From positions 1 to 64,000 of the forward strand of contig NZ_QQZY01000010.1 of NCBI RefSeq assembly GCF_003351045.1: a stretch of 64,000 nt of DNA. The letters run 5' to 3'. A program made the translations under genes and the position numbers. Position 1 is the stretch's first letter, and every line of letters starts with the position of its first letter. This DNA comes from Gaiella occulta (lineage in GTDB: Bacteria > Actinomycetota > Thermoleophilia > Gaiellales > Gaiellaceae). The notes under the pieces are model-generated. The model was not told the origin of the DNA and ran no database searches. It worked only from the letters and a program-made list of their open reading frames with translations. Below are positions 1 to 64,000 of this stretch, in pieces.

Positions 1-1
1 G

Positions 2-406
2 CAGACGGTCGAGGCGGGCTACCGCGTCTACTACACCTCCGCCGCCGACCTCGCCGCCCGCTGCCACCGGGCCGCGCTCGAGGGCCGCTGGGCAACCGCC
101 ATGCGCTTCTACTGCGGCCCCGCGCTGCTCGTGATCGACGAGCTCGGGTACCTCCCGCTGCAGGCCGAAGGAGCCGCCGCCCTCTTCGAGGTCGTCCAGC
201 GCCGCTACCTGAAGGGCTCCATCGTCCTCACCACCAACCGCGGCATCCCGAGCTGGGGCGAGATCTTCGACGACCCGATGATCGCCGCCGCCATGCTCGA
301 CCGGCTGCTGCACCGCTCGGTCGTCCTCCAGATCGAGGGCGAGAGCTACCGCATGCGCGCCCACCGCGCCAGATCGGAGGCGCTGCGGGCGGCCTCGCGG
401 CGCTGA
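2..406 (+). CDS. istB: IS21-family helper ATPase IstB, 3' part only
   Basis: The reading frame is open from the window edge, so the N-terminal half including the Walker A motif lies outside. The visible part has a Walker B-like LLVIDELGYLP segment, then a sensor region (VLTTNRGIPSWGEIF) and the C-terminal RLLHRSVVLQIEGESYR stretch typical of IstB/DnaC-like AAA+ proteins. IstB assists the IS21 transposase during target capture. No istA is visible because it would lie upstream. This is host-side mobile DNA and not part of the prophage that starts at 1146. Confidence 0.85.
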   Translation, partial: QTVEAGYRVYYTSAADLAARCHRAALEGRWATAMRFYCGPALLVIDELGYLPLQAEGAAALFEVVQRRYLKGSIVLTTNRGIPSWGEIFDDPMIAAAMLDRLLHRSVVLQIEGESYRMRAHRARSEALRAASRR

Positions 407-724
407 GCGGCGCCCAGAGCCGCGCCGAGGGCGGCGCGATCGACCCGCCCGAGGTCGCGAGAGGCCGCCGAGGGGCCGCAAGGGCGCGATCGCGGGCGCC
501 GGTGCCGAAATCGAGGCGCTGAGAGGCGATCTGCGGCCCTGCGAGCGCTCGCCGCGACCGATCGGTCGGCCTCTTTCGAGGTCGAAGCCGACTGACGCGT
601 CCGCGAGGGCGGGCCCTGCGGGCCCGCCCGGCGGGTCTCGCTCGCTTCATCGAGGAGCAGCGAGCCCCGCCGGGTTCAGCTACGATCGCCCCCGGTCGAC
701 CCGCCGCTCACCTGGGGAATTTCG
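407..724. other. Non-coding gap between istB and the next gene
   Basis: I see no convincing gene here. The stretch holds one perfect hairpin with a 10-bp stem and 3-nt loop at 607-629 (listed separately). The right end of the IS21-type element probably lies here, but I could not identify its terminal inverted repeat. Confidence 0.4.
607..629. terminator. Strong hairpin downstream of istB
   Basis: Arms 607-616 and 620-629 are perfectly complementary (GGGCGGGCCC, loop TGC). No T-run follows, so the call as an intrinsic terminator rests on the stem alone, as is common in G+C-rich actinobacteria. Confidence 0.4.
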
Positions 725-1063
725 GTGATCGGGTCCGGGGAGATTCGCGTGATCGCCCTCAGCTGGCGGCGAACAACGAACTTCGATGCTCTCGTGCGGG
801 GCGGGATGCTCAAAGTGGACGGAGTCGGCTACCGACCGACTCGGGCTTACCTGGCCGACTCGCAGGGGCCGGCGGCCGGGTTCGAGCGCATCTGGGGTAT
901 CCCGGTCACTCGCGAGAACAGCGACGCCTGCGAACAGCTTCTCGTCCGCTGGACGCAGGAATGGAAGACGGTCGCCTCCCGCGTGGGGATTGACTGGCGC
1001 GGGACGCCCTACGACAGCGCGGACTTCGAGAACGCTCTCTGCATCTTCCAGGAGCGCAGATGA
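725..1063 (+). CDS. Hypothetical host protein, 112 aa
   Basis: I do not recognise the family. The protein is mixed alpha/beta in composition with aromatic and charged residues spread along it (for example DWRGTPYDSADFENA near the C-terminus), unlike the Ala/Arg/Pro-rich shadows seen in wrong frames. The start is GTG at 725; a second in-frame GTG at 749 is possible. It ends 24 nt before a perfect hairpin (1087-1111). It lies outside the prophage, just beyond attL. Confidence 0.5.
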   Translation: MIGSGEIRVIALSWRRTTNFDALVRGGMLKVDGVGYRPTRAYLADSQGPAAGFERIWGIPVTRENSDACEQLLVRWTQEWKTVASRVGIDWRGTPYDSADFENALCIFQERR

Positions 1064-1086
1064 TCCCTCGTTGGCTGGAACAGCGA

Positions 1087-1111
1087 CGGGAGGAACAAAT
1101 CGTTCCTCCCG
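1087..1111. terminator. Perfect hairpin next to attL, probably the original ssrA terminator
   Basis: Arms 1087-1096 (CGGGAGGAAC) and 1102-1111 pair perfectly over 10 bp with a 5-nt loop. It stands between the hypothetical gene and the integration site. Before the prophage inserted, this hairpin would have followed the tmRNA 3' end by about 80 nt on the minus strand, so it may have terminated ssrA as well as the plus-strand gene. Confidence 0.5.
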
Positions 1112-1145
1112 AAGCCGACCAGTGAAACGGCTCTACTGAGCCGAT

Positions 1146-1174
1146 TGATGGAGGCGGCGGGAATCGAACCCGCG
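1146..1174. repeat. attL, 29-bp core
   Basis: Identical to 43187-43215. It begins TGATGGAGGCGGCGG and ends AACCCGCG. Read on the minus strand it is the T-arm plus acceptor 3' strand of tmRNA. Flanking bases differ on both sides, so the core is exactly 29 bp. Confidence 0.95.
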
Positions 1175-1333
1175 AAAGATTCCCCTAGCACCTGTGAGCG
1201 CGGTCTTCCCCCGCTTGTAACTCGTCGCGGCGACCGAGACCTGCGTCTCCTCGCCGGCCTCGTCCTCTCCGTCGTGCTCGTGCTGGCGGCGTTCGCGCTC
1301 GCCGTCTACTGGATGGCGCGGGGGACCGAGTGA
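1148..1333 (+). CDS. Small single-span membrane protein at the left end (start uncertain)
   Basis: The C-terminal half is a clear hydrophobic span (LLAGLVLSVVLVLAAFALAV) followed by YWMARGTE. The stop codon TGA (1331-1333) overlaps the GTG of the sigma-like gene, so the two are translationally coupled. The only good upstream start is ATG 1148 inside the attL core. A GGAGG lies within the coding sequence, so the true start may be further down. Function unknown. Confidence 0.45.
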   Translation: MEAAGIEPAKDSPSTCERGLPPLVTRRGDRDLRLLAGLVLSVVLVLAAFALAVYWMARGTE

Positions 1334-1839
1334 CCGCCGTCTCCTTGTGGCACGAGCACCGCGGGCTCGCGCTCGCCGCCGCCCGCTCCTACCGGCTGCC
1401 CGGAGCCGACCGCGACGACGTCCAGCAGGAGGCCCTCATCGGCCTGTGGTTCGCCTGCCGCTCCTACCGGGCCGAGCAGGGGCCGTTCCCGCCGTTCGCC
1501 CGCCTGGTCGTCGAGCGCCATCTCGCGGACTGCCTGCGCGGCGCGACGCGCGGCAAGCACACCGTGCTCACCGACTCCGTGCGCGTCATCCGCCGCGACG
1601 ACCGAGACGTCGACGCCGCGGCAACGATCGCGAGCGCCCACCAGGTCGCCGACGTGGCCGAGCAGCGCGACCGGCTGCGCAGGCTGATGCGGGCGATCGA
1701 CTCCGACCTGTCCGCGCTCGAGCGCCGCTGCGTCGTCAGCGCCACCTGCGGCCTGTCGTACGAGGAGATGGCGCTGCCGTGGAAGGTCGTCGACAACTCC
1801 CTTTTCCGGGCGCGCCGCAAGCTGAGACGGGCAGCGTGA
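1330..1839 (+). CDS. Phage-encoded sigma-70-family factor (SigH-like)
   Basis: 169 aa. An N-terminal region-2-like part (about residues 28-75: DDVQQEALIGLWFACRSYR then FARLVVERHLADCLR) matches the core-binding and -10-recognition helices of small sigma factors. The C-terminal part (about 130-167: LSALERRCVVSATCGLSYEEMA, then LFRARRKLRR) matches a region 4 helix-turn-helix. It is the second gene of the element, coupled by GTGA overlaps on both sides. Inference: it redirects host RNA polymerase to phage promoters, and the repeated CGATAGTAG word is a candidate target. A structural role such as terminase small subunit is unlikely given both sigma regions. Confidence 0.7.
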   Translation: MTAVSLWHEHRGLALAAARSYRLPGADRDDVQQEALIGLWFACRSYRAEQGPFPPFARLVVERHLADCLRGATRGKHTVLTDSVRVIRRDDRDVDAAATIASAHQVADVAEQRDRLRRLMRAIDSDLSALERRCVVSATCGLSYEEMALPWKVVDNSLFRARRKLRRAA

Positions 1840-2090
1840 GAGTCCCGACCGCACGCCAGTTCGGCTTCCTGCTGAAGCTCGGCTCCGGCGCGGCGGGCTT
1901 GTCGTGGCCGATGGGGCCGACCGAGCAGCTGCTCCGCCACGGGTGGGTGACAGCGGAGAAGTTCGACGGACGCTACTACCAGCTGGTGCGGATCACGCCG
2001 GACGGGCTGCGCGCGTTGGCGGCGGCCGTCGAACGGTACGGGCTGCCAGCACTCTTGGGCGAGGACGCCGGCAGCAAGGGGGCGGCGTGA
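1836..2090 (+). CDS. Small winged-helix-like protein, 84 aa
   Basis: The start is GTG 1836, overlapping the sigma gene stop (GTGA); its own stop overlaps the methyltransferase GTG at 2087. A central LLRHGWVTAEKFDGRYYQLVRITPDG stretch (broken here for length at residues about 29-54) looks like the recognition helix and wing of a winged-helix domain. No specific family recognised. Its place between sigma factor and methyltransferase suggests a regulatory or DNA-modification helper role. Confidence 0.6.
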   Translation: MRVPTARQFGFLLKLGSGAAGLSWPMGPTEQLLRHGWVTAEKFDGRYYQLVRITPDGLRALAAAVERYGLPALLGEDAGSKGAA

Positions 2091-2866
2091 ATGTCGGCTC
2101 CCTGTTCGCCGGCATCGGCGGCCTCGACCTCGCCGTCGGAGGCACGCCCGAATGGTTCTGCGAGGCCGACCAGCACTGCCGCGCCGTCCTCGAGCGGCAC
2201 TGGCCCGGAGTCCCGATCCTGCCCGACGTGCGCGACCTCGACGGCGGAACACCCCGCGTCGACGTGCTGTGCGGCGGGTATCCGTGCCAGCCGTTCTCCG
2301 TTGCTGGACGGCGGCGCGGAGAAGACGATGACAGGCATCTGTGGCCCGAGTTCGCGCGACTCATTCGCCTTCTACGACCCCGAGTCGTCGTCGCTGAGAA
2401 CGTCGCAGGTCACCTTCGACTCGGGTTCGACGCCGTGCTCTCCGACCTTGCCCGAGTGGGGATGCATGTGCGGTGGGGAGTTGTTCGAGCTTCCGACGCC
2501 GGAGCTCCTCACCGAAGGGCGCGGCTGTTCTTCGTTGCTGCCGACGCCGACCGCGATGGACTCCAGGTCGTCTGGCGGCAGCAACCCGTCGAACGTGACC
2601 CTGACGGACGCGGTCGAGAGGACGTCGCTTGGGGCGCGTACGAACCAGCGATCCGGCGGTGGGAACGTTCGCTCCGACGGCCAGCACCCCGGCCAACTGA
2701 CGATCGAGGACGACTGATGCCCGAGTTCGTCGAATGGATGATGGGGCTGCCCGCAGGCTGGACGGCGGGCCCGGCCCGGACGCACCGGCTCAGGATGTTG
2801 GGCAACGCCGTCGTGCCGCAGCAGGCTGCGCTCGCGCTTCGGCTGCTCACGGGGGAGGCGGCGTGA
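2087..2866 (+). CDS. C5-cytosine DNA methyltransferase
   Basis: 259 aa, GTG start overlapping the preceding stop. Motif order is canonical: motif I FAGIGG (7-12), motif IV GGYPCQPFS with catalytic Cys67, motif VI ENV (104-106), motif VIII HRRARLFF (about 142-149), and C-terminal motifs IX/X ending RMLGNAVVPQQAALAL. It transfers a methyl group from S-adenosylmethionine to cytosine C5, probably protecting phage DNA from host restriction. No restriction partner is adjacent. Third-position G+C drops sharply between about 2340 and 2715, where another frame is also coding (next entry). Length is short but complete for phage enzymes. Confidence 0.9.
   Translation: MNVGSLFAGIGGLDLAVGGTPEWFCEADQHCRAVLERHWPGVPILPDVRDLDGGTPRVDVLCGGYPCQPFSVAGRRRGEDDDRHLWPEFARLIRLLRPRVVVAENVAGHLRLGFDAVLSDLARVGMHVRWGVVRASDAGAPHRRARLFFVAADADRDGLQVVWRQQPVERDPDGRGREDVAWGAYEPAIRRWERSLRRPAPRPTDDRGRLMPEFVEWMMGLPAGWTAGPARTHRLRMLGNAVVPQQAALALRLLTGEAA
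2328..2717 (+). CDS. Out-of-frame coding region overprinted on the methyltransferase gene
   Basis: 129 aa in the +1 frame relative to the methyltransferase, from ATG 2328 with GGAG 6 nt upstream, to TGA 2715-2717. Its composition is that of a real protein: DSFAFYDPESSSLRTSQ, then SPTLPEWG, then ELPTPELLTEG, then SLLPTPTAMDS. From memory these resemble LPTPT-type segments found in phage proteins near cytosine methyltransferases. By my hand reading, codon third positions are mostly G/C in this frame (about 85%) but much less so in the methyltransferase frame over the same bases. Both frames therefore appear to be under coding constraint. Function unknown. The same frame upstream of 2328 reads as an ordinary Ala/Ser/Pro-rich shadow. 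Confidence 0.55.
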   Translation: MTGICGPSSRDSFAFYDPESSSLRTSQVTFDSGSTPCSPTLPEWGCMCGGELFELPTPELLTEGRGCSSLLPTPTAMDSRSSGGSNPSNVTLTDAVERTSLGARTNQRSGGGNVRSDGQHPGQLTIEDD

Positions 2867-3102
2867 CCGCCCGCGCCGGCGACCTCATCTACCGGATGCA
2901 CCCGTCGAGGGCGGTCACGTTCGCGTCGCCGCTGCCGCTCGCGCACGTGTGCGACCCCTCCGTCCAGCCTCACTTCTGGGGCGCCTACCGCCGCGACCAT
3001 CTCGACCCATGCGCCACCGGCCTCTGCCGCTACTGCCGCAGGCCGCTGCCCAACCCCGAGCCCGTTGCCGGGGAAAGCAACCGACTGGAGAAGGTGACCT
3101 GA
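2863..3102 (+). CDS. Small Cys-containing protein, 79 aa
   Basis: GTG 2863 overlaps the methyltransferase stop. The C-terminal half has CATGLCRYCRRPLPNPE, a possible half zinc ribbon. The N-terminal half (GDLIYRMHPSRAVTFASP) is not recognised. Coupled translation with the methyltransferase suggests the same transcript. Confidence 0.6.
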   Translation: MTARAGDLIYRMHPSRAVTFASPLPLAHVCDPSVQPHFWGAYRRDHLDPCATGLCRYCRRPLPNPEPVAGESNRLEKVT

Positions 3103-3107
3103 GACGC

Positions 3108-3512
3108 ATGCTGACCATACTCGCGATCACCACCCTGTTTGCCATTCTTGCGATTGTTCCGCGCGCGCTTGCGCAAGCAGCCCATACCTACCGGCCGACG
3201 CCGATGCCGAAGCAGTGGCAGCCGCCCGGCGCATGGCTCCGGCAGGCCATGTGCATTCACCGGCACGAGAGCGTCGACTGGCATCGCGCCGGACGAGACT
3301 GGCAGGGACGCCCGTCCCCCTACTTCGGCGGAATGCAGTTCCTGGTGTCAACATGGAGGCGTGCCGGCGGCTCGGGTCTGCCGTCGGATGCGTCGCCGCG
3401 CGAGCAGCTGTACCGCGCCTACCGCATCTGGGACATGGGGGCTGGCAGGATGGGCGACGGTCTCGGCTCGTGGCGCGAGTGGGGGACTGCGGGAGCGTGC
3501 GGGTTGCGATGA
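3108..3512 (+). CDS. Exported lysozyme/Rpf-like transglycosylase
   Basis: 134 aa, ATG 3108. An N-terminal hydrophobic segment (LTILAITTLFAILAIVPRALAQA) looks like a cleavable signal peptide ending at ALAQA. The mature part has CIHRHESVDW with a candidate catalytic Glu, then YFGGMQFLVSTW and a C-terminal WREWG..GACG, the pattern of the compact transglycosylase-like (resuscitation-promoting factor) fold. It would cleave peptidoglycan outside the membrane. It is far from the lysis genes (32996-34153), in the early region, so it may act on the host wall in the lysogen or during early infection. Confidence 0.75.
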   Translation: MLTILAITTLFAILAIVPRALAQAAHTYRPTPMPKQWQPPGAWLRQAMCIHRHESVDWHRAGRDWQGRPSPYFGGMQFLVSTWRRAGGSGLPSDASPREQLYRAYRIWDMGAGRMGDGLGSWREWGTAGACGLR

Positions 3513-3555
3513 CGACCTGCGTCGACCGCATTGCGAAGGCCTCCGAGTGACCAGG

Positions 3556-3861
3556 CTACCCGTTACCGCTGGCGTGATAGAGGTCTGCCTCGAGCTTGGA
3601 TCGGAGATCGAATCCGACTTCTCCCAGGCCATCCCTGCTGCGTTCAACCAGCACGCAATCGAGGGCGTCGTAGAGCGGGCGCTTCTGTTCGGGCGAGAAT
3701 GTCACCCTCCCGGTCTCAGCACCCCTCTCGAAGGCTTCGATTGTGCCTGCGGCGAGATCGCATTCGCTGATCAGCGCGACGATCTTTCCGATCTCCTCTG
3801 TGTCGCAGACGAGCTTCTGGTTGCCGCTGGCGAAAATGATCGTCACGGTTCGAGCCGACAT
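3556..3861 (-). CDS. Isolated reverse-strand hypothetical protein, 101 aa
   Basis: ATG at 3861 is preceded by a perfect GAGGAGG ribosome-binding site. The protein (VTIIFASGNQKLVCDTEEIG at the N-terminus, FSPEQKRPLYDALDCVL in the middle) is a convincing globular alpha/beta sequence, but I do not recognise the family. It is the only reverse-strand gene in the left arm and interrupts an otherwise co-directional operon, as expected for a prophage-expressed accessory gene (moron). The plus-strand frame across the same bases is a shadow. Confidence 0.7.
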   Translation of the reverse strand: MSARTVTIIFASGNQKLVCDTEEIGKIVALISECDLAAGTIEAFERGAETGRVTFSPEQKRPLYDALDCVLVERSRDGLGEVGFDLRSKLEADLYHASGNG

Positions 3862-3905
3862 AGCGCCTCCTCGTTGGGCAACGATCATACAGCCGGGGGG
3901 GTCGT

Positions 3906-4226
3906 GTGACAGCGATCGGCGCCCAGGAGCTCGGCTGCTCCCACGACTGCGCCTGGCCCGGGTGCCCGGGCGAGGCCAGGGTGCGGGGCGGCTACTGCGA
4001 CCGCGGCCACACCGGCACGCCGCCCGTCCTCGAGCCTGCGCCGGGAGAGCTCGCCCATCTGCTCGACGGCGACGATCCGGGCAGAGCGCAGGCGCGGACG
4101 TGCAGAGCGGCGGGATGCGAGTCGCCCCGGCTGCCCGCCGCCGGCGGCAAGTACGCGGGCCTGTGCGCCCACCACACGGAGATCGCGCGGGAGGCGAACC
4201 GGCGGCGAGGCAGGTGGGAGCCGTGA
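3906..4226 (+). CDS. Cys/His-rich protein, probable zinc binding, 106 aa
   Basis: Two similar Cys/His clusters: CSHDCAWPGCPGEARVRGGY plus C-GH, and CRAAGCESPRLP then CAHH. Each resembles a small zinc finger of the kind repeated in actinobacterial phage early proteins. The start is GTG 3906 and the stop overlaps the next GTG. Function not known. Confidence 0.65.
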   Translation: MTAIGAQELGCSHDCAWPGCPGEARVRGGYCDRGHTGTPPVLEPAPGELAHLLDGDDPGRAQARTCRAAGCESPRLPAAGGKYAGLCAHHTEIAREANRRRGRWEP

Positions 4227-4345
4227 CCAGCCTAGATCGCGAGATCATCGCCGCGACCCTAAACCTGCTCCCGTTCGTCACCTGGGACCGGTTCGTCGAG
4301 GTCTTCGGCGAGGCCATCCGCAACAGCACCCGGGCGGCCGCCTGA
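4223..4345 (+). CDS. Very small protein, 40 aa
   Basis: GTG 4223 overlaps the previous stop and its TGA overlaps the next ATG (TGATG). One amphipathic helix-like segment (REIIAATLNLLPFVTWDRFV). Supported mainly by the coupling on both sides. Confidence 0.5.
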   Translation: MTSLDREIIAATLNLLPFVTWDRFVEVFGEAIRNSTRAAA

Positions 4346-4590
4346 TGCCGTCGTCGGGCGCCCGCTCCGGCACCACCCCATCCCGCGCCGCACGCGGCGC
4401 CGGCACCGGCACCGTCGGCCCGCTCCCGCTCGCCTGCGGGCACGCCACCCACACCCCCGAACCCGTCGTCGTGTTCCCCGGCGGCAGGAAGCTCTACCAG
4501 TGCCCCGGCGGGTGCGGGCTTGTCAGCACACGCAGAAAGCGTGGAGGCGACACCGAGCAGGGTTACAACCACGTGCGGGAGGTGCTGTGA
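4345..4590 (+). CDS. Zinc-ribbon-like protein, 81 aa
   Basis: The start ATG 4345 sits in a TGATG overlap. It has a disordered Ser/Arg/Gly-rich N-terminus, then CGHATHTPEP and CPGGCGLVSTRRK, a likely CxH/CxxxC metal site. Function unknown. Confidence 0.6.
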   Translation: MPSSGARSGTTPSRAARGAGTGTVGPLPLACGHATHTPEPVVVFPGGRKLYQCPGGCGLVSTRRKRGGDTEQGYNHVREVL

Positions 4591-4811
4591 TGCCGCCGCT
4601 GCTGCGCACCCTCCGTGAGATCCGGATGGGGTCCCGGACGACGCTTCGGCAGCTGCAAGACCGCACCGGCATCAACAAGGGGACGCTGTCGCAGATCGAG
4701 CGCGGCCGCATGGTGGCGTCGCCGGCGGAGCTCGCGGCGATCGCCGACGCGCTCGGGCTGGATCGGCTGGAGAACCGGACTGTCCCTTGCTTCGAGGCCG
4801 ACGCGGGATGA
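4590..4811 (+). CDS. XRE-family helix-turn-helix protein, 73 aa
   Basis: The start ATG 4590 lies in a TGATG overlap (a GTG directly before is the alternative). LRTLREIRMGSRTTLRQLQD then GTLSQIERGR and ELAAIADALGL form a standard five-helix Cro/C1-type DNA-binding domain filling almost the whole protein. Probably a small regulator of early genes, distinct from the repressor at 36182-36541. Confidence 0.8.
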   Translation: MPPLLRTLREIRMGSRTTLRQLQDRTGINKGTLSQIERGRMVASPAELAAIADALGLDRLENRTVPCFEADAG

Positions 4812-5053
4812 GCGTCCGTCCCGCATGCGGTCTGCACGCGCGCGCGTGGGAGCTGCTGCCGCCCCTGACAGCCCTCGATCTGCCCGACCGTCAGCGGGAA
4901 GCCTGGTTTGACCATCGGGTGCTCGGGATGACGCAGGACGAGATCGCTGGCCGGGATGGTGTGACGCGCCAGGCGGTGTCGCAGTGGGTGATCCAGGTGG
5001 ACGGCAGGCTGGCGGCGCTGCTCGGACTGCACGAGATGCGGCGGGCCGCGTGA
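4808..5053 (+). CDS. Region-4-like helix-turn-helix protein, 81 aa
   Basis: ATGA overlap with the previous gene. LPDRQREAWFDHRVLGMTQD then EIAGRDGVTRQAVSQWV is a clean helix-turn-helix of the sigma region 4/transposase type. There is no region 2, so it is not a full sigma factor. Probably a DNA-binding accessory protein. Confidence 0.7.
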   Translation: MSVRPACGLHARAWELLPPLTALDLPDRQREAWFDHRVLGMTQDEIAGRDGVTRQAVSQWVIQVDGRLAALLGLHEMRRAA

Positions 5054-5967
5054 GAGTCGAGGTCGGCGCTCCCGTGGTCGTCGTCGCCGGCGTCGACGCG
5101 CTCTGGCACATCCCCACCGCATCCGACGGCGCCACCGCCCTCTGCGGGCTCGCCGGCGACGAGTTCGTCTTCGCGGGCGTGATCCGGCGCAGGCGACTGT
5201 GCGGCGTCTGCCGCGCCCGCCACTCCGGCGACCACTACATCGCCGAGGTAGGCCCGCTGCCCGCGAGGCACGGCCGCCGCGGCGGCAGGCCGAAGGGTGT
5301 CTACGCGAAGGTCACGGAACCGCAGCTGCGGGCCCTACACCACCTGTACGTGACCGAGGTCGTGTCGGTGCGGGAGCTCGGCCGCCGCTACTGGCAGCGG
5401 CTCGGGTATGCGAGCGCGGCGGCGGCGGCGACGTCGCTTGACGGCCTGTTCCGCGATCGCGGGCTGCCGCTGAGGTCGCGGAGCGAGGCCCTCGCCATCC
5501 GGAACACGAAGCACGGACGCCGCCGGCGCGCGCTCGGCGAGACAGGCGAGGCGGTAGCCGCCTACCGGCGCTGGCTGAAGGAGACCGAGGGTCGCTACCG
5601 GCCGGCGTGCAAGGGCGTCAGCACGCAAGCTCCCCGGAAGGGGTCGCCCTGCCAGAAGCCGGCGATGGCCGGCTCCGACTACTGCTTCAACCACGACCCG
5701 GCATTGGCCGAGCGGCGCGCCGAGATCACGCGGAGTACGCGCGCGCGGATACCACGCCGGCGGACGGTCGCCTGGGCGACGGTGCTCGAGCAACTGTCGC
5801 CTTGGCTTGGCCGGCAGGACCACCCGGCGTCGCGGCTGGCGGAAGCGACGGGCGTACCCGGAGGAACGTGCTCGCGGCTCCTCAGGCACGGGCCTGGCAC
5901 GATCACCGCTGATCTCGCCGGCCGACTCCTTGTCGTCGTCGACGTCGAGCTCGAGGAGGCGGCGTGA
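5050..5967 (+). CDS. DNA-binding-like protein with Cys cluster, 305 aa
   Basis: GTG 5050 in a GTGA overlap. Visible parts: CGVCRARHSGDHY (residues about 55-67), a helix-turn-helix-like stretch around ELGRRYWQRLGYASAAAAAT followed by a basic KHGRRRR, a second metal-site candidate (CKGVSTQAPRKGSPCQKPAM then YCFNHD), and a C-terminal domain resembling an XRE fold (HPASRLAEATGVPGGTCSRL). No catalytic motif that I can name. Likely a sequence-specific DNA-binding protein. Confidence 0.6.
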   Translation: MRVEVGAPVVVVAGVDALWHIPTASDGATALCGLAGDEFVFAGVIRRRRLCGVCRARHSGDHYIAEVGPLPARHGRRGGRPKGVYAKVTEPQLRALHHLYVTEVVSVRELGRRYWQRLGYASAAAAATSLDGLFRDRGLPLRSRSEALAIRNTKHGRRRRALGETGEAVAAYRRWLKETEGRYRPACKGVSTQAPRKGSPCQKPAMAGSDYCFNHDPALAERRAEITRSTRARIPRRRTVAWATVLEQLSPWLGRQDHPASRLAEATGVPGGTCSRLLRHGPGTITADLAGRLLVVVDVELEEAA

Positions 5968-6323
5968 ACGAGCCGACGGACCTCCTCGGCGAGCCGCTCG
6001 TCCTACCGGCCGTCAAGCTCACGCCCAGGCAGCGGGTCGCGCTCGAGCACATCAGACGCCGGCAGCCCGTGACGAATGACGAGCTGGGGGCGGCCCTGCA
6101 CTCCTTCCGCCGCGGCCAAGGCGGCCGCGGCCACGATCGAGATCTTCGCTGCGAATGGTGCCGCACCGAGGGAGCTCAGATGGGGCGGCGGCTGCGGGCA
6201 CTCGCCCTGGTGCAGTGGAAGCGGAACGCCGGCTGGACGCTCGTCGGCTACCAGGCCCCCGCAAGCCGATCCGAGCGCAGGCTGCCAGACACCGACGACC
6301 ACGGCTTCCCGATCGGGTTCTGA
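5964..6323 (+). CDS. Helix-turn-helix-like protein, 119 aa
   Basis: GTG 5964 overlaps the previous stop. LTPRQRVALEHIRRRQPVTN then DELGAALH suggests a winged-helix start; CEWC lies in the middle. The C-terminus is charged. Its first codons share the string GGCGGCGTGAACGAGCCGA with the gene start at 36984, which hints at shared origin or recombination. Confidence 0.55.
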   Translation: MNEPTDLLGEPLVLPAVKLTPRQRVALEHIRRRQPVTNDELGAALHSFRRGQGGRGHDRDLRCEWCRTEGAQMGRRLRALALVQWKRNAGWTLVGYQAPASRSERRLPDTDDHGFPIGF

Positions 6324-6391
6324 TGGACGCTCACGTAAAGCAGCGGCCCGACCCCATCGCCGACCTCGCCTACGTGAACAGGGACGCCTGA
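6323..6391 (+). CDS. Tiny peptide gene, 22 aa
   Basis: The ATG 6323 is in a TGATG overlap and its TGA overlaps the next ATG 6391. The only support is the double coupling and good codon use. Confidence 0.35.
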   Translation: MDAHVKQRPDPIADLAYVNRDA

Positions 6392-6645
6392 TGGCGCTCG
6401 TGCGCGTCGACCAGCTTCGGCCCGGCGACACCATCACCCTTCCACGGGGTAGCCGAGTCGTCATCGACCGCATCGACACCTTCGACGGACAACTCGTCGT
6501 GCGCTGGTGGCGCCGTCAGGCCCGCTACCACGACGGATGGCACACAGGCGACGGCCGCGTCCTCGGCAGCATCGTCCCCCTCCCGGCGGAAGCGATCGTC
6601 GAGCGGACCGCCGTCAACCTCGACCCCGAGCCGGTGCTCGCATGA
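6391..6645 (+). CDS. Small beta-rich hypothetical protein, 84 aa
   Basis: TGATG start. Short beta strands (GDTITLPRGSRVVIDRIDTF, then QLVVRWWRRQ) suggest an SH3-like barrel, but no family is recognised. The stop overlaps the next start. Confidence 0.6.
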   Translation: MALVRVDQLRPGDTITLPRGSRVVIDRIDTFDGQLVVRWWRRQARYHDGWHTGDGRVLGSIVPLPAEAIVERTAVNLDPEPVLA

Positions 6646-6707
6646 AGCACCTGCGGATAGGGCGGCTCCACCTCTTCGCCACGACCGACTGGGAGGACGG
6701 GGAGTGA
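6642..6707 (+). CDS. Tiny peptide gene, 21 aa
   Basis: ATGA overlap upstream and GTGA overlap downstream (next GTG at 6704). The peptide is MKHLRIGRLHLFATTDWEDG plus one Glu. Supported by coupling only. Confidence 0.35.
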   Translation: MKHLRIGRLHLFATTDWEDGE

Positions 6708-7120
6708 AGACAGCCGCCGCGATCGCGCTCGACGACATCCTCGAAAAGGACTGGCAGCGCCAGGTCATCGACCTCGCGAACACATTCGGCTGGCAGCGGC
6801 CCATGCACATCTACGACAGCCGCCGCTCCGAACCAGGCTGGCCAGACCTCGCCCTCGTCCGCGACCGTCTCGTCCTCCTCGAGCTGAAACGAGAGAACGG
6901 CAGGCTCACAGCCGATCAGAAGCGCTGGATCAGAGCGCTCCTGGAAGCCCACGTCGAGGTCTACGTCGTCAGACCACGCCACTACCAGGAGCTCGCGCGC
7001 GTCCTCCAAGCTCGCGGCCACGTCGACGGCTGGACCGCCGCCCAATACGCAGCCCGCACACACCTACTCCACGAGCTCGACCACGACCTCGTACCCAACG
7101 CAAGGAGGCACACAGCATGA
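6704..7120 (+). CDS. VRR-NUC-type nuclease
   Basis: 138 aa, GTG 6704. RRSEPGWPDLALVRDRLVLL then ELKRENGRLTADQKRWI carries the compact PD-(D/E)XK arrangement of VRR-NUC enzymes (Asp in GWPDL, ExK in ELKRE). This is followed by ALLEAHVEVYVVRPRHYQEL, the usual C-terminal end of the fold. Stand-alone VRR-NUC proteins are common in phages and are thought to process recombination or replication intermediates. It sits just upstream of the replication gene. Confidence 0.85.
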   Translation: MKTAAAIALDDILEKDWQRQVIDLANTFGWQRPMHIYDSRRSEPGWPDLALVRDRLVLLELKRENGRLTADQKRWIRALLEAHVEVYVVRPRHYQELARVLQARGHVDGWTAAQYAARTHLLHELDHDLVPNARRHTA

Positions 7121-7530
7121 CCGCAACAGACACCGCCGCCGGACTCGTCATGCCCGACGGCACCACAGTGCCGCTCGAATCCGACGAGGCGACACAGCAC
7201 ATCCACGACGTCATGGCACGCGCTCACGGCGTCGACCCCGACACCGGAGAGCTGTTCGACACGAAGCCCTACGACCGGCCCGTCCCCAAGCTCGACGGCC
7301 GCCGCGCCAACGTGCTCAAGCTCGCGTTCGGCGGCCAGGTCGCGATCAGCATGGTCGACGAAGAGCAGCTCGACCACTACGCGAGCCTCCGCTTCGGCGA
7401 CGAAGTCGAGCTGCGCGTCACCGCCACCGTCGGCAAGCACGGATGGGCGCTCCGCATCGGCCCCGACGGCGACGAGAAAGTCACGCACACGGTCGGCCTA
7501 CACGTCCACAGCTACCGGATCGCCGGCTGA
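7117..7530 (+). CDS. Conserved-looking hypothetical protein, 137 aa
   Basis: ATG 7117 overlaps the nuclease stop. The N-terminal half contains HIHDVMARAHGVDPDTGELF; the C-terminal half is beta-rich (VAISMVDEEQLDHYASLRFG, then VELRVTATVGKHGWALR). The position between VRR-NUC and the replication gene suggests a DNA-metabolism accessory role. Not recognised. Confidence 0.65.
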   Translation: MTATDTAAGLVMPDGTTVPLESDEATQHIHDVMARAHGVDPDTGELFDTKPYDRPVPKLDGRRANVLKLAFGGQVAISMVDEEQLDHYASLRFGDEVELRVTATVGKHGWALRIGPDGDEKVTHTVGLHVHSYRIAG

Positions 7531-7533
7531 GAG

Positions 7534-8598
7534 ATGGCCCGAGCCTTCGCCAAGGTCAAGGGCAGCGTCTGGGGCGACCACGACTGGAAGCTCCTCGGGC
7601 CAGAAGAACAATGGGCCTACGTGCTCCTGCTCTCACAACCCCAGATCAACAACTGCGGCGTGCTGCCCTACGTCGTCACACGCTGGGCCCGCCTCGCCGC
7701 CGGCCTCACCATCGGCCGCGTCAACGACCTCATGCGCAGACTCGACCGCGCCGGGTTCGTCATCCTCGACCAGGAGACCGCCGAGGTGCTCGTCCGAACG
7801 TTCATCAAACACGACGAGGTCGAGAAGCAGCCGAACCTCCTCAAGGCCGCCAAACGCCAATACCTCGAGATCCAGTCGCCCCGCATCCGCGCCACCCTCG
7901 CCGCCGAATACCCCCACATCTTCGACCCCATCCCCGGCGACGACGCCGCCCTCACCGAAGGACTACCCGAACCCCTTTTCGAAGGGGTTCCCGAAGGGGT
8001 TCCCGAAGGGGTTCCGAAACCCCTTCCGAAAGGGGTAGAAAACGGCTTATCAAAGCCGATCGCGGAAGGGGTTCCCGAAGGGGTTCCGAATCCTCGCGCG
8101 CGCGCGCGAAAACCACCTTCACCTTCACTGCAGACTGCAACCAGCAGCCAGCAGCCCGCGCCCAACAACAGCGCGGACGCTGCTGCTGCCCGACTCCGAA
8201 CAGCCGGCTGGAACGACAGCCAGATCGCCGAAGCCACCACAGGCCGAGGACTCGACATCGCCACACAGCTCCTCGAACAACTCGAAGCAGACCCCACCTG
8301 CCGCAAACCCGGCGCCCTCGCCTGGACGAAATACCAGGCCGGCGAGCTCCCGAACAGCCCCCGCACCGAACTCGCAGCCGGAGCCGTCGGCACACGATCC
8401 ACCAGCCCCAACCACCCCCACGCCTGCCCCCACTGCGGCGTCACGACCAAGACCGCCGCCAGACTCGACGACCACATCGCCAACGTCCACACAGACGAGC
8501 CGCGCGTCGCCCCCAACACCACCGTCACCACCGAGATCGCCCGCCTCACCGGCAGGCCAGCAGGCGAACCCACCCTCACACCCAGAACGCCAGCTTGA
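7534..8598 (+). CDS. Phage replication-initiation-type DNA-binding protein
   Basis: 354 aa, ATG 7534. The N-terminal 130 residues (KVKGSVWGDHDWKLLGPEEQ, then CGVLPYVVTRWARLA, then VLVRTFIKHDEVEKQPNLLK) match the winged-helix replication-initiator proteins common in actinobacterial phages. A middle section of EGVP repeats (residues about 148-190) is encoded by the iteron array. The C-terminus has a C2H2-like finger (CPHCGVTTKTAARLDDHIAN VH). It probably binds the origin and recruits host helicase. No phage helicase or polymerase is visible. Confidence 0.75.
   Translation: MARAFAKVKGSVWGDHDWKLLGPEEQWAYVLLLSQPQINNCGVLPYVVTRWARLAAGLTIGRVNDLMRRLDRAGFVILDQETAEVLVRTFIKHDEVEKQPNLLKAAKRQYLEIQSPRIRATLAAEYPHIFDPIPGDDAALTEGLPEPLFEGVPEGVPEGVPKPLPKGVENGLSKPIAEGVPEGVPNPRARARKPPSPSLQTATSSQQPAPNNSADAAAARLRTAGWNDSQIAEATTGRGLDIATQLLEQLEADPTCRKPGALAWTKYQAGELPNSPRTELAAGAVGTRSTSPNHPHACPHCGVTTKTAARLDDHIANVHTDEPRVAPNTTVTTEIARLTGRPAGEPTLTPRTPA
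7970..8087 (+). repeat. Iteron array and hairpins inside the replication gene (candidate origin)
   Basis: The 12-bp unit CGAAGGGGTTCC occurs in tandem at 7980-7991, 7992-8003 and 8004-8015, and again at 8064-8075 (first base G) and 8076-8087. The first unit forms part of a 9-bp hairpin GAACCCCTT-TTCG-AAGGGGTTC. A second hairpin (ACCCCTT/AAGGGGT) lies at about 8019-8036, and an A/T-richer stretch with GGCTT-ATCA-AAGCC follows at 8044-8057. This resembles lambda, where iterons lie within the O gene. Confidence 0.6.
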
Positions 8599-8632
8599 TT
8601 CCGAAAAAAAAACCTCTACCCTGACCGCCCGT

Positions 8633-9160
8633 ATGACCACGACACCGCCGCAACGCACACGCGTCGACTGGGGCCGCGCCAAGGCCCGCTACGTCACCCT
8701 CGGCCCCGACGAGCGGTCTTACGCACGGATTTCGCGCGAGTTCGCCGTCTCAGAGGTCACCGTCCGCAAGTGGGCCAAGCGCGACGGCTGGCTCGAGGCT
8801 GCCGCCGACGCTGACAACAGGGCGGCGTCGGAGGCGCTGCGGGCGGCGGTGCGTTCGCTGGCCGACCGGAACACCCGGACGGTCCTCGCGACCGACCGTC
8901 TCCGCGACATCGTGCTCGACCCGGCGACGGAGATCGACCCGAACGTGGCGGTGCGGGCGCTGCCGCGGTACGCGCACCTCGAGCAGCTGATCGAGGGGCA
9001 GGCGACCAACCGGGTGGAGATCACGGATGTGCAGGCGATCGTGTCGGCCGTGTTCGTGGTCGCCGGCCGATTCGTGCCTTCCGATCGGCGGGACGACTTC
9101 ATGCGTGCCCTCGACGACGCGCTCGGCGGCCTCGTCGCTGTCGATCAGGGGGCCGCGTGA
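8633..9160 (+). CDS. Probable terminase small subunit
   Basis: 175 aa, ATG 8633. The N-terminal helix-turn-helix (ARISREFAVSEVTVRKWAKR DGW) followed by a long helical body (residues about 60-120) is the pattern of phage terminase small subunits, which bind the packaging site. The distance to the large subunit (10743) is unusual; seven small genes lie between. The 34 nt upstream contain an A-run and no clear Shine-Dalgarno. Confidence 0.6.
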   Translation: MTTTPPQRTRVDWGRAKARYVTLGPDERSYARISREFAVSEVTVRKWAKRDGWLEAAADADNRAASEALRAAVRSLADRNTRTVLATDRLRDIVLDPATEIDPNVAVRALPRYAHLEQLIEGQATNRVEITDVQAIVSAVFVVAGRFVPSDRRDDFMRALDDALGGLVAVDQGAA

Positions 9161-9345
9161 ACGCTCGGGCGGGATTGCGGCTGGGGGCCGGCGAGTACGG
9201 GCGGCTGCTCGGCCTCGACATCGACCAGGTGGTCGCGCGCCTCGACGGCCGCTCGGGTCTCGGGGCGGCGGAGGAAGCACCGTCAGGTGCCGCCGCCCCA
9301 GCAACTGACACCCCGGTGTACGTGAGCGAGAAGGAGCGCCGCTGA
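9157..9345 (+). CDS. Small hypothetical protein, 62 aa
   Basis: GTG 9157 in a GTGA overlap; stop overlaps the next ATG. The N-terminal LGAGEYGRLLGLDIDQVVAR may be a short helix pair. Not recognised. Confidence 0.5.
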   Translation: MNARAGLRLGAGEYGRLLGLDIDQVVARLDGRSGLGAAEEAPSGAAAPATDTPVYVSEKERR

Positions 9346-9590
9346 TGCTCGGCCGCGGCGCCCACATCAGCGTTGTCGCCGCGGTCGCCGGCACGATCCC
9401 GCCGCTCCTGAGCCTCGCCGGCGATCAGATGACCGTCCAGCAGCTCGAGACGCAGCTCGCGCAGCCCGCCGCCGTCATCCGGGCCGCCCTCCGCGTCCTC
9501 GCCAGGCAGGGCTACGTCGACTGGCCGGGCGAGCACGACCGAGTGCTCCTGACCGGCAAGAGCCGCGACCTCCTCGACACATGGATCTAG
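9345..9590 (+). CDS. Small winged-helix-like protein, 81 aa
   Basis: TGATG start. MTVQQLETQLAQPAAVIRAA then LRVLARQGYVDWPGEHDRVL has the layout of a winged-helix domain (recognition helix, then a beta wing). Probably DNA binding. Confidence 0.6.
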   Translation: MLGRGAHISVVAAVAGTIPPLLSLAGDQMTVQQLETQLAQPAAVIRAALRVLARQGYVDWPGEHDRVLLTGKSRDLLDTWI

Positions 9591-9593
9591 CCG

Positions 9594-10313
9594 ATGCACG
9601 CGATCGCGAACACCCACACGAGACGGATGCTCGCCGTCGTCTGGGACCTCGAACACCAGGGCGAGACCGTCCGCAACGTCGAGGGCCTCTGCCGCAAGAC
9701 GCTCAACCGGAACCCTCGCGCCGCGCAGATCGAGGCATGCGACTACGACGACGCACTCGCGTACCTGCTCGGAGCCGTCGTCGAGCTGCTGCCCCACTAC
9801 AGGCCGCGGGATTCCGGCAGCCGGCTCGGCGCCTACCTCGCCTGGAAGCTCGGGTTCCTGCTCAGCGACTACCTCGACAAACGGGACGGGAGACACGGTG
9901 AGAAGCGAGTCGTCGACACCAGGTACGCCGACGCCGCCGCGCGAGACCACGGTCTCGATGACCAGGATCCTGGCCTACATCGACCCGACCAGGCTGCCGG
10001 CGGAGGTGACGGAGATCCTCGAACAGATCGGGCCCTACCTCGCGGCTGGGCTGAGCTCGAGGGAGATCGGGCAGCGCTTCGGCCGATCGGACGACTGGGC
10101 GTCGACCCGGATCGCGAAGGTGCGGCGAGCGCTACTGGACGAGGCGGTCAGGTCCGGTCGGGAGATGGAAGCAGGGCTGCTCGAGCGGATCGAGGAGCTG
10201 CGTGGCGAGATTGCCCGGGGTGCGGCTGGCGCCACTACCCGGAAGCGCCAAACGGCACCCCCGGATGGCACTACCCCGACCGATGCACCTGCTGCGGAGG
10301 GCAGCTGACATGA
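9594..10313 (+). CDS. Sigma-like N-terminal part and zinc-ribbon end in one frame
   Basis: ATG 9594. Residues 1 to about 118 read as a genuine protein with a region-2-like stretch (DYDDALAYLLGAVVELLPHY, then LAWKLGFLLSDYLDKRDG). The middle of this frame (about 9960-10195) reads as a shadow, while the overlapping +1 frame (next entry) is coding there. From about 10203 this frame becomes convincing again: CPGCGWRHYPEAP, then GWHYPDRCTCCGGQL, a four-Cys zinc ribbon. Its TGA overlaps the next ATG at 10310. The likely product therefore crosses frames twice, by programmed shifts, by mutation or by sequence error. Confidence 0.5.
   Translation: MHAIANTHTRRMLAVVWDLEHQGETVRNVEGLCRKTLNRNPRAAQIEACDYDDALAYLLGAVVELLPHYRPRDSGSRLGAYLAWKLGFLLSDYLDKRDGRHGEKRVVDTRYADAAARDHGLDDQDPGLHRPDQAAGGGDGDPRTDRALPRGWAELEGDRAALRPIGRLGVDPDREGAASATGRGGQVRSGDGSRAARADRGAAWRDCPGCGWRHYPEAPNGTPGWHYPDRCTCCGGQLT
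9898..10308 (+). CDS. Sigma region-4-like protein in the +1 frame
   Basis: The GTG at 9898 or ATG at 9958 could start this frame. RILAYIDPTRLPAEVTEILE then YLAAGLSSREIGQRFGRSDD and STRIAKVRRALL form a sigma region 4-type helix-turn-helix. G+C at third positions is high to about 10200 and then falls, where the zinc-ribbon frame takes over. Together with the preceding entry it looks like a two-domain sigma-like factor split between frames. Confidence 0.5.
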   Translation: MRSESSTPGTPTPPRETTVSMTRILAYIDPTRLPAEVTEILEQIGPYLAAGLSSREIGQRFGRSDDWASTRIAKVRRALLDEAVRSGREMEAGLLERIEELRGEIARGAAGATTRKRQTAPPDGTTPTDAPAAEGS

Positions 10314-10618
10314 CCCCGAACGCGTTCCCCCGGCTGGCGCTCGTCGCCGCCTGCACCTGCTACGTCGTCGCGATCGCCGCCGTCTGGATCTACCTCGGCT
10401 GGGCCGCCGGCCTCGCGGCCGCGACCGCAGGACCGCTACTCGCGGCCGTCCTCACCGTCGAGGCCGCCGAGAAGACCACGCCGGCGGATCCGCGGGCGCT
10501 CGGTGTCGCCGACGTGAACGAGCTCGCAGACGAGCTCGACAGGCGAAAGCGGGCCGGCGAGGTGCCCGTCGCCCGCCGTGCCGGCAGACTGCTCGCCGGC
10601 ACCGGAGACGACAGCTGA
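10310..10618 (+). CDS. Two-span membrane protein, 102 aa
   Basis: ATGA overlap with the zinc-ribbon frame. Two adjacent hydrophobic spans (LVAACTCYVVAIAAVWIYLG and AAGLAAATAGPLLAAVLTV) are followed by a charged cytoplasmic tail containing DVNELADELDRRKR. It sits upstream of the terminase; function unknown. Confidence 0.6.
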   Translation: MTPNAFPRLALVAACTCYVVAIAAVWIYLGWAAGLAAATAGPLLAAVLTVEAAEKTTPADPRALGVADVNELADELDRRKRAGEVPVARRAGRLLAGTGDDS

Positions 10619-10746
10619 TGGGCAAACTGCCCGGCCTCCACCAGCGGCACCTCGACATCGCCCGGTTGCGCAACGCGGCCCAGCGGCGCGACCGGTCCGC
10701 CCGGCGTGCCGCCGCGAAGGCCCGGCAGGGCAAGCACCACCGGTGA
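10618..10746 (+). CDS. Very basic small protein, 42 aa
   Basis: TGATG start at 10618; its TGA overlaps the terminase GTG at 10743. It is rich in Arg, Ala and His (LRNAAQRRDRSARRAAAKAR). A nucleic-acid-binding role is plausible but unproven. Confidence 0.55.
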   Translation: MGKLPGLHQRHLDIARLRNAAQRRDRSARRAAAKARQGKHHR

Positions 10747-12629
10747 CCAACCCGCTCGCCGGCGTCCTCGACGCCGCCCGCCGCGGCCTCGAGCTGCAGT
10801 GGGCGGCCGACGAGCGGCGCGACGTCGAGCTCACCCAGGCCGAACGCTACGCGCGTGACCCGATCGGCTGGCTCAACTCCGGCCACGTGTGGATCGCCTC
10901 CAAGTTCGGCGAAGGACGGGCGGCGAAGCTCCGGCCGATCCGGCTGCGCCTGTTCCCGGACCAGGAGCTGACGATCCGCTCGTGGATCGACGTCGACCAT
11001 CTGCAGACGACCGGCGAGCTCGCGTTCGCGAACGTCGCGATCGAGAAGTCCCGGCAGATCGGCGAGACGTGGGCGTTCGCGGCCGCGATCGCGTGGGCCG
11101 TGCACTACCACCAGGTGACGCTCCTCGCGATGCACGTCGACGGCGGCGAGATCGACGACGGCGGCTCCCGCAACACCGTCAAGAGCCTGTTCGGCAAGGT
11201 GCGCTACATCGACCAGCGCCTCGACCGCGGCAAGCTGCCCGGTCTCGGCGACCTCGTGTTCCGGCCGTTCTCGAGAGAGCCCGCCAAGATCGAGAACCCC
11301 CGCAACGGCGCCGTCGTCTACGGCGAAGGCCAGACCGACAACCCGGGCCGCGGCAACACCGTCGACGGAGCCCTCGTCGACGAGGCCGCGTTCGTGCAGC
11401 ACGGCGAGAAGGTGTACGCGGCCCTCGACGAGGCCTGCCCGTCCGGGAAGGCGCTGCTGTCGACCGTCAACGGCGACGACAACTTCCACGCCCGCATCTG
11501 CGACGAGAAGCCGCAAGGGTGGACGTACCTGCGGCTGCACTGGTCGGAGCACCCCGTCTACCGGGAGGGACTCCACGTCGCCGGTGTCGCGGCCGCCGAC
11601 CAGCCGACCGTCGAGATGGCCGCCGCCGCCGCCGGCTGCGACCTGTGCGCCGGCACCCGGGCGGGCGTCAGCTGGAACCCGCGGGAGCCCAGGGCGCACC
11701 GCTACCCCGGCCGGCTGACGTCCCCCCACTACGACAGCCGCGTGATCGGGAAGACCGACGAGCAGGTCGCGAACGAGCTCGACATCGACCGGGAGCGGGC
11801 GCTCGGCGGCCGCGTCTACAGCGAGTTCCAGACCGACGTGCACGTCGTCGACGGCGGCATCGATATCGAGTTGGACGCGGCCACTGGGAAGCTGGTCGTG
11901 CCGCTCGAGCTCGCCTGGGACTTCGGCCTCGACGCCACCTCGATCCCTGTCGTGCAGAACGCCCCCGAGGAGGTGCGTGTCGTCGGGATCCTCGAGATGG
12001 GCGACCTGTTCGGCAGCAGCGCCACCCCCGAGGCCGTCGCCCAGCAGCTGCGCCTCTACCTGCAGGAGCTCGGACTGCCCGAGATTGAGACGACACCGGC
12101 GTTCAGCCGCCACATCCGCTGCGTCGGCGACCCCGCCGGCCAGGCCCGCTCCCTCGAGACCGGCAAGCCGTTCGTCAACCAGTACCGGCGGCAGGGGTTC
12201 TCGATCGGACGGCCGCCGTCACGCCTCACAAGCAGGGTCGACTTCTCGATCATCAGCGTCAAGCGGCTGCTCGCCGGCAGCCCCAAGCCGCTGCGGGTGT
12301 GCGGCGTGAAGGCCGCCGACTTCGCCGCCCACATGCGCAACAACGTGTGGCCGACCGACGCGCTCGGCCGCCGCCGCCAGGGCGCCACCACCCCTGAGGA
12401 CAACATCCACAACCACGCCTGCCGGGCGTTCGCCTATTGGGCGGTCGCGACGTTCCCTCCGGCCGGCGAGATCGCCGACGAGCAGGCCGCCGCGATCGTG
12501 GCGGACGACAACGCCGACCCGCCAGACGAGCACCCGCTCACACGCCGCCGCCGTCTCGCCCGCGGCCACGTCCGCCACGACGACGACCTCGGCCTGCCCG
12601 CTGACCTCGACTACGAACAGGCGCTCTAG
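10743..12629 (+). CDS. Terminase large subunit
   Basis: 628 aa, GTG 10743 coupled to the preceding gene. A Walker-A-like EKSRQIGET (101-109) and Walker B ALVDEAAF (210-217) belong to the packaging ATPase; the C-terminal half has the nuclease-type WDFGLDATSIPV and late HNHACRAFAYW segments. It cuts and pumps phage DNA into the prohead through the portal encoded immediately downstream. Walker A is degenerate, as is common in this family. Confidence 0.9.
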   Translation: MTNPLAGVLDAARRGLELQWAADERRDVELTQAERYARDPIGWLNSGHVWIASKFGEGRAAKLRPIRLRLFPDQELTIRSWIDVDHLQTTGELAFANVAIEKSRQIGETWAFAAAIAWAVHYHQVTLLAMHVDGGEIDDGGSRNTVKSLFGKVRYIDQRLDRGKLPGLGDLVFRPFSREPAKIENPRNGAVVYGEGQTDNPGRGNTVDGALVDEAAFVQHGEKVYAALDEACPSGKALLSTVNGDDNFHARICDEKPQGWTYLRLHWSEHPVYREGLHVAGVAAADQPTVEMAAAAAGCDLCAGTRAGVSWNPREPRAHRYPGRLTSPHYDSRVIGKTDEQVANELDIDRERALGGRVYSEFQTDVHVVDGGIDIELDAATGKLVVPLELAWDFGLDATSIPVVQNAPEEVRVVGILEMGDLFGSSATPEAVAQQLRLYLQELGLPEIETTPAFSRHIRCVGDPAGQARSLETGKPFVNQYRRQGFSIGRPPSRLTSRVDFSIISVKRLLAGSPKPLRVCGVKAADFAAHMRNNVWPTDALGRRRQGATTPEDNIHNHACRAFAYWAVATFPPAGEIADEQAAAIVADDNADPPDEHPLTRRRRLARGHVRHDDDLGLPADLDYEQAL

Positions 12630-12636
12630 CAGGCGG

Positions 12637-12648
12637 CGATAGTAGACC
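12637..12648 (+). promoter_or_regulatory. CGATAGTAG start motif before the portal gene
   Basis: CGATAGTAG then ACC, directly followed by the GTG start at 12649. Copy 1 of 8. Confidence 0.7.
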
Positions 12649-14103
12649 GTGCGTCTCACCCTTTTCGACCGCTCCTACGCCTCCGTGCCGACCGGCGATC
12701 TCACCGGGCCCGACCGGGGCGAGGCGGGCGCCGACGGCGAGCAGTGGCTGCGCGACATGCTGCAGGGCGGCCCCGACGTCAACCCCGAGCTGTCGGGCCG
12801 CCAGAAGTTCTTCGTCTACGACGAGATGCGCAAGACGTCGGCGTCGGTGAAGAGCCTGCTGATGTTCTACAAGCTGACCGTCCGGTCGGCCTCATGGTCG
12901 ATCGACCCGCACGACACCGATCCCGTGTCGAAGGTGATCCGCGACATGGTTGCGTGGAACCTCGGCCTCGACGGCGAGGACGGCCAGCTCGACCTGTCGT
13001 GGGGCAAGAGCCTCGAGCAGGGGCTGCAGATGCTCGAGTTCGGCTGCATGTTCGAGGAGCTCGTGTGGGGCGATGTGCGCCGCTGGCGGGACGCCGACGG
13101 CGACGAGCACCTTGTGCGGCCGCTCGCCCGCCTGGCCCCACGGCTGCCGGCGTCCGTGCAGAAGGTCGAGTATGGGTCTGACGGCCGCATCTCCCGCCTC
13201 ACTCAGGGGATCGCGAACACACGGCCGATCCCGGGCGACAAGCTGTCCTACCTCGTGTTCGAGCCCGCCCCCGGAACGTGGGACGGCGTGTCGCTGCTGC
13301 GGCCCGCCTGGGGCGCCTGGAAGCTGCAGAAGCTCCTGATGATCTCGACGGGGATCGGCTGGGACCGCTACTCGGCCGGCACCCCGGTCGTATGGCACCC
13401 CGACACCCCCGAAGGGGCGGAGCGCGCCCGGACGATCGGCCGCAACGTCCGTACCCACCAGCGCGCGTACGTGCATCTGCCCGTCCCGCAGGGAGGCACG
13501 AAGGCCGACTCCGAATGGGCGATCGACATCCTGAACGCCGCCCAGTCGCTCGCGGAGCCGTCGACGCTGCTGCGCTGGTGCTCCGAGCAGATCGCCGAGG
13601 CGGGCCTGCAGCACTTCGCCCGCCAGGGCCTTGGCCAGACAGGCGCGCGCGCGTCGGCCGAGACGCAGGCCGACCCGTTCTATTTGGCCGCACAGGTGCT
13701 CGCCGAAGACCTCGCGCTCGAGCGCAAGCGCCAGGTCGTCAGGCAGCTCGTCGAGGTCAACTTCGGCCGGGAGGCGGCCGACTACCGGATGCCGAGGCTG
13801 ACGGTGTCGAAGCTGCGGGCCCGCAACATCGACGTGATCGCCCGCGCGATCTCGCTGCTCGAGCCGGCAGGCTTCACGTTCACGGACCGCGAGGCGCAGG
13901 ACGACGTCCGCGACCTCCTCGGCCTCACGAATCTCCCCAACGACCTTGAGCAGCACGGCATCCCGCGCGACCGGCTGCTCGCAGCCCTGTCCGCCGCCGG
14001 ACTCGACCAGGCGCAGCTCGCCGCCGTCGTCAACAGCCTGCCCTCCGACGTCGGTGTGGCCCGCAACACCGTGCCGAAGGAGGGCGCGGGGCTCGCAGCC
14101 TGA
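12649..14103 (+). CDS. Portal protein
   Basis: 484 aa, GTG 12649. LSGRQKFFVYDEMRKTSASV near residue 45 and the following LTVRSASWSIDP, then WGKSLEQGLQMLEFGCMFEE and APGTWDGVSLLRPAWGAWKL, match the Mu gp29/DUF935-type portal family. It forms the dodecameric vertex channel for DNA packaging. Position between terminase and the MuF gene supports this. There is no Shine-Dalgarno; the CGATAGTAG word takes that place. Confidence 0.85.
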   Translation: MRLTLFDRSYASVPTGDLTGPDRGEAGADGEQWLRDMLQGGPDVNPELSGRQKFFVYDEMRKTSASVKSLLMFYKLTVRSASWSIDPHDTDPVSKVIRDMVAWNLGLDGEDGQLDLSWGKSLEQGLQMLEFGCMFEELVWGDVRRWRDADGDEHLVRPLARLAPRLPASVQKVEYGSDGRISRLTQGIANTRPIPGDKLSYLVFEPAPGTWDGVSLLRPAWGAWKLQKLLMISTGIGWDRYSAGTPVVWHPDTPEGAERARTIGRNVRTHQRAYVHLPVPQGGTKADSEWAIDILNAAQSLAEPSTLLRWCSEQIAEAGLQHFARQGLGQTGARASAETQADPFYLAAQVLAEDLALERKRQVVRQLVEVNFGREAADYRMPRLTVSKLRARNIDVIARAISLLEPAGFTFTDREAQDDVRDLLGLTNLPNDLEQHGIPRDRLLAALSAAGLDQAQLAAVVNSLPSDVGVARNTVPKEGAGLAA

Positions 14104-14107
14104 TCCC

Positions 14108-14269
14108 GTGCGAGCGAGGCGCCACAGCGGCTGGAAGCACCACGTGAACGTGCGCCGGACGCGGCGCCGGTGGAAGCTCCGCAGACGAGCGTGGGGCGCC
14201 GCGCGCCGCCTGTGGGTCGCTCGGCAGCGTGAGCGCGACACCAGAGTCGACCTGGACGACTGGGCATGA
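14108..14269 (+). CDS. Small Arg/Trp-rich protein, 53 aa
   Basis: GTG 14108 (alternatives at 14144 and 14150); its TGA overlaps the next ATG 14266. Sequence is strongly basic (VRRTRRRWKLRRRAWGAARR). Supported by coupling only. Confidence 0.4.
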   Translation: MRARRHSGWKHHVNVRRTRRRWKLRRRAWGAARRLWVARQRERDTRVDLDDWA

Positions 14270-15633
14270 CCGTCGCGGTCGAGCTGCTCGTCGGCCGCGA
14301 GCTCACCGAGTCTGAGCGGGCGATCGACGTCGTCCGGCTCGACCGTGCGCTCGCCGCCGCGAAGGACGACCTCAACGCTGCCATCCACGACGAGATGCTC
14401 CGCGCCGTCCTCGTGTGGGTCGCGACCGGTTCGCCGCCGCGGCTGGGTGTCAGCCAGGCGATGCGCGACGTGCTCGACCGTCTGCACGATCTCGGCCGCG
14501 AGGAGGGCTGGCTTGAGCTCGAGCGGCTCGGATACGACCTGACGGGCCGCCGCCACTACGTGGAGGAGGGGCCGTCCGACCGGGACGTGCCCGGCTACCT
14601 GACGCGGAACCTGCGGGGCGTGGAGGTGCGGATCGAGGACGAGCTCGTGCGCGCCGACCTCGCCGGCGCTTCACAGCAGGCCGTCGCCCGCGCGGTGATG
14701 GAGATCCCCGGCGCCCGCGACATCGCCTCCAGGGCTATCTCGACGGCCCTGATCAACGGGTTCGCGCAGACGTTCGAGCAGAACGCCGACCTCGTGTCCG
14801 GATGGGCGTACACGGCGGTACTCGACGCTGGCACCTGCGAGGTGTGCCGGCCGCTCGACGGCACCGTCTACGACACCCTCGACGAGCTGTTCCGGGTGCT
14901 GCCGAACTTCGGGCCCAACCCGCGCTGCTACGGCGGCGGCCGCTGCCGCTGCCGCGCCGTCCCGCTGCCAGCCGGCCACGCGCAGGACCAGCGGCGCCCC
15001 TACTCCGCCCAGTTCGAGCTGCCGGCCGACTACTCGTACACGCGAGGCGAGGTGCAGGACGCGATCGCGGCCGCCGGCAGCCTCCACGATCTGCCCACCG
15101 GCGCCGCCGCCGCGAAGGTGATCGTCGACCACGCACTGCCGGCCGACAACCCCGGCTTCTACGACGCCCAGACACTGGAGATCCACATCGCCGCGGCCGC
15201 CGACACGCCCGCCATGACGTTCCTGCACGAGGCGGGCCACTACATCAGCCACCAGGCGCTCGGCCAGCCGGGCGAGCTGAGCGCGCTCACTGAGGAGCTC
15301 GAGCCGTGGCGGCAGGCGGTCGGCGAGACCGAATCGATCCGGCTGCTGCTGGCTCTCCTCGACCTCGACGAGATCCCGGCGGTCACCGGGTCGGGCGAGC
15401 GTGTGAGGGTGCCGGTCGACCACGACTTCCTGCTCTACCTCCTCCACCCCGAGGAGGTGTGGGCGCGCTCCTACGCCCAGTGGGTCGCGACCCGCAGCGG
15501 CAACCAGACGCTGCTGCGCCAGCTTCACCTTGACCGCCGCGGCCTCTACCCTATGCAGTGGGAAGACGACGACTTCGAGCCGGTCGCCCGCGCGATCGAC
15601 AGGATCATGGAGCAGCTCGGATGGACGATCTGA
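14266..15633 (+). CDS. MuF head-morphogenesis protein fused to a zinc-metalloprotease-like domain
   Basis: 455 aa. Residues about 1-245 are a MuF (SPP1 gp7/Mu gpF-like) module ending in the metal site CEVCRPLDGTVYD (from Cys191) with PRCYGGGRCRCRAVPLP. Residues about 250-455 are extra: ALPADNPGFYDAQTLEIHIA, then an HEAGH zincin motif at 321-325 (FLHEAGHYISHQAL), and a later EEVWARSYAQWVA segment that may supply the third ligand. MuF proteins ride in the virion, and C-terminal effector domains are known in this family. The protease role is inference. Confidence 0.8.
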   Translation: MTVAVELLVGRELTESERAIDVVRLDRALAAAKDDLNAAIHDEMLRAVLVWVATGSPPRLGVSQAMRDVLDRLHDLGREEGWLELERLGYDLTGRRHYVEEGPSDRDVPGYLTRNLRGVEVRIEDELVRADLAGASQQAVARAVMEIPGARDIASRAISTALINGFAQTFEQNADLVSGWAYTAVLDAGTCEVCRPLDGTVYDTLDELFRVLPNFGPNPRCYGGGRCRCRAVPLPAGHAQDQRRPYSAQFELPADYSYTRGEVQDAIAAAGSLHDLPTGAAAAKVIVDHALPADNPGFYDAQTLEIHIAAAADTPAMTFLHEAGHYISHQALGQPGELSALTEELEPWRQAVGETESIRLLLALLDLDEIPAVTGSGERVRVPVDHDFLLYLLHPEEVWARSYAQWVATRSGNQTLLRQLHLDRRGLYPMQWEDDDFEPVARAIDRIMEQLGWTI

Positions 15634-15818
15634 CAGGCACGCCACGCACGGTCTCCTCGGGTGAGGAGCTCGTCGACGTGCTGCAGGCCTCCTACGGGCT
15701 CACGCGCGAGCAGGCCGAGCGGCAGGCCCGCCTCGTCGAGGGCAAGTGGGCGAACGACCTGCACGGCGCCCGGCCGCACGTCGACCCGGAGGACTGGCTG
15801 CCGAAGCCGGCCGCCTGA
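15621..15818 (+). CDS. Small hypothetical protein, 65 aa
   Basis: ATG 15621 starts 13 nt before the MuF stop. ELVDVLQASYGLTREQAERQ then ARLVEGKWANDLHG suggests a UBA-like three-helix domain; C-terminus DPEDWLPKPAA. Not recognised. Confidence 0.55.
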   Translation: MDDLTGTPRTVSSGEELVDVLQASYGLTREQAERQARLVEGKWANDLHGARPHVDPEDWLPKPAA

Positions 15819-15826
15819 CGTCCGCG

Positions 15827-15838
15827 CGATAGTAGCCG
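15827..15838 (+). promoter_or_regulatory. CGATAGTAG start motif before the gpG-like gene
   Basis: CGATAGTAG then CCG, directly followed by GTG 15839. Copy 2 of 8. Confidence 0.7.
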
Positions 15839-16330
15839 GTGCCTGACGACTGGTCGATCCGGGTCGACGACGCCGACGCCCGCCGCCAACTGCGGCTGAT
15901 CGAGGTCGCGCTCTCCGACCTGCGGCCGTTCTGGCCCGCCGTCACCCGCCTGTTCCGCGGTTGGATGCGCCGCCAGTTCAACACCGAAGGCGAGTTCGCC
16001 GGCCAGCGCTGGCAGCCGCTCTCCCCCGTGTACGCGCTCCAGAAGGCACGCCGCTACCCCGGACGCGGCATCCTGCACGCATCCGGCCAGCTGCGCCGCG
16101 CCGCCGACGCGCCACTACGCACCGTGTCGCCGCACGCGCTCACGCTCACCATCGACGACGCCGGCAAGGAGCACGGGCCGGTGCTCCAATACCACCAGGC
16201 CGGCGACGGTGTGCCGAGACGGCCGCTCGTGTTCGGCGACCCTCTGCCGCCGCTCGCGGCGATCGAACTCGAACAGGCCGCCGCCGACTACGTCGCCGAG
16301 CTCTTCCGCCGGTCGCGGCCGGCCCGATAG
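15839..16330 (+). CDS. Virion morphogenesis protein, Mu gpG-like
   Basis: 163 aa, GTG 15839. VTRLFRGWMRRQFNTEGEFA then GQRWQPLSPVYALQKARRYP and ILHASGQLRRA, ending with RRPLVFGDP, is the characteristic order of the Mu gpG/phage virion morphogenesis family, which acts in head-tail joining or tail completion. Its stop codon TAG lies inside the third CGATAGTAG copy, which serves the tRNA. Confidence 0.8.
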   Translation: MPDDWSIRVDDADARRQLRLIEVALSDLRPFWPAVTRLFRGWMRRQFNTEGEFAGQRWQPLSPVYALQKARRYPGRGILHASGQLRRAADAPLRTVSPHALTLTIDDAGKEHGPVLQYHQAGDGVPRRPLVFGDPLPPLAAIELEQAAADYVAELFRRSRPAR

Positions 16331-16336
16331 TAGAGG
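16325..16336 (+). promoter_or_regulatory. CGATAGTAG motif directly before the tRNA gene
   Basis: CGATAGTAG then AGG, after which nucleotide 1 of the tRNA (16337) occupies exactly the position that the G of GTG occupies at the spacing-3 gene copies. Copy 3 of 8, and the only one not in front of a protein start. Confidence 0.65.
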
Positions 16337-16409
16337 TGCGCCGTAGAGCAGCTGGTAGCTCGCCGGGCCCATAACCCGGAGGACGCAGGTTCGAATCCTG
16401 CCGGCGCCA
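16337..16409 (+). tRNA. Initiator-type tRNA-Met (anticodon CAT), phage encoded
   Basis: 73 nt, CCA not encoded. D stem GAGC/GCTC, anticodon stem CCGGG/CCCGG with loop CCCATAA, T stem GCAGG/CCTGC with loop TTCGAAT, acceptor GCGCCG paired with CGGCGC. Three features mark bacterial initiator tRNA: position 1 (T) does not pair with position 72 (C); the D stem has A11-T24; and the anticodon stem has GGG at 29-31 paired to CCC at 39-41. Position 33 is C instead of the nearly universal T. It should be formylated and used to start translation. It lies among late genes, just behind a CGATAGTAG copy. Confidence 0.85.
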
Positions 16410-16415
16410 TTCCTG

Positions 16416-16949
16416 ATGGCCGGTGAGATCGCCTTCGTCGCCCCACTGCTGCGCGCCGCCATCGCGACGTTGAAAGCCGGGCTGCCAGCCAGGATCGCGG
16501 CGTTCAACGCACAGACCGAGAACACCGTCGCGCTCGCCGCCCCAGACGTCAGCGCCTACCACTTCGGCGGCAACGACGTCCTCTCCGCCGCCGGCTTCCC
16601 GCAGATCGAGGTGGCCGCCCCCCAGGGATCGTTCGGCGCCTGGACGATCGGCCGCACAGAGGTCGATCACGACCCAGTCGTGAACGTCGTCGTGTGGCAG
16701 GAGGCGCTCCACGGGCAGATCCCGCCCGCTTACGAGGCGGCGCTCGGCTACGTCCGCTGTGTGATCGAAGCGCTGCGAAGCCCGGGTGCGTTCGGCGGCC
16801 AGGTCGAGATCGCCCAGGACAACGGGGTGTTCTGGCGCATCGACGTGCTGCCCGACGACATGACATCCGACGGACGCGAGTTCAGAAAGTGGCGTGTGCC
16901 GGCGCTCATCACGTTCCGCCTCGAGACGGTCGAGAAGTTCGGCTCGTGA
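16416..16949 (+). CDS. Structural protein of the head-tail joining region, 177 aa
   Basis: ATG 16416, six nt after the tRNA. VAPLLRAAIATLKAGLPARI and VVNVVVWQEALHGQIPPAYE, with an RKWRVPALITFRLETVEKF end, resemble small tail-terminator or minor capsid proteins by size and position. The exact family is not recognised. Confidence 0.55.
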   Translation: MAGEIAFVAPLLRAAIATLKAGLPARIAAFNAQTENTVALAAPDVSAYHFGGNDVLSAAGFPQIEVAAPQGSFGAWTIGRTEVDHDPVVNVVVWQEALHGQIPPAYEAALGYVRCVIEALRSPGAFGGQVEIAQDNGVFWRIDVLPDDMTSDGREFRKWRVPALITFRLETVEKFGS

Positions 16950-17263
16950 TCGGTTGTCGTCTGCCTGTCGTCGACGGCCAGACGACCTGGCCGACGGAGC
17001 CGGGCGACTACTGCGGCCCGGTTCGCGGCTACACCGGGGACAAGCAGTCGATCTTCTTCCTGAAGCCGCACGCCCGCGACCCAGGTACGCCCCCACACGG
17101 CCGCGGCGTCCAGCACGTCGCCTGCCCTCCCCATACATACGTCGAGGAGAGCGATGGCTCCCTCTCGATCTTCCCGTCGATCGGCGACACGAGGGGCGAC
17201 GGCAGCGAGGGCTCGGACGGCTGGCACGGGTTCCTCGAGCGCGGCGTGTGGCGCCAGGTCTGA
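16946..17263 (+). CDS. Hypothetical protein, DUF6527-like, 105 aa
   Basis: GTG 16946 overlaps the previous stop. CGPVRGYTGDKQSIFFLKPH, then HVACPPHTYVEESDGSLSIF PSI and DGWHGFLERGVWRQV follow the Cys/His pattern and WHGFL ending I associate with DUF6527 proteins. Role unknown; possible metal binding. Confidence 0.55.
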   Translation: MIGCRLPVVDGQTTWPTEPGDYCGPVRGYTGDKQSIFFLKPHARDPGTPPHGRGVQHVACPPHTYVEESDGSLSIFPSIGDTRGDGSEGSDGWHGFLERGVWRQV

Positions 17264-17267
17264 CCGC

Positions 17268-17279
17268 CGATAGTAGGCC
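17268..17279 (+). promoter_or_regulatory. CGATAGTAG start motif before the protease gene
   Basis: CGATAGTAG then GCC, directly followed by GTG 17280. Copy 4 of 8. Confidence 0.7.
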
Positions 17280-18629
17280 GTGAGCCTCGAAACCCGCGAC
17301 CTGATCGGCGTCGAGATCCTCGCCGTCGGCGGGCCCGTGCACGGCAAGGGCTCTGCGCCCGAGGGCGACTACTGGACAGAAGCCGACCTGCGCGCGATGG
17401 CGCAGGCCGACAGCGAACTCGGCGACGAGCTCAAGCCGCCCAACAAGCTCGGCCACTCTCCCTCCCAGACGCTCCTCGAGAACAGCCTGCCGGCCCCCAC
17501 CGACGGCGAGATGCCGGCCGCCGGCTGGGTCGAGAACGTGCGCGTCAACGATGACGGCTCGAAGCTGCTCGCAGACATCATGGCGGTGCCCGCCACGGTC
17601 GCCGACCTGATCGAGGCGGGCGCCTGGCGCACCCGGTCGGTCGAGCTGTCCCGCGTCACCTCGCAGGCGACCGGCAAGGTGTATGACTGGGTCGTTACCG
17701 GGCTCGCGTGGCTGGGCGGCAAGATGCCGGCCGTCCGCACCCTCGACGACGTCGTCAAGCTGTACGCGCAGGAGGGCCTCGACGACCCGCAAGCCTCCGC
17801 GGTGCTGCTGTACGCCGTCGGCGACGTCATCTGGTCGCCCACCGACGGCTACCAGGCTCTCCGCGGCGCCGTCTCCGACGCCCTCAACGGCCCCTCCGAC
17901 GTGATGGACCCCCGCTTCTGGGTGTGCGACGTCACCGACGGCAAGGCGCTCGTCGAGGACTGGCAGTCCGACCACGCCTGGGTCGTGCCGTTCACGGGCA
18001 GCGCCTCCGACGGCGTCACCGTCGCCGAGCGCGGCGCCTGGATCCCTGCGGCCGCGGCGTGGCTCGAGGCGCCGCGCGCCTACGAGCGGGCGGTCGCGCT
18101 GCGGTCGACCGGAGTTCCCGACCCTGATCCCGATAGTAGGCCCGTGCCAGCCAAGTTCAGCGACGAGCAGCGCCGCACCTTCGCCGAGGCGACCGGCCTC
18201 GAGGCCGACAAGGTGAACGACGAGATGCTCGAGAAGGCCGGTGTTCCCGCCGAGGCTGGGGAGCCCAAGCCGGATCCCGCCCGCGAGAACCAGGACGCGG
18301 ACATGCGCCGCGAGCTCGCCGAGCTCCGCTCAGAGGTGGACGACACCAAGCGCGAGCTGCACGAGGAGCGCCGCAACGCGTTCGTCGAGGACGCGATTCG
18401 CGCCGGCAAGGTGAAGCCTGGCGCCCGCGAGAAGCTCGAGAAGCTCTACGACCGCGACGCCGACGCGGCCCGCGAGTTCGTAGCCGAGCTCGACGCCAAC
18501 GAGGACCTCGCCCGCGAGTACGGCGCAGACGGCCAGGGCGACGGCGACGACGAGCAGGACGAGATCTCGAAGGCATACGAGGCCGACATGGCCGCCCGCC
18601 ACGGCGTCAAGCCCGAGGAGCTGATCTGA
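17280..18629 (+). CDS. Head maturation protease with scaffold domain (Mu gpI-like)
   Basis: 449 aa, GTG 17280. The N-terminal 150 residues (YWTEADLRAMAQADSEL, LGHSPSQTLLENSL, AGWVENVRVNDDGSKLLADI, then WRTRSVELS) resemble Mu gpI-type prohead proteases. Residues about 185-285 form an extra domain (DPRFWVCDVTDGKALVEDWQ) not recognised. Residues 289-449 are a highly charged coiled-coil (ELAELRSEVDDTKRELHEER) typical of scaffolds. A CGATAGTAG copy lies in frame just before residue 289, so the scaffold is probably also made alone. Confidence 0.8.
   Translation: MSLETRDLIGVEILAVGGPVHGKGSAPEGDYWTEADLRAMAQADSELGDELKPPNKLGHSPSQTLLENSLPAPTDGEMPAAGWVENVRVNDDGSKLLADIMAVPATVADLIEAGAWRTRSVELSRVTSQATGKVYDWVVTGLAWLGGKMPAVRTLDDVVKLYAQEGLDDPQASAVLLYAVGDVIWSPTDGYQALRGAVSDALNGPSDVMDPRFWVCDVTDGKALVEDWQSDHAWVVPFTGSASDGVTVAERGAWIPAAAAWLEAPRAYERAVALRSTGVPDPDPDSRPVPAKFSDEQRRTFAEATGLEADKVNDEMLEKAGVPAEAGEPKPDPARENQDADMRRELAELRSEVDDTKRELHEERRNAFVEDAIRAGKVKPGAREKLEKLYDRDADAAREFVAELDANEDLAREYGADGQGDGDDEQDEISKAYEADMAARHGVKPEELI
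18131..18143 (+). promoter_or_regulatory. CGATAGTAG motif inside the protease gene
   Basis: CGATAGTAG then GCCC (one base longer than the other copies), directly followed by an in-frame GTG at 18144. It encodes residues around DSRPV of the long protein. Copy 5 of 8. Confidence 0.65.
18144..18629 (+). CDS. Nested scaffolding protein from an internal GTG start
   Basis: 161 aa, same frame and stop as the protease gene. The evidence for a separate start is the CGATAGTAG copy, otherwise reserved for gene or tRNA starts, placed 4 nt before GTG 18144. The product is the charged coiled-coil alone. Known precedent: lambda C/Nu3, where the scaffold is made from an internal in-frame start in the protease gene. 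Not shown experimentally here. Confidence 0.6.
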   Translation: MPAKFSDEQRRTFAEATGLEADKVNDEMLEKAGVPAEAGEPKPDPARENQDADMRRELAELRSEVDDTKRELHEERRNAFVEDAIRAGKVKPGAREKLEKLYDRDADAAREFVAELDANEDLAREYGADGQGDGDDEQDEISKAYEADMAARHGVKPEELI

Positions 18630-19039
18630 TGGCCGTTTCCGATGGCGTCAACCCGCTCTACACGCCCGGCGCGAAGGTCACCATGAAGGTGTCGGCCGCC
18701 GTCACGGCAGGCCAGCTCGTCGAGGTGTCCGGCTCCGGCACGATCGGCCCGGCCGCCGCCAACTCGCGGAAGGTCGTCGGGGTCGCGCTCCAGACCGGAT
18801 CGGCCGCCAACGACCTGATCGCCGTGCAGCTGCTCGGCTACATCTTCAAGCTCAAGGCCGCCGGGGCGATCACCGCCGGTGACGAGGTGTCCGCCGGCGC
18901 CGCAGGCACGGTCGCGACGCAGGCCGCAGCAGCAGGCGCCACCGCCGCCGACATCAACAATGCTCGCTCCGTCATCGGGGTCGCGCTCGAGAACATCGCA
19001 GACACCGTCACAGGACCGATCCTCGTGGGGAGGGCGTAA
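18629..19039 (+). CDS. Head decoration protein (DUF2190-like)
   Basis: 136 aa, TGATG start. The short repeated beta pattern (VSAAVTAGQLVEVSGSGTIG, then VVGVALQTGSAANDLIAVQL and GDEVSAGAAGTVATQA, ending VIGVALENIADTVTGPILVG) is that of DUF2190-type capsid cement proteins. It lies between scaffold and capsid, as expected. Confidence 0.8.
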   Translation: MAVSDGVNPLYTPGAKVTMKVSAAVTAGQLVEVSGSGTIGPAAANSRKVVGVALQTGSAANDLIAVQLLGYIFKLKAAGAITAGDEVSAGAAGTVATQAAAAGATAADINNARSVIGVALENIADTVTGPILVGRA

Positions 19040-19042
19040 CCG

Positions 19043-19975
19043 ATGCCGTACGCAGGTGCCTCGCCCACGCTGACCGTCCAGGCGCTGCTGCAGCAGCCGG
19101 CACTCCTGTCACGCGAGCTGGTCAATCTGATCTACAAGCGGCTCGTCGCCGACCGCCTCTTCCAGCGCGGCACGTCCGACCAGGTCGCCGGCGGCTCGAT
19201 GCGCTACCAGGAGTTCGAGTCGATCTTCGTCGACGACGACCCCGTCGAGGTCGCCGAGGGCGCCGACTTCCCGCTCACCGACTGGTCGGAGACCGTGAAG
19301 ACCGAGCCGGTGCGCCAGTACGGCTACGCCTTCCGCGCCACGAACCTCGCGATCCGCCGCAACCAGCGCGACGTCATCAACCGCGGCATGACGAAGCTCG
19401 CGAACCGCCTCGTCCGCTTCATCGACTCGAAGGCGATGGCGAAGCTCGAGGGCGCGGCCGGCATCCAGACGCTCGCCGCGTCCGCGCTCTGGACGACGGT
19501 CGGCACGAGCGTGCTCGGCGACGTCGCCGCCGCCCAGGAGAAGCTCGAGACGAAGGACAACGGCTACGCCGGCTTCACCGGCGCGACGCTCGTGCTGCAC
19601 ACCAACCTGCGCGACAGTCTCCTCCTCAACACCGAGCTCAAGAATGTGCTGCCGCGCGAGGGCAGCGTCAACCAGGTGCTCGACGGCAAGCCGTTCCCGT
19701 TCGCGGGCCTCAAGGAGATCATCTTCACGCCGCAGATCACGTCGACCGTCGCGCTGCTGCTCGACACGTCGATCGCTGGCACGATCGCTGACGAGGCAGC
19801 CGACCCGGCCGAAGGGTGGGTCGCCTACGACCCGGGCCCCGGGTTCGCGCCCGTCTACGTCAAGGTCGAGCCGGACGGCAAGCCCGCGGTGCACAAGCGT
19901 GTCTCCGCCGGCCGCTGGCCCGCGATCGCGGTCGTGGAGCCGCCCGCAATCGTCAAGATCACCGGCGTCGCCTGA
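19043..19975 (+). CDS. Major capsid protein
   Basis: 310 aa, ATG 19043. It follows protease/scaffold and decoration genes and precedes the connector. Sequence features fit an HK97-fold capsid without a long delta domain: MRYQEFESIFVDDDPVEVAE, VRQYGYAFRATNLAIRRNQR, AAQEKLETKDNGYAGFTGAT, and a C-terminal ISAGRWPAIAV-like strand (actual residues VSAGRWPAIAVVEPPAIVKI). It forms the icosahedral shell. Confidence 0.85.
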   Translation: MPYAGASPTLTVQALLQQPALLSRELVNLIYKRLVADRLFQRGTSDQVAGGSMRYQEFESIFVDDDPVEVAEGADFPLTDWSETVKTEPVRQYGYAFRATNLAIRRNQRDVINRGMTKLANRLVRFIDSKAMAKLEGAAGIQTLAASALWTTVGTSVLGDVAAAQEKLETKDNGYAGFTGATLVLHTNLRDSLLLNTELKNVLPREGSVNQVLDGKPFPFAGLKEIIFTPQITSTVALLLDTSIAGTIADEAADPAEGWVAYDPGPGFAPVYVKVEPDGKPAVHKRVSAGRWPAIAVVEPPAIVKITGVA

Positions 19976-20292
19976 TGCGCGCCGTCGTCAGCGGCGTCGA
20001 CACCTACCGCTGGGTCGCGGACGGCGAGATCCGCTCCGCCGACCGCGGCGACGAGATCGACGTGTCGGCCGACGAGTTCGACCGTGTCGAGGGTGCGCTC
20101 TCCAAGCCCGGCAGCCGCGACGCGCAGGAGCCAGACGGCGCCAAGCAGCCGCCCGGCTGGCCGAGCACGCACAACGATCTGCAAGCGCTCGCCGACAGCC
20201 TCTCGTTCGAGTGGCCCGAGACGAAGATGACCGTCGCGGCCAAGATCGCGGCGCTCGAAGCAGCCGGCCACACTCCGCCCGCAGCCGAGTAA
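19975..20292 (+). CDS. Small hypothetical protein after the capsid gene, 105 aa
   Basis: TGATG start. VSGVDTYRWVADGEIRSADR GDEI then a helical C-terminus MTVAAKIAALEAAGHTPP, which looks like a short SAP/HeH-type helical end found on small head proteins. Possibly a head-completion protein. Confidence 0.55.
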   Translation: MRAVVSGVDTYRWVADGEIRSADRGDEIDVSADEFDRVEGALSKPGSRDAQEPDGAKQPPGWPSTHNDLQALADSLSFEWPETKMTVAAKIAALEAAGHTPPAAE

Positions 20293-20307
20293 CCCCCGGG
20301 GGCTAGC

Positions 20308-20847
20308 GTGGCTACCGCCTACGCCAGCTTCGCGGACGTGAAAGCACGGGCCGGCCGCTGGCAAGCAGTCCTCACCGTCGTAGGAGCTCACCCGGACCAG
20401 GCAGACGTCGAAGCAATCCTCGTCGACTGCTCCTCCGAGGTGGACGTCGCGATCCGCGCGCGCGGCTACAACCCCGCTGTCCTCGACGCGGGCGTCAAGG
20501 CCGCGCTGAAGGACGTCGTCGCCTACGGGGCGCTCGCGCGGGCGCTCGCGTCGGTGCCGGACTCGCCGAAGGAGCTCGCCACGCTGCAGGCGTACGCGCA
20601 GGCCGTGTGGGCCGGCGCGATGGGAGACGCGACCGCGAAGACCGACGCCGGCGTCCGAGGGTCGATCGGCACCGGCTCGCTCCCGGCGATCGCCGCGCTC
20701 GAGGCGGGCGTGCAGGGTGGCGGCACGACCGCCGGCATCTTCCAGGATGACGAGCCCGACTACGGGTCAGACGCCCAGATCCGGGCGGAGGCGGAGAGAC
20801 TGACGGCCGACCTGGCGCCGGTGTTCGCGAAGGGGCAGGTGCTGTGA
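20308..20847 (+). CDS. Head-tail connector protein
   Basis: 179 aa, GTG 20308. ASFADVKARAGRWQ, DVEAILVDCSSEVDVAIRAR and ALKDVVAYGALARALASVPD are helical segments typical of gp6/gp15-type connector proteins. Position after the capsid supports this. Confidence 0.65.
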   Translation: MATAYASFADVKARAGRWQAVLTVVGAHPDQADVEAILVDCSSEVDVAIRARGYNPAVLDAGVKAALKDVVAYGALARALASVPDSPKELATLQAYAQAVWAGAMGDATAKTDAGVRGSIGTGSLPAIAALEAGVQGGGTTAGIFQDDEPDYGSDAQIRAEAERLTADLAPVFAKGQVL

Positions 20848-20858
20848 GCGGCCGAGGC

Positions 20859-20870
20859 CGATAGTAGGCC
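20859..20870 (+). promoter_or_regulatory. CGATAGTAG start motif before gene 20871
   Basis: CGATAGTAG then GCC, directly followed by GTG 20871. Copy 6 of 8. Confidence 0.7.
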
Positions 20871-21212
20871 GTGGCCAGCAAGGTGTCTGCTCTTCTGCTC
20901 GACGCGTCCGTTGCCGCGGGCGTCGAGGCCGTGACGTTCGCTGGGTTCCCGGGCAGGTTCGTTCCCGGCGAACCGGTCGAGGTGAAGCGCCTCGCCGCTG
21001 CTGCCGGCGTCGACGCGGAGGCTCTCCTGGCGTTGATCGAGGAGCTCGAGCTTCCGGTCGACGTCGTGCAGGTGAAGGCTGGGTCGGGGCCGCTCCCTGT
21101 CGCGGACAACCACATGGGTGGCGGCGAGACGTTCGAGCTGCCGCCGGCTGAGGAAGGCGACGCGCCTGCCGACGACGAGGCCGCAGTGGCTGAGGAAGGC
21201 GCAGGCTCCTAG
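20871..21212 (+). CDS. Small tail-region protein, 113 aa
   Basis: GTG 20871. The first half (LLDASVAAGVEAVTFAGFPG then VKRLAAAAGVDAEALLALIE) resembles a small structural domain; the C-terminus is acidic and probably disordered. Its TAG overlaps the tail-tube GTG. Not recognised. Confidence 0.55.
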   Translation: MASKVSALLLDASVAAGVEAVTFAGFPGRFVPGEPVEVKRLAAAAGVDAEALLALIEELELPVDVVQVKAGSGPLPVADNHMGGGETFELPPAEEGDAPADDEAAVAEEGAGS

Positions 21213-22447
21213 TGCCAACGACCGTCGACTGCGTCCAGATTGTGTCGGAGGAGACCCCTCGTCCTGAGGGCGCGGCCACGACGGCGCCATACCGGCTGTC
21301 GTCCGGCAACGTGCTGTGGCTGCCGGGCCAGACCGTGAAGCTGCGGCCGAACCCGCAGTTCCTGTCGCGCGACGACGAGCTGCGCGGCATCGAAGGCGCT
21401 GTCCCACAGCTTCTCGACCACTACGAGCCCGACCTGACGCTGAAGGTGCGCGCCTACCCCGACCTCCTCGTGTGGCTCCTCCAGGTGGTCGGCCTGACCG
21501 GCACCTACACCGCCGGCGGCGCCACCACAACCGACGCGAACAAGACGACCGCGACCGGCGTCAACGCCCTCAACTCCGCCGTCGTGAACGTCGCGTCGAC
21601 CGCTGACTTCCCCGCCTCGGGCACGTTCATCATGGGCGGCGTCGCCACCGCGTACACGGGGAAGACGGCGACGTCGTTCACGGGCTGCGGCGCCCACGCC
21701 GCGACCGTCGGCGGCGAGGCCATCAACGGCAACGCGCCCACCGGCACGAACAAGTGGGTGTTCGGCAAGCGCGGCGGCATCACCGCGAAGACCTTCCAGG
21801 CGCTGCTCGCCTTCGTCGACGAGGGCGTGTTCCTGAAGGGGCAAGGCTGCGGCCTCACCCAGCTCGGCATGGACGCAGAAGGGAACATCGACGCCTCCGG
21901 CCAGGCGCTTGTCGCCGCCCGCGTCGCTGACCCGAACCTGGCGCCGGCGTTCACGACGCAGGCGGTGCCGCACTTCCGCCGCGGCGACCTGTCGCTCTCC
22001 TGGCTGACCGGGTCCGGCACGACCGAGAACTTCTCCTTCCTGATCGCGAACCAGCTCACACCGAGGCGCACGCTGTCGCTCGCGACGCCCTCCTACTTCC
22101 CTGACGTGATGGAGCACGGCGACGACAAGGTCAAGCTGACAGGCGCGATCCCGAAGACGGTCCTCGACCCCGACGACTACGACGCCCTCGTCGCCGCGTC
22201 AACCTGGTCGGCGCGGGCGCGCTGGCAGTCGCCGAAGATGATCGGCGCCACCTCCTACCCGTACACGATGTGGATCGAGATGCCCGCCTGCCAGTACACG
22301 GACGGCGAGCCCGACGACCTCGCGAACAAGCGGCGGTTCGGCCAGACGCTGAACTACTGGGCGGCGTGGGACGAGGCGGCCGGCTACGACTTCCGGATCA
22401 CGCTCGTCAACGGGCTCACCTCCGCGCAGTGGGAGACGCTCGTATGA
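21212..22447 (+). CDS. Major tail (tube) protein
   Basis: 411 aa, GTG 21212. It precedes the chaperone and tape-measure genes, the standard place for the tube protein. An inserted Thr/Ala/Gly-rich stretch (residues about 105-180, with VINVASTADFPASG-like motifs) looks like a surface domain. The rest is beta-rich (KTVLDPDDYDALVAASTWSA; FRITLVNGLTSAQWETLV at the end). Confidence 0.75.
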   Translation: MPTTVDCVQIVSEETPRPEGAATTAPYRLSSGNVLWLPGQTVKLRPNPQFLSRDDELRGIEGAVPQLLDHYEPDLTLKVRAYPDLLVWLLQVVGLTGTYTAGGATTTDANKTTATGVNALNSAVVNVASTADFPASGTFIMGGVATAYTGKTATSFTGCGAHAATVGGEAINGNAPTGTNKWVFGKRGGITAKTFQALLAFVDEGVFLKGQGCGLTQLGMDAEGNIDASGQALVAARVADPNLAPAFTTQAVPHFRRGDLSLSWLTGSGTTENFSFLIANQLTPRRTLSLATPSYFPDVMEHGDDKVKLTGAIPKTVLDPDDYDALVAASTWSARARWQSPKMIGATSYPYTMWIEMPACQYTDGEPDDLANKRRFGQTLNYWAAWDEAAGYDFRITLVNGLTSAQWETLV

Positions 22448-22989
22448 GTGAGCTCGACCTCGACACGATCGCCCCCGACGACCGCAAGCTCATGATCACG
22501 CACGCCGGCCGGCGGTTCGAGCTGCCGATTCGCGGGTCGATGCCGATCCCACAGATGATCCGGCTGCTGCGCCTCGAGACGCGCCTCAACTTGGCTTTCG
22601 CCGGCGACAGCGACGAGGCTCTCGCCGACGTGTTCCAGCACGTCTACGACGAGATCATGAGCGTCGTGCGCGAGCGCACCCCGGACTGCCCCGACCTCGA
22701 GATCGACGAGCAGCAGGCGCTCGCGATCCTCGCGTTCGTCGCCGGCGACGACACGGTCGCGCAGGCCGTCACGGACGCGATCGCCGCCCCCGATCTTCCC
22801 GCGGGCGAACGGGTCGCGCGTGACGCGGGGGAGGTGGCAGCCGACGGGGCGACCCCTTTCGCGTCGAGGACGGTCTCGCCCACACCCTCGTCTGGCTCGG
22901 ACGCGTCAACCGGTGGGGGCCCGAGTGGTGGCGGGACGTCTCCTGGGGTGCCTTCCGACTTCACCTTCGAGACGCTTACGCCCGTCTAG
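22444..22989 (+). CDS. Tail assembly chaperone, unshifted product
   Basis: 181 aa, ATG 22444. The N-terminal 140 residues are helical (MIRLLRLETRLNLAFAGDSD, ADVFQHVYDEIMSVVRER). After the slippery site the zero frame reads as a low-complexity Ser/Gly/Pro tail to TAG 22987-22989. It corresponds to lambda gpG. Confidence 0.8.
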   Translation: MSELDLDTIAPDDRKLMITHAGRRFELPIRGSMPIPQMIRLLRLETRLNLAFAGDSDEALADVFQHVYDEIMSVVRERTPDCPDLEIDEQQALAILAFVAGDDTVAQAVTDAIAAPDLPAGERVARDAGEVAADGATPFASRTVSPTPSSGSDASTGGGPSGGGTSPGVPSDFTFETLTPV

Positions 22990-23138
22990 CCGAGTCCGAG
23001 TTTCCCAGTGGCGATCCGTCCGGCGACCGCAGATCGAGCGGGCCGACCTACGGGCCGCCCACCATGCAGGAGCTCCAGCAGATCCCGTGGCTGGGCGACG
23101 GCCCCGACCCGCTTGAGGAGCTCTTCCGTGCGTCCTGA
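22444..23138 (+). CDS. Tail assembly chaperone, -1 frameshift fusion (gpGT type)
   Basis: 231 aa predicted. At 22854-22860 the zero-frame codons ACC CCT TTC contain the heptamer C CCT TTC, a perfect X-XXY-YYZ slip site. After a -1 slip, decoding continues CGC GTC GAG: RVEDGLAHTLVWLGRVNRWG, then PEWWRDVSWGAFRLHLRDAY, PTMQELQQIPWLGDG, and TGA at 23136-23138. The shifted part has no start codon of its own but clearly codes. The fusion helps load tail tube subunits on the tape measure. Confidence 0.85.
22854..22860 (+). promoter_or_regulatory. Programmed -1 frameshift slippery heptamer
   Basis: C CCT TTC in the frame of the gene starting at 22444; both tRNAs can re-pair as CCC TTT after slipping. 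I did not identify a definite downstream pseudoknot. Confidence 0.8.
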
Positions 23139-23218
23139 GCGGCCTGATGGCATCGGTGTAGCATCGGCCGGCCGCCGCAGCGAAGAGGGCGGTTATAACG
23201 CCGCACGGGCGAAGTCCT

Positions 23219-26200
23219 GTGGCTAGAGTCGGGATCACGTTCGACGGGGTGTCGCGTGGCGCGGTGCGCGCCGCCCGAGAGACCTCGGCCGGCATCGACC
23301 ACGTCGGGAACGCCGCCCGCCGCAACGAAGGGAAGGTCGCGGCGTTCGGTGCTGGTGTGCGCCGGTCGATGCTGGGGGCGGCGGCCGCGATCGGGAGGGC
23401 CGGCGTCGTGGGCGGCGGTGTCGCGGCGGGAGGCCTCATCGGCTCGATCGTGTGGGCGGGCTTCAAGTTCGACGACCTGAAGCAGAAGTCGACGATCGCG
23501 TTCACGACGATGCTCGGCAGCGCGGCGAAGGCGAAGTCGTTCCTCGCCCAGCTGACGGGGTTCGCGAACCAGACGCCGTTCGAGCTGCCCGGGCTGATCA
23601 AGAGCTCGCAGCAGCTGCTCGCGTTCGGCTTCCAGGCCAAGCAGGTGGTCCCGACGTTGACAGCCGTCGGGAACGCGGTCGCGGGCATGGGCGGCGACCC
23701 GCAGGCGATGGACCAGACGATCCGCGCTATCGGCCAGATCCAGGCGAAGGGCAGGCTGATGGCCGAAGAGATGATGCAGCTGAACGAGGCCGGCACGTTC
23801 TCGTGGCGGGCGTTGGCGGAGGCGATCGGCACGTCGGTGCCGAAGGCGATGGCGTTGGTGCAGAAGGGCGCCGTCGGCTCGGACGCGTTCCTGGCCGCGT
23901 TCGCGGAGAACTCGAACAAACGGTTCGCCGGGATGATGGATAAGCAGTCGCGCACGTTCAGCGGCCTGCTCTCCACGCTGAAGGACAAGTTCTCGCAGAC
24001 GTCGGGCACGGTGATGCAGCCGTTCTTCGACTTGGCGGTGCGCGGCATGGAACGGCTCGTCGCGATCACAGGGACGCCGGAGTTCACGGCGGGAGTGCAG
24101 CGGCTCGCGAAATGGCTCGAGGAGCACGTCGTGCCCGCCCTGAAGAACATGGTCTCGTGGGTGGTCGGCAACCGTGACCGGATCGTCGGGTTCTTCCGTG
24201 ACGCGGCCCGCTTCGCGTTCGAGCTGGGCAAGGCGGTCGGCGACATCGTGTCGGGGCTGTCGAAGCTGTCGGGGGCGCTCGGCGGCTGGCAGAACACGGC
24301 CGAGCTCGCGTTCGGCGCCATCATGCTCGGCAAGGTGGCGAAGCTGCGCGTCGCCCTCGGCGGAGGCCCGGGCGGGCTCCTCGGAACACTCGCCATGCTG
24401 ACTCGCACGCCCTGGACGATCCCGATCGGCCTGTCGATCTTCAACCTGTCTGACAAGGGGAAGCGGTCGCGTATCGTCAGCGACGCCAAGCAGGGACTGC
24501 TCGGGTCCGCGCTGCTGGAGACGCTCTTCGGCACAGACTTCGGTGCCGGCAATCTCTTCGGCGGCCGCACGCAGGAGCAGTCCACCTCCCCGGGCGGAGC
24601 CGCCGGAGGCGCCGTCGGTCTGAACCCGATCGCGGGCCTTCCGGTCGGGAAGCAGGGCGCTCCCGCGTTCCCGCTTCCGGGGAGTCTCGCAGGCTCAAGC
24701 ATCATCGGCCGGCCCGGCGTGGGCACCCACAACGCACCGGACTGGCAGTCGCGCAACGCGACCGACATCGCCGCCGCCGCGAACACACCTGTGTTCAGCC
24801 CCGTCGACGGGCTCGTCCTCAATGTGCATGGCACAGACGGGATCCGCCGCTCGGGCAACAGAATCATCTTCGGATTCCAGATCACGATCCAGGGCCCCGG
24901 CGTAAAGGTGTTCATCACTCACGTGAAGGAGGTGCGCGTCCGGCCCGGCCAGGTCGTGAAGAAGGGCCAGATGATCGCACGCATCTACGACGCCGGCGCC
25001 GGCTCGCACCTCCACTTCGCGATCGACCAGGGCGACCCGAGCGTCTTCCTCGGCGACGCAGCTTCCAGGGTCACACGCAGCACCGACACGCCCTACGACT
25101 TCGGCGACGCCAAGGGCCTCGTCGGCGACGGCGCGAGCGCGGGCCCGAAGAAGACGCCCGCTGATCCTGCCGAGCGGGCGCGCGCGAGGTTCGGTCTCGG
25201 CGCGATCTCGAAAGCGCTCGGCCAGGTCGCAGACCAGAAGACGCGGGCGCAGCTCGCGAAGCGCGTCCGGCTGATCACCGGCGACCTCGTGTCGGCGGAC
25301 ACTGATCAGGAGATGAGTGCGATCACGAGCCGCGTGCAGAAGCTGAAGGATCGCCTCGCCGACGTCCTCGGCTCCCAGTCCGACCGGCAGAAGAAGGCCG
25401 CCGAGAAACTGCGAGATCGGATGCGGGAGGCGGCCAGGCGAGCGGTGGAGGCTGCTGCGGAGGAGGTGCGCCGCCGCCGCGACGTGTTCGCGCGCGCGTT
25501 CGAGACGGTCGCGGCGAAGGCGGCAGCGGTGTTCGACGCGAAGACGAAGCAGATGCTCGCCGGAGCCCGCGTGTCGCTGTTCGGTGTGCAGTTCGGGTCG
25601 GGCGACGAGACACCGGCGGAACGGGCTTTGCGGGAGTTCCGCGAGCAGCGCGACGCCGCCGCCGCCGCGGCGAAACGGGCCGATCTCGAGACGAGGGCGG
25701 CGGCCGGTGACCCTGACGCGGTCGCCGAGCTCGCCCAGCTCGCCCTCGACGAGAAGGAGAAGGCGCTCGAGAAGGAGGCGGCCGCGCAGCGGCAGGCCGC
25801 TGACGACGCGTTGGACGGCGAGCGCGCCCGCATCCAGGACGAGCGGGACGCTCTGCGCGACCGGTTCGTGGCGCGCCTGGACGAGATCAAGCGCGGCTTT
25901 GCTGACGAGACACTGACGGCCGCGGAGGCGCAGGAGCAGATGCTCGAGCTGCTCCGCTCCTATGACGTCGACTTCGCGGCCGCGGGCGCGCTCGTCGGAG
26001 CAGCGTTCGCGGACGGGTTCCGGCAGTCGCTCGGAGAAGCTGGGATCGCGGCGGCTGATGTCGCGTCGGCCGCCAACAATCTGCGTGGGGCGCGCGCCGG
26101 GCTGCCAACGTCGGGGAACCTGTTCGGCACCTTGGATCCGGCGATCGCGACCGCGATCCGCACGGGATCACGCGGCTACGGCTTCGCGCAGGGCGGCAGG

Positions 26201-26443
26201 GTGCCGGGCGTGTACGTGGGTCGCGACTCGGTGCCCGCACTGCTTTCCCCCGGGGAGACGGTGATCGACCGGTCTCTCACGCGGGCGCTTGAGCAGATGG
26301 TGTCGTCGGTCGGCTGGGGCGGCGTCAGCATCGTCGTGTCGGGTAACACGCTGCTCGGCGACGACATGTCGATCGCGCGGGAGCTCGCCCGCCGCGTCGA
26401 GCCTGAGCTGCGGCGGCTGATCAGCTACCGGGCGGAGCGCTGA
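23219..26443 (+). CDS. Tape measure protein with M23 peptidase domain
   Basis: 1074 aa, GTG 23219. N-terminal TP901-type tape-measure sequence (residues 1-330, e.g. FANQTPFELPGLIKSSQQLL and QAKGRLMAEEMMQLNEAGTF), then an M23/LytM peptidase domain with H504 and D516 and the HLHF motif (597-600), then long charged coiled-coil (residues about 650-900, e.g. RMREAARRAVEAAAEEVRRR). It sets tail length; the peptidase may open peptidoglycan during DNA entry. Confidence 0.9.
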   Translation: MARVGITFDGVSRGAVRAARETSAGIDHVGNAARRNEGKVAAFGAGVRRSMLGAAAAIGRAGVVGGGVAAGGLIGSIVWAGFKFDDLKQKSTIAFTTMLGSAAKAKSFLAQLTGFANQTPFELPGLIKSSQQLLAFGFQAKQVVPTLTAVGNAVAGMGGDPQAMDQTIRAIGQIQAKGRLMAEEMMQLNEAGTFSWRALAEAIGTSVPKAMALVQKGAVGSDAFLAAFAENSNKRFAGMMDKQSRTFSGLLSTLKDKFSQTSGTVMQPFFDLAVRGMERLVAITGTPEFTAGVQRLAKWLEEHVVPALKNMVSWVVGNRDRIVGFFRDAARFAFELGKAVGDIVSGLSKLSGALGGWQNTAELAFGAIMLGKVAKLRVALGGGPGGLLGTLAMLTRTPWTIPIGLSIFNLSDKGKRSRIVSDAKQGLLGSALLETLFGTDFGAGNLFGGRTQEQSTSPGGAAGGAVGLNPIAGLPVGKQGAPAFPLPGSLAGSSIIGRPGVGTHNAPDWQSRNATDIAAAANTPVFSPVDGLVLNVHGTDGIRRSGNRIIFGFQITIQGPGVKVFITHVKEVRVRPGQVVKKGQMIARIYDAGAGSHLHFAIDQGDPSVFLGDAASRVTRSTDTPYDFGDAKGLVGDGASAGPKKTPADPAERARARFGLGAISKALGQVADQKTRAQLAKRVRLITGDLVSADTDQEMSAITSRVQKLKDRLADVLGSQSDRQKKAAEKLRDRMREAARRAVEAAAEEVRRRRDVFARAFETVAAKAAAVFDAKTKQMLAGARVSLFGVQFGSGDETPAERALREFREQRDAAAAAAKRADLETRAAAGDPDAVAELAQLALDEKEKALEKEAAAQRQAADDALDGERARIQDERDALRDRFVARLDEIKRGFADETLTAAEAQEQMLELLRSYDVDFAAAGALVGAAFADGFRQSLGEAGIAAADVASAANNLRGARAGLPTSGNLFGTLDPAIATAIRTGSRGYGFAQGGRVPGVYVGRDSVPALLSPGETVIDRSLTRALEQMVSSVGWGGVSIVVSGNTLLGDDMSIARELARRVEPELRRLISYRAER

Positions 26444-26473
26444 CGAACTGAGACACAGGGAGGGTGATAGCTG

Positions 26474-27172
26474 ATGGCTGACGGCATACCAATCACTGCC
26501 GGTGCTGGCACGACGGTCGCGACAGACGACACGGGCGCGACCGGGCACGTGCAGCTGTTCAAGCTGGCGTACTCGGCGGACGGGTCGCCGACGCTGGTGC
26601 CGGCGGACGCGAACGGCCTGCTCGTGAACACGGAGCTGACGACCGCGGACGTTGACACGGGCGCGGGCACGGACACTCGTGCTGTGGTGGGGCTGGTGTT
26701 GGCTGCCGCGGGGGGCGGGCAGCTCGCCCCGGGCGACGCGACGAACGGGCTGAAGGTGCAGGTGGCGACGATGCCTGCGGCGGCGGACACGACGGACTCG
26801 ATTTCGGCGGCCGCGCAGACGGGCGTGCTGAAGTCTGGGCTCGCGTCGGTCACCGTGAAGAAGGCGAAGGCGAACGTTGCTGCGTCGACGACTGACAGCG
26901 TGCTTGTCGCGGCCGTGGCGGGCAAGAAGATCCGTGTCATCAGCGTGCGCTTGCACGCGGGCGGCACGGCCACCAACGTGACGTTCAACAGCAAGCCTGC
27001 TGGTGCTGGTGTTGCGATTTCGCCGACGTACGCTTGCGGCGCGAACGGCGGCCGGTCGGACTCGTCCCCGCAGGGAGATTTCGAGTTCGAGACGGCGGTG
27101 GGCGAAGAGTTGTCTGTGACGACGGGGGCGGGCTCCACGGTCGGCGTCGGCGTCTCGTACGTGGAGGTGTAG
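26474..27172 (+). CDS. Tail protein, 232 aa
   Basis: ATG 26474 with GGGAGG upstream. Beta-rich and Thr/Ala/Gly-rich (TAGAGTTVATDDTGATGHVQ; VLVAAVAGKKIRVISVRLHA; ETAVGEELSVTTGAGSTVGV). This is typical of minor tail or baseplate-decorating proteins. No specific family. Confidence 0.6.
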   Translation: MADGIPITAGAGTTVATDDTGATGHVQLFKLAYSADGSPTLVPADANGLLVNTELTTADVDTGAGTDTRAVVGLVLAAAGGGQLAPGDATNGLKVQVATMPAAADTTDSISAAAQTGVLKSGLASVTVKKAKANVAASTTDSVLVAAVAGKKIRVISVRLHAGGTATNVTFNSKPAGAGVAISPTYACGANGGRSDSSPQGDFEFETAVGEELSVTTGAGSTVGVGVSYVEV

Positions 27173-27175
27173 CGG

Positions 27176-28381
27176 GTGGCTTCGGTCGAACTTCAGACCG
27201 TCACGTCTTCGACCCCGTTCGTCCACGCACCAGGCCTTGTGAGGGCCGGGTCGCGCTACTACGCGATCTACGCCGACGGCACGAACCTCGTCTACAAATA
27301 CAGCGACGACAACATGGCGACATGGTCGTCGTCTGTGACTATCGCCACTGGGTCGGCCAACAACAAGCCCGCGGCGGTGTACGACGCGACTAACGGGCGT
27401 CTGAACATCTGCTACGCGGGCGGAAACTCGACGTCTACGTCGCTGCGTTTCCGTGCGATCACGACGAATGTCGCGTCCGGTGTTCCGGGGGCGTTGACAA
27501 CGGAGCAGACGATTGACGCTGGCGGCACCAATCTCGGCGTCATCTACCCGTACATCGTGCATTCGGACACGGCCACGAATCCGCGCTACTGGATTGTGGC
27601 GTTCAAGGTGACGGCGGCGTCTACGTATGAGACGCGCGCATGGTTCGTTGCCGCGGGCAGCGCTGCTGACACGGCGGCGAACTGGAGCACGACGAACTTC
27701 ACGAACGTGTTCGCTAATTCGAGCAGCAACACGCAGCGTGGCGCTGCTGCCGCATTCTGGACGGCATCCGGATCGCCGAAGTTGACGATCGTCTCGTTCG
27801 GCACGTCGGGGGTCCAGATGAAGTCGGTGACGTTCGACCCGTCCGCTGCCACGCCGACTCCGGGGACGATCACAACGTTCGGCACAGCACCAACGTCAGT
27901 TGACATTTTCGCGAACGGCCCGATGATCGCGGCCGCAGGCGTCACTGATGCGTGCGTCATGTGCTACACGGACACGTCGGGCAGCGGCACGGTCGCCTTC
28001 TACTCGACTTCTGACGGCACAACGTGGACGGCGCTCACGTCTGGGTCGGTAACAGGCGGACGTTGCTCGCTCGGGGTGTCCGCGGCAGGAGATGTGTACG
28101 CGGTACACACGGATACCTACGGTGCGATCGGCACGACGGCGCAGACGTTGAGCAGCCGCAAGATCGCGTCGCCGTACACGACGCTTGGCGCAGCATCAGC
28201 TTTTTCCGACACGGCGGGCAACCCGGTGTCTGTCGCGATCAGTCTCGGGTCGAGTCTGCTGGCGTGCTTGTATCGGGGCAGCACGGCGTCGCCGTACACA
28301 CTGCGGTCGGACTCCGTGTCGATCGCCGCGGCAGCGCCTGCCGCCGGCCCGCGGGACCTGCTGCTGCTTGGGGCGGGCTGA
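27176..28381 (+). CDS. Beta-propeller-like tail protein (BNR/Asp-box type)
   Basis: 401 aa, GTG 27176. Repeating blades of about 50 residues with an Asp-box-like YSDDNMATWSSSV near residue 41 and similar STSDGTTWTALTSG near residue 278. Sialidase-type catalytic Arg residues are not evident, so a glycan-binding tail adhesin is more likely than an enzyme. Confidence 0.65.
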   Translation: MASVELQTVTSSTPFVHAPGLVRAGSRYYAIYADGTNLVYKYSDDNMATWSSSVTIATGSANNKPAAVYDATNGRLNICYAGGNSTSTSLRFRAITTNVASGVPGALTTEQTIDAGGTNLGVIYPYIVHSDTATNPRYWIVAFKVTAASTYETRAWFVAAGSAADTAANWSTTNFTNVFANSSSNTQRGAAAAFWTASGSPKLTIVSFGTSGVQMKSVTFDPSAATPTPGTITTFGTAPTSVDIFANGPMIAAAGVTDACVMCYTDTSGSGTVAFYSTSDGTTWTALTSGSVTGGRCSLGVSAAGDVYAVHTDTYGAIGTTAQTLSSRKIASPYTTLGAASAFSDTAGNPVSVAISLGSSLLACLYRGSTASPYTLRSDSVSIAAAAPAAGPRDLLLLGAG

Positions 28382-30093
28382 TGGCGGGCGAGACAGACCT
28401 CGACCTCGACTTCGAGGCGGACGCCGTCGCGTCGAACGTGTCCAGCTTCAGCAAGTTCTCCGGGCTGGAGCGCAACTCCGCGCACCAGAACGCGGTCGTG
28501 TCATCGCCGGTGCGGTCGCCGCGCCTGCACGCCGGCTACTTCGAGGTGCATCCGGGCGACGTGTGGGCGGGCAACAACACGGTGCGCGCGCTCGCCAATA
28601 GGTCTGACACAGGCGAGACGACCGGGCAGGAGTACTGGTGGGCCGTCTCGTTCCGGGTGCCGTCGACGGTGAACCCGATCCGCGACAACCTCGTGTGGGA
28701 GCTGCACCATCCCGCGTCCCTCTACAATCTCGCGGCGCTCGGCGTCGCCCCGCACGCCATCCACCTGCGCAACGAGGCAGGCACGATGAAGGTCGAGTGC
28801 AGGGTGGCGGCCGGCAACGGCACCGTCGGTGTCGGCTACGCGAACTGGGCGCCGAACAACGTGCTCGCCACGCTCGTCTACGACGTGTGGATCTCCGTGC
28901 TCGTCCACATCGTGTTCACGGAGACGTCGACCGGCACGATCGAATACTGGATTGACACGACCGGCACCGTCGACTCGACGTTCGGGACCGGGGCGCCCGC
29001 CTACTCGCAGTATTCGGCGCAGACGATGCCGTACTGCAACTCGGCGAACGTCCACAACGTCTCCCTCTACACGGAGGTCGGCCTGTACACGGGCGGCTCG
29101 ACGACGGACAAGCAGTCGATCATCTACGTGGACGGGGTGTGGCGGCGGCGCACCCGAGCGGACGCGGTCGCGAAGCTGACCGGCGGCGGGTCGAGCCCCG
29201 CGAACCCGAACGACGCGCAGCCTGCCGGCTACCTGGGCGGCAACTACACCGTCACGGGCTCATCGCTGAACGGGTCGCAGGCGGACAAGCAGCGGTGCTC
29301 TAAGATCCTCGTGCCGACGACCGGCACCGTCAACCAGCTGCGCGTCTACATCGAGCCGCAGGCTGTCGTCGGGACGGAGCTGGTCAAGCTGGCGGTGTGG
29401 CGCGGCACGAGCGCAGACCCGTCGGGCGCGCCGGTCGGCACGACTGCCGAGCTTGCGTTCACGTCATCCTCGCCGGCCGGATGGTATGTCGCGGATGTGC
29501 TGACGCCGTTCGCGGTCACCGCGGGCGAGACCGTGTGGGCGGGCATGATCAACGGCGGCGCGGCGAACATCGCGTTCGAGCGGTACGCCGTCTCCGCAGG
29601 CGCGTTCCGGCTGATGGCGGCACCGTACGCGAACGGGCCGATCGCCTGGGATACCGCCGCCGACCAGGTGTTCGACCTCGACCAGTTGATCAACCTGATC
29701 GGCACCGCCGGCGCAGGCACCGCCCCGGCGAACACGGTGCCACCGACGGTGGGCGGCGCGGCCCAGGTGGGACAGTCGCTCACAGTGGCGAGCATCGGCA
29801 CTTGGACGGGCTCGCCGTCGACGTTCGCCTACCAGTGGCGGCGCAACGGCGTGGCGATCTCGGGCGCGACAACGTCCACCTACGTGTGCTCGACCGCCGA
29901 TATCGGCAGCACGATCCGCTGCACCGTCACCGCCGCCAATGCGACCGGCTCCGCGTCCGCCGACACGGCCGACACGGCCGCGGTCATCGCGGCCTACGCT
30001 CGGATCATCGGCCTCGCCACGTCCGGCCGCACGTCCGCGCCTCGCACCGTCGGACCCGGCCGCACCGCAGGACAGGGAGGCGGCGGCGGATGA
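28381..30093 (+). CDS. Tail fibre/spike protein, polysaccharide-lyase-like plus Ig-like domain
   Basis: 570 aa, ATG 28381 (TGATG). Residues 1-245 form a jelly-roll-like module with EYWWAVSFRVPSTVNP and RDNLVWELHHPAS, reminiscent of polysaccharide lyase folds. A middle beta domain follows (VNQLRVYIEPQAVVGTELVK). Residues about 455-535 are an Ig-like repeat (QSLTVASIGTWTGSPSTFAY QWRRNG). Probably receptor binding; catalysis not shown. Confidence 0.65.
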   Translation: MAGETDLDLDFEADAVASNVSSFSKFSGLERNSAHQNAVVSSPVRSPRLHAGYFEVHPGDVWAGNNTVRALANRSDTGETTGQEYWWAVSFRVPSTVNPIRDNLVWELHHPASLYNLAALGVAPHAIHLRNEAGTMKVECRVAAGNGTVGVGYANWAPNNVLATLVYDVWISVLVHIVFTETSTGTIEYWIDTTGTVDSTFGTGAPAYSQYSAQTMPYCNSANVHNVSLYTEVGLYTGGSTTDKQSIIYVDGVWRRRTRADAVAKLTGGGSSPANPNDAQPAGYLGGNYTVTGSSLNGSQADKQRCSKILVPTTGTVNQLRVYIEPQAVVGTELVKLAVWRGTSADPSGAPVGTTAELAFTSSSPAGWYVADVLTPFAVTAGETVWAGMINGGAANIAFERYAVSAGAFRLMAAPYANGPIAWDTAADQVFDLDQLINLIGTAGAGTAPANTVPPTVGGAAQVGQSLTVASIGTWTGSPSTFAYQWRRNGVAISGATTSTYVCSTADIGSTIRCTVTAANATGSASADTADTAAVIAAYARIIGLATSGRTSAPRTVGPGRTAGQGGGGG

Positions 30094-31349
30094 GCCTACT
30101 CCTGCTGCTCCGGCAGACTGCAGCAGCGTCCGTGGGGATCGCGCTTGCGACCGCGAAGGCCGAGATCTCCTGGTCGGCCGCCCCACGCGGATCGTTCGTC
30201 CTCAACACCTCCGCGTTGGACAGCACTGCCACGCTCGGCATCAGCGCGTTCGACGACGCCTTCGGCGGCCCCTACGACGACATCACACCCTACCTCGACG
30301 AAATCACCATCGAGAGCGGCCGCTCCGACGACATCGCCCTCCTCAACGAGAGCAGCTGCACGCTCGTGCTCCGCGACCGCACAGGCCTGTTCTCGGCCGA
30401 GAACCCTGCCTCACCACTGTACTCGGACATCGCCGCGCGTCTCCACCCGGTGCGCGTGAGCATGACAGTCGCCGGCACGACCTACCGGCAGTTCTACGGC
30501 TGGGCGCGCCGCATTCGCTGGCAGCCCCGGCGGCGGTCAGGCTACACCACGATCGAGTGCGTCGACCTGCTGTACTGGCTTCGCCGCACGAGCCCGACGA
30601 TCGCGGCGACCGGACCGACCACGGTCGGCGCGGCGATAGGATTGATCCTCGATGCGGTCGGCTGGATCGACCCGGCGATGCGGTCGATCGCGACCGGCGA
30701 CCCGATCGCGAACTTCTCAGCGGACGGGTCGAAGACCGCTCTGACGCTGATCCAGGAGCTCCTCGACTTCGAACGCGGCGTCTTCTGGGTTTCCGGCAGC
30801 GGCGTCGCGACCTACGAGACGCGCCATGCGCGCGCGTTGAAGCTGACGGCCGGCACGATCGCGAACGAAATGCAGGCGGTCGGCCCGGGCGTCGACGCCG
30901 ACCGAGTGCGGACGAAGGTGACGGTCACCCGCACCGGAGGCGTCCCCCAGGTCGTGGAGGACGCGGCCGCTGCGAACCTGTGGGGGCCGTCTGACGGCGA
31001 CTCGATCGTCTCCTCCTACCTTGCGTCGGACGCGCAGGCGGCCGAGCTCGGGAACTACGTGATCTCGCAGACGAAGAGCCCGCGGTCGCCGCTGCGGTCG
31101 CTCGAGTTCGACGGCCGCACGACCGCGCTTCTCACGCAGCTGCTCGCCCGCGAGTTCGGCGACAAGGTGACGGTCACGGAGGCGGCTGGCGGGACGGCCG
31201 GCAGCTTCCACGTCGAGCAGCGCCGGCTGAAGGTGTCGGCGGGATCACGGCTTGTTGAGGGCTCGTGGATCGTGTCGCGCGCGTCGGCGAACACGGTGTT
31301 CGTGGTCGACACTTCCGCGTTGGACAGCGGCGCCGTGGTCGCCTACTAG
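30090..31349 (+). CDS. Minor tail protein, 419 aa
   Basis: ATGA overlap with the fibre gene. PYLDEITIESGRSDDIALLN, LRDRTGLFSAENPASPLY and FYGWARRIRWQPRRRSGYTT are typical of actinophage minor tail proteins that connect tail tip parts. A short repeat, TSALDS, occurs near both ends (about residues 41 and 408), encoded by near-identical DNA (TCCGCGTTGGACAGC). Confidence 0.7.
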   Translation: MSLLLLLRQTAAASVGIALATAKAEISWSAAPRGSFVLNTSALDSTATLGISAFDDAFGGPYDDITPYLDEITIESGRSDDIALLNESSCTLVLRDRTGLFSAENPASPLYSDIAARLHPVRVSMTVAGTTYRQFYGWARRIRWQPRRRSGYTTIECVDLLYWLRRTSPTIAATGPTTVGAAIGLILDAVGWIDPAMRSIATGDPIANFSADGSKTALTLIQELLDFERGVFWVSGSGVATYETRHARALKLTAGTIANEMQAVGPGVDADRVRTKVTVTRTGGVPQVVEDAAAANLWGPSDGDSIVSSYLASDAQAAELGNYVISQTKSPRSPLRSLEFDGRTTALLTQLLAREFGDKVTVTEAAGGTAGSFHVEQRRLKVSAGSRLVEGSWIVSRASANTVFVVDTSALDSGAVVAY

Positions 31350-31357
31350 GAGGGCGC

Positions 31358-31369
31358 CGATAGTAGAGG
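31358..31369 (+). promoter_or_regulatory. CGATAGTAG start motif before gene 31370
   Basis: CGATAGTAG then AGG, directly followed by GTG 31370. Copy 7 of 8. Confidence 0.7.
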
Positions 31370-31780
31370 GTGCCGATCATCGACCAGCGACACATGTGTG
31401 GCGCGAGCGTCCACGCGACCGTCGGCGACGTCGAAGTCTTCTGGGACGCCTACCTTGCCGAGCGGGGGCTGCAGCCGTTCGAGGCGGGCGTCGTCCTGCC
31501 CGCCTACGTGTCGGATGGGCGGTGGGTGGCCGACTGTGTTCGCTGCGCGTCGGGCGTTGCGTGCTGGCCTGAGAATCCGCGCGGCTGCTGCCTCGCCTGT
31601 GGCGCCGTGTACACGGTCGTCTTCCCGCCGGCGGCGGACATCGCGAGGGCGGAACGGGTGCTCGACGCGAGGCCAGCCGGCGCCGCGAACTGGCGGCCCG
31701 ACCTCGGTGAAGACGTCGCCGACTTGAAGGTCGAGAACCTCGTCCGTGCGGTGCCGCTCGAACCGGCGTTTGAGCTATGA
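31370..31780 (+). CDS. Zinc-ribbon-like hypothetical protein, 136 aa
   Basis: GTG 31370. CVRCASGVACWPENPRGCCL ACG gives four or more Cys in a zinc-ribbon spacing in the middle. The remainder is not recognised. It ends 3 nt before the end of the reverse-strand HNH gene. Confidence 0.6.
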   Translation: MPIIDQRHMCGASVHATVGDVEVFWDAYLAERGLQPFEAGVVLPAYVSDGRWVADCVRCASGVACWPENPRGCCLACGAVYTVVFPPAADIARAERVLDARPAGAANWRPDLGEDVADLKVENLVRAVPLEPAFEL

Positions 31781-31782
31781 GA

Positions 31783-32343
31783 CTACGCCGCGAACCTTCC
31801 CGCAGCGTCACGCGATCTCCGCGCGGCGCGGCCGTGCATCCCCTCGTGCTCGGCCGCGTCCATGCGCCGAAGGTTCTCGGCCCGGTCGTCGTCCCGGATG
31901 CCGTTCTCGTGATGAACGTGCTCACCCGGCTGCACGACATCATTCGGATGTGTCTCGTTCCACACGGCGTGGGATCGGGGGATCGAGAAGGTGCCGCCAT
32001 GCCGGAGCGCCGTCGGCCACATCGCGGCCTGTTCCGGTGTGATCGTTCGCCGAACGTAGCCACCTTTCACGGTCCACTCACCGCCTCCCCAGCGATGATG
32101 TTCCTCTCGCGCCTTACCGGGTTCGCCACGATTCCACGTTTCGTGTCCAGGCTTGAAACGGGTCTCTTGGCCGCCGCCGTTGTGGCCGTGAGCGAACCGT
32201 GCTGGCTTCAGCTGCTTCGACACCGGCGCGATCAGCGTCCCACAGCCGCATTCGCACGGGATCTTCGGCATCGCCTCAATCTCCGCCATCCGTCGCGCGT
32301 AGTACCGGGCTTGACGCTCTCCGGATGTAAGTCGCTTAGACAT
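31783..32343 (-). CDS. HNH (homing-type) endonuclease, reverse strand
   Basis: 186 aa. HVHHENGIRDDDRAENLRRM is the HNH catalytic core of phage free-standing homing endonucleases. An N-terminal CECGCGTLIAP plus HGHN is a possible zinc site, and WTVKGGYVRRTITPEQAAM is a NUMOD-like segment. It is inserted against the direction of late transcription between two tail genes, so it is likely a selfish insertion. The plus strand here reads only as a shadow. Confidence 0.85.
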   Translation of the reverse strand: MSKRLTSGERQARYYARRMAEIEAMPKIPCECGCGTLIAPVSKQLKPARFAHGHNGGGQETRFKPGHETWNRGEPGKAREEHHRWGGGEWTVKGGYVRRTITPEQAAMWPTALRHGGTFSIPRSHAVWNETHPNDVVQPGEHVHHENGIRDDDRAENLRRMDAAEHEGMHGRAARRSRDAAGRFAA

Positions 32344-32375
32344 GGGGACATTATGACGGTCCGGGCGGTCATCTA

Positions 32376-32966
32376 GTGGCTTGGAGCGTCCCCAGGACGT
32401 GGATTGCGGGCGAGGTGCTGACGGCGGCGCTGCTGAACACGCATCTCCGCGACCAGCTGTTGGCGCTGCGCGAATCCTATGGTACGACGCTGCCGGCGTC
32501 TCCCGCCGACGGCGATGTCGCGGTGCTCGTGGATTCGCTCACAGCACCCACCTACCAGTGGCGGTTCCGCTACAACGCTGGCTCGTCGGCGGCGGACAAG
32601 TGGGAGTGCTTGGGCGGCGTGCCTGCGAAGGTCTCCGGCGCGACGCTGACGGTTGCGTCGACGACGGCGACCGACTACACGGGCGGCAGCATCACCGTGC
32701 CGCGGCAGGGCGTGTACGACTGCCGGTTCGGCGCCAACGCGACGAACACTGGGTCGGGGGCGAAGTACCTGGATTTGATCGCCGCCGGGACGACCGTGAA
32801 GACGCAGACAATGGGCAACCGCGCCGACAGCTTCGGGTCGGGTGAGGCGCGGACGGCGAGCATCGCGGCGGCGTCGGCTATCAAGATCGCGGGCCGCGGC
32901 GGCGACGCCACCTCGTCGACGTTCGACAGTGGCTACCTGTTCGTGATGCCGGTGAGGGTGAGTTGA
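32376..32966 (+). CDS. Minor tail/fibre protein, 196 aa
   Basis: GTG 32376. The N-terminal WSVPRTWIAGEVLTAALLNT HLRDQLLAL is a recurrent anchor sequence of actinophage tail proteins; the rest is a beta-sandwich-like region (VPRQGVYDCRFGANATNTGS; SGYLFVMPVRVS end). Confidence 0.7.
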   Translation: MAWSVPRTWIAGEVLTAALLNTHLRDQLLALRESYGTTLPASPADGDVAVLVDSLTAPTYQWRFRYNAGSSAADKWECLGGVPAKVSGATLTVASTTATDYTGGSITVPRQGVYDCRFGANATNTGSGAKYLDLIAAGTTVKTQTMGNRADSFGSGEARTASIAAASAIKIAGRGGDATSSTFDSGYLFVMPVRVS

Positions 32967-32983
32967 TCTTGCCGGGTTGCGGC

Positions 32984-32995
32984 CGATAGTAGGCC
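32984..32995 (+). promoter_or_regulatory. CGATAGTAG start motif before the endolysin
   Basis: CGATAGTAG then GCC, directly followed by GTG 32996. Copy 8 of 8. Confidence 0.7.
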
Positions 32996-33679
32996 GTGGC
33001 ATCCCTGACCCGCACCCTCCGCCTCGGCATGCGCGGCAAGGACGTCGAGGCGCTCAAGCGCGCGGTCATCCGCTACCTGGGAGACGGCCGCTCGTGGCGG
33101 CAGCTGGTCGCGTCCGCACCGGTCGTCCGCCGCACCTACGGGCCGCTGTTCCGCCGCCTCGTCAACCGGGCGCACGCGAAGGCCGGAACACCGCAGTCGG
33201 GAGTCATCGGCCCCAGGCTCGAGGCGCGACTGCGCGCCGCCGGAGCGTTCGACGCCAAGGCCGACCGGCTGCTCGCCGAGTACGCCGCGGCCGTCACGCC
33301 GAAGCCTCCCGCCAGGCCGCCGCTGATCGAGCCGCGCCAGGGCTTCGGCTCGCTGCACGAAAGCCTGTGGGAGGCGTACTCGATCGGCCGCAGGATGGGA
33401 CTCACCGACCTCGGCACCTACAACCCGGACTCGCGGCTGCCCGGCGGCGGCAAGTCCGACCACGCCTTCCTGCCCGCCTACGCATTCGACCTCGGCTTCA
33501 CCCCGGCCACCGGATACCAGCACCCCGTCGCCCGCCGGTTCTTCCGCGAGATGGTCGGCCGGCTCGAGGTCAACTATGTCATCGTCGGCAACAAGATCTG
33601 GAGCCGCGAGCTCGGCGAGCACCACTACACGCAGGGCGGCCACGAAGGCCACGTCCACGTCAGCGGACGGCGTCAATGA
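32996..33679 (+). CDS. Endolysin: peptidoglycan-binding domain plus peptidase-like domain
   Basis: 227 aa, GTG 32996. Residues 1-85 form a peptidoglycan-binding-like domain (LRLGMRGKDVEALKRAVIRY; SGVIGPRLEARLR). Residues about 120-227 hold SDHAFLPAYAFDLGF, YVIVGNKIWSRELGEHHY and GGHEGHVHVSG, the His/Asp metal-site order of M15-like or ARB_07466-like hydrolases. It is followed by a membrane protein and a holin, which supports a lysis role. Confidence 0.85.
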   Translation: MASLTRTLRLGMRGKDVEALKRAVIRYLGDGRSWRQLVASAPVVRRTYGPLFRRLVNRAHAKAGTPQSGVIGPRLEARLRAAGAFDAKADRLLAEYAAAVTPKPPARPPLIEPRQGFGSLHESLWEAYSIGRRMGLTDLGTYNPDSRLPGGGKSDHAFLPAYAFDLGFTPATGYQHPVARRFFREMVGRLEVNYVIVGNKIWSRELGEHHYTQGGHEGHVHVSGRRQ

Positions 33680-33918
33680 CCGATGAGCCGGCCAGCACCA
33701 TCCTCTACCGGGTCGGCACCCTCGAACGACGAGTCGACGACCTCGAAGCCATGCAACCCGCCGTCCTCATCGAACGCGTAGCCAACCTCTCAGGCGACGT
33801 ACACGACCTCGCCCTCGACGTCAAAGGACTGCGACGCGCCCTCTACACCGTCGCGCTCGCCGTGTCCCTCTCAGCGATCGCATTCGCCTTCACCGTATTC
33901 GAGCTCATCCCCCAGTAG
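33676..33918 (+). CDS. Coiled-coil membrane protein in the lysis cassette, 80 aa
   Basis: ATGA overlap with the endolysin. RVGTLERRVDDLEAMQPAVL gives a short coiled-coil, and ALYTVALAVSLSAIAFAFTV is one membrane span at the C-terminus. It could be a second holin or an anti-holin. Confidence 0.65.
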   Translation: MTDEPASTILYRVGTLERRVDDLEAMQPAVLIERVANLSGDVHDLALDVKGLRRALYTVALAVSLSAIAFAFTVFELIPQ

Positions 33919-33928
33919 GAGACCAACC

Positions 33929-34153
33929 ATGATGTCCAGACGGTTCCTCCGCGACCTCGCCGAACGCGCACTGAAAACGTTCGTACAGACCACCATCACC
34001 GGCGCCCTCGTCCTCCTCACCGTCGACGGAGCATCCTGGAGCGACGTTCCCGGCGCCGCCGCCGCCGGCGCGTTCGCCGGCACCCTGTCAGCACTCACGA
34101 GCATCCTGTCTTCCCTGCGCGGCAACCCCGACTCGGCGTCCTTCGTCGAGTAG
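33929..34153 (+). CDS. Holin, r1t/LLH-like
   Basis: 74 aa, ATG 33929 with AGGAG upstream. RRFLRDLAERALKTFVQTTI TGALVLLTVDG, then AAAAGAFAGTLSALTSILSS LRG, matches the two-span holins of actinobacterial phages and ends with the usual SASFVE-type tail. It should form membrane lesions at lysis time. Confidence 0.8.
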   Translation: MMSRRFLRDLAERALKTFVQTTITGALVLLTVDGASWSDVPGAAAAGAFAGTLSALTSILSSLRGNPDSASFVE

Positions 34154-34162
34154 CACTGTCCG

Positions 34163-34381
34163 GTGGCGCGCGAGCTCGAACACGCCGAGCTCGCCGCCGC
34201 CGACCACCTGGTCGGCGAAGCACTCGACGTGTGGCGGCTCCGCTACCGGGCAGCCCGCGACGCTGGACTCGACCCGTTCGACGCCGAGCTGTTCGCCTCG
34301 TCGAGCGCCGACACCGGGCTACTGCGCCGCCTGCATGCCAACGGATGCGACCCTCAGCTGATCGCCGAGATCGTGCTCTAG
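34163..34381 (+). CDS. Small helical protein after the holin, 72 aa
   Basis: GTG 34163. All-helical (HAELAAADHLVGEALDVWRL; LLRRLHANGCDPQLIAEIVL). Last gene of the rightward late transcript. Not recognised. Confidence 0.55.
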   Translation: MARELEHAELAAADHLVGEALDVWRLRYRAARDAGLDPFDAELFASSSADTGLLRRLHANGCDPQLIAEIVL

Positions 34382-34403
34382 CTGCGGGCGGCGGCGCGGC
34401 GGA

Positions 34404-34535
34404 TCAGCGACTGGGCACGGAGAGTACGAGCGCGAACGCGACGACTCTTCCGACCAATCTCACGGCAGAGCCGGCAGCACCAAATACGCCTAGGTCGTCC
34501 ACGACGATGTTCTCCGCTTCCTCGCTATCTCTCAC
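34404..34535 (-). CDS. Small reverse-strand protein, 43 aa
   Basis: GTG at 34535 overlaps the stop of the upstream gene (GTGA). RDSEEAENIVVDDLGVFGAA then a weakly hydrophobic VRLVGRVVAFALVLSVPSR. Supported by coupling and composition; function unknown. Confidence 0.45.
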   Translation of the reverse strand: MRDSEEAENIVVDDLGVFGAAGSAVRLVGRVVAFALVLSVPSR

Positions 34536-34792
34536 GCTCGTGATGCCGGCATCGCTCGGCACCCGCAGCCGCCGCCGCGCTCGCACCCGTGCACGGGCCC
34601 GCCGAGAGGCATCACCTGCTCCTCGAGCTCGGCGAGCGTCAGCACCAGGCCGTGGTGGCGGTCGCACACCTCGCAGCACCCTTGGGCGGCCACGCGCCAC
34701 ATCACGTCCATGTCGTCCCACCGACGGCCACCGGACGGCGTTATAACCAGCTTCGCCGCGTCCGCCACGGCGTCGCCGGCCTCGCGCCTCAA
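34532..34792 (-). CDS. Free-standing MuF-type metal-binding core, 86 aa
   Basis: TTG at 34792 is the best start, though the frame is open further upstream. CEVCDRHHGLVLTLAELEEQ then VHGCERGGGCGCRAMP closely parallels the metal core of the MuF protein at 14266-15633 (CEVC, G-x-V, a TL-x-EL helix, GP, then C-x2-GG-x-C-x-CRA-x-P). It lacks the long N-terminal helical part and any effector. It belongs to the reverse-strand block beside the immunity region. Confidence 0.55.
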   Translation of the reverse strand: MRREAGDAVADAAKLVITPSGGRRWDDMDVMWRVAAQGCCEVCDRHHGLVLTLAELEEQVMPLGGPVHGCERGGGCGCRAMPASRA

Positions 34793-34830
34793 CGCACGCT
34801 CGACCGCGTCAGAAGCGCTCCCGCCGACGC

Positions 34831-35139
34831 TCAGGGACTCACCTTGTCCGCCTGCCAGATGCAGCGCTCTCCCTCGCAGGTGACCGAGAACGATGCCTGA
34901 GCGTGCTCGGCGTTCGTGTCAACGATCGTCGCGAGGCACGTGTACTCGTTGCCCTGCTTCCGCACACAGTCGACGGCGGTGGCGCTGTAGCCGTCCTTGG
35001 CCTGCGCGTTGAAGCCCGAGCGGAACGTTTGCTCGACGTCGCTCGAGCTCATCGACGAGCTGCCGCCGCAACCGGCGAGAGCGACGGCCGCGGCTGCGAG
35101 AGGGACTGCAGCGTGCACCCATGATCCGACCACCTTCAC
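34831..35139 (-). CDS. Prophage-encoded lipoprotein (DUF4333-like)
   Basis: 102 aa, GTG at 35139 with GGAGG upstream. A signal segment VPLAAAAVALAGCGGSSS with lipobox LAGC predicts a lipid-anchored surface protein. The mature part (SSSDVEQTFRSGFNAQAKDG; VDCVRKQGNEYTCLATIVD; ASFSVTCEGERCIWQ) has the paired Cys pattern I associate with DUF4333. On the reverse strand it is a candidate lysogenic-conversion or superinfection-exclusion gene. Confidence 0.75.
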   Translation of the reverse strand: MKVVGSWVHAAVPLAAAAVALAGCGGSSSMSSSDVEQTFRSGFNAQAKDGYSATAVDCVRKQGNEYTCLATIVDTNAEHAQASFSVTCEGERCIWQADKVSP

Positions 35140-35176
35140 GCTTCCCTCCGATCGATGAGTGAACAGGCTGCCGAAG

Positions 35177-35977
35177 TCACATGCATTCCGTCCGTATAAC
35201 CGAGTCGCGGATGATCCCGCGAAGGTCGGACGCCGCCGCGTTCTGCCCCGTCGTCTTCCTGAGTTGCTTGCGGACGGCGTCCAGCACCGGGTCAGAGAGC
35301 AACACGGCCGCGATCGACTTCGGCGACGTCGCACGACGAGCTCTCCACAGGTCGTCGATCTGGCGGCGCTTCATCGACTCTCTCGACAGGTAAAAGAGGA
35401 GGTTCGCCTTCTGCGCTGGCGTCTCGGGGCCGAGCAGGTTCACCTCGAGCGCCAGGTCGATCTCGACCGGTAGTCCGCCGCTGAGGTGATACGCGCGCCA
35501 TTCGACACCGTTCGTGAGGATCACCCATTCGACGCCTTCGTTGACCGCGTACATCTCGACCTGGCGAAGGTGCTTCGTCGTCAGCTTCGTCGTGACGCGC
35601 TTGACCTCGAGGAACGCGACGAGATCCTTGTCGATCCGGATTCCATAGTCGGCGAACTCGCCCTTCACCGCGTACTCGGTTGTGAGATCAGCGTATTTGT
35701 CGAAGCCGAGGGCTTCGCACAGGAAGTCGGTGATCAGGAGCCTGGTGTCGCCTTCGTTCGCGTCGCGTGCGACGAGGTCCCCGAGCGGCTTCGAGAACTT
35801 ACGCACACCTGCCCTGACGCGCTCTCGGGCGTCCGCCTCCCACTTGGGGATGCCTCCCGACGGACGAGCAGGCTTTGCTCGAACGGCGTCCTCGATGCTC
35901 GCGGTTGTGTCCGTGACGACCACTGGGGGTTGCGCAGGGTCGGGCTGCGTGACGTACGGCCAGGATCCGTCGGTCAT
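35177..35977 (-). CDS. Stand-alone HsdR-N-type nuclease domain protein
   Basis: 266 aa. ANEGDTRLLITDFLCEALGF, then YADLTTEYAVKGEFADYGIR and FLEVKRVTTKLTTKHLRQVE supply the Asp and ExK of the type I restriction R-subunit N-terminal (PD-(D/E)XK) fold. ILTNGVEWRAYHL is the usual strand that follows. There is no helicase, specificity or methylase subunit, so it is not a complete restriction system. Similar single-domain proteins occur in prophages and defence loci; a role in excluding other phages is inference. Confidence 0.75.
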   Translation of the reverse strand: MTDGSWPYVTQPDPAQPPVVVTDTTASIEDAVRAKPARPSGGIPKWEADARERVRAGVRKFSKPLGDLVARDANEGDTRLLITDFLCEALGFDKYADLTTEYAVKGEFADYGIRIDKDLVAFLEVKRVTTKLTTKHLRQVEMYAVNEGVEWVILTNGVEWRAYHLSGGLPVEIDLALEVNLLGPETPAQKANLLFYLSRESMKRRQIDDLWRARRATSPKSIAAVLLSDPVLDAVRKQLRKTTGQNAAASDLRGIIRDSVIRTECM

Positions 35978-36090
35978 CCGAATCTCTCCTTTACTACGTG
36001 ATCGCTGTCGGCGTCGCGGCCACTAGACACCGCGCTGCATGACATGGTCAGATCCACACGCCGTCAAACCACGCGAAGGGGCATGGACAG

Positions 36091-36336
36091 GTGATCATGG
36101 TGAAGAATGCCCGCGATAGGGCGGCGCTGGATTTCGTGCTGCAAGCGATCGACGTCTTCCTCGCCGAGGTTGACAGGGCTCTCACGCATTCTGAGCCTCG
36201 TCGCTCGCGCCGTTCAGCAACGCCCGCAGCCTCCGGTTCTCTTCGGCCAGTCTTGACTCTCGTAGTCGGAGACGCTCCTGCTCAGAGATTGCGAGAGCGC
36301 CCTCCGACAGACCAACCGCCCTCTCGATCTCCGTGA
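36091..36336 (+). CDS. Doubtful small plus-strand gene
   Basis: GTG 36091 (or ATG 36097). The first 35 codons (NARDRAALDFVLQAIDVFLA EVDRAL) look genuine, but the rest lies antisense to the repressor's C-terminal coiled coil and reads as a shadow. It may be a decayed or very short gene. Confidence 0.25.
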   Translation: MIMVKNARDRAALDFVLQAIDVFLAEVDRALTHSEPRRSRRSATPAASGSLRPVLTLVVGDAPAQRLRERPPTDQPPSRSP

Positions 36337-36541
36337 CTACGGCGTAGCTAGGCATTCTCTCGCCGATCATGTACCGGCGGAGCGTACGGCGTTTCGTCTC
36401 GCCGTTGGTCCCTGGCGCGAGTTTCCGCGCGAGCGCCCGCAGTGAGCTTGGCTCGCGCCCGTCCTGCTCGTTCTGCTCGAGCGCGGCTTCGAGGGCTTGG
36501 CCGAATGCATTCAGTGGCCTTGCTGGTGTGCGCTGTCTCAT
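36182..36541 (-). CDS. Probable immunity repressor
   Basis: 119 aa, ATG at 36541 with no clear Shine-Dalgarno. The N-terminal helix-turn-helix (SLRALARKLAPGTNGETKRR, then RYMIGERMPSYAVVTEIERA) and a C-terminal coiled coil (RLRLRESRLAEENRRLRALL) suggest a dimeric regulator. It is divergent from the Cro-like gene at 36640 and separated from it by a cluster of GTGGCC/GGCCAC sites. There is no autoprotease domain, so induction is not of the LexA type. Confidence 0.75.
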   Translation of the reverse strand: MRQRTPARPLNAFGQALEAALEQNEQDGREPSSLRALARKLAPGTNGETKRRTLRRYMIGERMPSYAVVTEIERAVGLSEGALAISEQERLRLRESRLAEENRRLRALLNGASDEAQNA

Positions 36542-36551
36542 GCTCGGATGA

Positions 36552-36642
36552 TGGCCCCATGTGGCCGCGAGTGCCAGGTGGACAAGTTGGGCCACAGGTG
36601 GCCTTGACATAGTGGCCCCATGTGGCCTATGCTGGCCACATG
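36552..36642. promoter_or_regulatory. Operator cluster of the immunity switch
   Basis: GTGGCC half-sites in both directions: CATGTGGCC at 36558-36566, GGCCAC-AG-GTGGCC at 36590-36603, GTGGCC at 36612-36617, and CATGTGGCC (36619-36627) facing GGCCACATG (36634-36642). The last pair is a perfect 9-bp inverted repeat whose 6-nt centre is the -10 box TATGCT. Binding there would block the rightward promoter. Confidence 0.75.
36604..36633 (+). promoter_or_regulatory. Rightward early promoter, leaderless
   Basis: -35 TTGACA (36604-36609), 18-bp spacer, -10 TATGCT (36628-36633). The predicted transcription start 6-7 nt later coincides with the A of ATG 36640, so the mRNA would be leaderless. Confidence 0.75.
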
Positions 36643-36987
36643 AAGGTAGGCAACGCGAGTTACGGCGAGCGGCTGAAGTCCGTGATCGCCACGACGCCTG
36701 GGGCCAGCGGCCGCAGGCTTGCCGGCCAACTGCGACCCTCGAACCCGGAGCCGATGCGCAGGCTGCTCCGGCGGTACGTGACGGGAGAGAGGACGCCAGG
36801 GCCGACAGTGAGGGCCGAGATCGTCGCGGCTCTTCGGGAGATGGGGGCCGACACGCGGCCTATCGAGCAGGACGATGACGAGGAGGAGGCCGCGTTGATT
36901 CGCGAGCTGAACGACCTCGCCGCCCTCGTCGACTCGATCCGCGGTCGGCTCCCCGTGCTTCCTGACCGGGGGGAGGCGGCGGCGTGA
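36640..36987 (+). CDS. Cro-like regulator, 115 aa
   Basis: ATG 36640, directly at the predicted transcription start. SYGERLKSVIATTPGASGRR LAGQL, then RRLLRRYVTGERTPGPTVRA resembles the repressor's helix-turn-helix region (both have a RRYxxGERxP-type string), followed by an acidic helical tail. The two proteins are probably related and compete for the same operators. Confidence 0.75.
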   Translation: MKVGNASYGERLKSVIATTPGASGRRLAGQLRPSNPEPMRRLLRRYVTGERTPGPTVRAEIVAALREMGADTRPIEQDDDEEEAALIRELNDLAALVDSIRGRLPVLPDRGEAAA

Positions 36988-37268
36988 ACGAGCCGATGCT
37001 CCTGATCCCGCGGCGTGTCGTGAAGGCGCTCGAGGTTGAGCACGCCGTCGCGGCCCAGCAGGTTGAGGTGCTGCGCGACATGCTCGCGGGCGCGCCTCGC
37101 TCGCCGGTGTTCGCGGGCCGCTGCTGTCTGTGCGGCGCGCCTGCGTCGGGCCACTACTGCCACGGCTGCTCGTGGGCCGGGGCTTCTGGGCATTCGACAG
37201 GGGGTGCTCGCAAGCCTGCCCAGGTTCGCGCGAGCACCCCCGGAAAGGAGCCTACCAATGGGCTCTGA
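36984..37268 (+). CDS. Zinc-ribbon protein, 94 aa
   Basis: GTG 36984 overlaps the Cro-like stop. A helical first part (VVKALEVEHAVAAQQVEVLR) and CCLCGAPASGHYCHGCSWAG, a four-Cys zinc ribbon. Unknown early function. Confidence 0.65.
   Translation: MNEPMLLIPRRVVKALEVEHAVAAQQVEVLRDMLAGAPRSPVFAGRCCLCGAPASGHYCHGCSWAGASGHSTGGARKPAQVRASTPGKEPTNGL
37201..37240 (+). promoter_or_regulatory. Long inverted repeat upstream of gene 37258
   Basis: GGGGTGCTCGC (37201-37211) pairs perfectly with 37230-37240 across an 18-nt loop, and is followed by GAAAGGAG and the ATG at 37258. It lies inside the end of the preceding gene. It could be an mRNA stem that stops transcription or controls the next ribosome-binding site. 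Confidence 0.45.
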
Positions 37269-37551
37269 CACGAAGCAGCGGGTGAGGCCGCTGTCGAGGG
37301 CGATGGAGGATCTGCTGCTCCGGGTGCCCGGATACGAGCACGGGTTCAGGCTGGCCGTGGCTTACGCGGTCAGCAGCACGACGTTTCGCGCACTCGTGGA
37401 CCGCGGGCTCGTCGAGTGGTCGCTCGCACCTGTCGTGCGGGACGACGGACGGATGAGTGCTACCCGGCACTACCACTGGCGGCGGACGCTCAGCGGTGAC
37501 GCCGTGGCGCTCGAGATCTCGCTGGCGCGCGAGCGGCAGGTGCAGTCGTGA
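37258..37551 (+). CDS. Early hypothetical protein, 97 aa
   Basis: ATG 37258 with a strong AAAGGAG site. AMEDLLLRVPGYEHGFRLAV then TTFRALVDRGLVEWSLAPVV looks like a winged-helix-type layout. Not recognised. Its stop overlaps the next GTG. Confidence 0.6.
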   Translation: MGSDTKQRVRPLSRAMEDLLLRVPGYEHGFRLAVAYAVSSTTFRALVDRGLVEWSLAPVVRDDGRMSATRHYHWRRTLSGDAVALEISLARERQVQS

Positions 37552-37871
37552 GCGCCGACACACACACGGGGCAGGAGGCTGCCGAGCTGACCGTCGGCGA
37601 CCCGTTCCTCTGGTACGCGGCGGCGGCACGGTTCGCCGAGGGTCTCGGCGGCAAGCGGTACACGGTCGTCAACGTCCATCATCTGCCGCCCGGCGTGTTC
37701 GAGCAGGTCGACCTCGACGAGGTACATCTCATACACTACGACGGCGAGCACTGGCTCTACGGCCGCAAGTCGTTCGGGCCGGTCGGCGTGAATCTCTACT
37801 CGACGCACGATCGGGACGAGATCACGGCCACGTACGCCCGCCTGGTCGCTGCCGGGAAGGCGGAGTCGTGA
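37548..37871 (+). CDS. Early hypothetical protein, 107 aa
   Basis: GTG 37548. Alpha/beta composition with VNVHHLPPGVFEQVDLDEVH and LIHYDGEHWLYGRKSFGPVG. Not recognised. Confidence 0.6.
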   Translation: MSADTHTGQEAAELTVGDPFLWYAAAARFAEGLGGKRYTVVNVHHLPPGVFEQVDLDEVHLIHYDGEHWLYGRKSFGPVGVNLYSTHDRDEITATYARLVAAGKAES

Positions 37872-38023
37872 CCGGGTGGGACGCGCTCGCCGCGGTCGCC
37901 GCGCTCGTGCTGCTCGCGTTCACGCTCGCGGTCGCGGAGTGGCGGTCGTGGGATGAGCGCCGCCGGTCTTCGCGGCTGGTCGAGAGGACGCTGTGGCGGA
38001 TGACCGGAGGGAGGCGGCTGTGA
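37868..38023 (+). CDS. Single-span membrane protein, 51 aa
   Basis: GTGA overlaps at both ends. WDALAAVAALVLLAFTLAVA is one membrane span, followed by a basic tail EWRSWDERRRSSRLVERTLW. Confidence 0.55.
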   Translation: MTGWDALAAVAALVLLAFTLAVAEWRSWDERRRSSRLVERTLWRMTGGRRL

Positions 38024-38247
38024 GCGTCCAGGAGTGGGACGTTGCGATGACGCCGAGGAAGAAGGGCGGCCCGGTCCAGGTGGTGATTCCGGCACCGATC
38101 GCCAGGTCGCTAGGGGAGCGAGGCTACAACCGCGCCAGGGTGAGGCTGACCGGCGAAGGCATCCTCTACATCCCTTACCGGAGGGATGGGGTCGCGGAAT
38201 CCTTGCGGTCGCGGAAGGTCGACCTGCCGGACTGGGGGTCGTCGTGA
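38020..38247 (+). CDS. AbrB/SpoVT-like small protein, 75 aa
   Basis: GTG 38020. VQVVIPAPIARSLGERGYNR ARVRLTGEGILYIPYR resembles the swapped-hairpin DNA-binding fold of AbrB proteins. Tentative. Confidence 0.5.
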   Translation: MSVQEWDVAMTPRKKGGPVQVVIPAPIARSLGERGYNRARVRLTGEGILYIPYRRDGVAESLRSRKVDLPDWGSS

Positions 38248-38537
38248 CCGCCCCGGTGAGGGTGACGCTCGAGCGCGAGCACCTGCAGGCGATCGGTAAC
38301 GCCCGCTACATGCTTGCGGTGCTCGAGCAACTCGGCCTCGACGTGCGGCGGACGATCGACGACCTGGACGAGATCGTGTCGGCGGCGCGGGCGGCAATGG
38401 AGCGGGTCGAGCGGCAGGAGTGGGTCGGCGCGAAAACCGACGAGCCCGGCCGATTCTGCTGCGGCGGCTACGTGTTCGCGTGGGACAGCGGGCAGCACTC
38501 CGTCCGCGTCGACCGGCTACCGAAGGAGGGAGCATGA
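38244..38537 (+). CDS. Helical early protein, 97 aa
   Basis: GTG 38244. LEREHLQAIGNARYMLAVLE QLGLDVRRTIDDLDEIV suggests a helical hairpin, then FCCGGYVFAWDSGQHSVRV. It directly precedes recT and is coupled to it. Confidence 0.55.
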   Translation: MTAPVRVTLEREHLQAIGNARYMLAVLEQLGLDVRRTIDDLDEIVSAARAAMERVERQEWVGAKTDEPGRFCCGGYVFAWDSGQHSVRVDRLPKEGA

Positions 38538-39352
38538 GCACAGCAGTGGCACGTCGCGATCCCGTCGCCGAGGTGTGTACGACGATCGCGTCCAAGGAGT
38601 TCGAGGCCAAGATCGTGCAGGCGCTTCCCGACGGGGTGACGCCCGCCCGGTTCGTCCGCACGACCCTCACGGCGATCCAGCAGAACCCGGACGTCGTGAA
38701 GGGCACACGGCAGTCGCTCTACAACGCCGTCATCCGCTGCGCCCAGGACGGATTGCTACCGGACGGGCGGGAGGCGGCGCTCGTCGTCTTCCGCGCGAAG
38801 GGCACCGACGTCGTGCAGTACCTGCCGATGATCGGCGGCCTGCGCAAGATCGCGGCCGAGTACGGCATCAAGATCGAGACGGCCGTCGTCTACGAGCGCG
38901 ACAAGTTCGAGTGGGAGCTCGGCTTCGAGCCGCGCGTCCTGCACGTGCCGCCGGCACTGGGCGAGGACCGCGGCGAGCCGATCGGCGCCTACGCGGTCGC
39001 GACGGACAAGCTCGGCCGCAAGTACGTGGAGGTGATGTCGCGGCAGGAGATCGAGGAGGTGCGCAAGGTGTCGCGCGCCGCCACCTCCGAGTACGGGCCG
39101 TGGGTGAAGTGGTGGGCGGAGATGGCGCGCAAGACGGTCGGGCGCAGGTTGTTCAAGCAGCTGCCGTTGCACGACCTCGACGAGCGCGGCGAGCGTGTGA
39201 TCTCAGCCTCCGACGCTGAGATTTCGTTTTCGCCGTCCGGGCTCGACAGCCTGCCGCATGTCGACCCGTCGGAGCCGGAAGAGGTGCTGACCGGCGACGT
39301 CATGGACGACGACGACGACGACGGCATCCCGTTTGGGGAGCCGGCGGCATGA
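38534..39352 (+). CDS. recT: RecT-family single-strand annealing protein
   Basis: 272 aa, ATG 38534 with AAGGAGGG upstream. FVRTTLTAIQQNPDV, SLYNAVIRCAQDGLLPDGRE, VQYLPMIGGLRKIAAEYGIK and SEYGPWVKWWAEMARKTVGR is the canonical RecT order. It anneals complementary single strands made by the exonuclease encoded immediately downstream, forming a phage recombination pair. The acidic C-terminus (DDDDDD) is common in single-strand DNA partners. Confidence 0.92.
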   Translation: MSTAVARRDPVAEVCTTIASKEFEAKIVQALPDGVTPARFVRTTLTAIQQNPDVVKGTRQSLYNAVIRCAQDGLLPDGREAALVVFRAKGTDVVQYLPMIGGLRKIAAEYGIKIETAVVYERDKFEWELGFEPRVLHVPPALGEDRGEPIGAYAVATDKLGRKYVEVMSRQEIEEVRKVSRAATSEYGPWVKWWAEMARKTVGRRLFKQLPLHDLDERGERVISASDAEISFSPSGLDSLPHVDPSEPEEVLTGDVMDDDDDDGIPFGEPAA

Positions 39353-40314
39353 AGACACTGACCGGCATCCGCCCGTCCTTGTGGGCGCGCTGCGTGACGG
39401 CCGCGATCCTGCAGGGGCGCGGCGAGCGGGAGGAGGAGCTGCCGCCCGAGACGTCCGAGTGGTTTTTCCGCGGCCAGGTGTTCGAGGAGATCGTGATGCG
39501 GCAGGTCGTAGCGCGCCACGGCCGCGACAACGTCGAGCGTCAGGTTGTGATCCCGATCGACGGGATCGGCGAGGGGCACGCGGACGGCTACCTGATCCCC
39601 GACCGCGCGCTGATCGAGGTGAAGTCGACGACCGCGCCGTACCCGAACTCGGACACGTTTTCGTTCGGCTGCCGCCAGCTGCGCATCTACGGCGCCTACC
39701 ACCCGGAGGCCGAGCAGGGGCACCTGTACATGCTCGACCCGAACCGCATGAAGCCGGCCGACATCTACACGGTGCGGCTGGCCGACGACGACCGCGAGCA
39801 GGTCGAGCAGGAGCGGCAGGCGATCGTCGCTGGTGTAGCGGGCGGCGACCTCGAGCCTCACGGGCACGAGTACCGGCCTTGCACGAAGCCGTCGCAGGCG
39901 CGCGGCCGCATGTGCCCGTTCGCGTCCGTGTGCTTCGCCGGTTGGCAGCCGCCTGCCGCCCGCGTCGTCTCGGAACCGGCCGCGCTCGGCGCTGCGGCAC
40001 GGCTGGCGGCCGTCAAGGGTGCGATCCGCTCGCACGAGCAGGAGATCAAGGCGCTCGAGGAGGAGAAGCGCGACGCCGAAGCTGTGCTGCTCGAGGTGAC
40101 GGAGCCGGGGGACAACACGATCGGCCCGTGGTCTGTGCGCCGCACGGACGTGCGGCGGTCGCCGTCGTTCTCGCTCAAGGCGGCGGAGGCGGCGGGTTTT
40201 CCGGTCGAGACGCTCGCCGAGTTCATGCGGCCCGGGGCCGCGTACACGACGTTCCGTGTCGGGCCCGCCGAGGAGGCAGGCGACGCCGACGTCGGAGAGG
40301 AGGCACCGTTCTGA
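39349..40314 (+). CDS. Cas4/RecB-like exonuclease partner of RecT
   Basis: 321 aa, ATG 39349 overlapping recT. GHADGYLIPDRALIEVKSTT provides the PD-(D/E)XK Asp and ExK residues. CTKPSQARGRMCPFASVCFA supplies three closely spaced Cys, and with a fourth upstream they could hold an iron-sulfur cluster as in Cas4/AddB. The C-terminal 110 residues (AVKGAIRSHEQEIKALEEEK) are an added coiled-coil plus an SSLK-like region. It should resect DNA ends for RecT. Confidence 0.8.
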   Translation: MKTLTGIRPSLWARCVTAAILQGRGEREEELPPETSEWFFRGQVFEEIVMRQVVARHGRDNVERQVVIPIDGIGEGHADGYLIPDRALIEVKSTTAPYPNSDTFSFGCRQLRIYGAYHPEAEQGHLYMLDPNRMKPADIYTVRLADDDREQVEQERQAIVAGVAGGDLEPHGHEYRPCTKPSQARGRMCPFASVCFAGWQPPAARVVSEPAALGAAARLAAVKGAIRSHEQEIKALEEEKRDAEAVLLEVTEPGDNTIGPWSVRRTDVRRSPSFSLKAAEAAGFPVETLAEFMRPGAAYTTFRVGPAEEAGDADVGEEAPF

Positions 40315-40442
40315 TGGCCGATCGCACGAGGGGCGGCCGCAAGCGTCCGCTCACGAGGCTGGAGTTGCGCCGCCGCCAGTGGGACGCGATGCCCGCCGAG
40401 AAGCAGAAGGGCACGAAGCGCCCGGGGTCGCACAAGCGATGA
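40314..40442 (+). CDS. Very basic small protein, 42 aa
   Basis: ATG 40314 in a TGATG overlap. RTRGGRKRPLTRLELRRRQW DAMPAEKQKGTKRPG; unknown nucleic-acid-related role likely. Confidence 0.5.
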   Translation: MADRTRGGRKRPLTRLELRRRQWDAMPAEKQKGTKRPGSHKR

Positions 40443-40452
40443 GGAGGACGAG

Positions 40453-40935
40453 ATGAGCGGATACCCGGAAGGGTCTGCGCTGCGAGTGTGGGAGGAGGAC
40501 GGCGTCACGATGAGCGTCGTCCGCCACAGCAGGATGGGACATCTTTGCGGCTACGCGCGCTTCCCGCGCCGGCCGGTCGCAGAGGACGGGTACGACGGCA
40601 TCCTGACGTTCGTGCCCGTGCACGGCGGCATCACGTACGCGAGGGAGGACACGGACGGCTCGATGGTGTACGGGTTCGACTGCTCGCACTACGGCGACTG
40701 GACAGATTCCGATCGCAGCGGCCGCGTGTGGGAGGAGGACGAGGTGGCCGAGGAGACGCGCCGGATGGCGCGCGGCATCAAGGCCGCCGTCGCGTTCGAG
40801 CAGCCGTACCTGTGGGCGGCGACGCCGGAGGAGCGGGCGTCCGTCCTCGACGACTACCACGAGTCGCTCGGCGAGCCCGTCGACATCAGCGACAACTTCG
40901 GCGCGGCGATCAAGCTCATCGGGGGCCTGAGGTGA
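40453..40935 (+). CDS. Early hypothetical protein, 160 aa
   Basis: ATG 40453 with a GAGGAC stretch upstream. LTFVPVHGGITYAREDTDGS, then FDCSHYGD and EETRRMARGIKAAVAFEQPY resemble conserved actinophage early proteins of unknown function. It is followed by a chain of tiny coupled genes. Confidence 0.65.
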   Translation: MSGYPEGSALRVWEEDGVTMSVVRHSRMGHLCGYARFPRRPVAEDGYDGILTFVPVHGGITYAREDTDGSMVYGFDCSHYGDWTDSDRSGRVWEEDEVAEETRRMARGIKAAVAFEQPYLWAATPEERASVLDDYHESLGEPVDISDNFGAAIKLIGGLR

Positions 40936-41174
40936 CCGGCTGGCGGCGTGAGATCGCGGACGTGCAGTCCGAGTTGGACGCTGAGGCCGAGTGGGTGCGC
41001 CGGTCGGAGTGGGCGGAGTTGGACGGCCGCGTGACTGACAGGGCGGAGTGGCAGGCGAGCCTGGAGCGCCGGCGCGCCCGGGTGCGCGAGCTGGAGGCAC
41101 GCCGGGACGAGCTGATCGCGCGGGAGGAGTCGGAGGCGGAGCTTGGCGGTCGGTGGGGAGGCGAGGCGGCGTGA
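40932..41174 (+). CDS. Coiled-coil protein ending -GGEAA, 80 aa
   Basis: GTG 40932. Nearly all heptad-like (EIADVQSELDAEAEWVRRSE; ERRRARVRELEARRDELIAR). The C-terminus GGEAA is encoded by the shared junction cassette. Confidence 0.6.
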   Translation: MTGWRREIADVQSELDAEAEWVRRSEWAELDGRVTDRAEWQASLERRRARVRELEARRDELIAREESEAELGGRWGGEAA

Positions 41175-41389
41175 CGATCGAGATCATCGACCGGTATGTG
41201 CCGCTCTATGGCTACACGCACGACGATGCCAAGTGCGAGCTGGAGCGGCTGCGAAGGCAGTACTGGGGAGACGCTCGCGTGCTCGTGGTCGGGATGGTCG
41301 AGACGAGATCGCCCGGGCACAGAACGCCACGCACGACCGCTAAATGGTGCGCCCTGATCCGAGAGGCCAAGGGAGGCGAGGCGGCGTGA
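41171..41389 (+). CDS. Small protein ending -GGEAA, 72 aa
   Basis: GTG 41171 within the junction cassette. IEIIDRYVPLYGYTHDDAKC then ARVLVVGMVETRS and WCALIREAK. Not recognised. Confidence 0.55.
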   Translation: MTIEIIDRYVPLYGYTHDDAKCELERLRRQYWGDARVLVVGMVETRSPGHRTPRTTAKWCALIREAKGGEAA

Positions 41390-41682
41390 GCGATTTCGAC
41401 ACGGTTGCGAATGAGCTTGGTCGGCGTGGAGTGGAGTGGGCGCATCTAGCGCTGGAACGGATCGAGGCCCGTCTCGCCGAGGCGGAGCGCGAGCGGGACG
41501 AGTTGCGGGAGGCGCTGGCCGCTGTAAAGGCTGTGATGCTCGACGCGCAGCACACGTATGGGTATGTCGGCGAGGACGGTGCGCCGTTCGGGCCGATGAT
41601 GGTGGAGAGGGACGCACTTCTTGCCGCTCTCGGGATCGATCACGCTGCCCTGTGTGCTCAAAGAGGAGGCGAGGCGGCGTGA
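41386..41682 (+). CDS. Coiled-coil protein ending -GGEAA, 98 aa
   Basis: GTG 41386 within the junction cassette. WAHLALERIEARLAEAERER DELREALAAVKAVM is a coiled-coil; then DAQHTYGYVGEDGAPFGPMM. Confidence 0.6.
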   Translation: MSDFDTVANELGRRGVEWAHLALERIEARLAEAERERDELREALAAVKAVMLDAQHTYGYVGEDGAPFGPMMVERDALLAALGIDHAALCAQRGGEAA

Positions 41683-41933
41683 GCGCGGCCGAGCATCCAC
41701 GGCCGTGGAAGACTCCGGTGCCCGGCGGATGGGTCTCGACGATCTACCGGGAGTCGTCTGCACGGGTGGAGTCCCCGCCCTGGTACTTCGAGACGATGGC
41801 GTTCCTGGACGATGGCATCGCGTGGGAATCGGCGGCGAGACGCGAGCAGGAGGCTCGTCGTCAGCACGATCTCGCCGTCAGATGGTTCTCACGCGCTGCT
41901 CTGTCTCCTGGCCGGGGAGGCGAGGCGGCGTGA
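41679..41933 (+). CDS. Small protein ending -GGEAA, 84 aa
   Basis: GTG 41679 within the junction cassette. RPWKTPVPGGWVSTIYRESS, then MAFLDDGIAWESAARREQEA. Not recognised. Confidence 0.55.
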   Translation: MSAAEHPRPWKTPVPGGWVSTIYRESSARVESPPWYFETMAFLDDGIAWESAARREQEARRQHDLAVRWFSRAALSPGRGGEAA

Positions 41934-42121
41934 GCACCGAACGGATTGAGGTCTTTACCGCGAGCGGGAGGGACAAATACGAGGGGCCAGACTGGACGTG
42001 GCGTGACAACGACAACTTTCTGTTGGTCTGCAATAGGCGCACAGGGGTGGTCGTGAGATACCCGTGGTCGTCGGTGGAAAGTGTGTGTAGCTACCCGAGC
42101 GCTGGGGGAGGCGAGGCGTGA
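41930..42121 (+). CDS. Small protein ending -GGGEA, 63 aa
   Basis: GTG 41930 within the junction cassette. TERIEVFTASGRDKYEGPDW TWRDNDNFLLV. A short beta-rich protein. Its stop overlaps the integrase GTG in a cassette shortened by 3 nt. Confidence 0.55.
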   Translation: MSTERIEVFTASGRDKYEGPDWTWRDNDNFLLVCNRRTGVVVRYPWSSVESVCSYPSAGGGEA

Positions 42122-43143
42122 GCGCCGCCGCTGTCGAGTTGACTCACGAGCAGCTCGCACCCATCATCAGGGCAGCCTTGAAGGACAAGCGCTATCGCGC
42201 GACCTCCCTCGGCGCCCTCGTTGGGAGGTACTGCCGCTGGTTCCGAAACGAGAAGGGGGCGTCAGACGAAAGCGTGCGCGACTACGAGTCCGTCCTCGCG
42301 CGCATGGCCCTCACGCTCGGCGACAAGCAGCCCACAGACATCACGATCGAAGACCTACGCGACGTCATCGACCTCTGGGCGATGCGCGAAGCCGCGACAC
42401 GCGCGAAGATCACTTCCGTCATCCGATCGTTCTGGGAATGGGCGGAAGACGAAGGACACGTCACCGACTCGCCCGCCCGGAAGCTGAGGCGCCCGAAGAA
42501 GCCCCGCAAGGCCGCCCGCATGCTCCCGATCTCCGTCGACGCGCGGCTCATCGCTGCAACTACGACCGCGCGCGACCGGCTCGCCCTCCTCGTCCTGCTC
42601 GACTGCGGCGTCCGCCGGCGCGAGCTTGGCGGCATCCGCGTGCGCGATCTCGACCTCGCCAGGCGCAACCTCATCGTCTACGGCAAGGGCGCGAAGGAAC
42701 GGACGATCCCGATTCGCGGACGGATCGTGCTCGCAGCCGAGGAGTACCTACTCGACGACCTCGCCTTCGTCGGCCGCAGGCCCGAACCCGACGACTACCT
42801 GCTGTACCCGGAGAAGCGAACTCCTGCAGGGCAGATCTACTGGGCGAACCCGAAGCACCCGTGCGCGATGAACACCGTGCATCGCTGGTGGTACCGCATG
42901 CTAAGGCAGGCAGGTCTCGTCGGCGCGGGAGTCACGTCGGGCATGAACATGCACCGCGCCCGCCACACGTTCGCGCAGGACGTCCGCCGCGCTTACCCGG
43001 ACATGGGCACGGTGCAGCAACTCCTCGGCCACGCTGACCCGTCGACCACGATCGCGCTGTATGGCAACTACTCGCCTGAGGATATGGAGCGCGCGATGGA
43101 CGCGTTCGCCAGGTCGCTGCGCGCTAAGGAGGAGTCCGAGTAA
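42118..43143 (+). CDS. int: Tyrosine-family integrase
   Basis: 341 aa, GTG 42118. N-terminal SAM-like core-binding domain (residues 1-125) and catalytic domain with R166 (GVRRREL), K190/K193 (YGKGAKER), H279-x-x-R282 (MHRARHTFA), H305 (LLGHADPSTT) and the nucleophile Y315 (IALYGNYS). All catalytic residues are present. It lies 43 nt from attR and recombines attP with the ssrA 3' end. Confidence 0.95.
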   Translation: MSAAAVELTHEQLAPIIRAALKDKRYRATSLGALVGRYCRWFRNEKGASDESVRDYESVLARMALTLGDKQPTDITIEDLRDVIDLWAMREAATRAKITSVIRSFWEWAEDEGHVTDSPARKLRRPKKPRKAARMLPISVDARLIAATTTARDRLALLVLLDCGVRRRELGGIRVRDLDLARRNLIVYGKGAKERTIPIRGRIVLAAEEYLLDDLAFVGRRPEPDDYLLYPEKRTPAGQIYWANPKHPCAMNTVHRWWYRMLRQAGLVGAGVTSGMNMHRARHTFAQDVRRAYPDMGTVQQLLGHADPSTTIALYGNYSPEDMERAMDAFARSLRAKEESE

Positions 43144-43186
43144 GTGTTCCTCCGGCGACATTCCCGATACCGCTATTTCAAGCCGA

Positions 43187-43215
43187 TGATGGAGGCGGCG
43201 GGAATCGAACCCGCG
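43187..43215. repeat. attR, 29-bp core within the ssrA 3' end
   Basis: Identical to 1146-1174. The first three bases lie just beyond the mature tmRNA 3' end and the remainder encodes the acceptor 3' strand and T-arm, so recombination restores a full tmRNA gene. Confidence 0.95.
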
Positions 43216-43553
43216 TCCGCGGACGCACCGGACAGAGCTTCTACGAGCGTAGTCCGCGCTTGCATCTCGCCCGGCGGCCGGTGGCGGACTCCCTACCGAC
43301 GGGCCAGCCATCCTTTGCCGTCGCGCCTTGGGCGATTGGCACTCCCGCCGCGCCGAGCCCGATCGTTGGCGCCCCGGCCCTGGCCTCGGGCCCAGCCAGG
43401 CGGGACGTCGCCTTACCTAGTCAGTGACTAGGCGGCGAGTGCGAGATCGTTCTTCGCACTTGCGTTTGTTCCCGGTGGATTAACGAGGCCGACCGGGGAC
43501 CTCGACTCGCAGCTCTGCCGGAGAACCGACCACGTCGAAACCAGGTCGCCCCC
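43190..43553 (-). ncRNA. ssrA: Transfer-messenger RNA (tmRNA)
   Basis: 364 nt. The 5' end GGGGGCGACCTGGTTTCGAC (from 43553) pairs with the 3' end CGCCTCC-A (43190), giving a 7-bp acceptor with one G-T pair; CCA is not encoded. The T-arm is GCGGGTTCGATTCCCGC. The tag frame runs N-A-S-A-K-N-D-L-A-L-A-A with TAG at 43430-43428; the most likely resume codon is GCA at 43463-43461, giving ASAKNDLALAA. A palindrome CCTAGTCA-G-TGACTAGG spans the stop. A possible -10 TACGAT lies at 43578-43573. It rescues stalled ribosomes with SmpB (49458-49922). Confidence 0.95.
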
Positions 43554-43657
43554 GTATGTCATGTTCCCCCGCATCGTAGCGGCCGCGCGCCCCGGGCGAG
43601 ACAAGCGCTCGACGTGGAAGTATCGTGGAAGCGGGAGCGACTTCGTGGGAGGGACGC

Positions 43658-44596
43658 ATGGCGCACGTCACGGCCGCACCGTACGAGAACCTGATCACCC
43701 TGCGTGACCGCGTGCGCGAAGAGATCGGCAAGGTCGTCGTCGGGCAGGGCGACGCCGTCGAGCTGCTTCTCGTCGCGGCGCTCGCCCGCGGCCACGTGCT
43801 CATCGAGGGCCCGCCCGGCAGCGCCAAGACCCTCCTCGGACGCGCCGTCGCGTACGTGCTCGGCTCGTCGTTCAAGCGCATCCAGTTCACGCCGGACACG
43901 GCGCCGGACGAGATCACCGGCTTCTACGTCACGAAGATGGGCGAGCGGAGGTTCATGCCCGGCGCCGTGTTCGCGAACATCCTGCTCGCCGACGAGATCA
44001 ACCGCACGCCGCCGCGCACCCAGGCCGCGCTGCTCGAGGCGATGCAGGAGAAGACGGTCACCGTGGAAGGGCACAGCCACCGGCTGCCCGACCCCTTCCT
44101 CGTCATCGCGACGCAGAATCCGTTCGAGCACGAGGGGATCTTCCCCCTGCCCGAGTCCCAGCTCGACCGCTTCCTGTTCAAGATCGACCTCGACTACTGC
44201 GATCCCGAGAGCGAGCTCGAGATGCTGCGGCTGCCGCACACGGGCGTGACGCCGGACATGCTCGGCGAGCTGCAGCCGCTGCTCGGCGTCGTCAGCCTCG
44301 ACAGGGCGCGCCGCGAGCTCGACGCGACCGTCGTGCCCGAGACGGTCGCCCGCGCCGTCGTCACCCTCGTGCGCAACACGCGCGCGCACCCGGGCGTCGA
44401 GCTCGGCGCGAGCTCCCGCGCCGCGATCCACCTCCTCAGCGCGGCGAAGGCGCGCGCGCGGCTCGACGGTCGCGACCACGTCGAGCGCGACGACGTGCGC
44501 GCGGTCGCCCCGCATGTCCTGCGGCACCGGCTCATCTGCCGCGAGGGCACGACGCCGGACGAGGTGCTCGCCGCCGCCCTCACGGCGCAGGGCTGA
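43658..44596 (+). CDS. MoxR-family AAA+ ATPase
   Basis: 312 aa, ATG 43658 with GGGAGGGA upstream (GTG 43625 is an alternative). Walker A GPPGSAKT, Walker B ILLADEINRTPP, sensor 1 IATQNPFEHEGIFPLPESQL DRF are typical MoxR. These chaperone-like ATPases mature metalloenzymes; the neighbouring molybdenum hydroxylase genes on the other strand could be clients (CoxD is related), though the genes converge rather than form one operon. Confidence 0.9.
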   Translation: MAHVTAAPYENLITLRDRVREEIGKVVVGQGDAVELLLVAALARGHVLIEGPPGSAKTLLGRAVAYVLGSSFKRIQFTPDTAPDEITGFYVTKMGERRFMPGAVFANILLADEINRTPPRTQAALLEAMQEKTVTVEGHSHRLPDPFLVIATQNPFEHEGIFPLPESQLDRFLFKIDLDYCDPESELEMLRLPHTGVTPDMLGELQPLLGVVSLDRARRELDATVVPETVARAVVTLVRNTRAHPGVELGASSRAAIHLLSAAKARARLDGRDHVERDDVRAVAPHVLRHRLICREGTTPDEVLAAALTAQG

Positions 44597-44602
44597 AGGG
44601 CC

Positions 44603-44622
44603 GGGCGCCGCGGCGCGCGCCC
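44603..44622. terminator. Hairpin between convergent genes
   Basis: GGGCGC (44603-44608) can pair with GCGCCC (44617-44622) between the moxR end and the coxM-like end. Weak evidence. Confidence 0.3.
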
Positions 44623-44639
44623 GACCCTCGCCGTCTCCC

Positions 44640-45485
44640 TCAGCGCGAGAGCGCCTCGTCGAGCGCCCGCCGCGTCAGCACCCGCGCCAGGTGCCCGCGG
44701 AACTCCGCGCTCGCCGCCGTGTCGCTCGACGGTGCCGTGCCCTCGGCGGCATGCGCCGCCGCCTCGGCCGGCGACGCCCCCGCAGCGAGCGCGTCCTCGA
44801 CCGCCTGCGCGCGAACGGGCGTCCCGCCCATGTTCGTGAGCGCCACCGACGCGCCCACGACGTCGCCGCCGTTGCGGTACACGAGAGCCGCCACGCCCAC
44901 CGTCGCCCAGTCCTGCGCGCGCCGCCGGAGCTTCAGGTACGACCAGCCGGTCGCGTCGCCGAGCTTCGGCACGCGAACCTCGACGAGCATGTGCCCCGGT
45001 GCCGACGCCGCCGTCTCGAACACGCCGGCGAAGAACGCGGACGCCGGCACCGTGCGCTCGCCGTCCGGCCCGCGGACGACCATCTCGGCTCCCAGCGCGA
45101 GCATCACGGCGGGCAGGTCGGACGCCGGGTCGCCGTGTGCGAGCGAGCCGCCTATCGTGCCACGGTGGCGCACCTGGGGGTCGCCGATCATGCCGGCCGT
45201 GGTCGAGACGATCGGGCAGTGCTCTTGCAGCAGCGGATCGTCCCGCACCGCCTTGTGCCGCGTGAGCGCGCCGATCGCGAGCTGCGTCCCCGCGTCCCGC
45301 ACGTAGGAGAGGCCGGACAGCCTGCCGATGTCGACGAGCTGCGACGGCCGTGCGATGCGGAGCTTCAGCGCCGGCACGAGCGAGTGCCCGCCGGCGATCA
45401 GCTTCGCCTCCGCGTCGGAGCCGAGCAGCCGCAGCGCGTGCTCGACGCTCTCCGCCACCTCGTAGTCGAACGATGCCGGTATCAC
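44640..45485 (-). CDS. coxM: CO-dehydrogenase-type FAD subunit (CoxM-like)
   Basis: 281 aa, GTG at 45485 overlapping the large-subunit stop. LIAGGHSLVPALKLR and HRGTIGGSLAHGDPASDLPA are the two FAD-binding motifs of the molybdenum hydroxylase medium subunit; the C-terminal part (VRVPKLGDATGWSYLKLRRR) fits. Transfers electrons from the iron-sulfur subunit to FAD and on to an acceptor. Confidence 0.9.
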   Translation of the reverse strand: MIPASFDYEVAESVEHALRLLGSDAEAKLIAGGHSLVPALKLRIARPSQLVDIGRLSGLSYVRDAGTQLAIGALTRHKAVRDDPLLQEHCPIVSTTAGMIGDPQVRHRGTIGGSLAHGDPASDLPAVMLALGAEMVVRGPDGERTVPASAFFAGVFETAASAPGHMLVEVRVPKLGDATGWSYLKLRRRAQDWATVGVAALVYRNGGDVVGASVALTNMGGTPVRAQAVEDALAAGASPAEAAAHAAEGTAPSSDTAASAEFRGHLARVLTRRALDEALSR

Positions 45486-47833
45486 TGCCGTGCCTCCTCG
45501 ATCGCGCGCCAGACCCGCTCGGGGGTCGCGGGCATCTGGATGTCGGTCACGCCGAGGTGGGAGAGCGCGTCGAGCACCGCGTTGATCACGGCCGGCGCGG
45601 CCGCGATCGTGCCCGTCTCCCCCACGCCCTTCGCCCCGAACGGGTGGTCTGTCGCCTTGCTCTCCGTGCGCTCGAGCTCGTACGAGGGCAGCTCGGCCGC
45701 GGACGGCAGCAGGTAGGTCGCCAGGTTGCCGTTCGCCAGGTTGCCGTCCTCGTCGTAGATCGCCTCCTCGTAGAGGGCGGTGGCGATGCCCTGCGTGATG
45801 CCGCCGTGCACCTGCCCGTCGACGATCAGCGGGTTGACGACGGTGCCGACGTCGTCGACGGCGACGTAGCGCACGAGCCGGGCCTCGCCGGTCTCGGTGT
45901 CGACCTCGACGACGGCGGCGTGGGCGCCGCCGGGCCAGGAGAAGTTCTTCGGGTCGTAGGTCGCCGTCGCCTCGAGCCCGGGCTCCATGCCGTCCGGCAG
46001 GTTGTGGGCGGCGAACGCCGCCCAGGCCGCGCCCTTGATCGTCATCGACTTGTCGGGCGAGCCCTTCACCGTGAAGGTGCCCGCGTCGTACTCCAGGTCG
46101 TCGGCCGAGACCTCGAGCTGGTGGGCGACGATGTCCCGTGCCTTCTCGACGATCTTCTCGCCCGCGCGGAACAGTGCCGCGCCCCCCACCGGCAGGCTGC
46201 GGCTGCCGTACGTGTCGAGGCCGGCGTGCGAGATGCTCGTGTCGCCATGCAGCACCTCGACCTCGGACGGGTCGCAGCCGAGCTGGTCGGCCACGATCTG
46301 CGACCACGCCGTCTCATGGCCCTGGCCGTGCGGCGACGTGCCGGTGACGACCTGGAACGTGCCCGTCGGGAGGCAGCGGACGGTCGCCGTCTCCCAGCCG
46401 CCCGCGGCGTAGCGGACCGCCCCCAGGATGCGCGAGGGCGCAAGGCCGCACATCTCGTTGTAGGTCGAGAAGCCGACGCCGATCTGCTTCGCGTCGCCGC
46501 GCTCGCGCCGCGCCGCCTGGTCGGCCTGGATCGCGTCGAGGTCGAGCACCTCGAGCAGCCGGTCGAGCGACGCGTGGTAGTCGCCGCTGTCGATCGTCAG
46601 TCCCGAGGCGATCTGCGCCGGGAACTCGGCGATGAAGTTCCTGCGTCGCAGCTCCAGGCGGTCGATGCCCAGCTCGCGCGCGAGCGCGTCCATCGTGCGC
46701 TCGAGCACGTAGGTGGCCTCCGGCCTGCCGGCGCCGCGGTAGGCGTCGGTCGGGGTCGTGTTCGTGAACACGCCGGTGAACGTGACGCTGTAGTTCGGGA
46801 TCGCGTACGGGCCCGCGTAGATCCACGCGCCGAGCAGCGGGACACCCGGGGTGACGAGCTGCAGGTACGCCCCCATCGACGCGTGCACGTTCGCGCGGAT
46901 GGCGGTGATCTTGCCGTCCTTCGTCGCGGCGAGCTCGAGCGTCGTGACGAAGTCGCGGCCATGGATCGTGGCGACCGCGTTCTCCGACCGCTCCTCGATC
47001 CACTTCACCGGCGACCCGAGGCGGCGCGCGAGCGCGACCGCGAGCAGCTCCTCGGCGTACACGTCGAGCTTGGAGCCGAAGCCGCCGCCGACGTCCGGTG
47101 CGACCACGCGCAGCTTCGTCTCGGGCATGCCGAGCGTGGCCGCGACGAGCACCCGCAGGATGTGCGGGATCTGCGTGGCCGACCACAGCGTCACGTCGCC
47201 GCCGGGCTCGGGGCGCGCGACGACGCCGCGGGTCTCCATCGCGTTCGGGATCAGGGGCGGCTGGTAGTAGCGCCGCGTGACGACGACGTCGGCCGACGAC
47301 ACGGCCGCGTCGAACGCGTCCGTCTCGAGCTTCCACACGTACGAGACGTTCGTGCCGAGATCCTCGTGCACGAGCGGTGCCCCGTCCCGCGCCGCCTGCT
47401 CGACGTCGACGACGGCGGGCAGCGGCTCGTAGTCGACCTCGACGAGCTCGGCTGCGTCGATCGCGTGCGAGCGGGTGTCGGCGACGACGACCGCGACGCC
47501 GTCGCCCTGGTAGTTGACGACGCTGTCGGCGAGCGGATAGTGCGGCGGGTTCTTCATGTCCTCGGTGACCGGCCACGCGCACGGCATCGGGGCCTTCCAG
47601 TCGTCGCGCAGGTCGGCGGCGGTGTAGACGGCGACGACGCCCTCGGCGGCCCGCGCGGCCGACACGTCGATGCTCCCGATGCGGGCGTGTGCGTAGGGGC
47701 TGCGGACGACGACCATCGCGACGGTGCCGGGAAGGTCGAGGTTGTCGACGTACGTGCCGCGCCCGGTCAGCAGCGGGCCGTCCTCCTTGCGCTTGACGGG
47801 CGCGCCGACGAAGCGGGTCTCGGTGGCGCTCAT
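45482..47833 (-). CDS. Molybdenum hydroxylase large subunit, form II CoxL-like
   Basis: 783 aa. [31 protein letters not shown], then the active-site loop [10 protein letters not shown] and a C-terminal [13 protein letters not shown] with the expected catalytic Glu. The AYRGAGR loop is that of form II enzymes; authentic form I CO dehydrogenases have AYxCSFR. The true substrate may therefore not be CO. It binds the molybdopterin cytosine dinucleotide cofactor in an L2M2S2 complex with its neighbours. Confidence 0.9.
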
Positions 47834-47834
47834 C

Positions 47835-48296
<462 letters not shown>

Positions 48297-48394
48297 GGGC
48301 GAAACCTCCTTCGTCGGAGTGTCGTGCCTGCGAATCTACTCCTCCTCCACCGCCTCGCCAAAGGCACGGCCGGGCGTCGGCTACCGTCCCCGGC

Positions 48395-49309
48395 ATGATC
48401 GGGGTGGCAGAGATCCAGGAGGACGAGCTCGACCGCTGGATCGCCGTGCACAACGTCGTGTTCCCGCACGACCCGCAGGCGCCGGAGACGATGCTCGACT
48501 GGAAGCGGCAGGCCGAGGCGACGGCCTGGTTCCTGGCGCGCGCGGACGGCGTCGACGCGGGCGTCGCCGTCGCGGTGATCGGCTGGCACGCCGAAGCGGG
48601 CGTCGCGCGCACGGAGGCCGGGGTGCTGCCGGAGCGGCGCGGACGGGGCATCGGCACGGCGCTCCTCGCCGCGGCCGCTCGCTGGGCGCGCGAGGGGGGC
48701 ATGCACAGCGGCGACGCCGCGGTCGACGAGACGGACGCGTCGTCGCTCGCGTGGGCGCAGCGCCGGGGCTTCGTCGAGGTGGGGCGGCAGTCCAGGCTCG
48801 TGCTCGATCTCCGCCAGGCCGCGCACGCGCAGATCGACCCTCCGCCGGGCATCGAGATCGCGAGCTGGGCGCAGCGGCCGGACGCGCTCCACGGAATGTA
48901 CGAGGTCGCCTGCGAGGCGTACCCCGACGTGCCCGGGGAAGAGCACGTGCGGATGGCCGCGTTCGAGCAGTGGCTCGCGAACGACCTGAAGGGGGCCGGC
49001 GACCGGCCGGAGGCGACGTTCGTGGCGCTCGCCGGCGGCGAGGTGGTCGGATACGCCAAGCTGTCGCTTTCGGCCGCGCGCCCCGACACCGCGTTCCACG
49101 ACATCACGGGCGTGCGGCGCGCCTGGCGCGGCCGCGGGATCGCAGGGGCGCTCAAGCGGGCGGAGATCGCCTGGGCCAGGCAGCAAGGCTACGCGCGGCT
49201 CGAGACGCACAACGAGGTGCGCAACGAGCCCATCCGCCGCCTCAACGACCGCTACGGGTACGTCGTCGAGCCCGGCGTCGTCGTGGTGCGCGGCCCGCTG
49301 CCGGCCTGA
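48395..49309 (+). CDS. Tandem GNAT acetyltransferase
   Basis: 304 aa, ATG 48395. Two GNAT halves: the first with VLPERRGRGIGTALLAAAAR (acetyl-CoA loop RGRGIG), the second with RRAWRGRGIAGALKRAEIAW. Acceptor substrate unknown; tandem GNATs in actinobacteria often modify small molecules or antibiotics. Divergent from coxS. Confidence 0.85.
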   Translation: MIGVAEIQEDELDRWIAVHNVVFPHDPQAPETMLDWKRQAEATAWFLARADGVDAGVAVAVIGWHAEAGVARTEAGVLPERRGRGIGTALLAAAARWAREGGMHSGDAAVDETDASSLAWAQRRGFVEVGRQSRLVLDLRQAAHAQIDPPPGIEIASWAQRPDALHGMYEVACEAYPDVPGEEHVRMAAFEQWLANDLKGAGDRPEATFVALAGGEVVGYAKLSLSAARPDTAFHDITGVRRAWRGRGIAGALKRAEIAWARQQGYARLETHNEVRNEPIRRLNDRYGYVVEPGVVVVRGPLPA

Positions 49310-49398
49310 CCGCGGGCCGTATCCGTCACGAAGACGGCGCAATGCCGCCACTCACCTGTCACGCCTGCGCCGCTAGCGTTCGAGAAGGGAGCCTCGCT

Positions 49399-49413
49399 CC
49401 CCCGTACCGGGGG
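49399..49413. terminator. Hairpin between convergent GNAT and smpB genes
   Basis: CCCCCG-TAC-CGGGGG, 6-bp stem, in a 148-nt gap between gene ends. No T-run. Confidence 0.4.
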
Positions 49414-49457
49414 TCCGGCCGCGGGGAGGCTGCTCGTGGTCCCGCCGGCCGGCCAGG

Positions 49458-49922
49458 CTAGCGGCGTGTTCTCAGGGCGCGCTCGATCTGCCGCTTCGCG
49501 TCGCGATCGGCGATCGTACGCCGCTTGTCGCCCTTGTCCTTGCCGCGACCGAGCGCGATCTCGATCTTGATCTTCCCGTCCTTGAGATAGAGGCGGGTGG
49601 GAACGAGCGTGAGACCCTTCTCGCGCAGCTTGCCGTACAGCGAATCGATCTCGCCCCGCTTGAGCAGGAGCTTGCGGTCGCGGTCGGGCGCGTGGTTGGC
49701 GATGTTGCCCTGCGCGTACTCGGCGATCGAAGCGCCGATCAGCCACACCTCGCCGCCGCGGACGTCGGCATACGCCTGGCCCAGCTGCACGCGGCCGTCG
49801 CGGAGGGACTTCACCTCCGTTCCCGTGAGCACGATGCCTGCCTCGACCCGGTCGAGCAGCTCGTAGTCGTAGCGGGCGCGGCGGTTCTCCGCGATCAGCT
49901 TCGTCCCGGTCGGCTTCGCCAT
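49458..49922 (-). CDS. smpB: SsrA-binding protein SmpB
   Basis: 154 aa from ATG 49922. ENRRARYDYELLDRVEAGIV LTGTEVKSLR and GEVWLIGASIAEYAQGN, DRKLLLKRGEID, LYLKDGKIKIEIALGRGKDK, and the C-terminal basic tail are diagnostic. Works with tmRNA in trans-translation. Located about 6 kb from ssrA, here on the same strand. Confidence 0.97.
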   Translation of the reverse strand: MAKPTGTKLIAENRRARYDYELLDRVEAGIVLTGTEVKSLRDGRVQLGQAYADVRGGEVWLIGASIAEYAQGNIANHAPDRDRKLLLKRGEIDSLYGKLREKGLTLVPTRLYLKDGKIKIEIALGRGKDKGDKRRTIADRDAKRQIERALRTRR

Positions 49923-50096
49923 GCGGGGAAGTGTAGGGACGAGGGTCTCCTCGCCCGCGGCGGGCGCTACTGTAGAGACGATGCACACGCCCGCACATGT
50001 CGCGCGCCCTCTCTACGGCGACTACCGCGAGCGCGGCGACCTCCGCGACTGACGCCGGGACGCCCTCGTCCCTGCCCGTCGTCCGAAGGAGCCGCC

Positions 50097-50369
50097 ATGT
50101 CCACCACCACCCTGCTCGCTGTCACCGCCTCGTCCTGGGGCATCGCCATGGCGCTCGCCCCCGTCCTGCAGATCCGCACGATGGTGGCACGTCGCTCGTC
50201 GCACGGCATCTCGATCGGCTACCTCACGGTGCTGCTCATCGGCTTCGCCCTGTGGTTCGCCTACGGCGTCGCGCTCGGCAACGCGGCCATCATCGTCCCG
50301 AACACGATCGCGTTCGTCGTCGGAGCAACGACGATCGCCGTCGCGGTACGGCTTCGCAGGGTCGCCTGA
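50097..50369 (+). CDS. SemiSWEET/PQ-loop sugar transporter
   Basis: 90 aa, ATG 50097 with AAGGAG upstream. Three membrane spans with APVLQIRTMVARRSSHGIS in the first loop (PQ-loop-like) and SIGYLTVLLIGFALWFAYG. Half-SWEET proteins dimerise to move sugars. Confidence 0.85.
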   Translation: MSTTTLLAVTASSWGIAMALAPVLQIRTMVARRSSHGISIGYLTVLLIGFALWFAYGVALGNAAIIVPNTIAFVVGATTIAVAVRLRRVA

Positions 50370-50373
50370 GCGC

Positions 50374-50749
50374 CTACGCCTCGCCGTCCCCGCAGTCGAC
50401 GGCGCTCCCGCGGCGCACCACGATCCCGGCGTGATCGCCGCCGGGCCAGACTCCGATCTCGCCGCCGTCGGGATAGACGGCCACCGGCGGAGAATGCCTG
50501 GTCGAGAGGATCGGCACACGCACGGTCGACTCCGTGCCGTTCGTCACCTCGCGGGCCCCTTCGGGGCCGGGCGAAGAGCACACGACGTCGCCGGGCCCGA
50601 GCTCCACCTCCCCGCGCGGGTGACGTACGGCCGGCCGGCGACGACGAGCAGCCGCCCCTCGTCGCCGTTACTCGTCGTGGTAGGGGCAGATGCTCGCGCC
50701 GGCCGGAGGCTCGTACAGCGAGCCGCCGAGCCCGGTGGCTCCTGCGCGT
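50374..50749 (-). pseudogene. Decayed cupin-domain gene
   Basis: Read on the minus strand, the expected cupin order is present but in alternating frames: SLYEPPAGASICPYHDE, then an in-frame TAA (50670-50668), then GDEGRLLVVAGRPYV in the next frame, then back to the first frame for GEVELGPGDVVCSSPGPEGA and the end DHAGIVVRRGSAVDC. No start codon precedes the first part in frame. Two compensating shifts plus no start suggest a pseudogene; sequence error is the alternative. Confidence 0.65.
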
Positions 50750-50761
50750 GCAAGCCGCGGC

Positions 50762-52420
50762 TCAGCGTTGTCGGCGAAAGCAACGGTCGCAGAGCGGAAA
50801 CCAGGGAGCGCACGTCGTGCCGCACGAGCGGCAGCGCCCGACCGTCGGCTCGTCGACCTCGATCCGCAGGCGCGCCACGACGCGCGCGGCGGCGGCCTGC
50901 TCGAGCTCGGCGGCCCGCTCGATGGTGACGCCGCCCACGCCGGGGTACTGCAACGCGAACCAGCGCAGGATGCTTGCTGTTCTTCCAGCTTGCTCTGCTT
51001 CTTCGAGATCGGCATCGCGCAGTCGCGCCGTGTCGAGCAGGAACGCCAGCAGCGGTCGCTGCGCCCTGTCGCCCGCGAGCGCGAGAGCCAGCGTCGCCAG
51101 CAGGTCGGCGTTGTCCTCGTCGACGGGGGCGTTGACGAGCCTCCACGTGTCGTCGAGGCTCAGCTGCCGATCGCGCTCGGCGAGCCGCCGCTGCACGGCC
51201 GCGAGGCGCCCCCTGATCGGCGACAGCGACTCGACCGCGAGCCAGCTCTCGTGCGCCCACTCCCGGGTGGCGACGCGATGCCAGGCGGCAAGGGCGGCGT
51301 CCAGCCGGCGCGGGTCGTCGATGCCGAGGTCGGAGAGCCGCGGCCGGATCCGCGCCTCCTCGACGATCCGGTAGCCGAGGTGGCCCGACGGCAGCCGGAT
51401 GTGCGGCTGCAGGGCCGACTCGACGATGCCCGGGTCGGCGCTCGCCCACGGGACGCCCGTGAGCACGCCGACGTGGCCACGCTCGACGAGCCCGAAGCGG
51501 CCGGCGCGGCCGGCGATCTGCGCGAGCTCCCACGGCAGCAGGTCGCGGCGCTCCGCGCCGTCGAACTTGGTCGTCTCCGCGAACAGCAGCGTCTCACAGG
51601 GAAGGTTGACCCCGTGGCCGAGCACGTCGGTCGCGACCGTCACGTCGGAGGCGCCGGCGAGGAATCTGTCGATCTCCTCGCGCCTCGAGGCGAGCGGCAT
51701 GGCGCCGTAGAGCACCGACACACGACCCGGGTGCATGCGGTTGATCTCGCCGGCGAGCGCGAGCACCGCCTTGCGGCTGAACGCGACGACGACGGTGCCC
51801 GGCGTGAGCGACCGCAGTGAGCGCTCGCCGACGAACTCGAGCGGCAGCTTGCGCTCGAACACCTTGATCTCGACGTCCGGGAACGCCCGCAGCACGAGCG
51901 GCTCGGCGTCGAGCGCGCCGAGCAGGAGGATGTGCCGGTATTCGCCGCCGAGCAGAAGCCGCGTCCACGCCGAGCCGCGCTCGGGGTCGTCGGCCCACTG
52001 CACCTCGTCGAGCACGAGCACCTCCCCGGCGGCGGGCGCCATCTCGACGGTGCAGCAGGTGATCGGAGCGTGCTCGTTGATGCGTTCCTCGCCCGTGACG
52101 AGACCGACGCGCTCCGCGCCGAGCTCCGCCGACAGCCGGCGGTGCGCCTCCTGCGCGAGCATGCGCAGGGGTCCCGCGTACACGCCCCTGCCCCGCTGCT
52201 TGAGGAACTCGAGCGCGTGGTAGGTCTTGCCGGAGTTCGTCGGGCCCAGGTGCGCCACCACGGTGTCGGGCTCGGAGCGCCGCTCGGGCAGCGTGATCTC
52301 GATGTCGTGCTCGGCCCGGCGCACCGCTGCCTTCGCGCCGGCGGCGCGGGCACGCTGATGGCGCTCGGCGCGGCTCGGCCGCTTCGCGCGCCCTCGTTCC
52401 CGTCTGCGTCCACCGGGCAT
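50762..52420 (-). CDS. Suv3-like superfamily 2 helicase
   Basis: 552 aa. Walker A HLGPTNSGKT (57-66), a DEVQ box (VLVLDEVQWADDPERG), VATDVLGHGVNLPC and the arginine-finger motif QIAGRAGRFG closely follow the Suv3 RNA helicase of the mitochondrial degradosome. The C-terminus has a four-Cys zinc site (CRSCGTTCAPWFPLCDRCF). N-terminus basic. Probably an RNA helicase in decay; bacterial Suv3-like proteins are less studied. Confidence 0.85.
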   Translation of the reverse strand: MPGGRRRERGRAKRPSRAERHQRARAAGAKAAVRRAEHDIEITLPERRSEPDTVVAHLGPTNSGKTYHALEFLKQRGRGVYAGPLRMLAQEAHRRLSAELGAERVGLVTGEERINEHAPITCCTVEMAPAAGEVLVLDEVQWADDPERGSAWTRLLLGGEYRHILLLGALDAEPLVLRAFPDVEIKVFERKLPLEFVGERSLRSLTPGTVVVAFSRKAVLALAGEINRMHPGRVSVLYGAMPLASRREEIDRFLAGASDVTVATDVLGHGVNLPCETLLFAETTKFDGAERRDLLPWELAQIAGRAGRFGLVERGHVGVLTGVPWASADPGIVESALQPHIRLPSGHLGYRIVEEARIRPRLSDLGIDDPRRLDAALAAWHRVATREWAHESWLAVESLSPIRGRLAAVQRRLAERDRQLSLDDTWRLVNAPVDEDNADLLATLALALAGDRAQRPLLAFLLDTARLRDADLEEAEQAGRTASILRWFALQYPGVGGVTIERAAELEQAAAARVVARLRIEVDEPTVGRCRSCGTTCAPWFPLCDRCFRRQR

Positions 52421-52535
52421 CGGTCGAGGGTAGCCGCTCGCAGCGTCCTGCCCGTCGCGCCCTTCTCCTTCGCGCGGCGCGACCGCAACCGAGGGCCCGC
52501 CCAGCCGGCCGGGAGGGGTCGCGTCCCGCGGGGGC

Positions 52536-53411
52536 TCAGACCTTGAGGAAGCGGCGCAGCGTCAGTCCCGACCCGAGCGCGCCGACCGCGAGGCCGACGA
52601 CCACGAGCGCCAGCGCGGTCATCGTGAACGACAGCGCCTTGACGTCGTCGCTCGTGTCGATGTGTCCGAGGATGGCAGGCAGCGCGACCTGCTTGCCGAG
52701 GAAGAGAAGCACGACGGCGGCGAACGCGCCGGCGAGACCGCAGAGCAGGCCTTCGAGCATGAACGGACCGCGTACGAACCAGTTGGTGGCGCCGACGAGC
52801 TTCATCACCTCGATCTCGCGGCGGCGCGAGAAGATCGAGAGCCGGATCGTGTTCGCGATCAGCAGCACGGAGGCCACGAGCAGCACGATCACGGCGACGA
52901 GGAACACGACCGAGATGACGCGCGCCACCTGGAGGATGCGCTTGGAGGTCTGCTGACCGTCCTTCACCTTCTCGATGCCCTTGAGCTTCTGCGCGCGCAG
53001 GTCGGCGGCGATCGCCGTCACGTCCTCGGCCCGCGCCGGCGTGATCTCGAACGAGGCGGGCAGCGGGTTCGACGGCAGGTTGGCCGTGAGCTGCGGGTAC
53101 TTCCTGCGCATCTCCTTCAGCGCGTCCGCCTTGGAGACGAACTGGTACCGCTTGATGCGCGTGTCGGTCGACAGGTACTGCCCGACGGCGTTCACCTGCT
53201 TCGGCTTCACCTCGTCGACGAAGAAGACCTTCACCTGCAGCTGCGACTTCACGTGGTCGGACCACGACACGACCCACGTGCCGAGGGCGATGAACAGGCC
53301 GAGCAGGAACATGCCGATCAGCACCGTCATCGTGGCCGCCACGGTCGTCGACAGGTTGGTCGCCAGCGAGCGGACGGCCTCGGAGAGCACGAGCTTGAAG
53401 CGGCTCGTCAT
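52536..53411 (-). CDS. ftsX: Cell-division protein FtsX
   Basis: 291 aa. One N-terminal span (TVLIGMFLLGLFIALGTWVV), an extracellular domain with VKVFFVDEVKPKQ, then three C-terminal spans around SIFSRRREIEVMKLVGATNW, the conserved cytoplasmic loop. With FtsE it regulates septal peptidoglycan hydrolases. Confidence 0.95.
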   Translation of the reverse strand: MTSRFKLVLSEAVRSLATNLSTTVAATMTVLIGMFLLGLFIALGTWVVSWSDHVKSQLQVKVFFVDEVKPKQVNAVGQYLSTDTRIKRYQFVSKADALKEMRRKYPQLTANLPSNPLPASFEITPARAEDVTAIAADLRAQKLKGIEKVKDGQQTSKRILQVARVISVVFLVAVIVLLVASVLLIANTIRLSIFSRRREIEVMKLVGATNWFVRGPFMLEGLLCGLAGAFAAVVLLFLGKQVALPAILGHIDTSDDVKALSFTMTALALVVVGLAVGALGSGLTLRRFLKV

Positions 53412-54260
53412 CTACGTCTCGTACCCCCCGCGGCGCTCGTCGCGCATGAGCTTGCCCTTGTCGAGCGCGATCACGCGCTTGCGCATCTTGTCGACCATCT
53501 CGCGGTCGTGGGTGACCATCAGGATCGTCGTGCCGGACGTGTTGATGCGGTGCAGGAGCTGCATGATCCCCACGGACGTGTCGGGGTCGAGGTTCCCGGT
53601 CGGCTCGTCGCAGATGAGGAGCGGCGGGTGATTGACGAATGCACGTGCGATCGAGACGCGCTGCTGCTCGCCGCCGGAGAGCTCGTCGGGCCTCGAGCCC
53701 ATCTTGTGGGCGAGCCCGACGAGGTTGAGCACCTCGGGCACCTTCTTGCGGATCGACGCGTTCGACTCCCCCTGCACCTTGAGCGCGTAGGCGACGTTCT
53801 CGGCAGCCGTGCGGTTCGGCAGCAGCTTGAAGTCCTGGAACACGCACCCGACGTTGCGGCGCAGCAGCGGCACCTTGGAGTGCTTGAGGCGGCCGAGGTC
53901 GCGGCCGCCGACGAGGATGCGACCGGACGTCGGCTCGAGCTCCTTCAAGAGGAGCCTGATGATCGTCGACTTGCCGGAGCCGGAGGCGCCGACGACGAAG
54001 ACGAACTCGCCCTTGTCGATCACGAACGAGACGCCGTCGAGCGCGACCACGTTGGGCTCGTAGATCTTGCGCACGTCCTCGAGCACGATCATCGAGGCGC
54101 CGCTCGGCTGCCCCGCCACGTCGGCGTAGGCATGAGCGGGCTCGGCGAGCGCCGTCGAAGCGGTTGTCAGCTGAGAGTCGTGTTCCTGCACCGGATCGAG
54201 GAATGAAGCCGACCGAGGTGGCCGCTCCGGTTCGGGTTGCTCCTCGAGTGTAGCGGACAC
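53412..54260 (-). CDS. ftsE: Cell-division ATP-binding protein FtsE
   Basis: 282 aa from GTG 54260, or 226 aa from ATG 54092 (MIVLEDVRKIYEPNVVALDG), the usual FtsE start. Walker A GASGSGKST, signature LSGGEQQR, Walker B LLICDEPTGNLDP, H-loop THD. The extra N-terminal 56 residues are low-complexity, so the shorter form may be real. Next to ftsX with no gap. Confidence 0.93.
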   Translation of the reverse strand: MSATLEEQPEPERPPRSASFLDPVQEHDSQLTTASTALAEPAHAYADVAGQPSGASMIVLEDVRKIYEPNVVALDGVSFVIDKGEFVFVVGASGSGKSTIIRLLLKELEPTSGRILVGGRDLGRLKHSKVPLLRRNVGCVFQDFKLLPNRTAAENVAYALKVQGESNASIRKKVPEVLNLVGLAHKMGSRPDELSGGEQQRVSIARAFVNHPPLLICDEPTGNLDPDTSVGIMQLLHRINTSGTTILMVTHDREMVDKMRKRVIALDKGKLMRDERRGGYET

Positions 54261-54263
54261 GGG

Positions 54264-55371
54264 CTACACGATCTTTCCGGCGGCCTTCGCAAGCAGGTAG
54301 GCGCGGACGAAGCCGTCGAGGGCGCCGTCCAGCACGCCCTGGGCGTTCCCCACCTCGAAGCCGGTGCGGTGGTCCTTCACCATCTGGTATGGATGCAGCA
54401 CGTAGGAGCGGATTTGACTCCCGAAGCCGATGTCCTGCGTCGCCCCGCGCTCACGTGCGATCTCGGCCTCGCGCTCCTCCACCTGCAGCTCGGCCAGCCG
54501 GGACATGAGGATCCGCAAGGCGGTCGCCTTGTTGGACGCCTGGGAGCGCTCGTTCTGGCACTGCACGACGATGCCGGTGGGGATGTGGGTGATGCGCACG
54601 GCCGAGTCGGTCTTGTTGACGTGCTGGCCGCCGGCGCCGCTCGCGCGGTAGGTATCGATGCGAAGGTCGCCCTCGTCGATCTCCACCTCGTCCTCCTCCG
54701 GCAGCAGCGGCGCGGCGACGACCTGGGCGAACGCGGTGTGCCGGCGGTGCGCCGAGTCGAACGGCGACTGGCGCACGAGCCGGTGCACGCCGCGCTCGGC
54801 CTTGTAGGCGCCGTAGGCGTTCTCGCCCTTGACGGTGAAGGTGGCGGACTTGAGCCCTGCCTCCTCCCCCGGGCTCGCCTCGATCAACTCGGTCTGGAAG
54901 CCGCGATCGGCCGACCAGCGCAGGTACATGCGCAGCATCATCTCGGCCCAGTCCTGCGCGTCGGTGCCGCCCGTACCGGCGTTGATCGAGACGACGGCGT
55001 CGCCGGGGTCGTAGTCGCCGTCGAAGAGGGCGTCCTCCTGCAGGCGTGCGAGCTCCTCGGCGACGGGGCCGAGCTGGGCACGCAGCTCGGGCTCGAGCGA
55101 CGGATCCATCTCGTAGAGCTCCCGGGCGTCCTCGAACTCGCGCCTGAGCCGGTTGTAGCGGTCGAGCCGGCGTGTGACGCGCGCGTGCTCGCTGGAGATC
55201 CGCGCCGCTTCGCGCTGGTCGTCCCAGAATCCCGGGGCGCCCATGGCGGCTTCGAGCTCCTGCTGGCGGGCCGTCAGCGAAACGGGGTCAAAGGTACTCA
55301 CGAACCCAGGCGAGCTGGGCTCCGAGCTCCTCGAGCAGCTGGTCGAACGGCTGGTTGTCTGCTTCGGCCAC
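54264..55371 (-). CDS. prfB: Peptide chain release factor 2, with programmed +1 frameshift
   Basis: GTG 55371; the first 27 codons (VAEADNQPFDQLLEELGAQL to WVREYL) end at CTT TGA C, after which the +1 frame continues DPVSLTARQQELEAAMGAPG. GGQ motif in ASGAGGQHVNKTDSAVRITH; the stop-recognition loop follows DSPFDSAHRRHT-like residues (SPFDSAHRRHTAFAQV). RF2 releases at TGA and TAA; the frameshift makes its synthesis fall when RF2 is abundant. Confidence 0.95.
55288..55293 (-). promoter_or_regulatory. RF2 autoregulatory +1 frameshift site
   Basis: On the minus strand CTT (55293-55291) is followed by TGA (55290-55288) and C, the classical CTT TGA C site. Confidence 0.93.
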
Positions 55372-55375
55372 GGGC

Positions 55376-56128
55376 CTAGCCTACCGGCAAGCGCGGTGCG
55401 GCCCCTGCCGGGCGCGGGCCGGGCGGAGAGACGAGCAGGGCCCGCGCCGCGGTCAGGCTGCCGAGCCAGAAGACACCGACGGCGAGGCCGGCGACGACGT
55501 CGCTGACGTAGTGCACGTCGAGCACGACCCGGCTTGCCGCGACGGCGAGGGCGAGCAGCAGGCCGGCGGCGATCCGGCGCCGCGCCGCCCCCGGCGTCGG
55601 CGCGCGCTCGCATGCCAGCAGCGCGAGCGCGCCGAACAGCACCGCAGCCGTTGCAGCGTGGCCGCTCGGGAACGAGCTCGACTCCGGCAGCGCGACCGCG
55701 CTTCCCACATCCGGCCGGGGGCGCCCGAAGGCCGACTTGAGCAGCGCCACGATCACCGTGATGCCGGCGACCGACACCGCCACGAAGAGCGCGTCGAGGC
55801 GACGCCGGGCACGCGCGAGGAGGACTGCCGCTGCCGTGGTGAGCGGGACGACGCCGAGGGGGCCGCCGATCCAGGTCAAGGGCCGCGCGACCCACTCGGC
55901 CCAGACGGGCATCGCTCGCGCGACCCAGGCGGCGACGTCCGCGTCGCCTTCCGTCACCCAGCCGCCGCGCACGACTGCGAGCGCGAGCGCGGCGAACACG
56001 GCGAGACCGGCTGCCGCCGCCGCGGCGCCGCGACCGGCACGTCCCGGCCCGGCGCGCCGCAGCCCAACGCGCCCCGAGGGGGCTTGCGGCCCCCCTGGGT
56101 CTACGGTAGCGGCGGGAGCGTCACGCAT
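55376..56128 (-). CDS. PAP2-family membrane phosphatase
   Basis: 250 aa with about six membrane spans. Active-site motifs KSAFGRPRP, SFPSGHAATAAV and ASRVVLDVHYVSDVVAG are complete. Probably dephosphorylates a lipid pyrophosphate such as undecaprenyl-PP or phosphatidate. Confidence 0.9.
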   Translation of the reverse strand: MRDAPAATVDPGGPQAPSGRVGLRRAGPGRAGRGAAAAAAGLAVFAALALAVVRGGWVTEGDADVAAWVARAMPVWAEWVARPLTWIGGPLGVVPLTTAAAVLLARARRRLDALFVAVSVAGITVIVALLKSAFGRPRPDVGSAVALPESSSFPSGHAATAAVLFGALALLACERAPTPGAARRRIAAGLLLALAVAASRVVLDVHYVSDVVAGLAVGVFWLGSLTAARALLVSPPGPRPAGAAPRLPVG

Positions 56129-56226
56129 GGGTGTCGGAATCGTGACGGCTTCGCGGCGGCGGCGCGCTCGCGACAGGCGCGGACGGCCGGCGTCGCGCGA
56201 GGCCGCCGGGGAACGCGATCAGGCGC

Positions 56227-58873
<2,647 letters not shown>

Positions 58874-58875
<2 letters not shown>

Positions 58876-59224
58876 GAGGGAGAGGGTACCGGGCGGGCCG
58901 CGCGCCTTGAAGGAGGTCGTCCCTCTCGACGGCACCAGGGTCGCGATCTTCGAGCGCACCGAGCCGGCGAGGGTCGTCGCTGTCACGAGCGGCAACGGGC
59001 CCGGCGGCACAGTCGTCGCGGCGCTGCTCGAGACCGGCGAGGCCGTCCTGCTGAAGGGCAACGGCTCGGTCACACGGACTCTCGCCCGCCGATGCCGCCG
59101 CAAGCGAACGGCATGTGCCGGCCGCGCCGGCAACGGAGCGGGCACGCTCGGCCCCTACGCGGCCGACTCCTCCCCACCGTGCTGCAGCGAGGCGTCGACG
59201 ACGGGCGGCGCGACGGGATGGTGA
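58874..59224 (+). CDS. Doubtful small plus-strand gene
   Basis: ATG 58874 overlaps the secA start on the other strand. RVAIFERTEPARVVAVTSGN GPGGTVVAALLETGEAVLLK reads like a real beta-rich protein with good codon use, but the last 70 nt lie antisense to hpf. Possibly a divergent small gene. Confidence 0.3.
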
Positions 59225-59544
59225 TGCGAGGCGCGGCGCCGCATCTCGTGCGTGCGCTTGTCGCGGTAGCGCTCCACCTGGCGCTCGAGCTTGTCGAGCA
59301 GGCGGTCGATCGCGGCCTCGTAGGTGGGCGCGGACTCGCGTGCGACGATGTTCGGCCCCTTCGTGTAGACGATCGCCTCCGCCTGGTGGTCGTCGGCGAT
59401 GGCGGGGTTGTGCTCGCGCGACAGCGTCAGCTCGACGAGGGTCAGATCGTGCAGCCGCCGGTCGAGCTTGGAGAGCTTCTGCTCCGCGTAGCTCCGGACG
59501 GAATCGTTCACGTGACCGTGGCGTGCGGTGACCTGAAGTCTCAT
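59155..59544 (-). CDS. hpf: Ribosome hibernation promoting factor
   Basis: 129 aa, ATG 59544 (GTG 59547 adjacent) with AAAAGGAG upstream. LQVTARHGHVNDSVRSYAEQ KL and AIVYTKGPNIVARESAPTYE AAIDRLLDKLERQV match the HPF/RaiA fold. Short form; the long-form C-terminal dimerisation domain is absent. Binds the 30S decoding centre in stationary phase. Confidence 0.9.
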   Translation of the reverse strand: MRLQVTARHGHVNDSVRSYAEQKLSKLDRRLHDLTLVELTLSREHNPAIADDHQAEAIVYTKGPNIVARESAPTYEAAIDRLLDKLERQVERYRDKRTHEMRRRASHHHPVAPPVVDASLQHGGEESAA

Positions 59545-59577
59545 CACGTCTCCTTTTCCGGTGGTCCCTCGACTCTA

Positions 59578-60243
59578 CTATCGCAACGCGCGCGCAAGAC
59601 ACACCACCTCGATGCGTCGCGCGCCCACCCGGCGCAGCTCGGTTGCGCAGGCGGTCGCCGTCGACCCGGTCGTATAGACGTCGTCGACGAGACACACGCG
59701 CCGTGGCGCGGCCTGTACGCACGGCGCGAACGCCCGGGCGACGTTGCGCCGCCGCTCGGCGCGGGGCAGATCGCGCTGCCGTTCCACCCCGGGCCTGCGC
59801 GCGAGCAGCCGCTCCACCGGCAGCCGCCAGCGCTGCGCGAGCTCGACGGCGAGACGCTCCGCCGGGGCGTGGCCGCGCTCGAGGCCGCGGTCGCGGTCGC
59901 CCGGAACCGGGCAGAGCACGTCGACGGCGGGCGGCGGCAGCGCCTCGACGATCACCTGCGCCGCCACCGCCGCGAGGTCGCGGCGGCCGCGCTCCTTCCA
60001 TGCCGCCACGAACGCGCGCGCCCGCTCCTCGTAGACGACCGCGGCGCGCGCCCGCGCGAATGCGAGGCGCCGCCCAGCGCACTCGGCGCAACGGCGCAGC
60101 GGCCAGGGGCCCGGCGCGCCGCAGCGCTCGCACTGCGGCGGCACGATCCGGACGAGCGCGTCGAGGCAGCGCGGGCAGGCGCCGGCGCCGGGACGCCGGC
60201 ACACCGCGCAGCGCTGCGGCAGCACGAGCGCGAACAGGCTCAT
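59578..60243 (-). CDS. comF: ComF-family phosphoribosyltransferase-like protein
   Basis: 221 aa from ATG 60243 (an upstream in-frame start at 60264 is possible). N-terminal zinc ribbons (CAVCRRPGAGACPRC; CERCGAPGPWPLRRCAEC) and a C-terminal PRT motif CLVDDVYTTGSTATAC. ComF is needed for DNA uptake in competent bacteria. Confidence 0.88.
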   Translation of the reverse strand: MSLFALVLPQRCAVCRRPGAGACPRCLDALVRIVPPQCERCGAPGPWPLRRCAECAGRRLAFARARAAVVYEERARAFVAAWKERGRRDLAAVAAQVIVEALPPPAVDVLCPVPGDRDRGLERGHAPAERLAVELAQRWRLPVERLLARRPGVERQRDLPRAERRRNVARAFAPCVQAAPRRVCLVDDVYTTGSTATACATELRRVGARRIEVVCLARALR

Positions 60244-60300
60244 GCCCGCACGGTAGGCGAGCACGCGTGCCGGGACCGTGCCCGATTCGTAGCGGATGCG

Positions 60301-61404
60301 TTACGGCGGCGCGGCGAGCAGCTCGCGCAACGCCGGACGCTCGCGCTCGAGGTCCTCGGGCGTCTTGATCGGGATGAAGCGGCCGCGCGGCCCGCGACGA
60401 GGCACGACGAGGTACGTCGTCGGCACGAACGAGGCGAGCTCGTGATAGAGCCGCTCGAGCTGGATCACGGGTCGGCCGTCGACGACCTTCTCGACCACGA
60501 GCCACGTGAGCTCGACCGGCTGCTCGAGCGCCTCCACGGCGATGGTGGACGTGTTCGTGTTGAAGACGGGAATCGTCTCCTCGTCGAACCCGGGCGGGAA
60601 GCGGAAGCCCTCCACGAGCATCATGCGGCCGTCGACCCGTGCCGGCGCGCCGCCGCTGTCGCCCTCCTTGCGCGCCACCTCGACGGTGAGCGGACGGCCG
60701 GCGAGCAGGTGCGCTCCGACGACGGCGGGATCGACCCGGCCTCCGAGGTTGTCGACGTTCGACACGAGCAGATGCCGCACGCCGCGCTCGCGCAGCGCTG
60801 CCAGCGTGCCGGACAGTCGCAGCGCCTCGAGCAGGTCGCCGTGGCCCGGTCCGTACAGCGAGGCGCGGCCCTCCGCGTCGCGGAACACGCTGCCGTCCGG
60901 ACACAGCCGCGGCGCGAGGAACTGGGAGAGCACGAGCGGCTCTCCGAGCCCGCGCTCGGCGACATGGGCGCGCACGGCCGCGTCGGTGGCGAGGCTCGTC
61001 ATCAGCACGACGGGAATCTCCGCTCCGAGCGCGCCCGCAAGGCGCGCGGTCTCCCCGAGCTTGAGCTCGAGGAAGCTGCGGCCGTCGAGCGCCTCCACGA
61101 CCCCCTTGACGGCCCCGCCGAACCGGGTCGCCATGCCGCCTGCGAGCACGACCGACGCGATCTCGCCGCGACGCAGCGCCGCCACGCCGGCCGCGTAGGC
61201 GCCGTCGAAGCCGGGCTCGCCGGGGGCCGGCAGCGGCGTCAGGTCGTCGGGCCGAGGCGGCTCGACGACGCCCTGCACGACATTGTCGGCGGGGCCGAGC
61301 GTGCCCGCCGCGATGCGGGCGCGCAGCGCCTCGAACCGGGGGGCGTCGAAGCCGTGCCGCTCCAGCGCCTCCCGCGAGGCCGCGTCGAGCTCGTCGAGGA
61401 TCAT
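60301..61404 (-). CDS. UDP-sugar pyrophosphorylase-like nucleotidyltransferase
   Basis: 367 aa, ATG 61404 overlapping the mtnA stop (ATGA). SVVLAGGMATRFGGAVKGVV is the nucleotide-binding loop; LVSNVDNLGGRVDP and VFNTNTSTIAVEALEQPVEL fit the UDPGP/UAP family. It activates a sugar phosphate with UTP; the exact sugar is unknown. Confidence 0.8.
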   Translation of the reverse strand: MILDELDAASREALERHGFDAPRFEALRARIAAGTLGPADNVVQGVVEPPRPDDLTPLPAPGEPGFDGAYAAGVAALRRGEIASVVLAGGMATRFGGAVKGVVEALDGRSFLELKLGETARLAGALGAEIPVVLMTSLATDAAVRAHVAERGLGEPLVLSQFLAPRLCPDGSVFRDAEGRASLYGPGHGDLLEALRLSGTLAALRERGVRHLLVSNVDNLGGRVDPAVVGAHLLAGRPLTVEVARKEGDSGGAPARVDGRMMLVEGFRFPPGFDEETIPVFNTNTSTIAVEALEQPVELTWLVVEKVVDGRPVIQLERLYHELASFVPTTYLVVPRRGPRGRFIPIKTPEDLERERPALRELLAAPP

Positions 61405-62372
61405 CGCGCCCGCACCGGCGCCGGCAGCGACTCGGCGAACGGATGGGTGTGCACCCCCTCCTCCGTCACGATCGCCGCGATCAGATCGGCGGGCGTGACG
61501 TCGAAGGCCGGGTTCCACGCCGGGAAGCGCTCGCTCACCTCGGCGGGATCCCGCTCCTCGATCGGGATCTCCGCCCCCGTCGCGGCGGCCGGATCGAGCG
61601 TCGAGGTGGGAGCCACGACGACGAGCGGGATCCCGTGGTGCCGTGCAAGGACGGCGAGCCCGTACGTGCCGATCTTGTTCGCGGTGTCGCCGTTGGCGGC
61701 GATCCGGTCGGCGCCGGTGATCACCACGTCGACCTCACCGCGCGCCATCAGCGACGCGGCGGCCCCGTCGACGATGACCGCGTGCGGGATCCCGAGCGTC
61801 TCGAGCTCGAACGCCGTCAGCCGCGCGCCCTGCAGGAGCGGCCGGGTCTCGTCGACCCAGACCCGCTCGACCCGGCCCTGCTCCCACGCCGCCCGGATCG
61901 CACCGACGGCCGAGCCGTAGCCGCCGGTGGCCAGGCCTCCCGCGTTGCAGTGGGTGAGCACCCGCGCGCGCTCGGGCACGAGCGGCGCCGCGTGGGCGCC
62001 CATGCGGCGGCAGCGCTCCACCTCGTCGGCGTGGATGCGGCGGGCGCGCGCTGCGGTCGGGTCGGGCCGCATCTCGTCGAGCGCCCAGCGCAGGTTGACG
62101 GCGGTCGGACGCGACGCCGCCAGGGTGGCATAGGCGGCGTCGACGTCGTCCCCGGTCGACGCCGCGAGCGCGAGGCCGTACGCGGCCGCCACCCCGATCG
62201 CGGGCGCCCCGCGCACGGCGAGCGTGCGGATCGCGTCGGCGACCTCGGCGGCGCTGCGGCAGCGGAGCTCGGCGCGCTCGGCGGGCAGCAGGCGCTGGTC
62301 GAGCACGACGACGGCGTCGTGCTCGAGGCGCACGATCTGCTCCGGTGCGATCTCTCCGGGGATGTCCATCAT
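61401..62372 (-). CDS. mtnA: Methylthioribose-1-phosphate isomerase
   Basis: 323 aa (ATG 62372 or 62369). LAVRGAPAIGVAAAYGLALA, THCNAGGLATGGYGSAVGAI with catalytic Cys, ETRPLLQGARLTAFEL and VDVVITGADRIAANGDTANK IGT are diagnostic. Converts methylthioribose-1-P to methylthioribulose-1-P in methionine salvage; fits with ahcY next door. Confidence 0.93.
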   Translation of the reverse strand: MMDIPGEIAPEQIVRLEHDAVVVLDQRLLPAERAELRCRSAAEVADAIRTLAVRGAPAIGVAAAYGLALAASTGDDVDAAYATLAASRPTAVNLRWALDEMRPDPTAARARRIHADEVERCRRMGAHAAPLVPERARVLTHCNAGGLATGGYGSAVGAIRAAWEQGRVERVWVDETRPLLQGARLTAFELETLGIPHAVIVDGAAASLMARGEVDVVITGADRIAANGDTANKIGTYGLAVLARHHGIPLVVVAPTSTLDPAAATGAEIPIEERDPAEVSERFPAWNPAFDVTPADLIAAIVTEEGVHTHPFAESLPAPVRAR

Positions 62373-62430
62373 GCGTGCAGGGGCGAGGTCGTCCTCGCCC
62401 CTGCGGGGGGCGCCGGGGACGCAGGAGCGG

Positions 62431-63999
<1,569 letters not shown>

Positions 64000-64000
64000 C

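Follow-up and report, generated by a model that had tools for sequence, protein, structure and literature searches.

The window, a stretch of 64,000 nucleotides from Gaiella occulta, is a provirus (an IMG/VR contig, locus L011 in our set) lying at the beginning of contig C10 in a genome of 3.03 Mb. It contains a gene for a C5-cytosine DNA methyltransferase, here called alpha, which starts with GTG at 2087 and ends with the stop codon at 2866. Motifs I, IV (PCQ), VI (ENV), VIII and X are seen in its translation, and both the motifs and the PF00145 profile assign it to the C5-cytosine methyltransferases. Within this gene lies a second ORF, beta, from ATG 2328 to TGA 2717, in frame +1 relative to alpha. 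The preliminary description had noted alpha motifs VI and VIII inside the overlap, as well as a separate ATG and GGAG for the +1 ORF; the former are read in the translation, and the latter are found at 2328 and 2318–2321, respectively. The features of the locus are as follows.

2087–2866, plus strand: alpha, C5-cytosine DNA methyltransferase, 259 aa, with motifs I–VIII, IX and X (PF00145, E 1.3e-38; phrog_363, E 3.9e-68).
2318–2321, plus strand: GGAG, Shine-Dalgarno-like, 6 nt 5' of the beta ATG.
2328–2717, plus strand: beta, overprinted +1 ORF, 129 aa, with an N-domain and one LPTP module (tblastn; shuffle test; phrog_1008, E 8.7e-14).
2328–2537, plus strand: beta N-domain (FAxYDP..S.+TSQ...LPEWG.M.GG) over alpha motifs VI and VIII, with constraint in both frames (alignment A1; 4-fold-degenerate sites).
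2538–2624, plus strand: beta LPTP module (LPTPTAMDSRSSGGSNPSNVTLTDAVERT), shared with 10 more distinct loci, a proposed target-recognition cassette, for which frame 0 would be a passive spacer.
2625–2717, plus strand: beta C-terminal tail and stop, probably a shadow of the frame-0 motif WGxYxxAIxRWE (2630–2665), as judged by motif recurrence in relatives.
2717–2764, plus strand: alpha motif IX (MPEFVEWMMGLPAGWT), the equivalent of which is carried by the +1 frame in most relatives (hhalign of the motif IX versions).

Motif IX of the window begins at 2717, the exact end of the +1 ORF. As only about 60 residues separate motifs VIII and IX, alpha probably lacks a recognisable target recognition domain (TRD).

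Several neighbours of the methyltransferase gene were characterised by eye. An ORF at 101–406, at the contig edge and adjoining the provirus start, resembles IstB-type transposition helper ATPases; a small sigma-factor-like ORF (1330–1839) is located directly 5' of the methyltransferase; and the ORF at 2949–3512, 3' of it, has a signal-peptide-like start and a segment similar to transglycosylases or resuscitation-promoting factors. The second C5-methyltransferase of the host (L202; G000 contig C8, 39956–41077, minus strand) is a canonical single-chain enzyme without the +1 domain.

In the methyltransferase frame, GC3 is 0.85 upstream of the overlap, 0.615 inside it and 0.92 downstream, and the GC3 of the +1 frame within the overlap is 0.84, in agreement with the third-position pattern counted earlier by hand. 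Neither openness of the frame nor GC3 was accepted by itself as evidence of coding. The +1 frame is open in half of the synonymous shuffles described below, and 13% of the shuffles have an ATG with a Shine-Dalgarno sequence.

tblastn with the +1 product matched 46 phage records, with a best E of 8e-13, and every match lay under a gene annotated as DNA methylase. In the first ten annotated phage loci examined, among them those of a Synechococcus phage and of a Vibrio phage with 44% GC, the match was in frame +1 of the "DNA methylase" in all ten cases. Two queries used to scan viral contigs retrieved 42 and 489 relatives, respectively; the scan of bacterial genome contigs produced only eight loci, all distant, and no enterobacterial plasmid relative was found in the searches. 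Of the 181 loci that have the N-domain, 180 have it in frame +1 relative to an overlapping methyltransferase, at GC content from 34 to 73%, and none of the 181 has a standalone beta; most loci were retrieved by +1 or methyltransferase queries, hence this set is not a random sample. The single exception in the frame relation is L111, whose methyltransferase ORF in frame 0 is short and broken up, possibly as the result of an indel. The homologues come from phages of many hosts. The tie between LPTPT segments and cytosine methyltransferases, put forward in the preliminary description, holds, and so does its guess of an old shared arrangement. Hundreds of other phages have this hidden overlap.

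No credible family for the +1 products was found in Pfam and NCBIfam. The window matches phrog_1008, with E 2.1e-15 in the genome search, and the match lies in frame +1 at 2208–2585 and then in frame 0 at 2612–2851, as if the halves of one protein were shared out between the frames.

A conserved protein leaves apparent similarity in the frames that it does not use, so three tests for such shadows were run. For the shuffle test, synonymous codons of the methyltransferase were permuted 2000 times, retaining the protein and the codon usage. The +1 profile score of the window is 94.7, compared to 28.6 ± 9.2 in the shuffles with the maximum of 62.5, so that 0 of 2000 reach the real score. The same result, 0 of 2000, was obtained in seven of eight other phages, the exception being the Vibrio locus L004 (9 of 2000). 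The 4-fold-degenerate sites of the methyltransferase were compared in 119 loci: for pairs at 75–85% protein identity 61% of the sites differ before the overlap and 25% inside it, and for pairs at 85–97% identity, 46% and 16%, respectively, that is, the divergence is 2.5–3 times lower in the overlap. Finally, in 11 distinct copies of the window LPTP module, changes at the +1 codon positions 1, 2 and 3 number 363, 237 and 743 over all pairs; the counts are descriptive, as the pairs are not independent. The identity of these copies is 0.77 in frame +1 vs 0.46 in frame 0. Hence the module is constrained in the +1 frame only, contrary to the possibility, raised at the outset, that constraint would be confined to the methyltransferase frame. 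Alignment A1 is too divergent for pattern scans.

These results bear on the reading in which the +1 ORF is a shadow of GC-rich composition and of the conserved methyltransferase, or the DNA is conserved for some other reason. The frequency of open +1 frames at the GC content of the window is what this reading would predict, and such a shadow is indeed what the C-terminal tail of beta resembles: the WGxYxxAIxRWE motif recurs among relatives in either frame, and the tail after the module (2625–2714), situated over its conserved frame-0 copy, is probably passive. However, the three tests point the other way, as do loci at 34–41% GC with +1 ORFs longer than 400 codons, and the control set: among 30 random actinobacterial C5-methyltransferase loci from a PF00145 search, the +1 domain was seen in two clear cases and one marginal case. 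A generic shadow of all C5-methyltransferases is rejected by this control, and for the N-domain and the module the shadow reading is refuted by the whole of this evidence; for the ORF in general we consider it very improbable. These comparisons lend strong support to coding at the protein level in frame +1. The initial proposal that both frames are coding over 2328–2717 is borne out by the existence of +1 homologues, the constraint in frame +1 as well, and the shuffles.

In the window and many relatives, an ATG is located 12 codons 5' of the conserved FAxYDP, with AGGA, GGAG or AAGG upstream. L001 and L038 have a +1-frame TAG just 5' of the Shine-Dalgarno sequence and ATG, and in L160 and L162 a TGA immediately precedes a GTG start. 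In a third group, the start is about 49 codons upstream and has no clear Shine-Dalgarno sequence; an ATG is present there in 96% of cases vs 68% of shuffles. Over all type C loci, the near-start enrichment is modest (52% observed vs 26% in the null), because a subgroup starts at a closer-in GTG. A start 5' of 2328 in the window is not favoured, as the conservation begins at the 2328 ATG.

The stops just before the beta start in the four loci favour independent initiation over frameshifting. If the ribosome shifted frame after motif VIII, the +1 segment would add the modules to one polypeptide rather than form a second one; the phrog_1008 match, covering the +1 segment of the window and then frame 0, is compatible with this, and so is the switching of modules and motifs IX–X between frames among the loci. 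On the other hand, many loci have a start and a Shine-Dalgarno sequence at a fixed distance, some with the in-frame stop immediately 5', and the beta N-domain overlaps motifs VI–VIII, so that a shift after motif VIII would skip this conserved domain. Hence such a fusion is rather unlikely.

Beta proteins generally consist of the N-domain (FAxYDP..SSW+TSQ...S.TWP..G.M..G), encoded over alpha motifs VI–VIII, followed by one to seven modules, each with LPTP at the start and xLxxxV near the end. Module types are shared between distant phages, and the same type may occur in different frames. The module PRATDGTKGGPNQRGSSGDLMLPSAV is in frame +1 in L015, and its near-identical copy is in frame 0 in L191; L152 has the module SAADGNGGHMSRSGDRG.ELLL.G in frame 0, and L172 has it in frame +1. 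F1 mycobacteriophages (e.g. L008 and L160) have modules in frame 0, fused into one chain between its motifs VIII and IX. At least one LPTP module is present in alpha or beta in 151 of 153 loci. In seven loci (L022, L025, L028, L033, L036, L039, L041), a module of the window type (LPTPTAMD...VTLSDKV) is followed by a long helix-turn-helix-like insert (TIKELAAKTTIKKTTIEHWFRKDKAGFSYPSIENWEEIKPHL).

The placement of motif IX (FVEEMMGFPxGWT and variants) is complementary. By pattern, 94 distinct loci have it in beta alone, 45 in alpha alone, one in both and 13 in neither, the "both" case being a spurious match and most of the "neither" cases being variants missed by the pattern. Thus, in nearly all loci motif IX is in exactly one chain. 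The +1-encoded and frame-0-encoded versions align as profiles (hhalign, 97.4%, E 1.3e-11). Three layouts are seen: IX in beta with X in alpha; both in beta; and both in alpha, as in the window, where alpha has all numbered motifs and beta only the module segment. The commonest layout in the family has motifs I–VIII and X in alpha and IX in beta, and in L023, L061 and L173 the putative TRD modules, IX and X are all in beta.

The predicted structure of the F1 single chain is confident for the catalytic part and motifs IX–X and matches M.HhaI (Z 24, rmsd 3.2, 240 residues); the modules occupy the gap between motifs VIII and IX and are modelled with low confidence (pLDDT under 50). The AlphaFold model of beta alone is also of low confidence (pLDDT 56), and these low values count against the TRD role. 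The same module types sit inside alpha of related phages in the VIII–IX slot, the usual TRD position.

Given this anatomy, target recognition most likely comes in trans from beta. We consider it likely that alpha and beta form a two-polypeptide C5-methyltransferase comparable to M.EcoHK31I and M.AquI, in which the catalytic subunit and the overprinted target-recognition subunit share the same DNA; the translation of beta, its assembly with alpha and the setting of specificity by the modules are what we infer from the sequence. Alternatively, beta might be made as a protein of its own that travels with the methyltransferase but stays outside the enzyme, such as an anti-restriction or regulatory factor. 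Then the retention of the N-domain in F1 phages, where alpha already has the modules, IX and X, would be easily understood, as would the fact that beta has no credible sequence relative among solved structures, the sole match being at the chance level (E 0.44). But the only motif IX of about 90 loci is the one in beta, modules of the same types are found within alpha at the TRD slot, and no locus has beta without a methyltransferase, all of which makes a separate protein improbable.

The two-polypeptide enzyme would operate as follows. Frame 0 would yield alpha with the cofactor-binding and catalytic motifs I–VIII, and in the window phage also IX and X. The +1 frame would yield beta, initiated on its own at the Shine-Dalgarno sequence and ATG (2318–2330) and consisting of the conserved N-domain and one exchangeable LPTP module serving as the TRD in trans. 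The two chains would come together on DNA, where beta would pick the site, and alpha would flip and methylate the cytosine; the methylation presumably marks the prophage or phage genome against host restriction. In relatives, tandem modules may provide several specificities, and small indels may shift modules and motifs IX–X from one frame to the other with nothing lost, since both chains are able to carry them. For the family as a whole we lean, with less assurance, towards the view that the overlapping +1 frame holds specificity cassettes as a separate swappable subunit, whose modules would be gained, lost, reordered and moved between the chains by small indels, giving multispecific methylation from one short gene.

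In phages of Actinobacteria, Proteobacteria, Cyanobacteria and other hosts, this conserved protein has mostly escaped annotation, because it overlaps a well-annotated gene. If beta is indeed the specificity subunit, the targets of phage "orphan methylases" are not readable from the annotated gene alone, and cloning of that gene with the second frame disturbed would yield inactive or misassigned enzymes. The M.EcoHK31I curiosity would then become a widespread design, and the family would be an example from nature of recognition modules that can be exchanged within an overlapping frame, as well as a clean test bed for two proteins evolving on the same bases.

Parts of this arrangement may be recognised in existing annotation. 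In the mycobacteriophage Krili, the annotators called two overlapping "DNA methylase" genes in the same arrangement. In the Rhodococcus phage ReT1v-1 (L057, 2145–3049), a 225-aa "hypothetical protein" is called over the methyltransferase, and only a short C-terminal piece is named DNA methyltransferase; this is probably a misannotation due to the overlap. The phrog_1008 family ("DNA methyltransferase") is the same family, with the window beta at columns 62–150 and the alpha C-terminus at columns 225–318, but its name ignores the overlapping frame and the recognition role. Our literature search, of incomplete coverage, found no description of the alpha/beta overlap.

A 2025 study of the ShiLan gp65 methylase family in F1 mycobacteriophages described hidden HNH endonucleases in alternate frames (PMC11855218). 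The likeness is in the hidden alternate-frame ORFs of phage cytosine methylases; the difference is that the hidden ORF there is a homing-endonuclease insert, and the accessible part of that paper mentions neither a +1 subunit nor LPTP modules (PMC11855218). In L034, the +1 ORF (1797–3074) has a LAGLIDADG-like segment (WLAGLFEGEGYITL) between the N-domain and the first module; the insert, which resembles a homing endonuclease, thus shares the frame of beta rather than that of the methyltransferase, and may be relevant to the "lone LAGLIDADG" and "out-of-frame" inserts of the same source (PMC11855218). Enzymes of the Bacillus phages SPR, SPbeta, phi3T and H2 carry tandem target-recognition units in one enzyme, as cited in PMC8936443. 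By layout, the tandem LPTP modules resemble those units; the Bacillus phage enzymes, however, are single chains in one frame, whereas the LPTP modules are mostly in the overlapping frame.

The closest parallels are provided by two-polypeptide enzymes. M.EcoHK31I recognises YGGCCR, M.AquI recognises CYCGRG, and the small polypeptide of the former was reportedly read, in the original description, in an alternate frame inside the large gene. Both are natural two-polypeptide C5-methyltransferases, and fragment complementation is established for this class (PMC3404938). The small subunit of M.AquI comprises a part of the variable region and motifs IX–X (PMC3404938), similar to beta of L023, L061 and L173 with the putative TRD modules, IX and X; unlike M.AquI, the window has IX–X in alpha, and the phage subunits share hundreds of bases, read in two frames. 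In M.EcoHK31I, motif IX is on the smaller polypeptide, and the predicted TRD was placed in the larger subunit (PMC3404938), which counts against the TRD role of beta. Compared by description only, the split of M.EcoHK31I is the same as in the commonest layout of the family (I–VIII and X in alpha, IX in beta), but the phage beta also has LPTP modules, often several, and in the window motif IX is in alpha. Pieces of this organisation were already visible in the Krili gene pair and the PHROGs family.

Follow-up and report, generated by a model that had tools for sequence, protein, structure and literature searches.

The 9-nt word CGATAGTAG, repeated ahead of late genes in a prophage of Gaiella occulta, is probably the -10 element of a minimal late promoter that lacks a -35 element, gives rise to leaderless mRNAs and is read by a split sigma factor of the phage itself. 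By computation we established the repeat with its strand and its offsets from gene starts, showed that it is conserved at orthologous genes and varies in concert within each phage, and identified the accompanying sigma-like genes.

Results

The word in the Gaiella occulta prophage

The window, the whole stretch of DNA that was analysed, comprises 64,000 nt (positions 1 to 64,000 of contig NZ_QQZY01000010.1, assembly GCF_003351045.1) of the 3.03-Mb genome of Gaiella occulta, a groundwater bacterium carrying the prophage. The 42-kb prophage lies between two matching copies of a 29-bp repeat of the tmRNA end, the attL core at 1146..1174 (+) and the attR core at 43187..43215 (+), the latter within the host tmRNA gene. 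It holds eight copies of CGATAGTAG, all on the same strand, and all eight coordinates given by the first-pass annotation were exact. Its total of eight is right for the prophage, but a ninth exact copy at 59583..59575 (-), outside the prophage and some 36 nt ahead of a hibernation-factor ORF, had been missed. Nine copies in 64 kb compare with 0.08 expected, and nine were reached in 0 of 100 shuffles, which bears out the earlier estimate of well under one copy by chance. The count with 0-1 mismatch on both strands, which had been suggested at the same time, yielded a single extra site, at 680-688 (-). The whole genome also contains nine copies, leaving one outside the prophage against approximately 5.6 predicted from base composition, so that the host chromosome is nearly free of the word. 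A chance or compositional repeat was ruled out by the shuffles, the genome count and the base-composition expectation. The form CGATAGTAGNNNGTG occurs six times in the genome, every time within the prophage, and was matched once each in 5 of 128 other genomes of the order. No copy of the word lies in the prophage at 1146-12636 or beyond 32992.

All eight prophage copies lie on the + strand, and the spacings reported earlier were reproduced: 3 nt and then GTG at six copies, 4 nt and then GTG at one, and 3 nt and then a tRNA at another. The copy at 12637..12645 precedes GTG 12649 of the portal gene (Portal_Mu, 1.2e-25), and that at 15827..15835 precedes GTG 15839 of a virion morphogenesis or tail_S-like gene (Phage_tail_S, 0.0015, under its cut-off). 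At 16325..16333 an exact copy is followed by tRNA-Met (CAU), identified by ARAGORN at 16337..16409 (+), whose first base takes the offset of a start codon. The copy at 17268..17276 precedes GTG 17280 of the capsid protease/scaffold gene (Mu-like_Pro, 3.1e-10), and a further exact copy, at 18131..18139, lies within this protease ORF, 4 nt ahead of the in-frame GTG 18144. This GTG opens a nested ORF of 161 aa (18144..18629, +) that ends at the protease stop codon; likened to Mu-type genes, its product is scaffold-like. The remaining copies precede GTG 20871 of a head-tail region gene with orthologues in relatives (20859..20867), GTG 31370 of a gene without a Pfam match (31358..31366), and GTG 32996 of a 227-aa ORF without a Pfam match (32984..32992), a putative lysis enzyme as read by eye. 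The first-pass annotation had overlooked the in-frame copy at 18131, the phage sigma genes and the variation between phages.

Variation of the word among related phages

The comparison covered 12 distinct phages; G404 (17,915 nt, all contained in G403) and L160 (a 4-kb fragment with one copy) were left out. Each phage has its own version of the word, namely CGATAGTAG, CGATACTAG, CGATACTCG, CGAAYCTAG or CGACATTCG, and CGANNNT is constant across versions, with C, G, A and T at -13, -12, -11 and -7. Among the sister phages, four core words are clearly distinct (GATAGT, GATACT, GAAYCT and GACATT). Conservation of the word follows function, not letter.

The late strand of the 12 phages carries 92 copies and the opposite strand 0. 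A start codon stands 3-10 nt downstream in 81 and a tRNA-Met-like gene adjoins in 5, while the other 6 have neither a start of at least 40 codons nor a tRNA at the expected place. One of the counted starts, G405 10233 (offset 8), is doubtful. The tRNA-Met copies belong to five phages, three of the tRNAs being identified by ARAGORN (offsets 3, 7 and 3) and two by eye; the tRNA-Met of G049 has no word. The closest start codons to the G407 copy at 14099 are 33 and 88 nt downstream, and at the copies L156 9438 and L157 8221 the first ATG of the gene lies at 57 and 61 nt, where a nearer non-canonical start is possible. A copy inside the capsid-protease gene, ahead of the in-frame start of the scaffold-like ORF, was found in all 12 phages, and the nested arrangement is kept in each. 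A prediction made before the scan result for three new phages (L156, L157 and L158) was known held in its main part, with 10, 8 and 7 copies, 0 in reverse, and the sigma pair in each. It failed in details: each of the three has two word forms (C or T at position 5), and an ORF of 49 or 45 codons lies between the word and portal in L156 and L158.

The exact 15-mer CGATAGTAGGCCGTG occurs in 25 stretches of viral contigs, where the 9-mer is multiple in the window's own record and G130 only and single elsewhere. A capsid profile search of genome contigs found no relative, and a capsid search of 399 genomes of the class returned G000 and G049 only. The cultured phages Powerball, BigNuz and Zaheer, with distant capsid similarity, have no 9-mer common to at least three of the 25, 27 and 31 annotated forward starts in their first 25 kb, so this part of their genomes gave no sign of the system.

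Offsets, start codons and upstream sequence

At offset 3 there are 42 GTG and 5 ATG codons. At offset 4 there are 12 ATG codons, each preceded by G, and 7 GTG codons, each preceded by C (Fisher P 3.3e-5). That GTG is found mainly at offset 3 and that each offset-4 ATG follows a G is what a fixed +1 G predicts. The spacing from the -10 element to this proposed start is 5 nt, shorter than usual by one or two.

Over all 92 sites, none of the columns between -60 and -3 upstream of the word exceeded the null, so a common -35 is absent, in line with the first-pass remark that no shared -35-like block is visible. Nor did a shared -35 emerge when 8 contigs with at least 6 sites were tested one by one (P 0.11-0.87; L156-158 not among them). 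Shine-Dalgarno-like cores precede 6 of 58 word genes versus 11 of 22 other prophage ORFs, the latter hand-chosen and with mechanically assigned starts. AGGAG is contained in none of the five words, but at 3 of the 92 copies it is completed by the bases that follow; two of the three copies in G049 continue into GAG, giving AGGAG, a Shine-Dalgarno core. The word as a ribosome-binding site was rejected, as the words have no such core.

Sigma-like genes upstream of terminase

Overlapping sigma-2-like and sigma-4-like ORFs were found in 10 of 10 contigs that reach upstream of terminase, the sigma-4-like ORF always in the +1 frame relative to the other. In the window, the sigma-region-2-like ORF spans 9594..10313 (+), with the sigma-like fold predicted for its N-terminal half (~9594-9968) and a zinc-ribbon-like C-terminus (~10209-10313). 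The sigma-region-4-like ORF, predicted to form a helix-turn-helix, spans 9958..10308 (+) with ATG 9958 as candidate start. Pfam Sigma70_r2 matches three of six sigma-2-like members, the window's own not among them, and the G130 and G401 orthologues are below the cut-off. The region-2 model gave a best E of 1.9 in Foldseek; in a second structure comparison the 14 best rows were sigma factors, as judged from entry titles. Its Z scores were 8.1 against sigma-28 and 7.9 against T4 gp55 (86 residues, 3.1 A) and reached 8.4, a range in which helical matches can be accidental. A region-2 sequence profile found nothing useful among solved structures. For the region-4 model, solved sigma-4 domains came out on top in Foldseek (probability up to 0.99, E 0.024). 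Sigma70_r4_2 was matched by four of six sigma-4-like members; members also matched generic helix-turn-helix families, and the window's own ORF matched HTH_38 only (0.0069). Although the fold of the sigma-4-like part is one that reads DNA, a -35 is not visible.

A search of 50,697 phage records (E 0.01) found a match for neither ORF, and the sigma-2-like ORF was not matched in the G049 genome (73% complete, its contig bearing three word copies). A programmed +1 frameshift fusing the two ORFs was set aside as unneeded, though possible, because in each of the six phages read by eye a start codon (ATG, TTG or GTG) lies close to where the sigma-4 ORF begins. The prophage also encodes a second, single-piece sigma factor of 169 aa (1330..1839, +; Sigma70_r2, 2e-9), the first ORF inside attL.

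The relation of sigma to word class was compared across phages. The G401 capsid protein falls with those of the window, G130 and G402 (72, 71 and 69%, compared with 55-58% to those of L156-158), whereas its sigma-2 clusters with L156-158 (support 1.00) and G401 uses the L156-158 word. The GAAYCT class is tracked by portal and terminase as well as by sigma-2, so linkage is possible. In the weakly supported sigma-2 tree the GATACT class is not one clade, with L151 (the left part of G402) grouping with the window, and in the sigma-4 comparison L156 and G401 are not grouped.

Discussion

We propose that each copy of the word, mostly CCGATAGTAG in the window and with the core G(-12)A(-11)NNNT(-7), would act as the -10 element of a minimal late promoter of the phage that has no -35. 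RNA polymerase with a phage-encoded specificity factor would open this element and initiate some 6 nt past the T, in most cases at a G that either opens a GTG codon or immediately precedes an ATG. The mRNA would be leaderless, or have a leader of a few nt, and would be translated without a Shine-Dalgarno sequence; at the tRNA gene the transcript would begin at the 5' end of the mature tRNA or close to it. The specificity factor is most likely the split sigma encoded by 9594-10313 and 9958-10308, and the nested scaffold-like gene would be expressed from the promoter inside the protease gene. From the sequences we infer the site of transcription start, leaderless translation, late timing and the reading of this word by this sigma. 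The -10-type, leaderless model was one of two offered by the first-pass annotation, and it is now well supported by the concerted change of the word between phages with CGANNNT retained, the five tRNA copies, the fixed-G rule, the 12 of 12 scaffold starts and the sigma-like genes.

Instead of the split sigma, the factor reading the same -10-only promoter might be a host sigma or the single-piece phage sigma of 1330-1839. The host has 29 Sigma70_r2 matches above the Pfam cut-off outside the prophage, the 1330-1839 product is a clear Pfam match, clearer than the split sigma, and one host copy of the word is spaced from a gene as a promoter might be; the extended word (GCCGATA/GCCGACAT) is also identical to the first part of the sigma-28 -10 octamer. 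However, the word alters in concert within each phage and is nearly missing from the host chromosome (1 copy), a sigma-28-type -35 is not visible, and the nine relatives' contigs searched, which are mostly partial, yielded no 1330-1839 sigma. We regard this reading as unlikely, while giving it more weight than the two that follow. The other first-pass model is a translation-initiation element; in the form considered here, a phage protein or RNA would bind such a start-associated sequence in the mRNA. This model would account for the tight, single-strand placement directly ahead of start codons and has a precedent in cluster K phages (PMC3203893, in excerpt), and AGGAG is formed in G049. It is quite improbable in view of the tRNA-gene copies, the rarity of Shine-Dalgarno-like cores ahead of word genes, an offset rule for GTG and ATG that fits a fixed +1 G and not ribosome binding, and the copies far from starts in G407 and, apparently, in L156 and L157. 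Least credible of all is an operator or stoperator-like repressor site that would keep the late genes of the prophage silent. L5 and other cluster A phages do have repeated asymmetric sites, called stoperators (excerpts of PMC3203893), but here A(-11) and T(-7) are conserved, the flanking parts of the prophage have no copies, and the sites stand within one or two bases of start codons and of the 5' ends of tRNAs.

The proposed -10-only promoters can be set beside known systems. Excerpts on T4 describe late promoters that are short and -10-like without a -35, with a sigma-2-like gp55 and a separate sigma-4-acting factor, gp33, that has no sequence similarity to sigma and a widely separated gene (PMC2988020; PMC7892883). 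The candidate promoters here are alike in having no informative column upstream, and the predicted sigma-2-like fold with weak Pfam matches, beside an overlapping sigma-4-like ORF, resembles the gp55/gp33 pair. Unlike T4, the phage is temperate, has 42 kb and infects a deep-branching actinobacterium; its word is CGANNNT, its sigma parts are overlapping neighbours, the second predicted to be sigma-4-like by fold, and start codons and tRNAs lie directly at the candidate promoter. The proposed pair is also like other two-part sigmas in kind, since SPO1 gp33/gp34 and B. subtilis SigO/RsoA are specificity factors in two polypeptides.

The sigma-28 -10 octamer has the consensus GCCGATAA, with GCCGACAT at E. 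coli aer (PMC2859248, in excerpt), and both agree with the upstream part of the word. Before CGA, G and C are preferred at 66 and 69 of 92 copies, as in the sigma-28 consensus, while the last base, like the CGAAYCT words, departs from it. Unlike in FliA/WhiG-type systems, the words are genome-specific, and no TAAA-type -35 was found eleven bases upstream of the -10 over the 92 sites. The likeness to cluster K start-associated sequences that the first-pass annotation noted finds no support as a sign of kinship. As excerpted, these are 13 bp long (GGGATAGGAGCCC) with an AGGAG core, lie in the non-structural half, mostly in one orientation and typically 3-7 bp before starts (PMC3203893), and in Adephagia can have a separate putative -35/-10 promoter upstream of them (PMC11373665). 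The likeness is confined to a repeated word a few bp before starts in mostly single orientation, whereas the five words here have no AGGAG and their copies are in the structural and late region. In contrast to the actinobacterial leaderless mRNAs described, the leaderless state would here extend to a whole phage late regulon. The titles and abstract openings among the open-licence matches listed do not describe this system.

On balance we lean towards a wider reading, that in this temperate actinophage lineage a two-gene, overlapping split sigma drives a regulon of -10-only promoters joined directly to start codons and to a tRNA, and that sigma and promoters diverge together, giving each phage its own word throughout its sites. 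This would amount to late transcription of the T4 kind in a phage group unrelated to T4. If true, this would be an apparently independent case of late transcription from -10-reduced promoters, with start codons and tRNA ends at the transcription start, and would stand in contrast to the unexplained cluster K start-associated sequences. The internal promoter would account for expression of the nested scaffold-like gene. Furthermore, the four core words would make it possible to read sigma-2/-10 specificity from the sequence and would provide a natural series for the recognition code.

Results

Eight copies of a 9-mer, CGATAGTAG, had been reported in the first-pass annotation before late-gene starts and a tRNA gene of the Gaiella occulta prophage, and all eight, with their offsets (the distance from the end of the word to the start codon or first tRNA base), were borne out when checked in the window. 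The whole genome (3,028,529 bases in 34 contigs, the window being from contig 10) contains nine copies, and the ninth lies outside the prophage on the minus strand at 59583..59575. It precedes the ORF 59547-59155 (Ribosomal_S30AE, a hibernation factor) by some 36 nt and may be either a normal host promoter or a chance occurrence. Two copies of a 29-bp repeat, at 1146 and at 43187, bound the 42-kb prophage. Its integrase gene adjoins the host tmRNA, and its late genes are of the Mu-like head type (portal, MuF, virion morphogenesis, protease/scaffold, cement, capsid and tape measure). An IS21 IstB-like ATPase fragment occupies the contig edge at 101-406, just outside attL, and five copies of AAGGGGTTCC at 7982-8087 form tight arrays with inverted stretches that are replication-origin or operator-like.

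Capsid and portal profiles recovered related phages from the viral contigs of IMG/VR and, as a single contig, from a genome of the same family. The sister phage G130 carries the window's word nine times, all on the late strand, and the versions of other relatives are CGATACTAG in G049 (three copies), CGATACTCG in G402, G403 and G407 (one G407 copy with a final A), CGAACCTA/CGAATCTA in G401, and CGACATTC in G405 and G406. The G049 prophage contig, L069, also contains AGACGAATATGCC three times, at 2893, 2950 and 4822. In the first nine distinct phages, 65 copies were forward and none reverse (73 forward when the duplicate G404 is counted in). The G130 word was identified by exact string, those of G049, G402, G403, G407, G405 and G406 as repeated k-mers (G049 and G402 having first been noticed with GATA-type patterns, before k-mer support), and that of G401 by reading start regions. 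Because of how the words were found, their invariance within each phage comes partly from pattern choice; the likeness between phages is less affected, with G401 as the weakest case.

A prediction on the word and on a sigma-like gene pair upstream of the terminase was set down before the result of a portal scan, which gave five new contigs. L151 turned out to belong to G402, as its left part (99.9% over 6,295 nt), and L160 (4 kb) has one copy. The other three, L156, L157 and L158, are new phages with ten, eight and seven copies of CGAAYCTA, none reverse, and all have the sigma pair; they are mutually related, their largest shared stretches being 87-89% alike, and are therefore not three fully independent cases. 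The prediction did not hold in two details: each of the three has two word forms, not one, and a 49- or 45-codon ORF intervenes between the word and the portal in L156 and L158.

Combined, 12 distinct phages have 92 forward copies and none reverse. At 81 of the 92, an ATG, GTG or TTG start whose frame stays open for 40 or more codons, or to the contig end, follows 3-10 nt downstream; a tRNA follows at five and something else at six. At three of these six, G402 2681, G403 19214 and G407 28377 (oriented contigs), the word heads a mini-ORF of 8-10 codons; its stop codon overlaps the start of the following gene (GTGA or ATGA), as though ribosomes were passed to that gene from a leaderless leader peptide. 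At G407 14099 the next starts are 33 and 88 nt downstream, and at L156 9438 and L157 8221 the gene's first ATG is 57 and 61 nt away, with homology extending nearer the word.

Gene positions recur as well. Within the protease ORF, copy 18131 is followed after 4 nt by an in-frame GTG, the start of a scaffold-like C-terminal product of 161 aa, and this internal start has a word in 12/12 phages. The protease itself has one in 11/12, the exception being G130, where a tRNA and its word lie about 100 nt upstream. Portal data exist for 11 phages, nine of which have the word directly before that gene. It also precedes the orthologue of the gene at 20871 in all eight phages in which tblastn finds it; G401, G405 and G407 have a copy at the equivalent place after the 20308 gene.

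ARAGORN placed a tRNA-Met directly after the word at offset 3 in the window and in L157, and at offset 7 in G130. Read by eye, tRNA-Met-like genes with unusual T arms are present at L156 9183-9260 and L158 9342-9420; ARAGORN made no tRNA-Met call for either, and in L156 it gave an overlapping tRNA-His on the opposite strand. In G405 a tRNA that may have decayed occupies about 10243-10315, with a word copy on either side, and the counted start at G405 10233 (offset 8) may represent such a tRNA relic instead of a gene. The distant relative G049 has a tRNA-Met without the word (L069 1802-1875), preceded by TTAGGCT, which resembles an ordinary actinobacterial -10. The tRNA-Gly called at 20931-21002, within ORF 20871-21212, is probably spurious.

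Conservation is seen at G(-2), C(-1), CGANNNT, A/C, G, a faint GCC-like stretch and the start codon, and none of the upstream columns from -60 to -3 rose above the null. At offset 3, GTG outnumbers ATG by 42 to 5; at offset 4, ATG is preceded by G in 12/12 and GTG by C in 7/7. This rule fits a fixed +1 purine, mostly G; the G stands one base further downstream in G406 and in some of the G405 sites.

In G130 and G401, Sigma70_r2 matched below its cut-off at loci preceding the terminase. These loci are conserved in the window, where the counterpart is ORF 9594-10313, which is overlapped in the +1 frame by the sigma-4-like ORF 9958-10308. Both parts are present in 10/10 contigs extending upstream of the terminase, always in this order and frame. 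A zinc ribbon returns to the first frame in five of six phages read (sigma-2-like, sigma-4-like and zinc ribbon in frames X, X+1, X), a layout that may reflect either overlapping genes or programmed frameshifts. Sigma-2 domains were the best match to the region-2 model (pLDDT 74) in a second look, with T4 gp55 third, and sigma-4 domains were the best, not significant, match to the region-4 model (pLDDT 90.5; E-value 0.024). In the whole-genome Sigma70_r2 search, the prophage match was at 1345-1551, in ORF 1330-1839; this is a separate, complete sigma-70-family gene, the first ORF inside attL, and no counterpart was found in the relatives' contigs searched.

Discussion

In the simplest account, the word would be a -10-only promoter with the start codon placed at the transcription start. 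Mycobacteria translate leaderless mRNAs with ATG or GTG starts efficiently (PMC4633059), and T4 late transcription provides the model for a split sigma at promoters lacking a -35 (PMC2988020, PMC7892883). We infer that this particular phage sigma pair reads the word. G401 is a natural experiment, having a capsid similar to the window's and to those of G130 and G402, and a sigma-2 and word similar to those of L156-L158; it is suggestive only, because portal and terminase group as sigma-2 does. Phage late promoters served by a phage specificity factor are of an already known kind; the combination and the phage lineage appear new among the sources searched.
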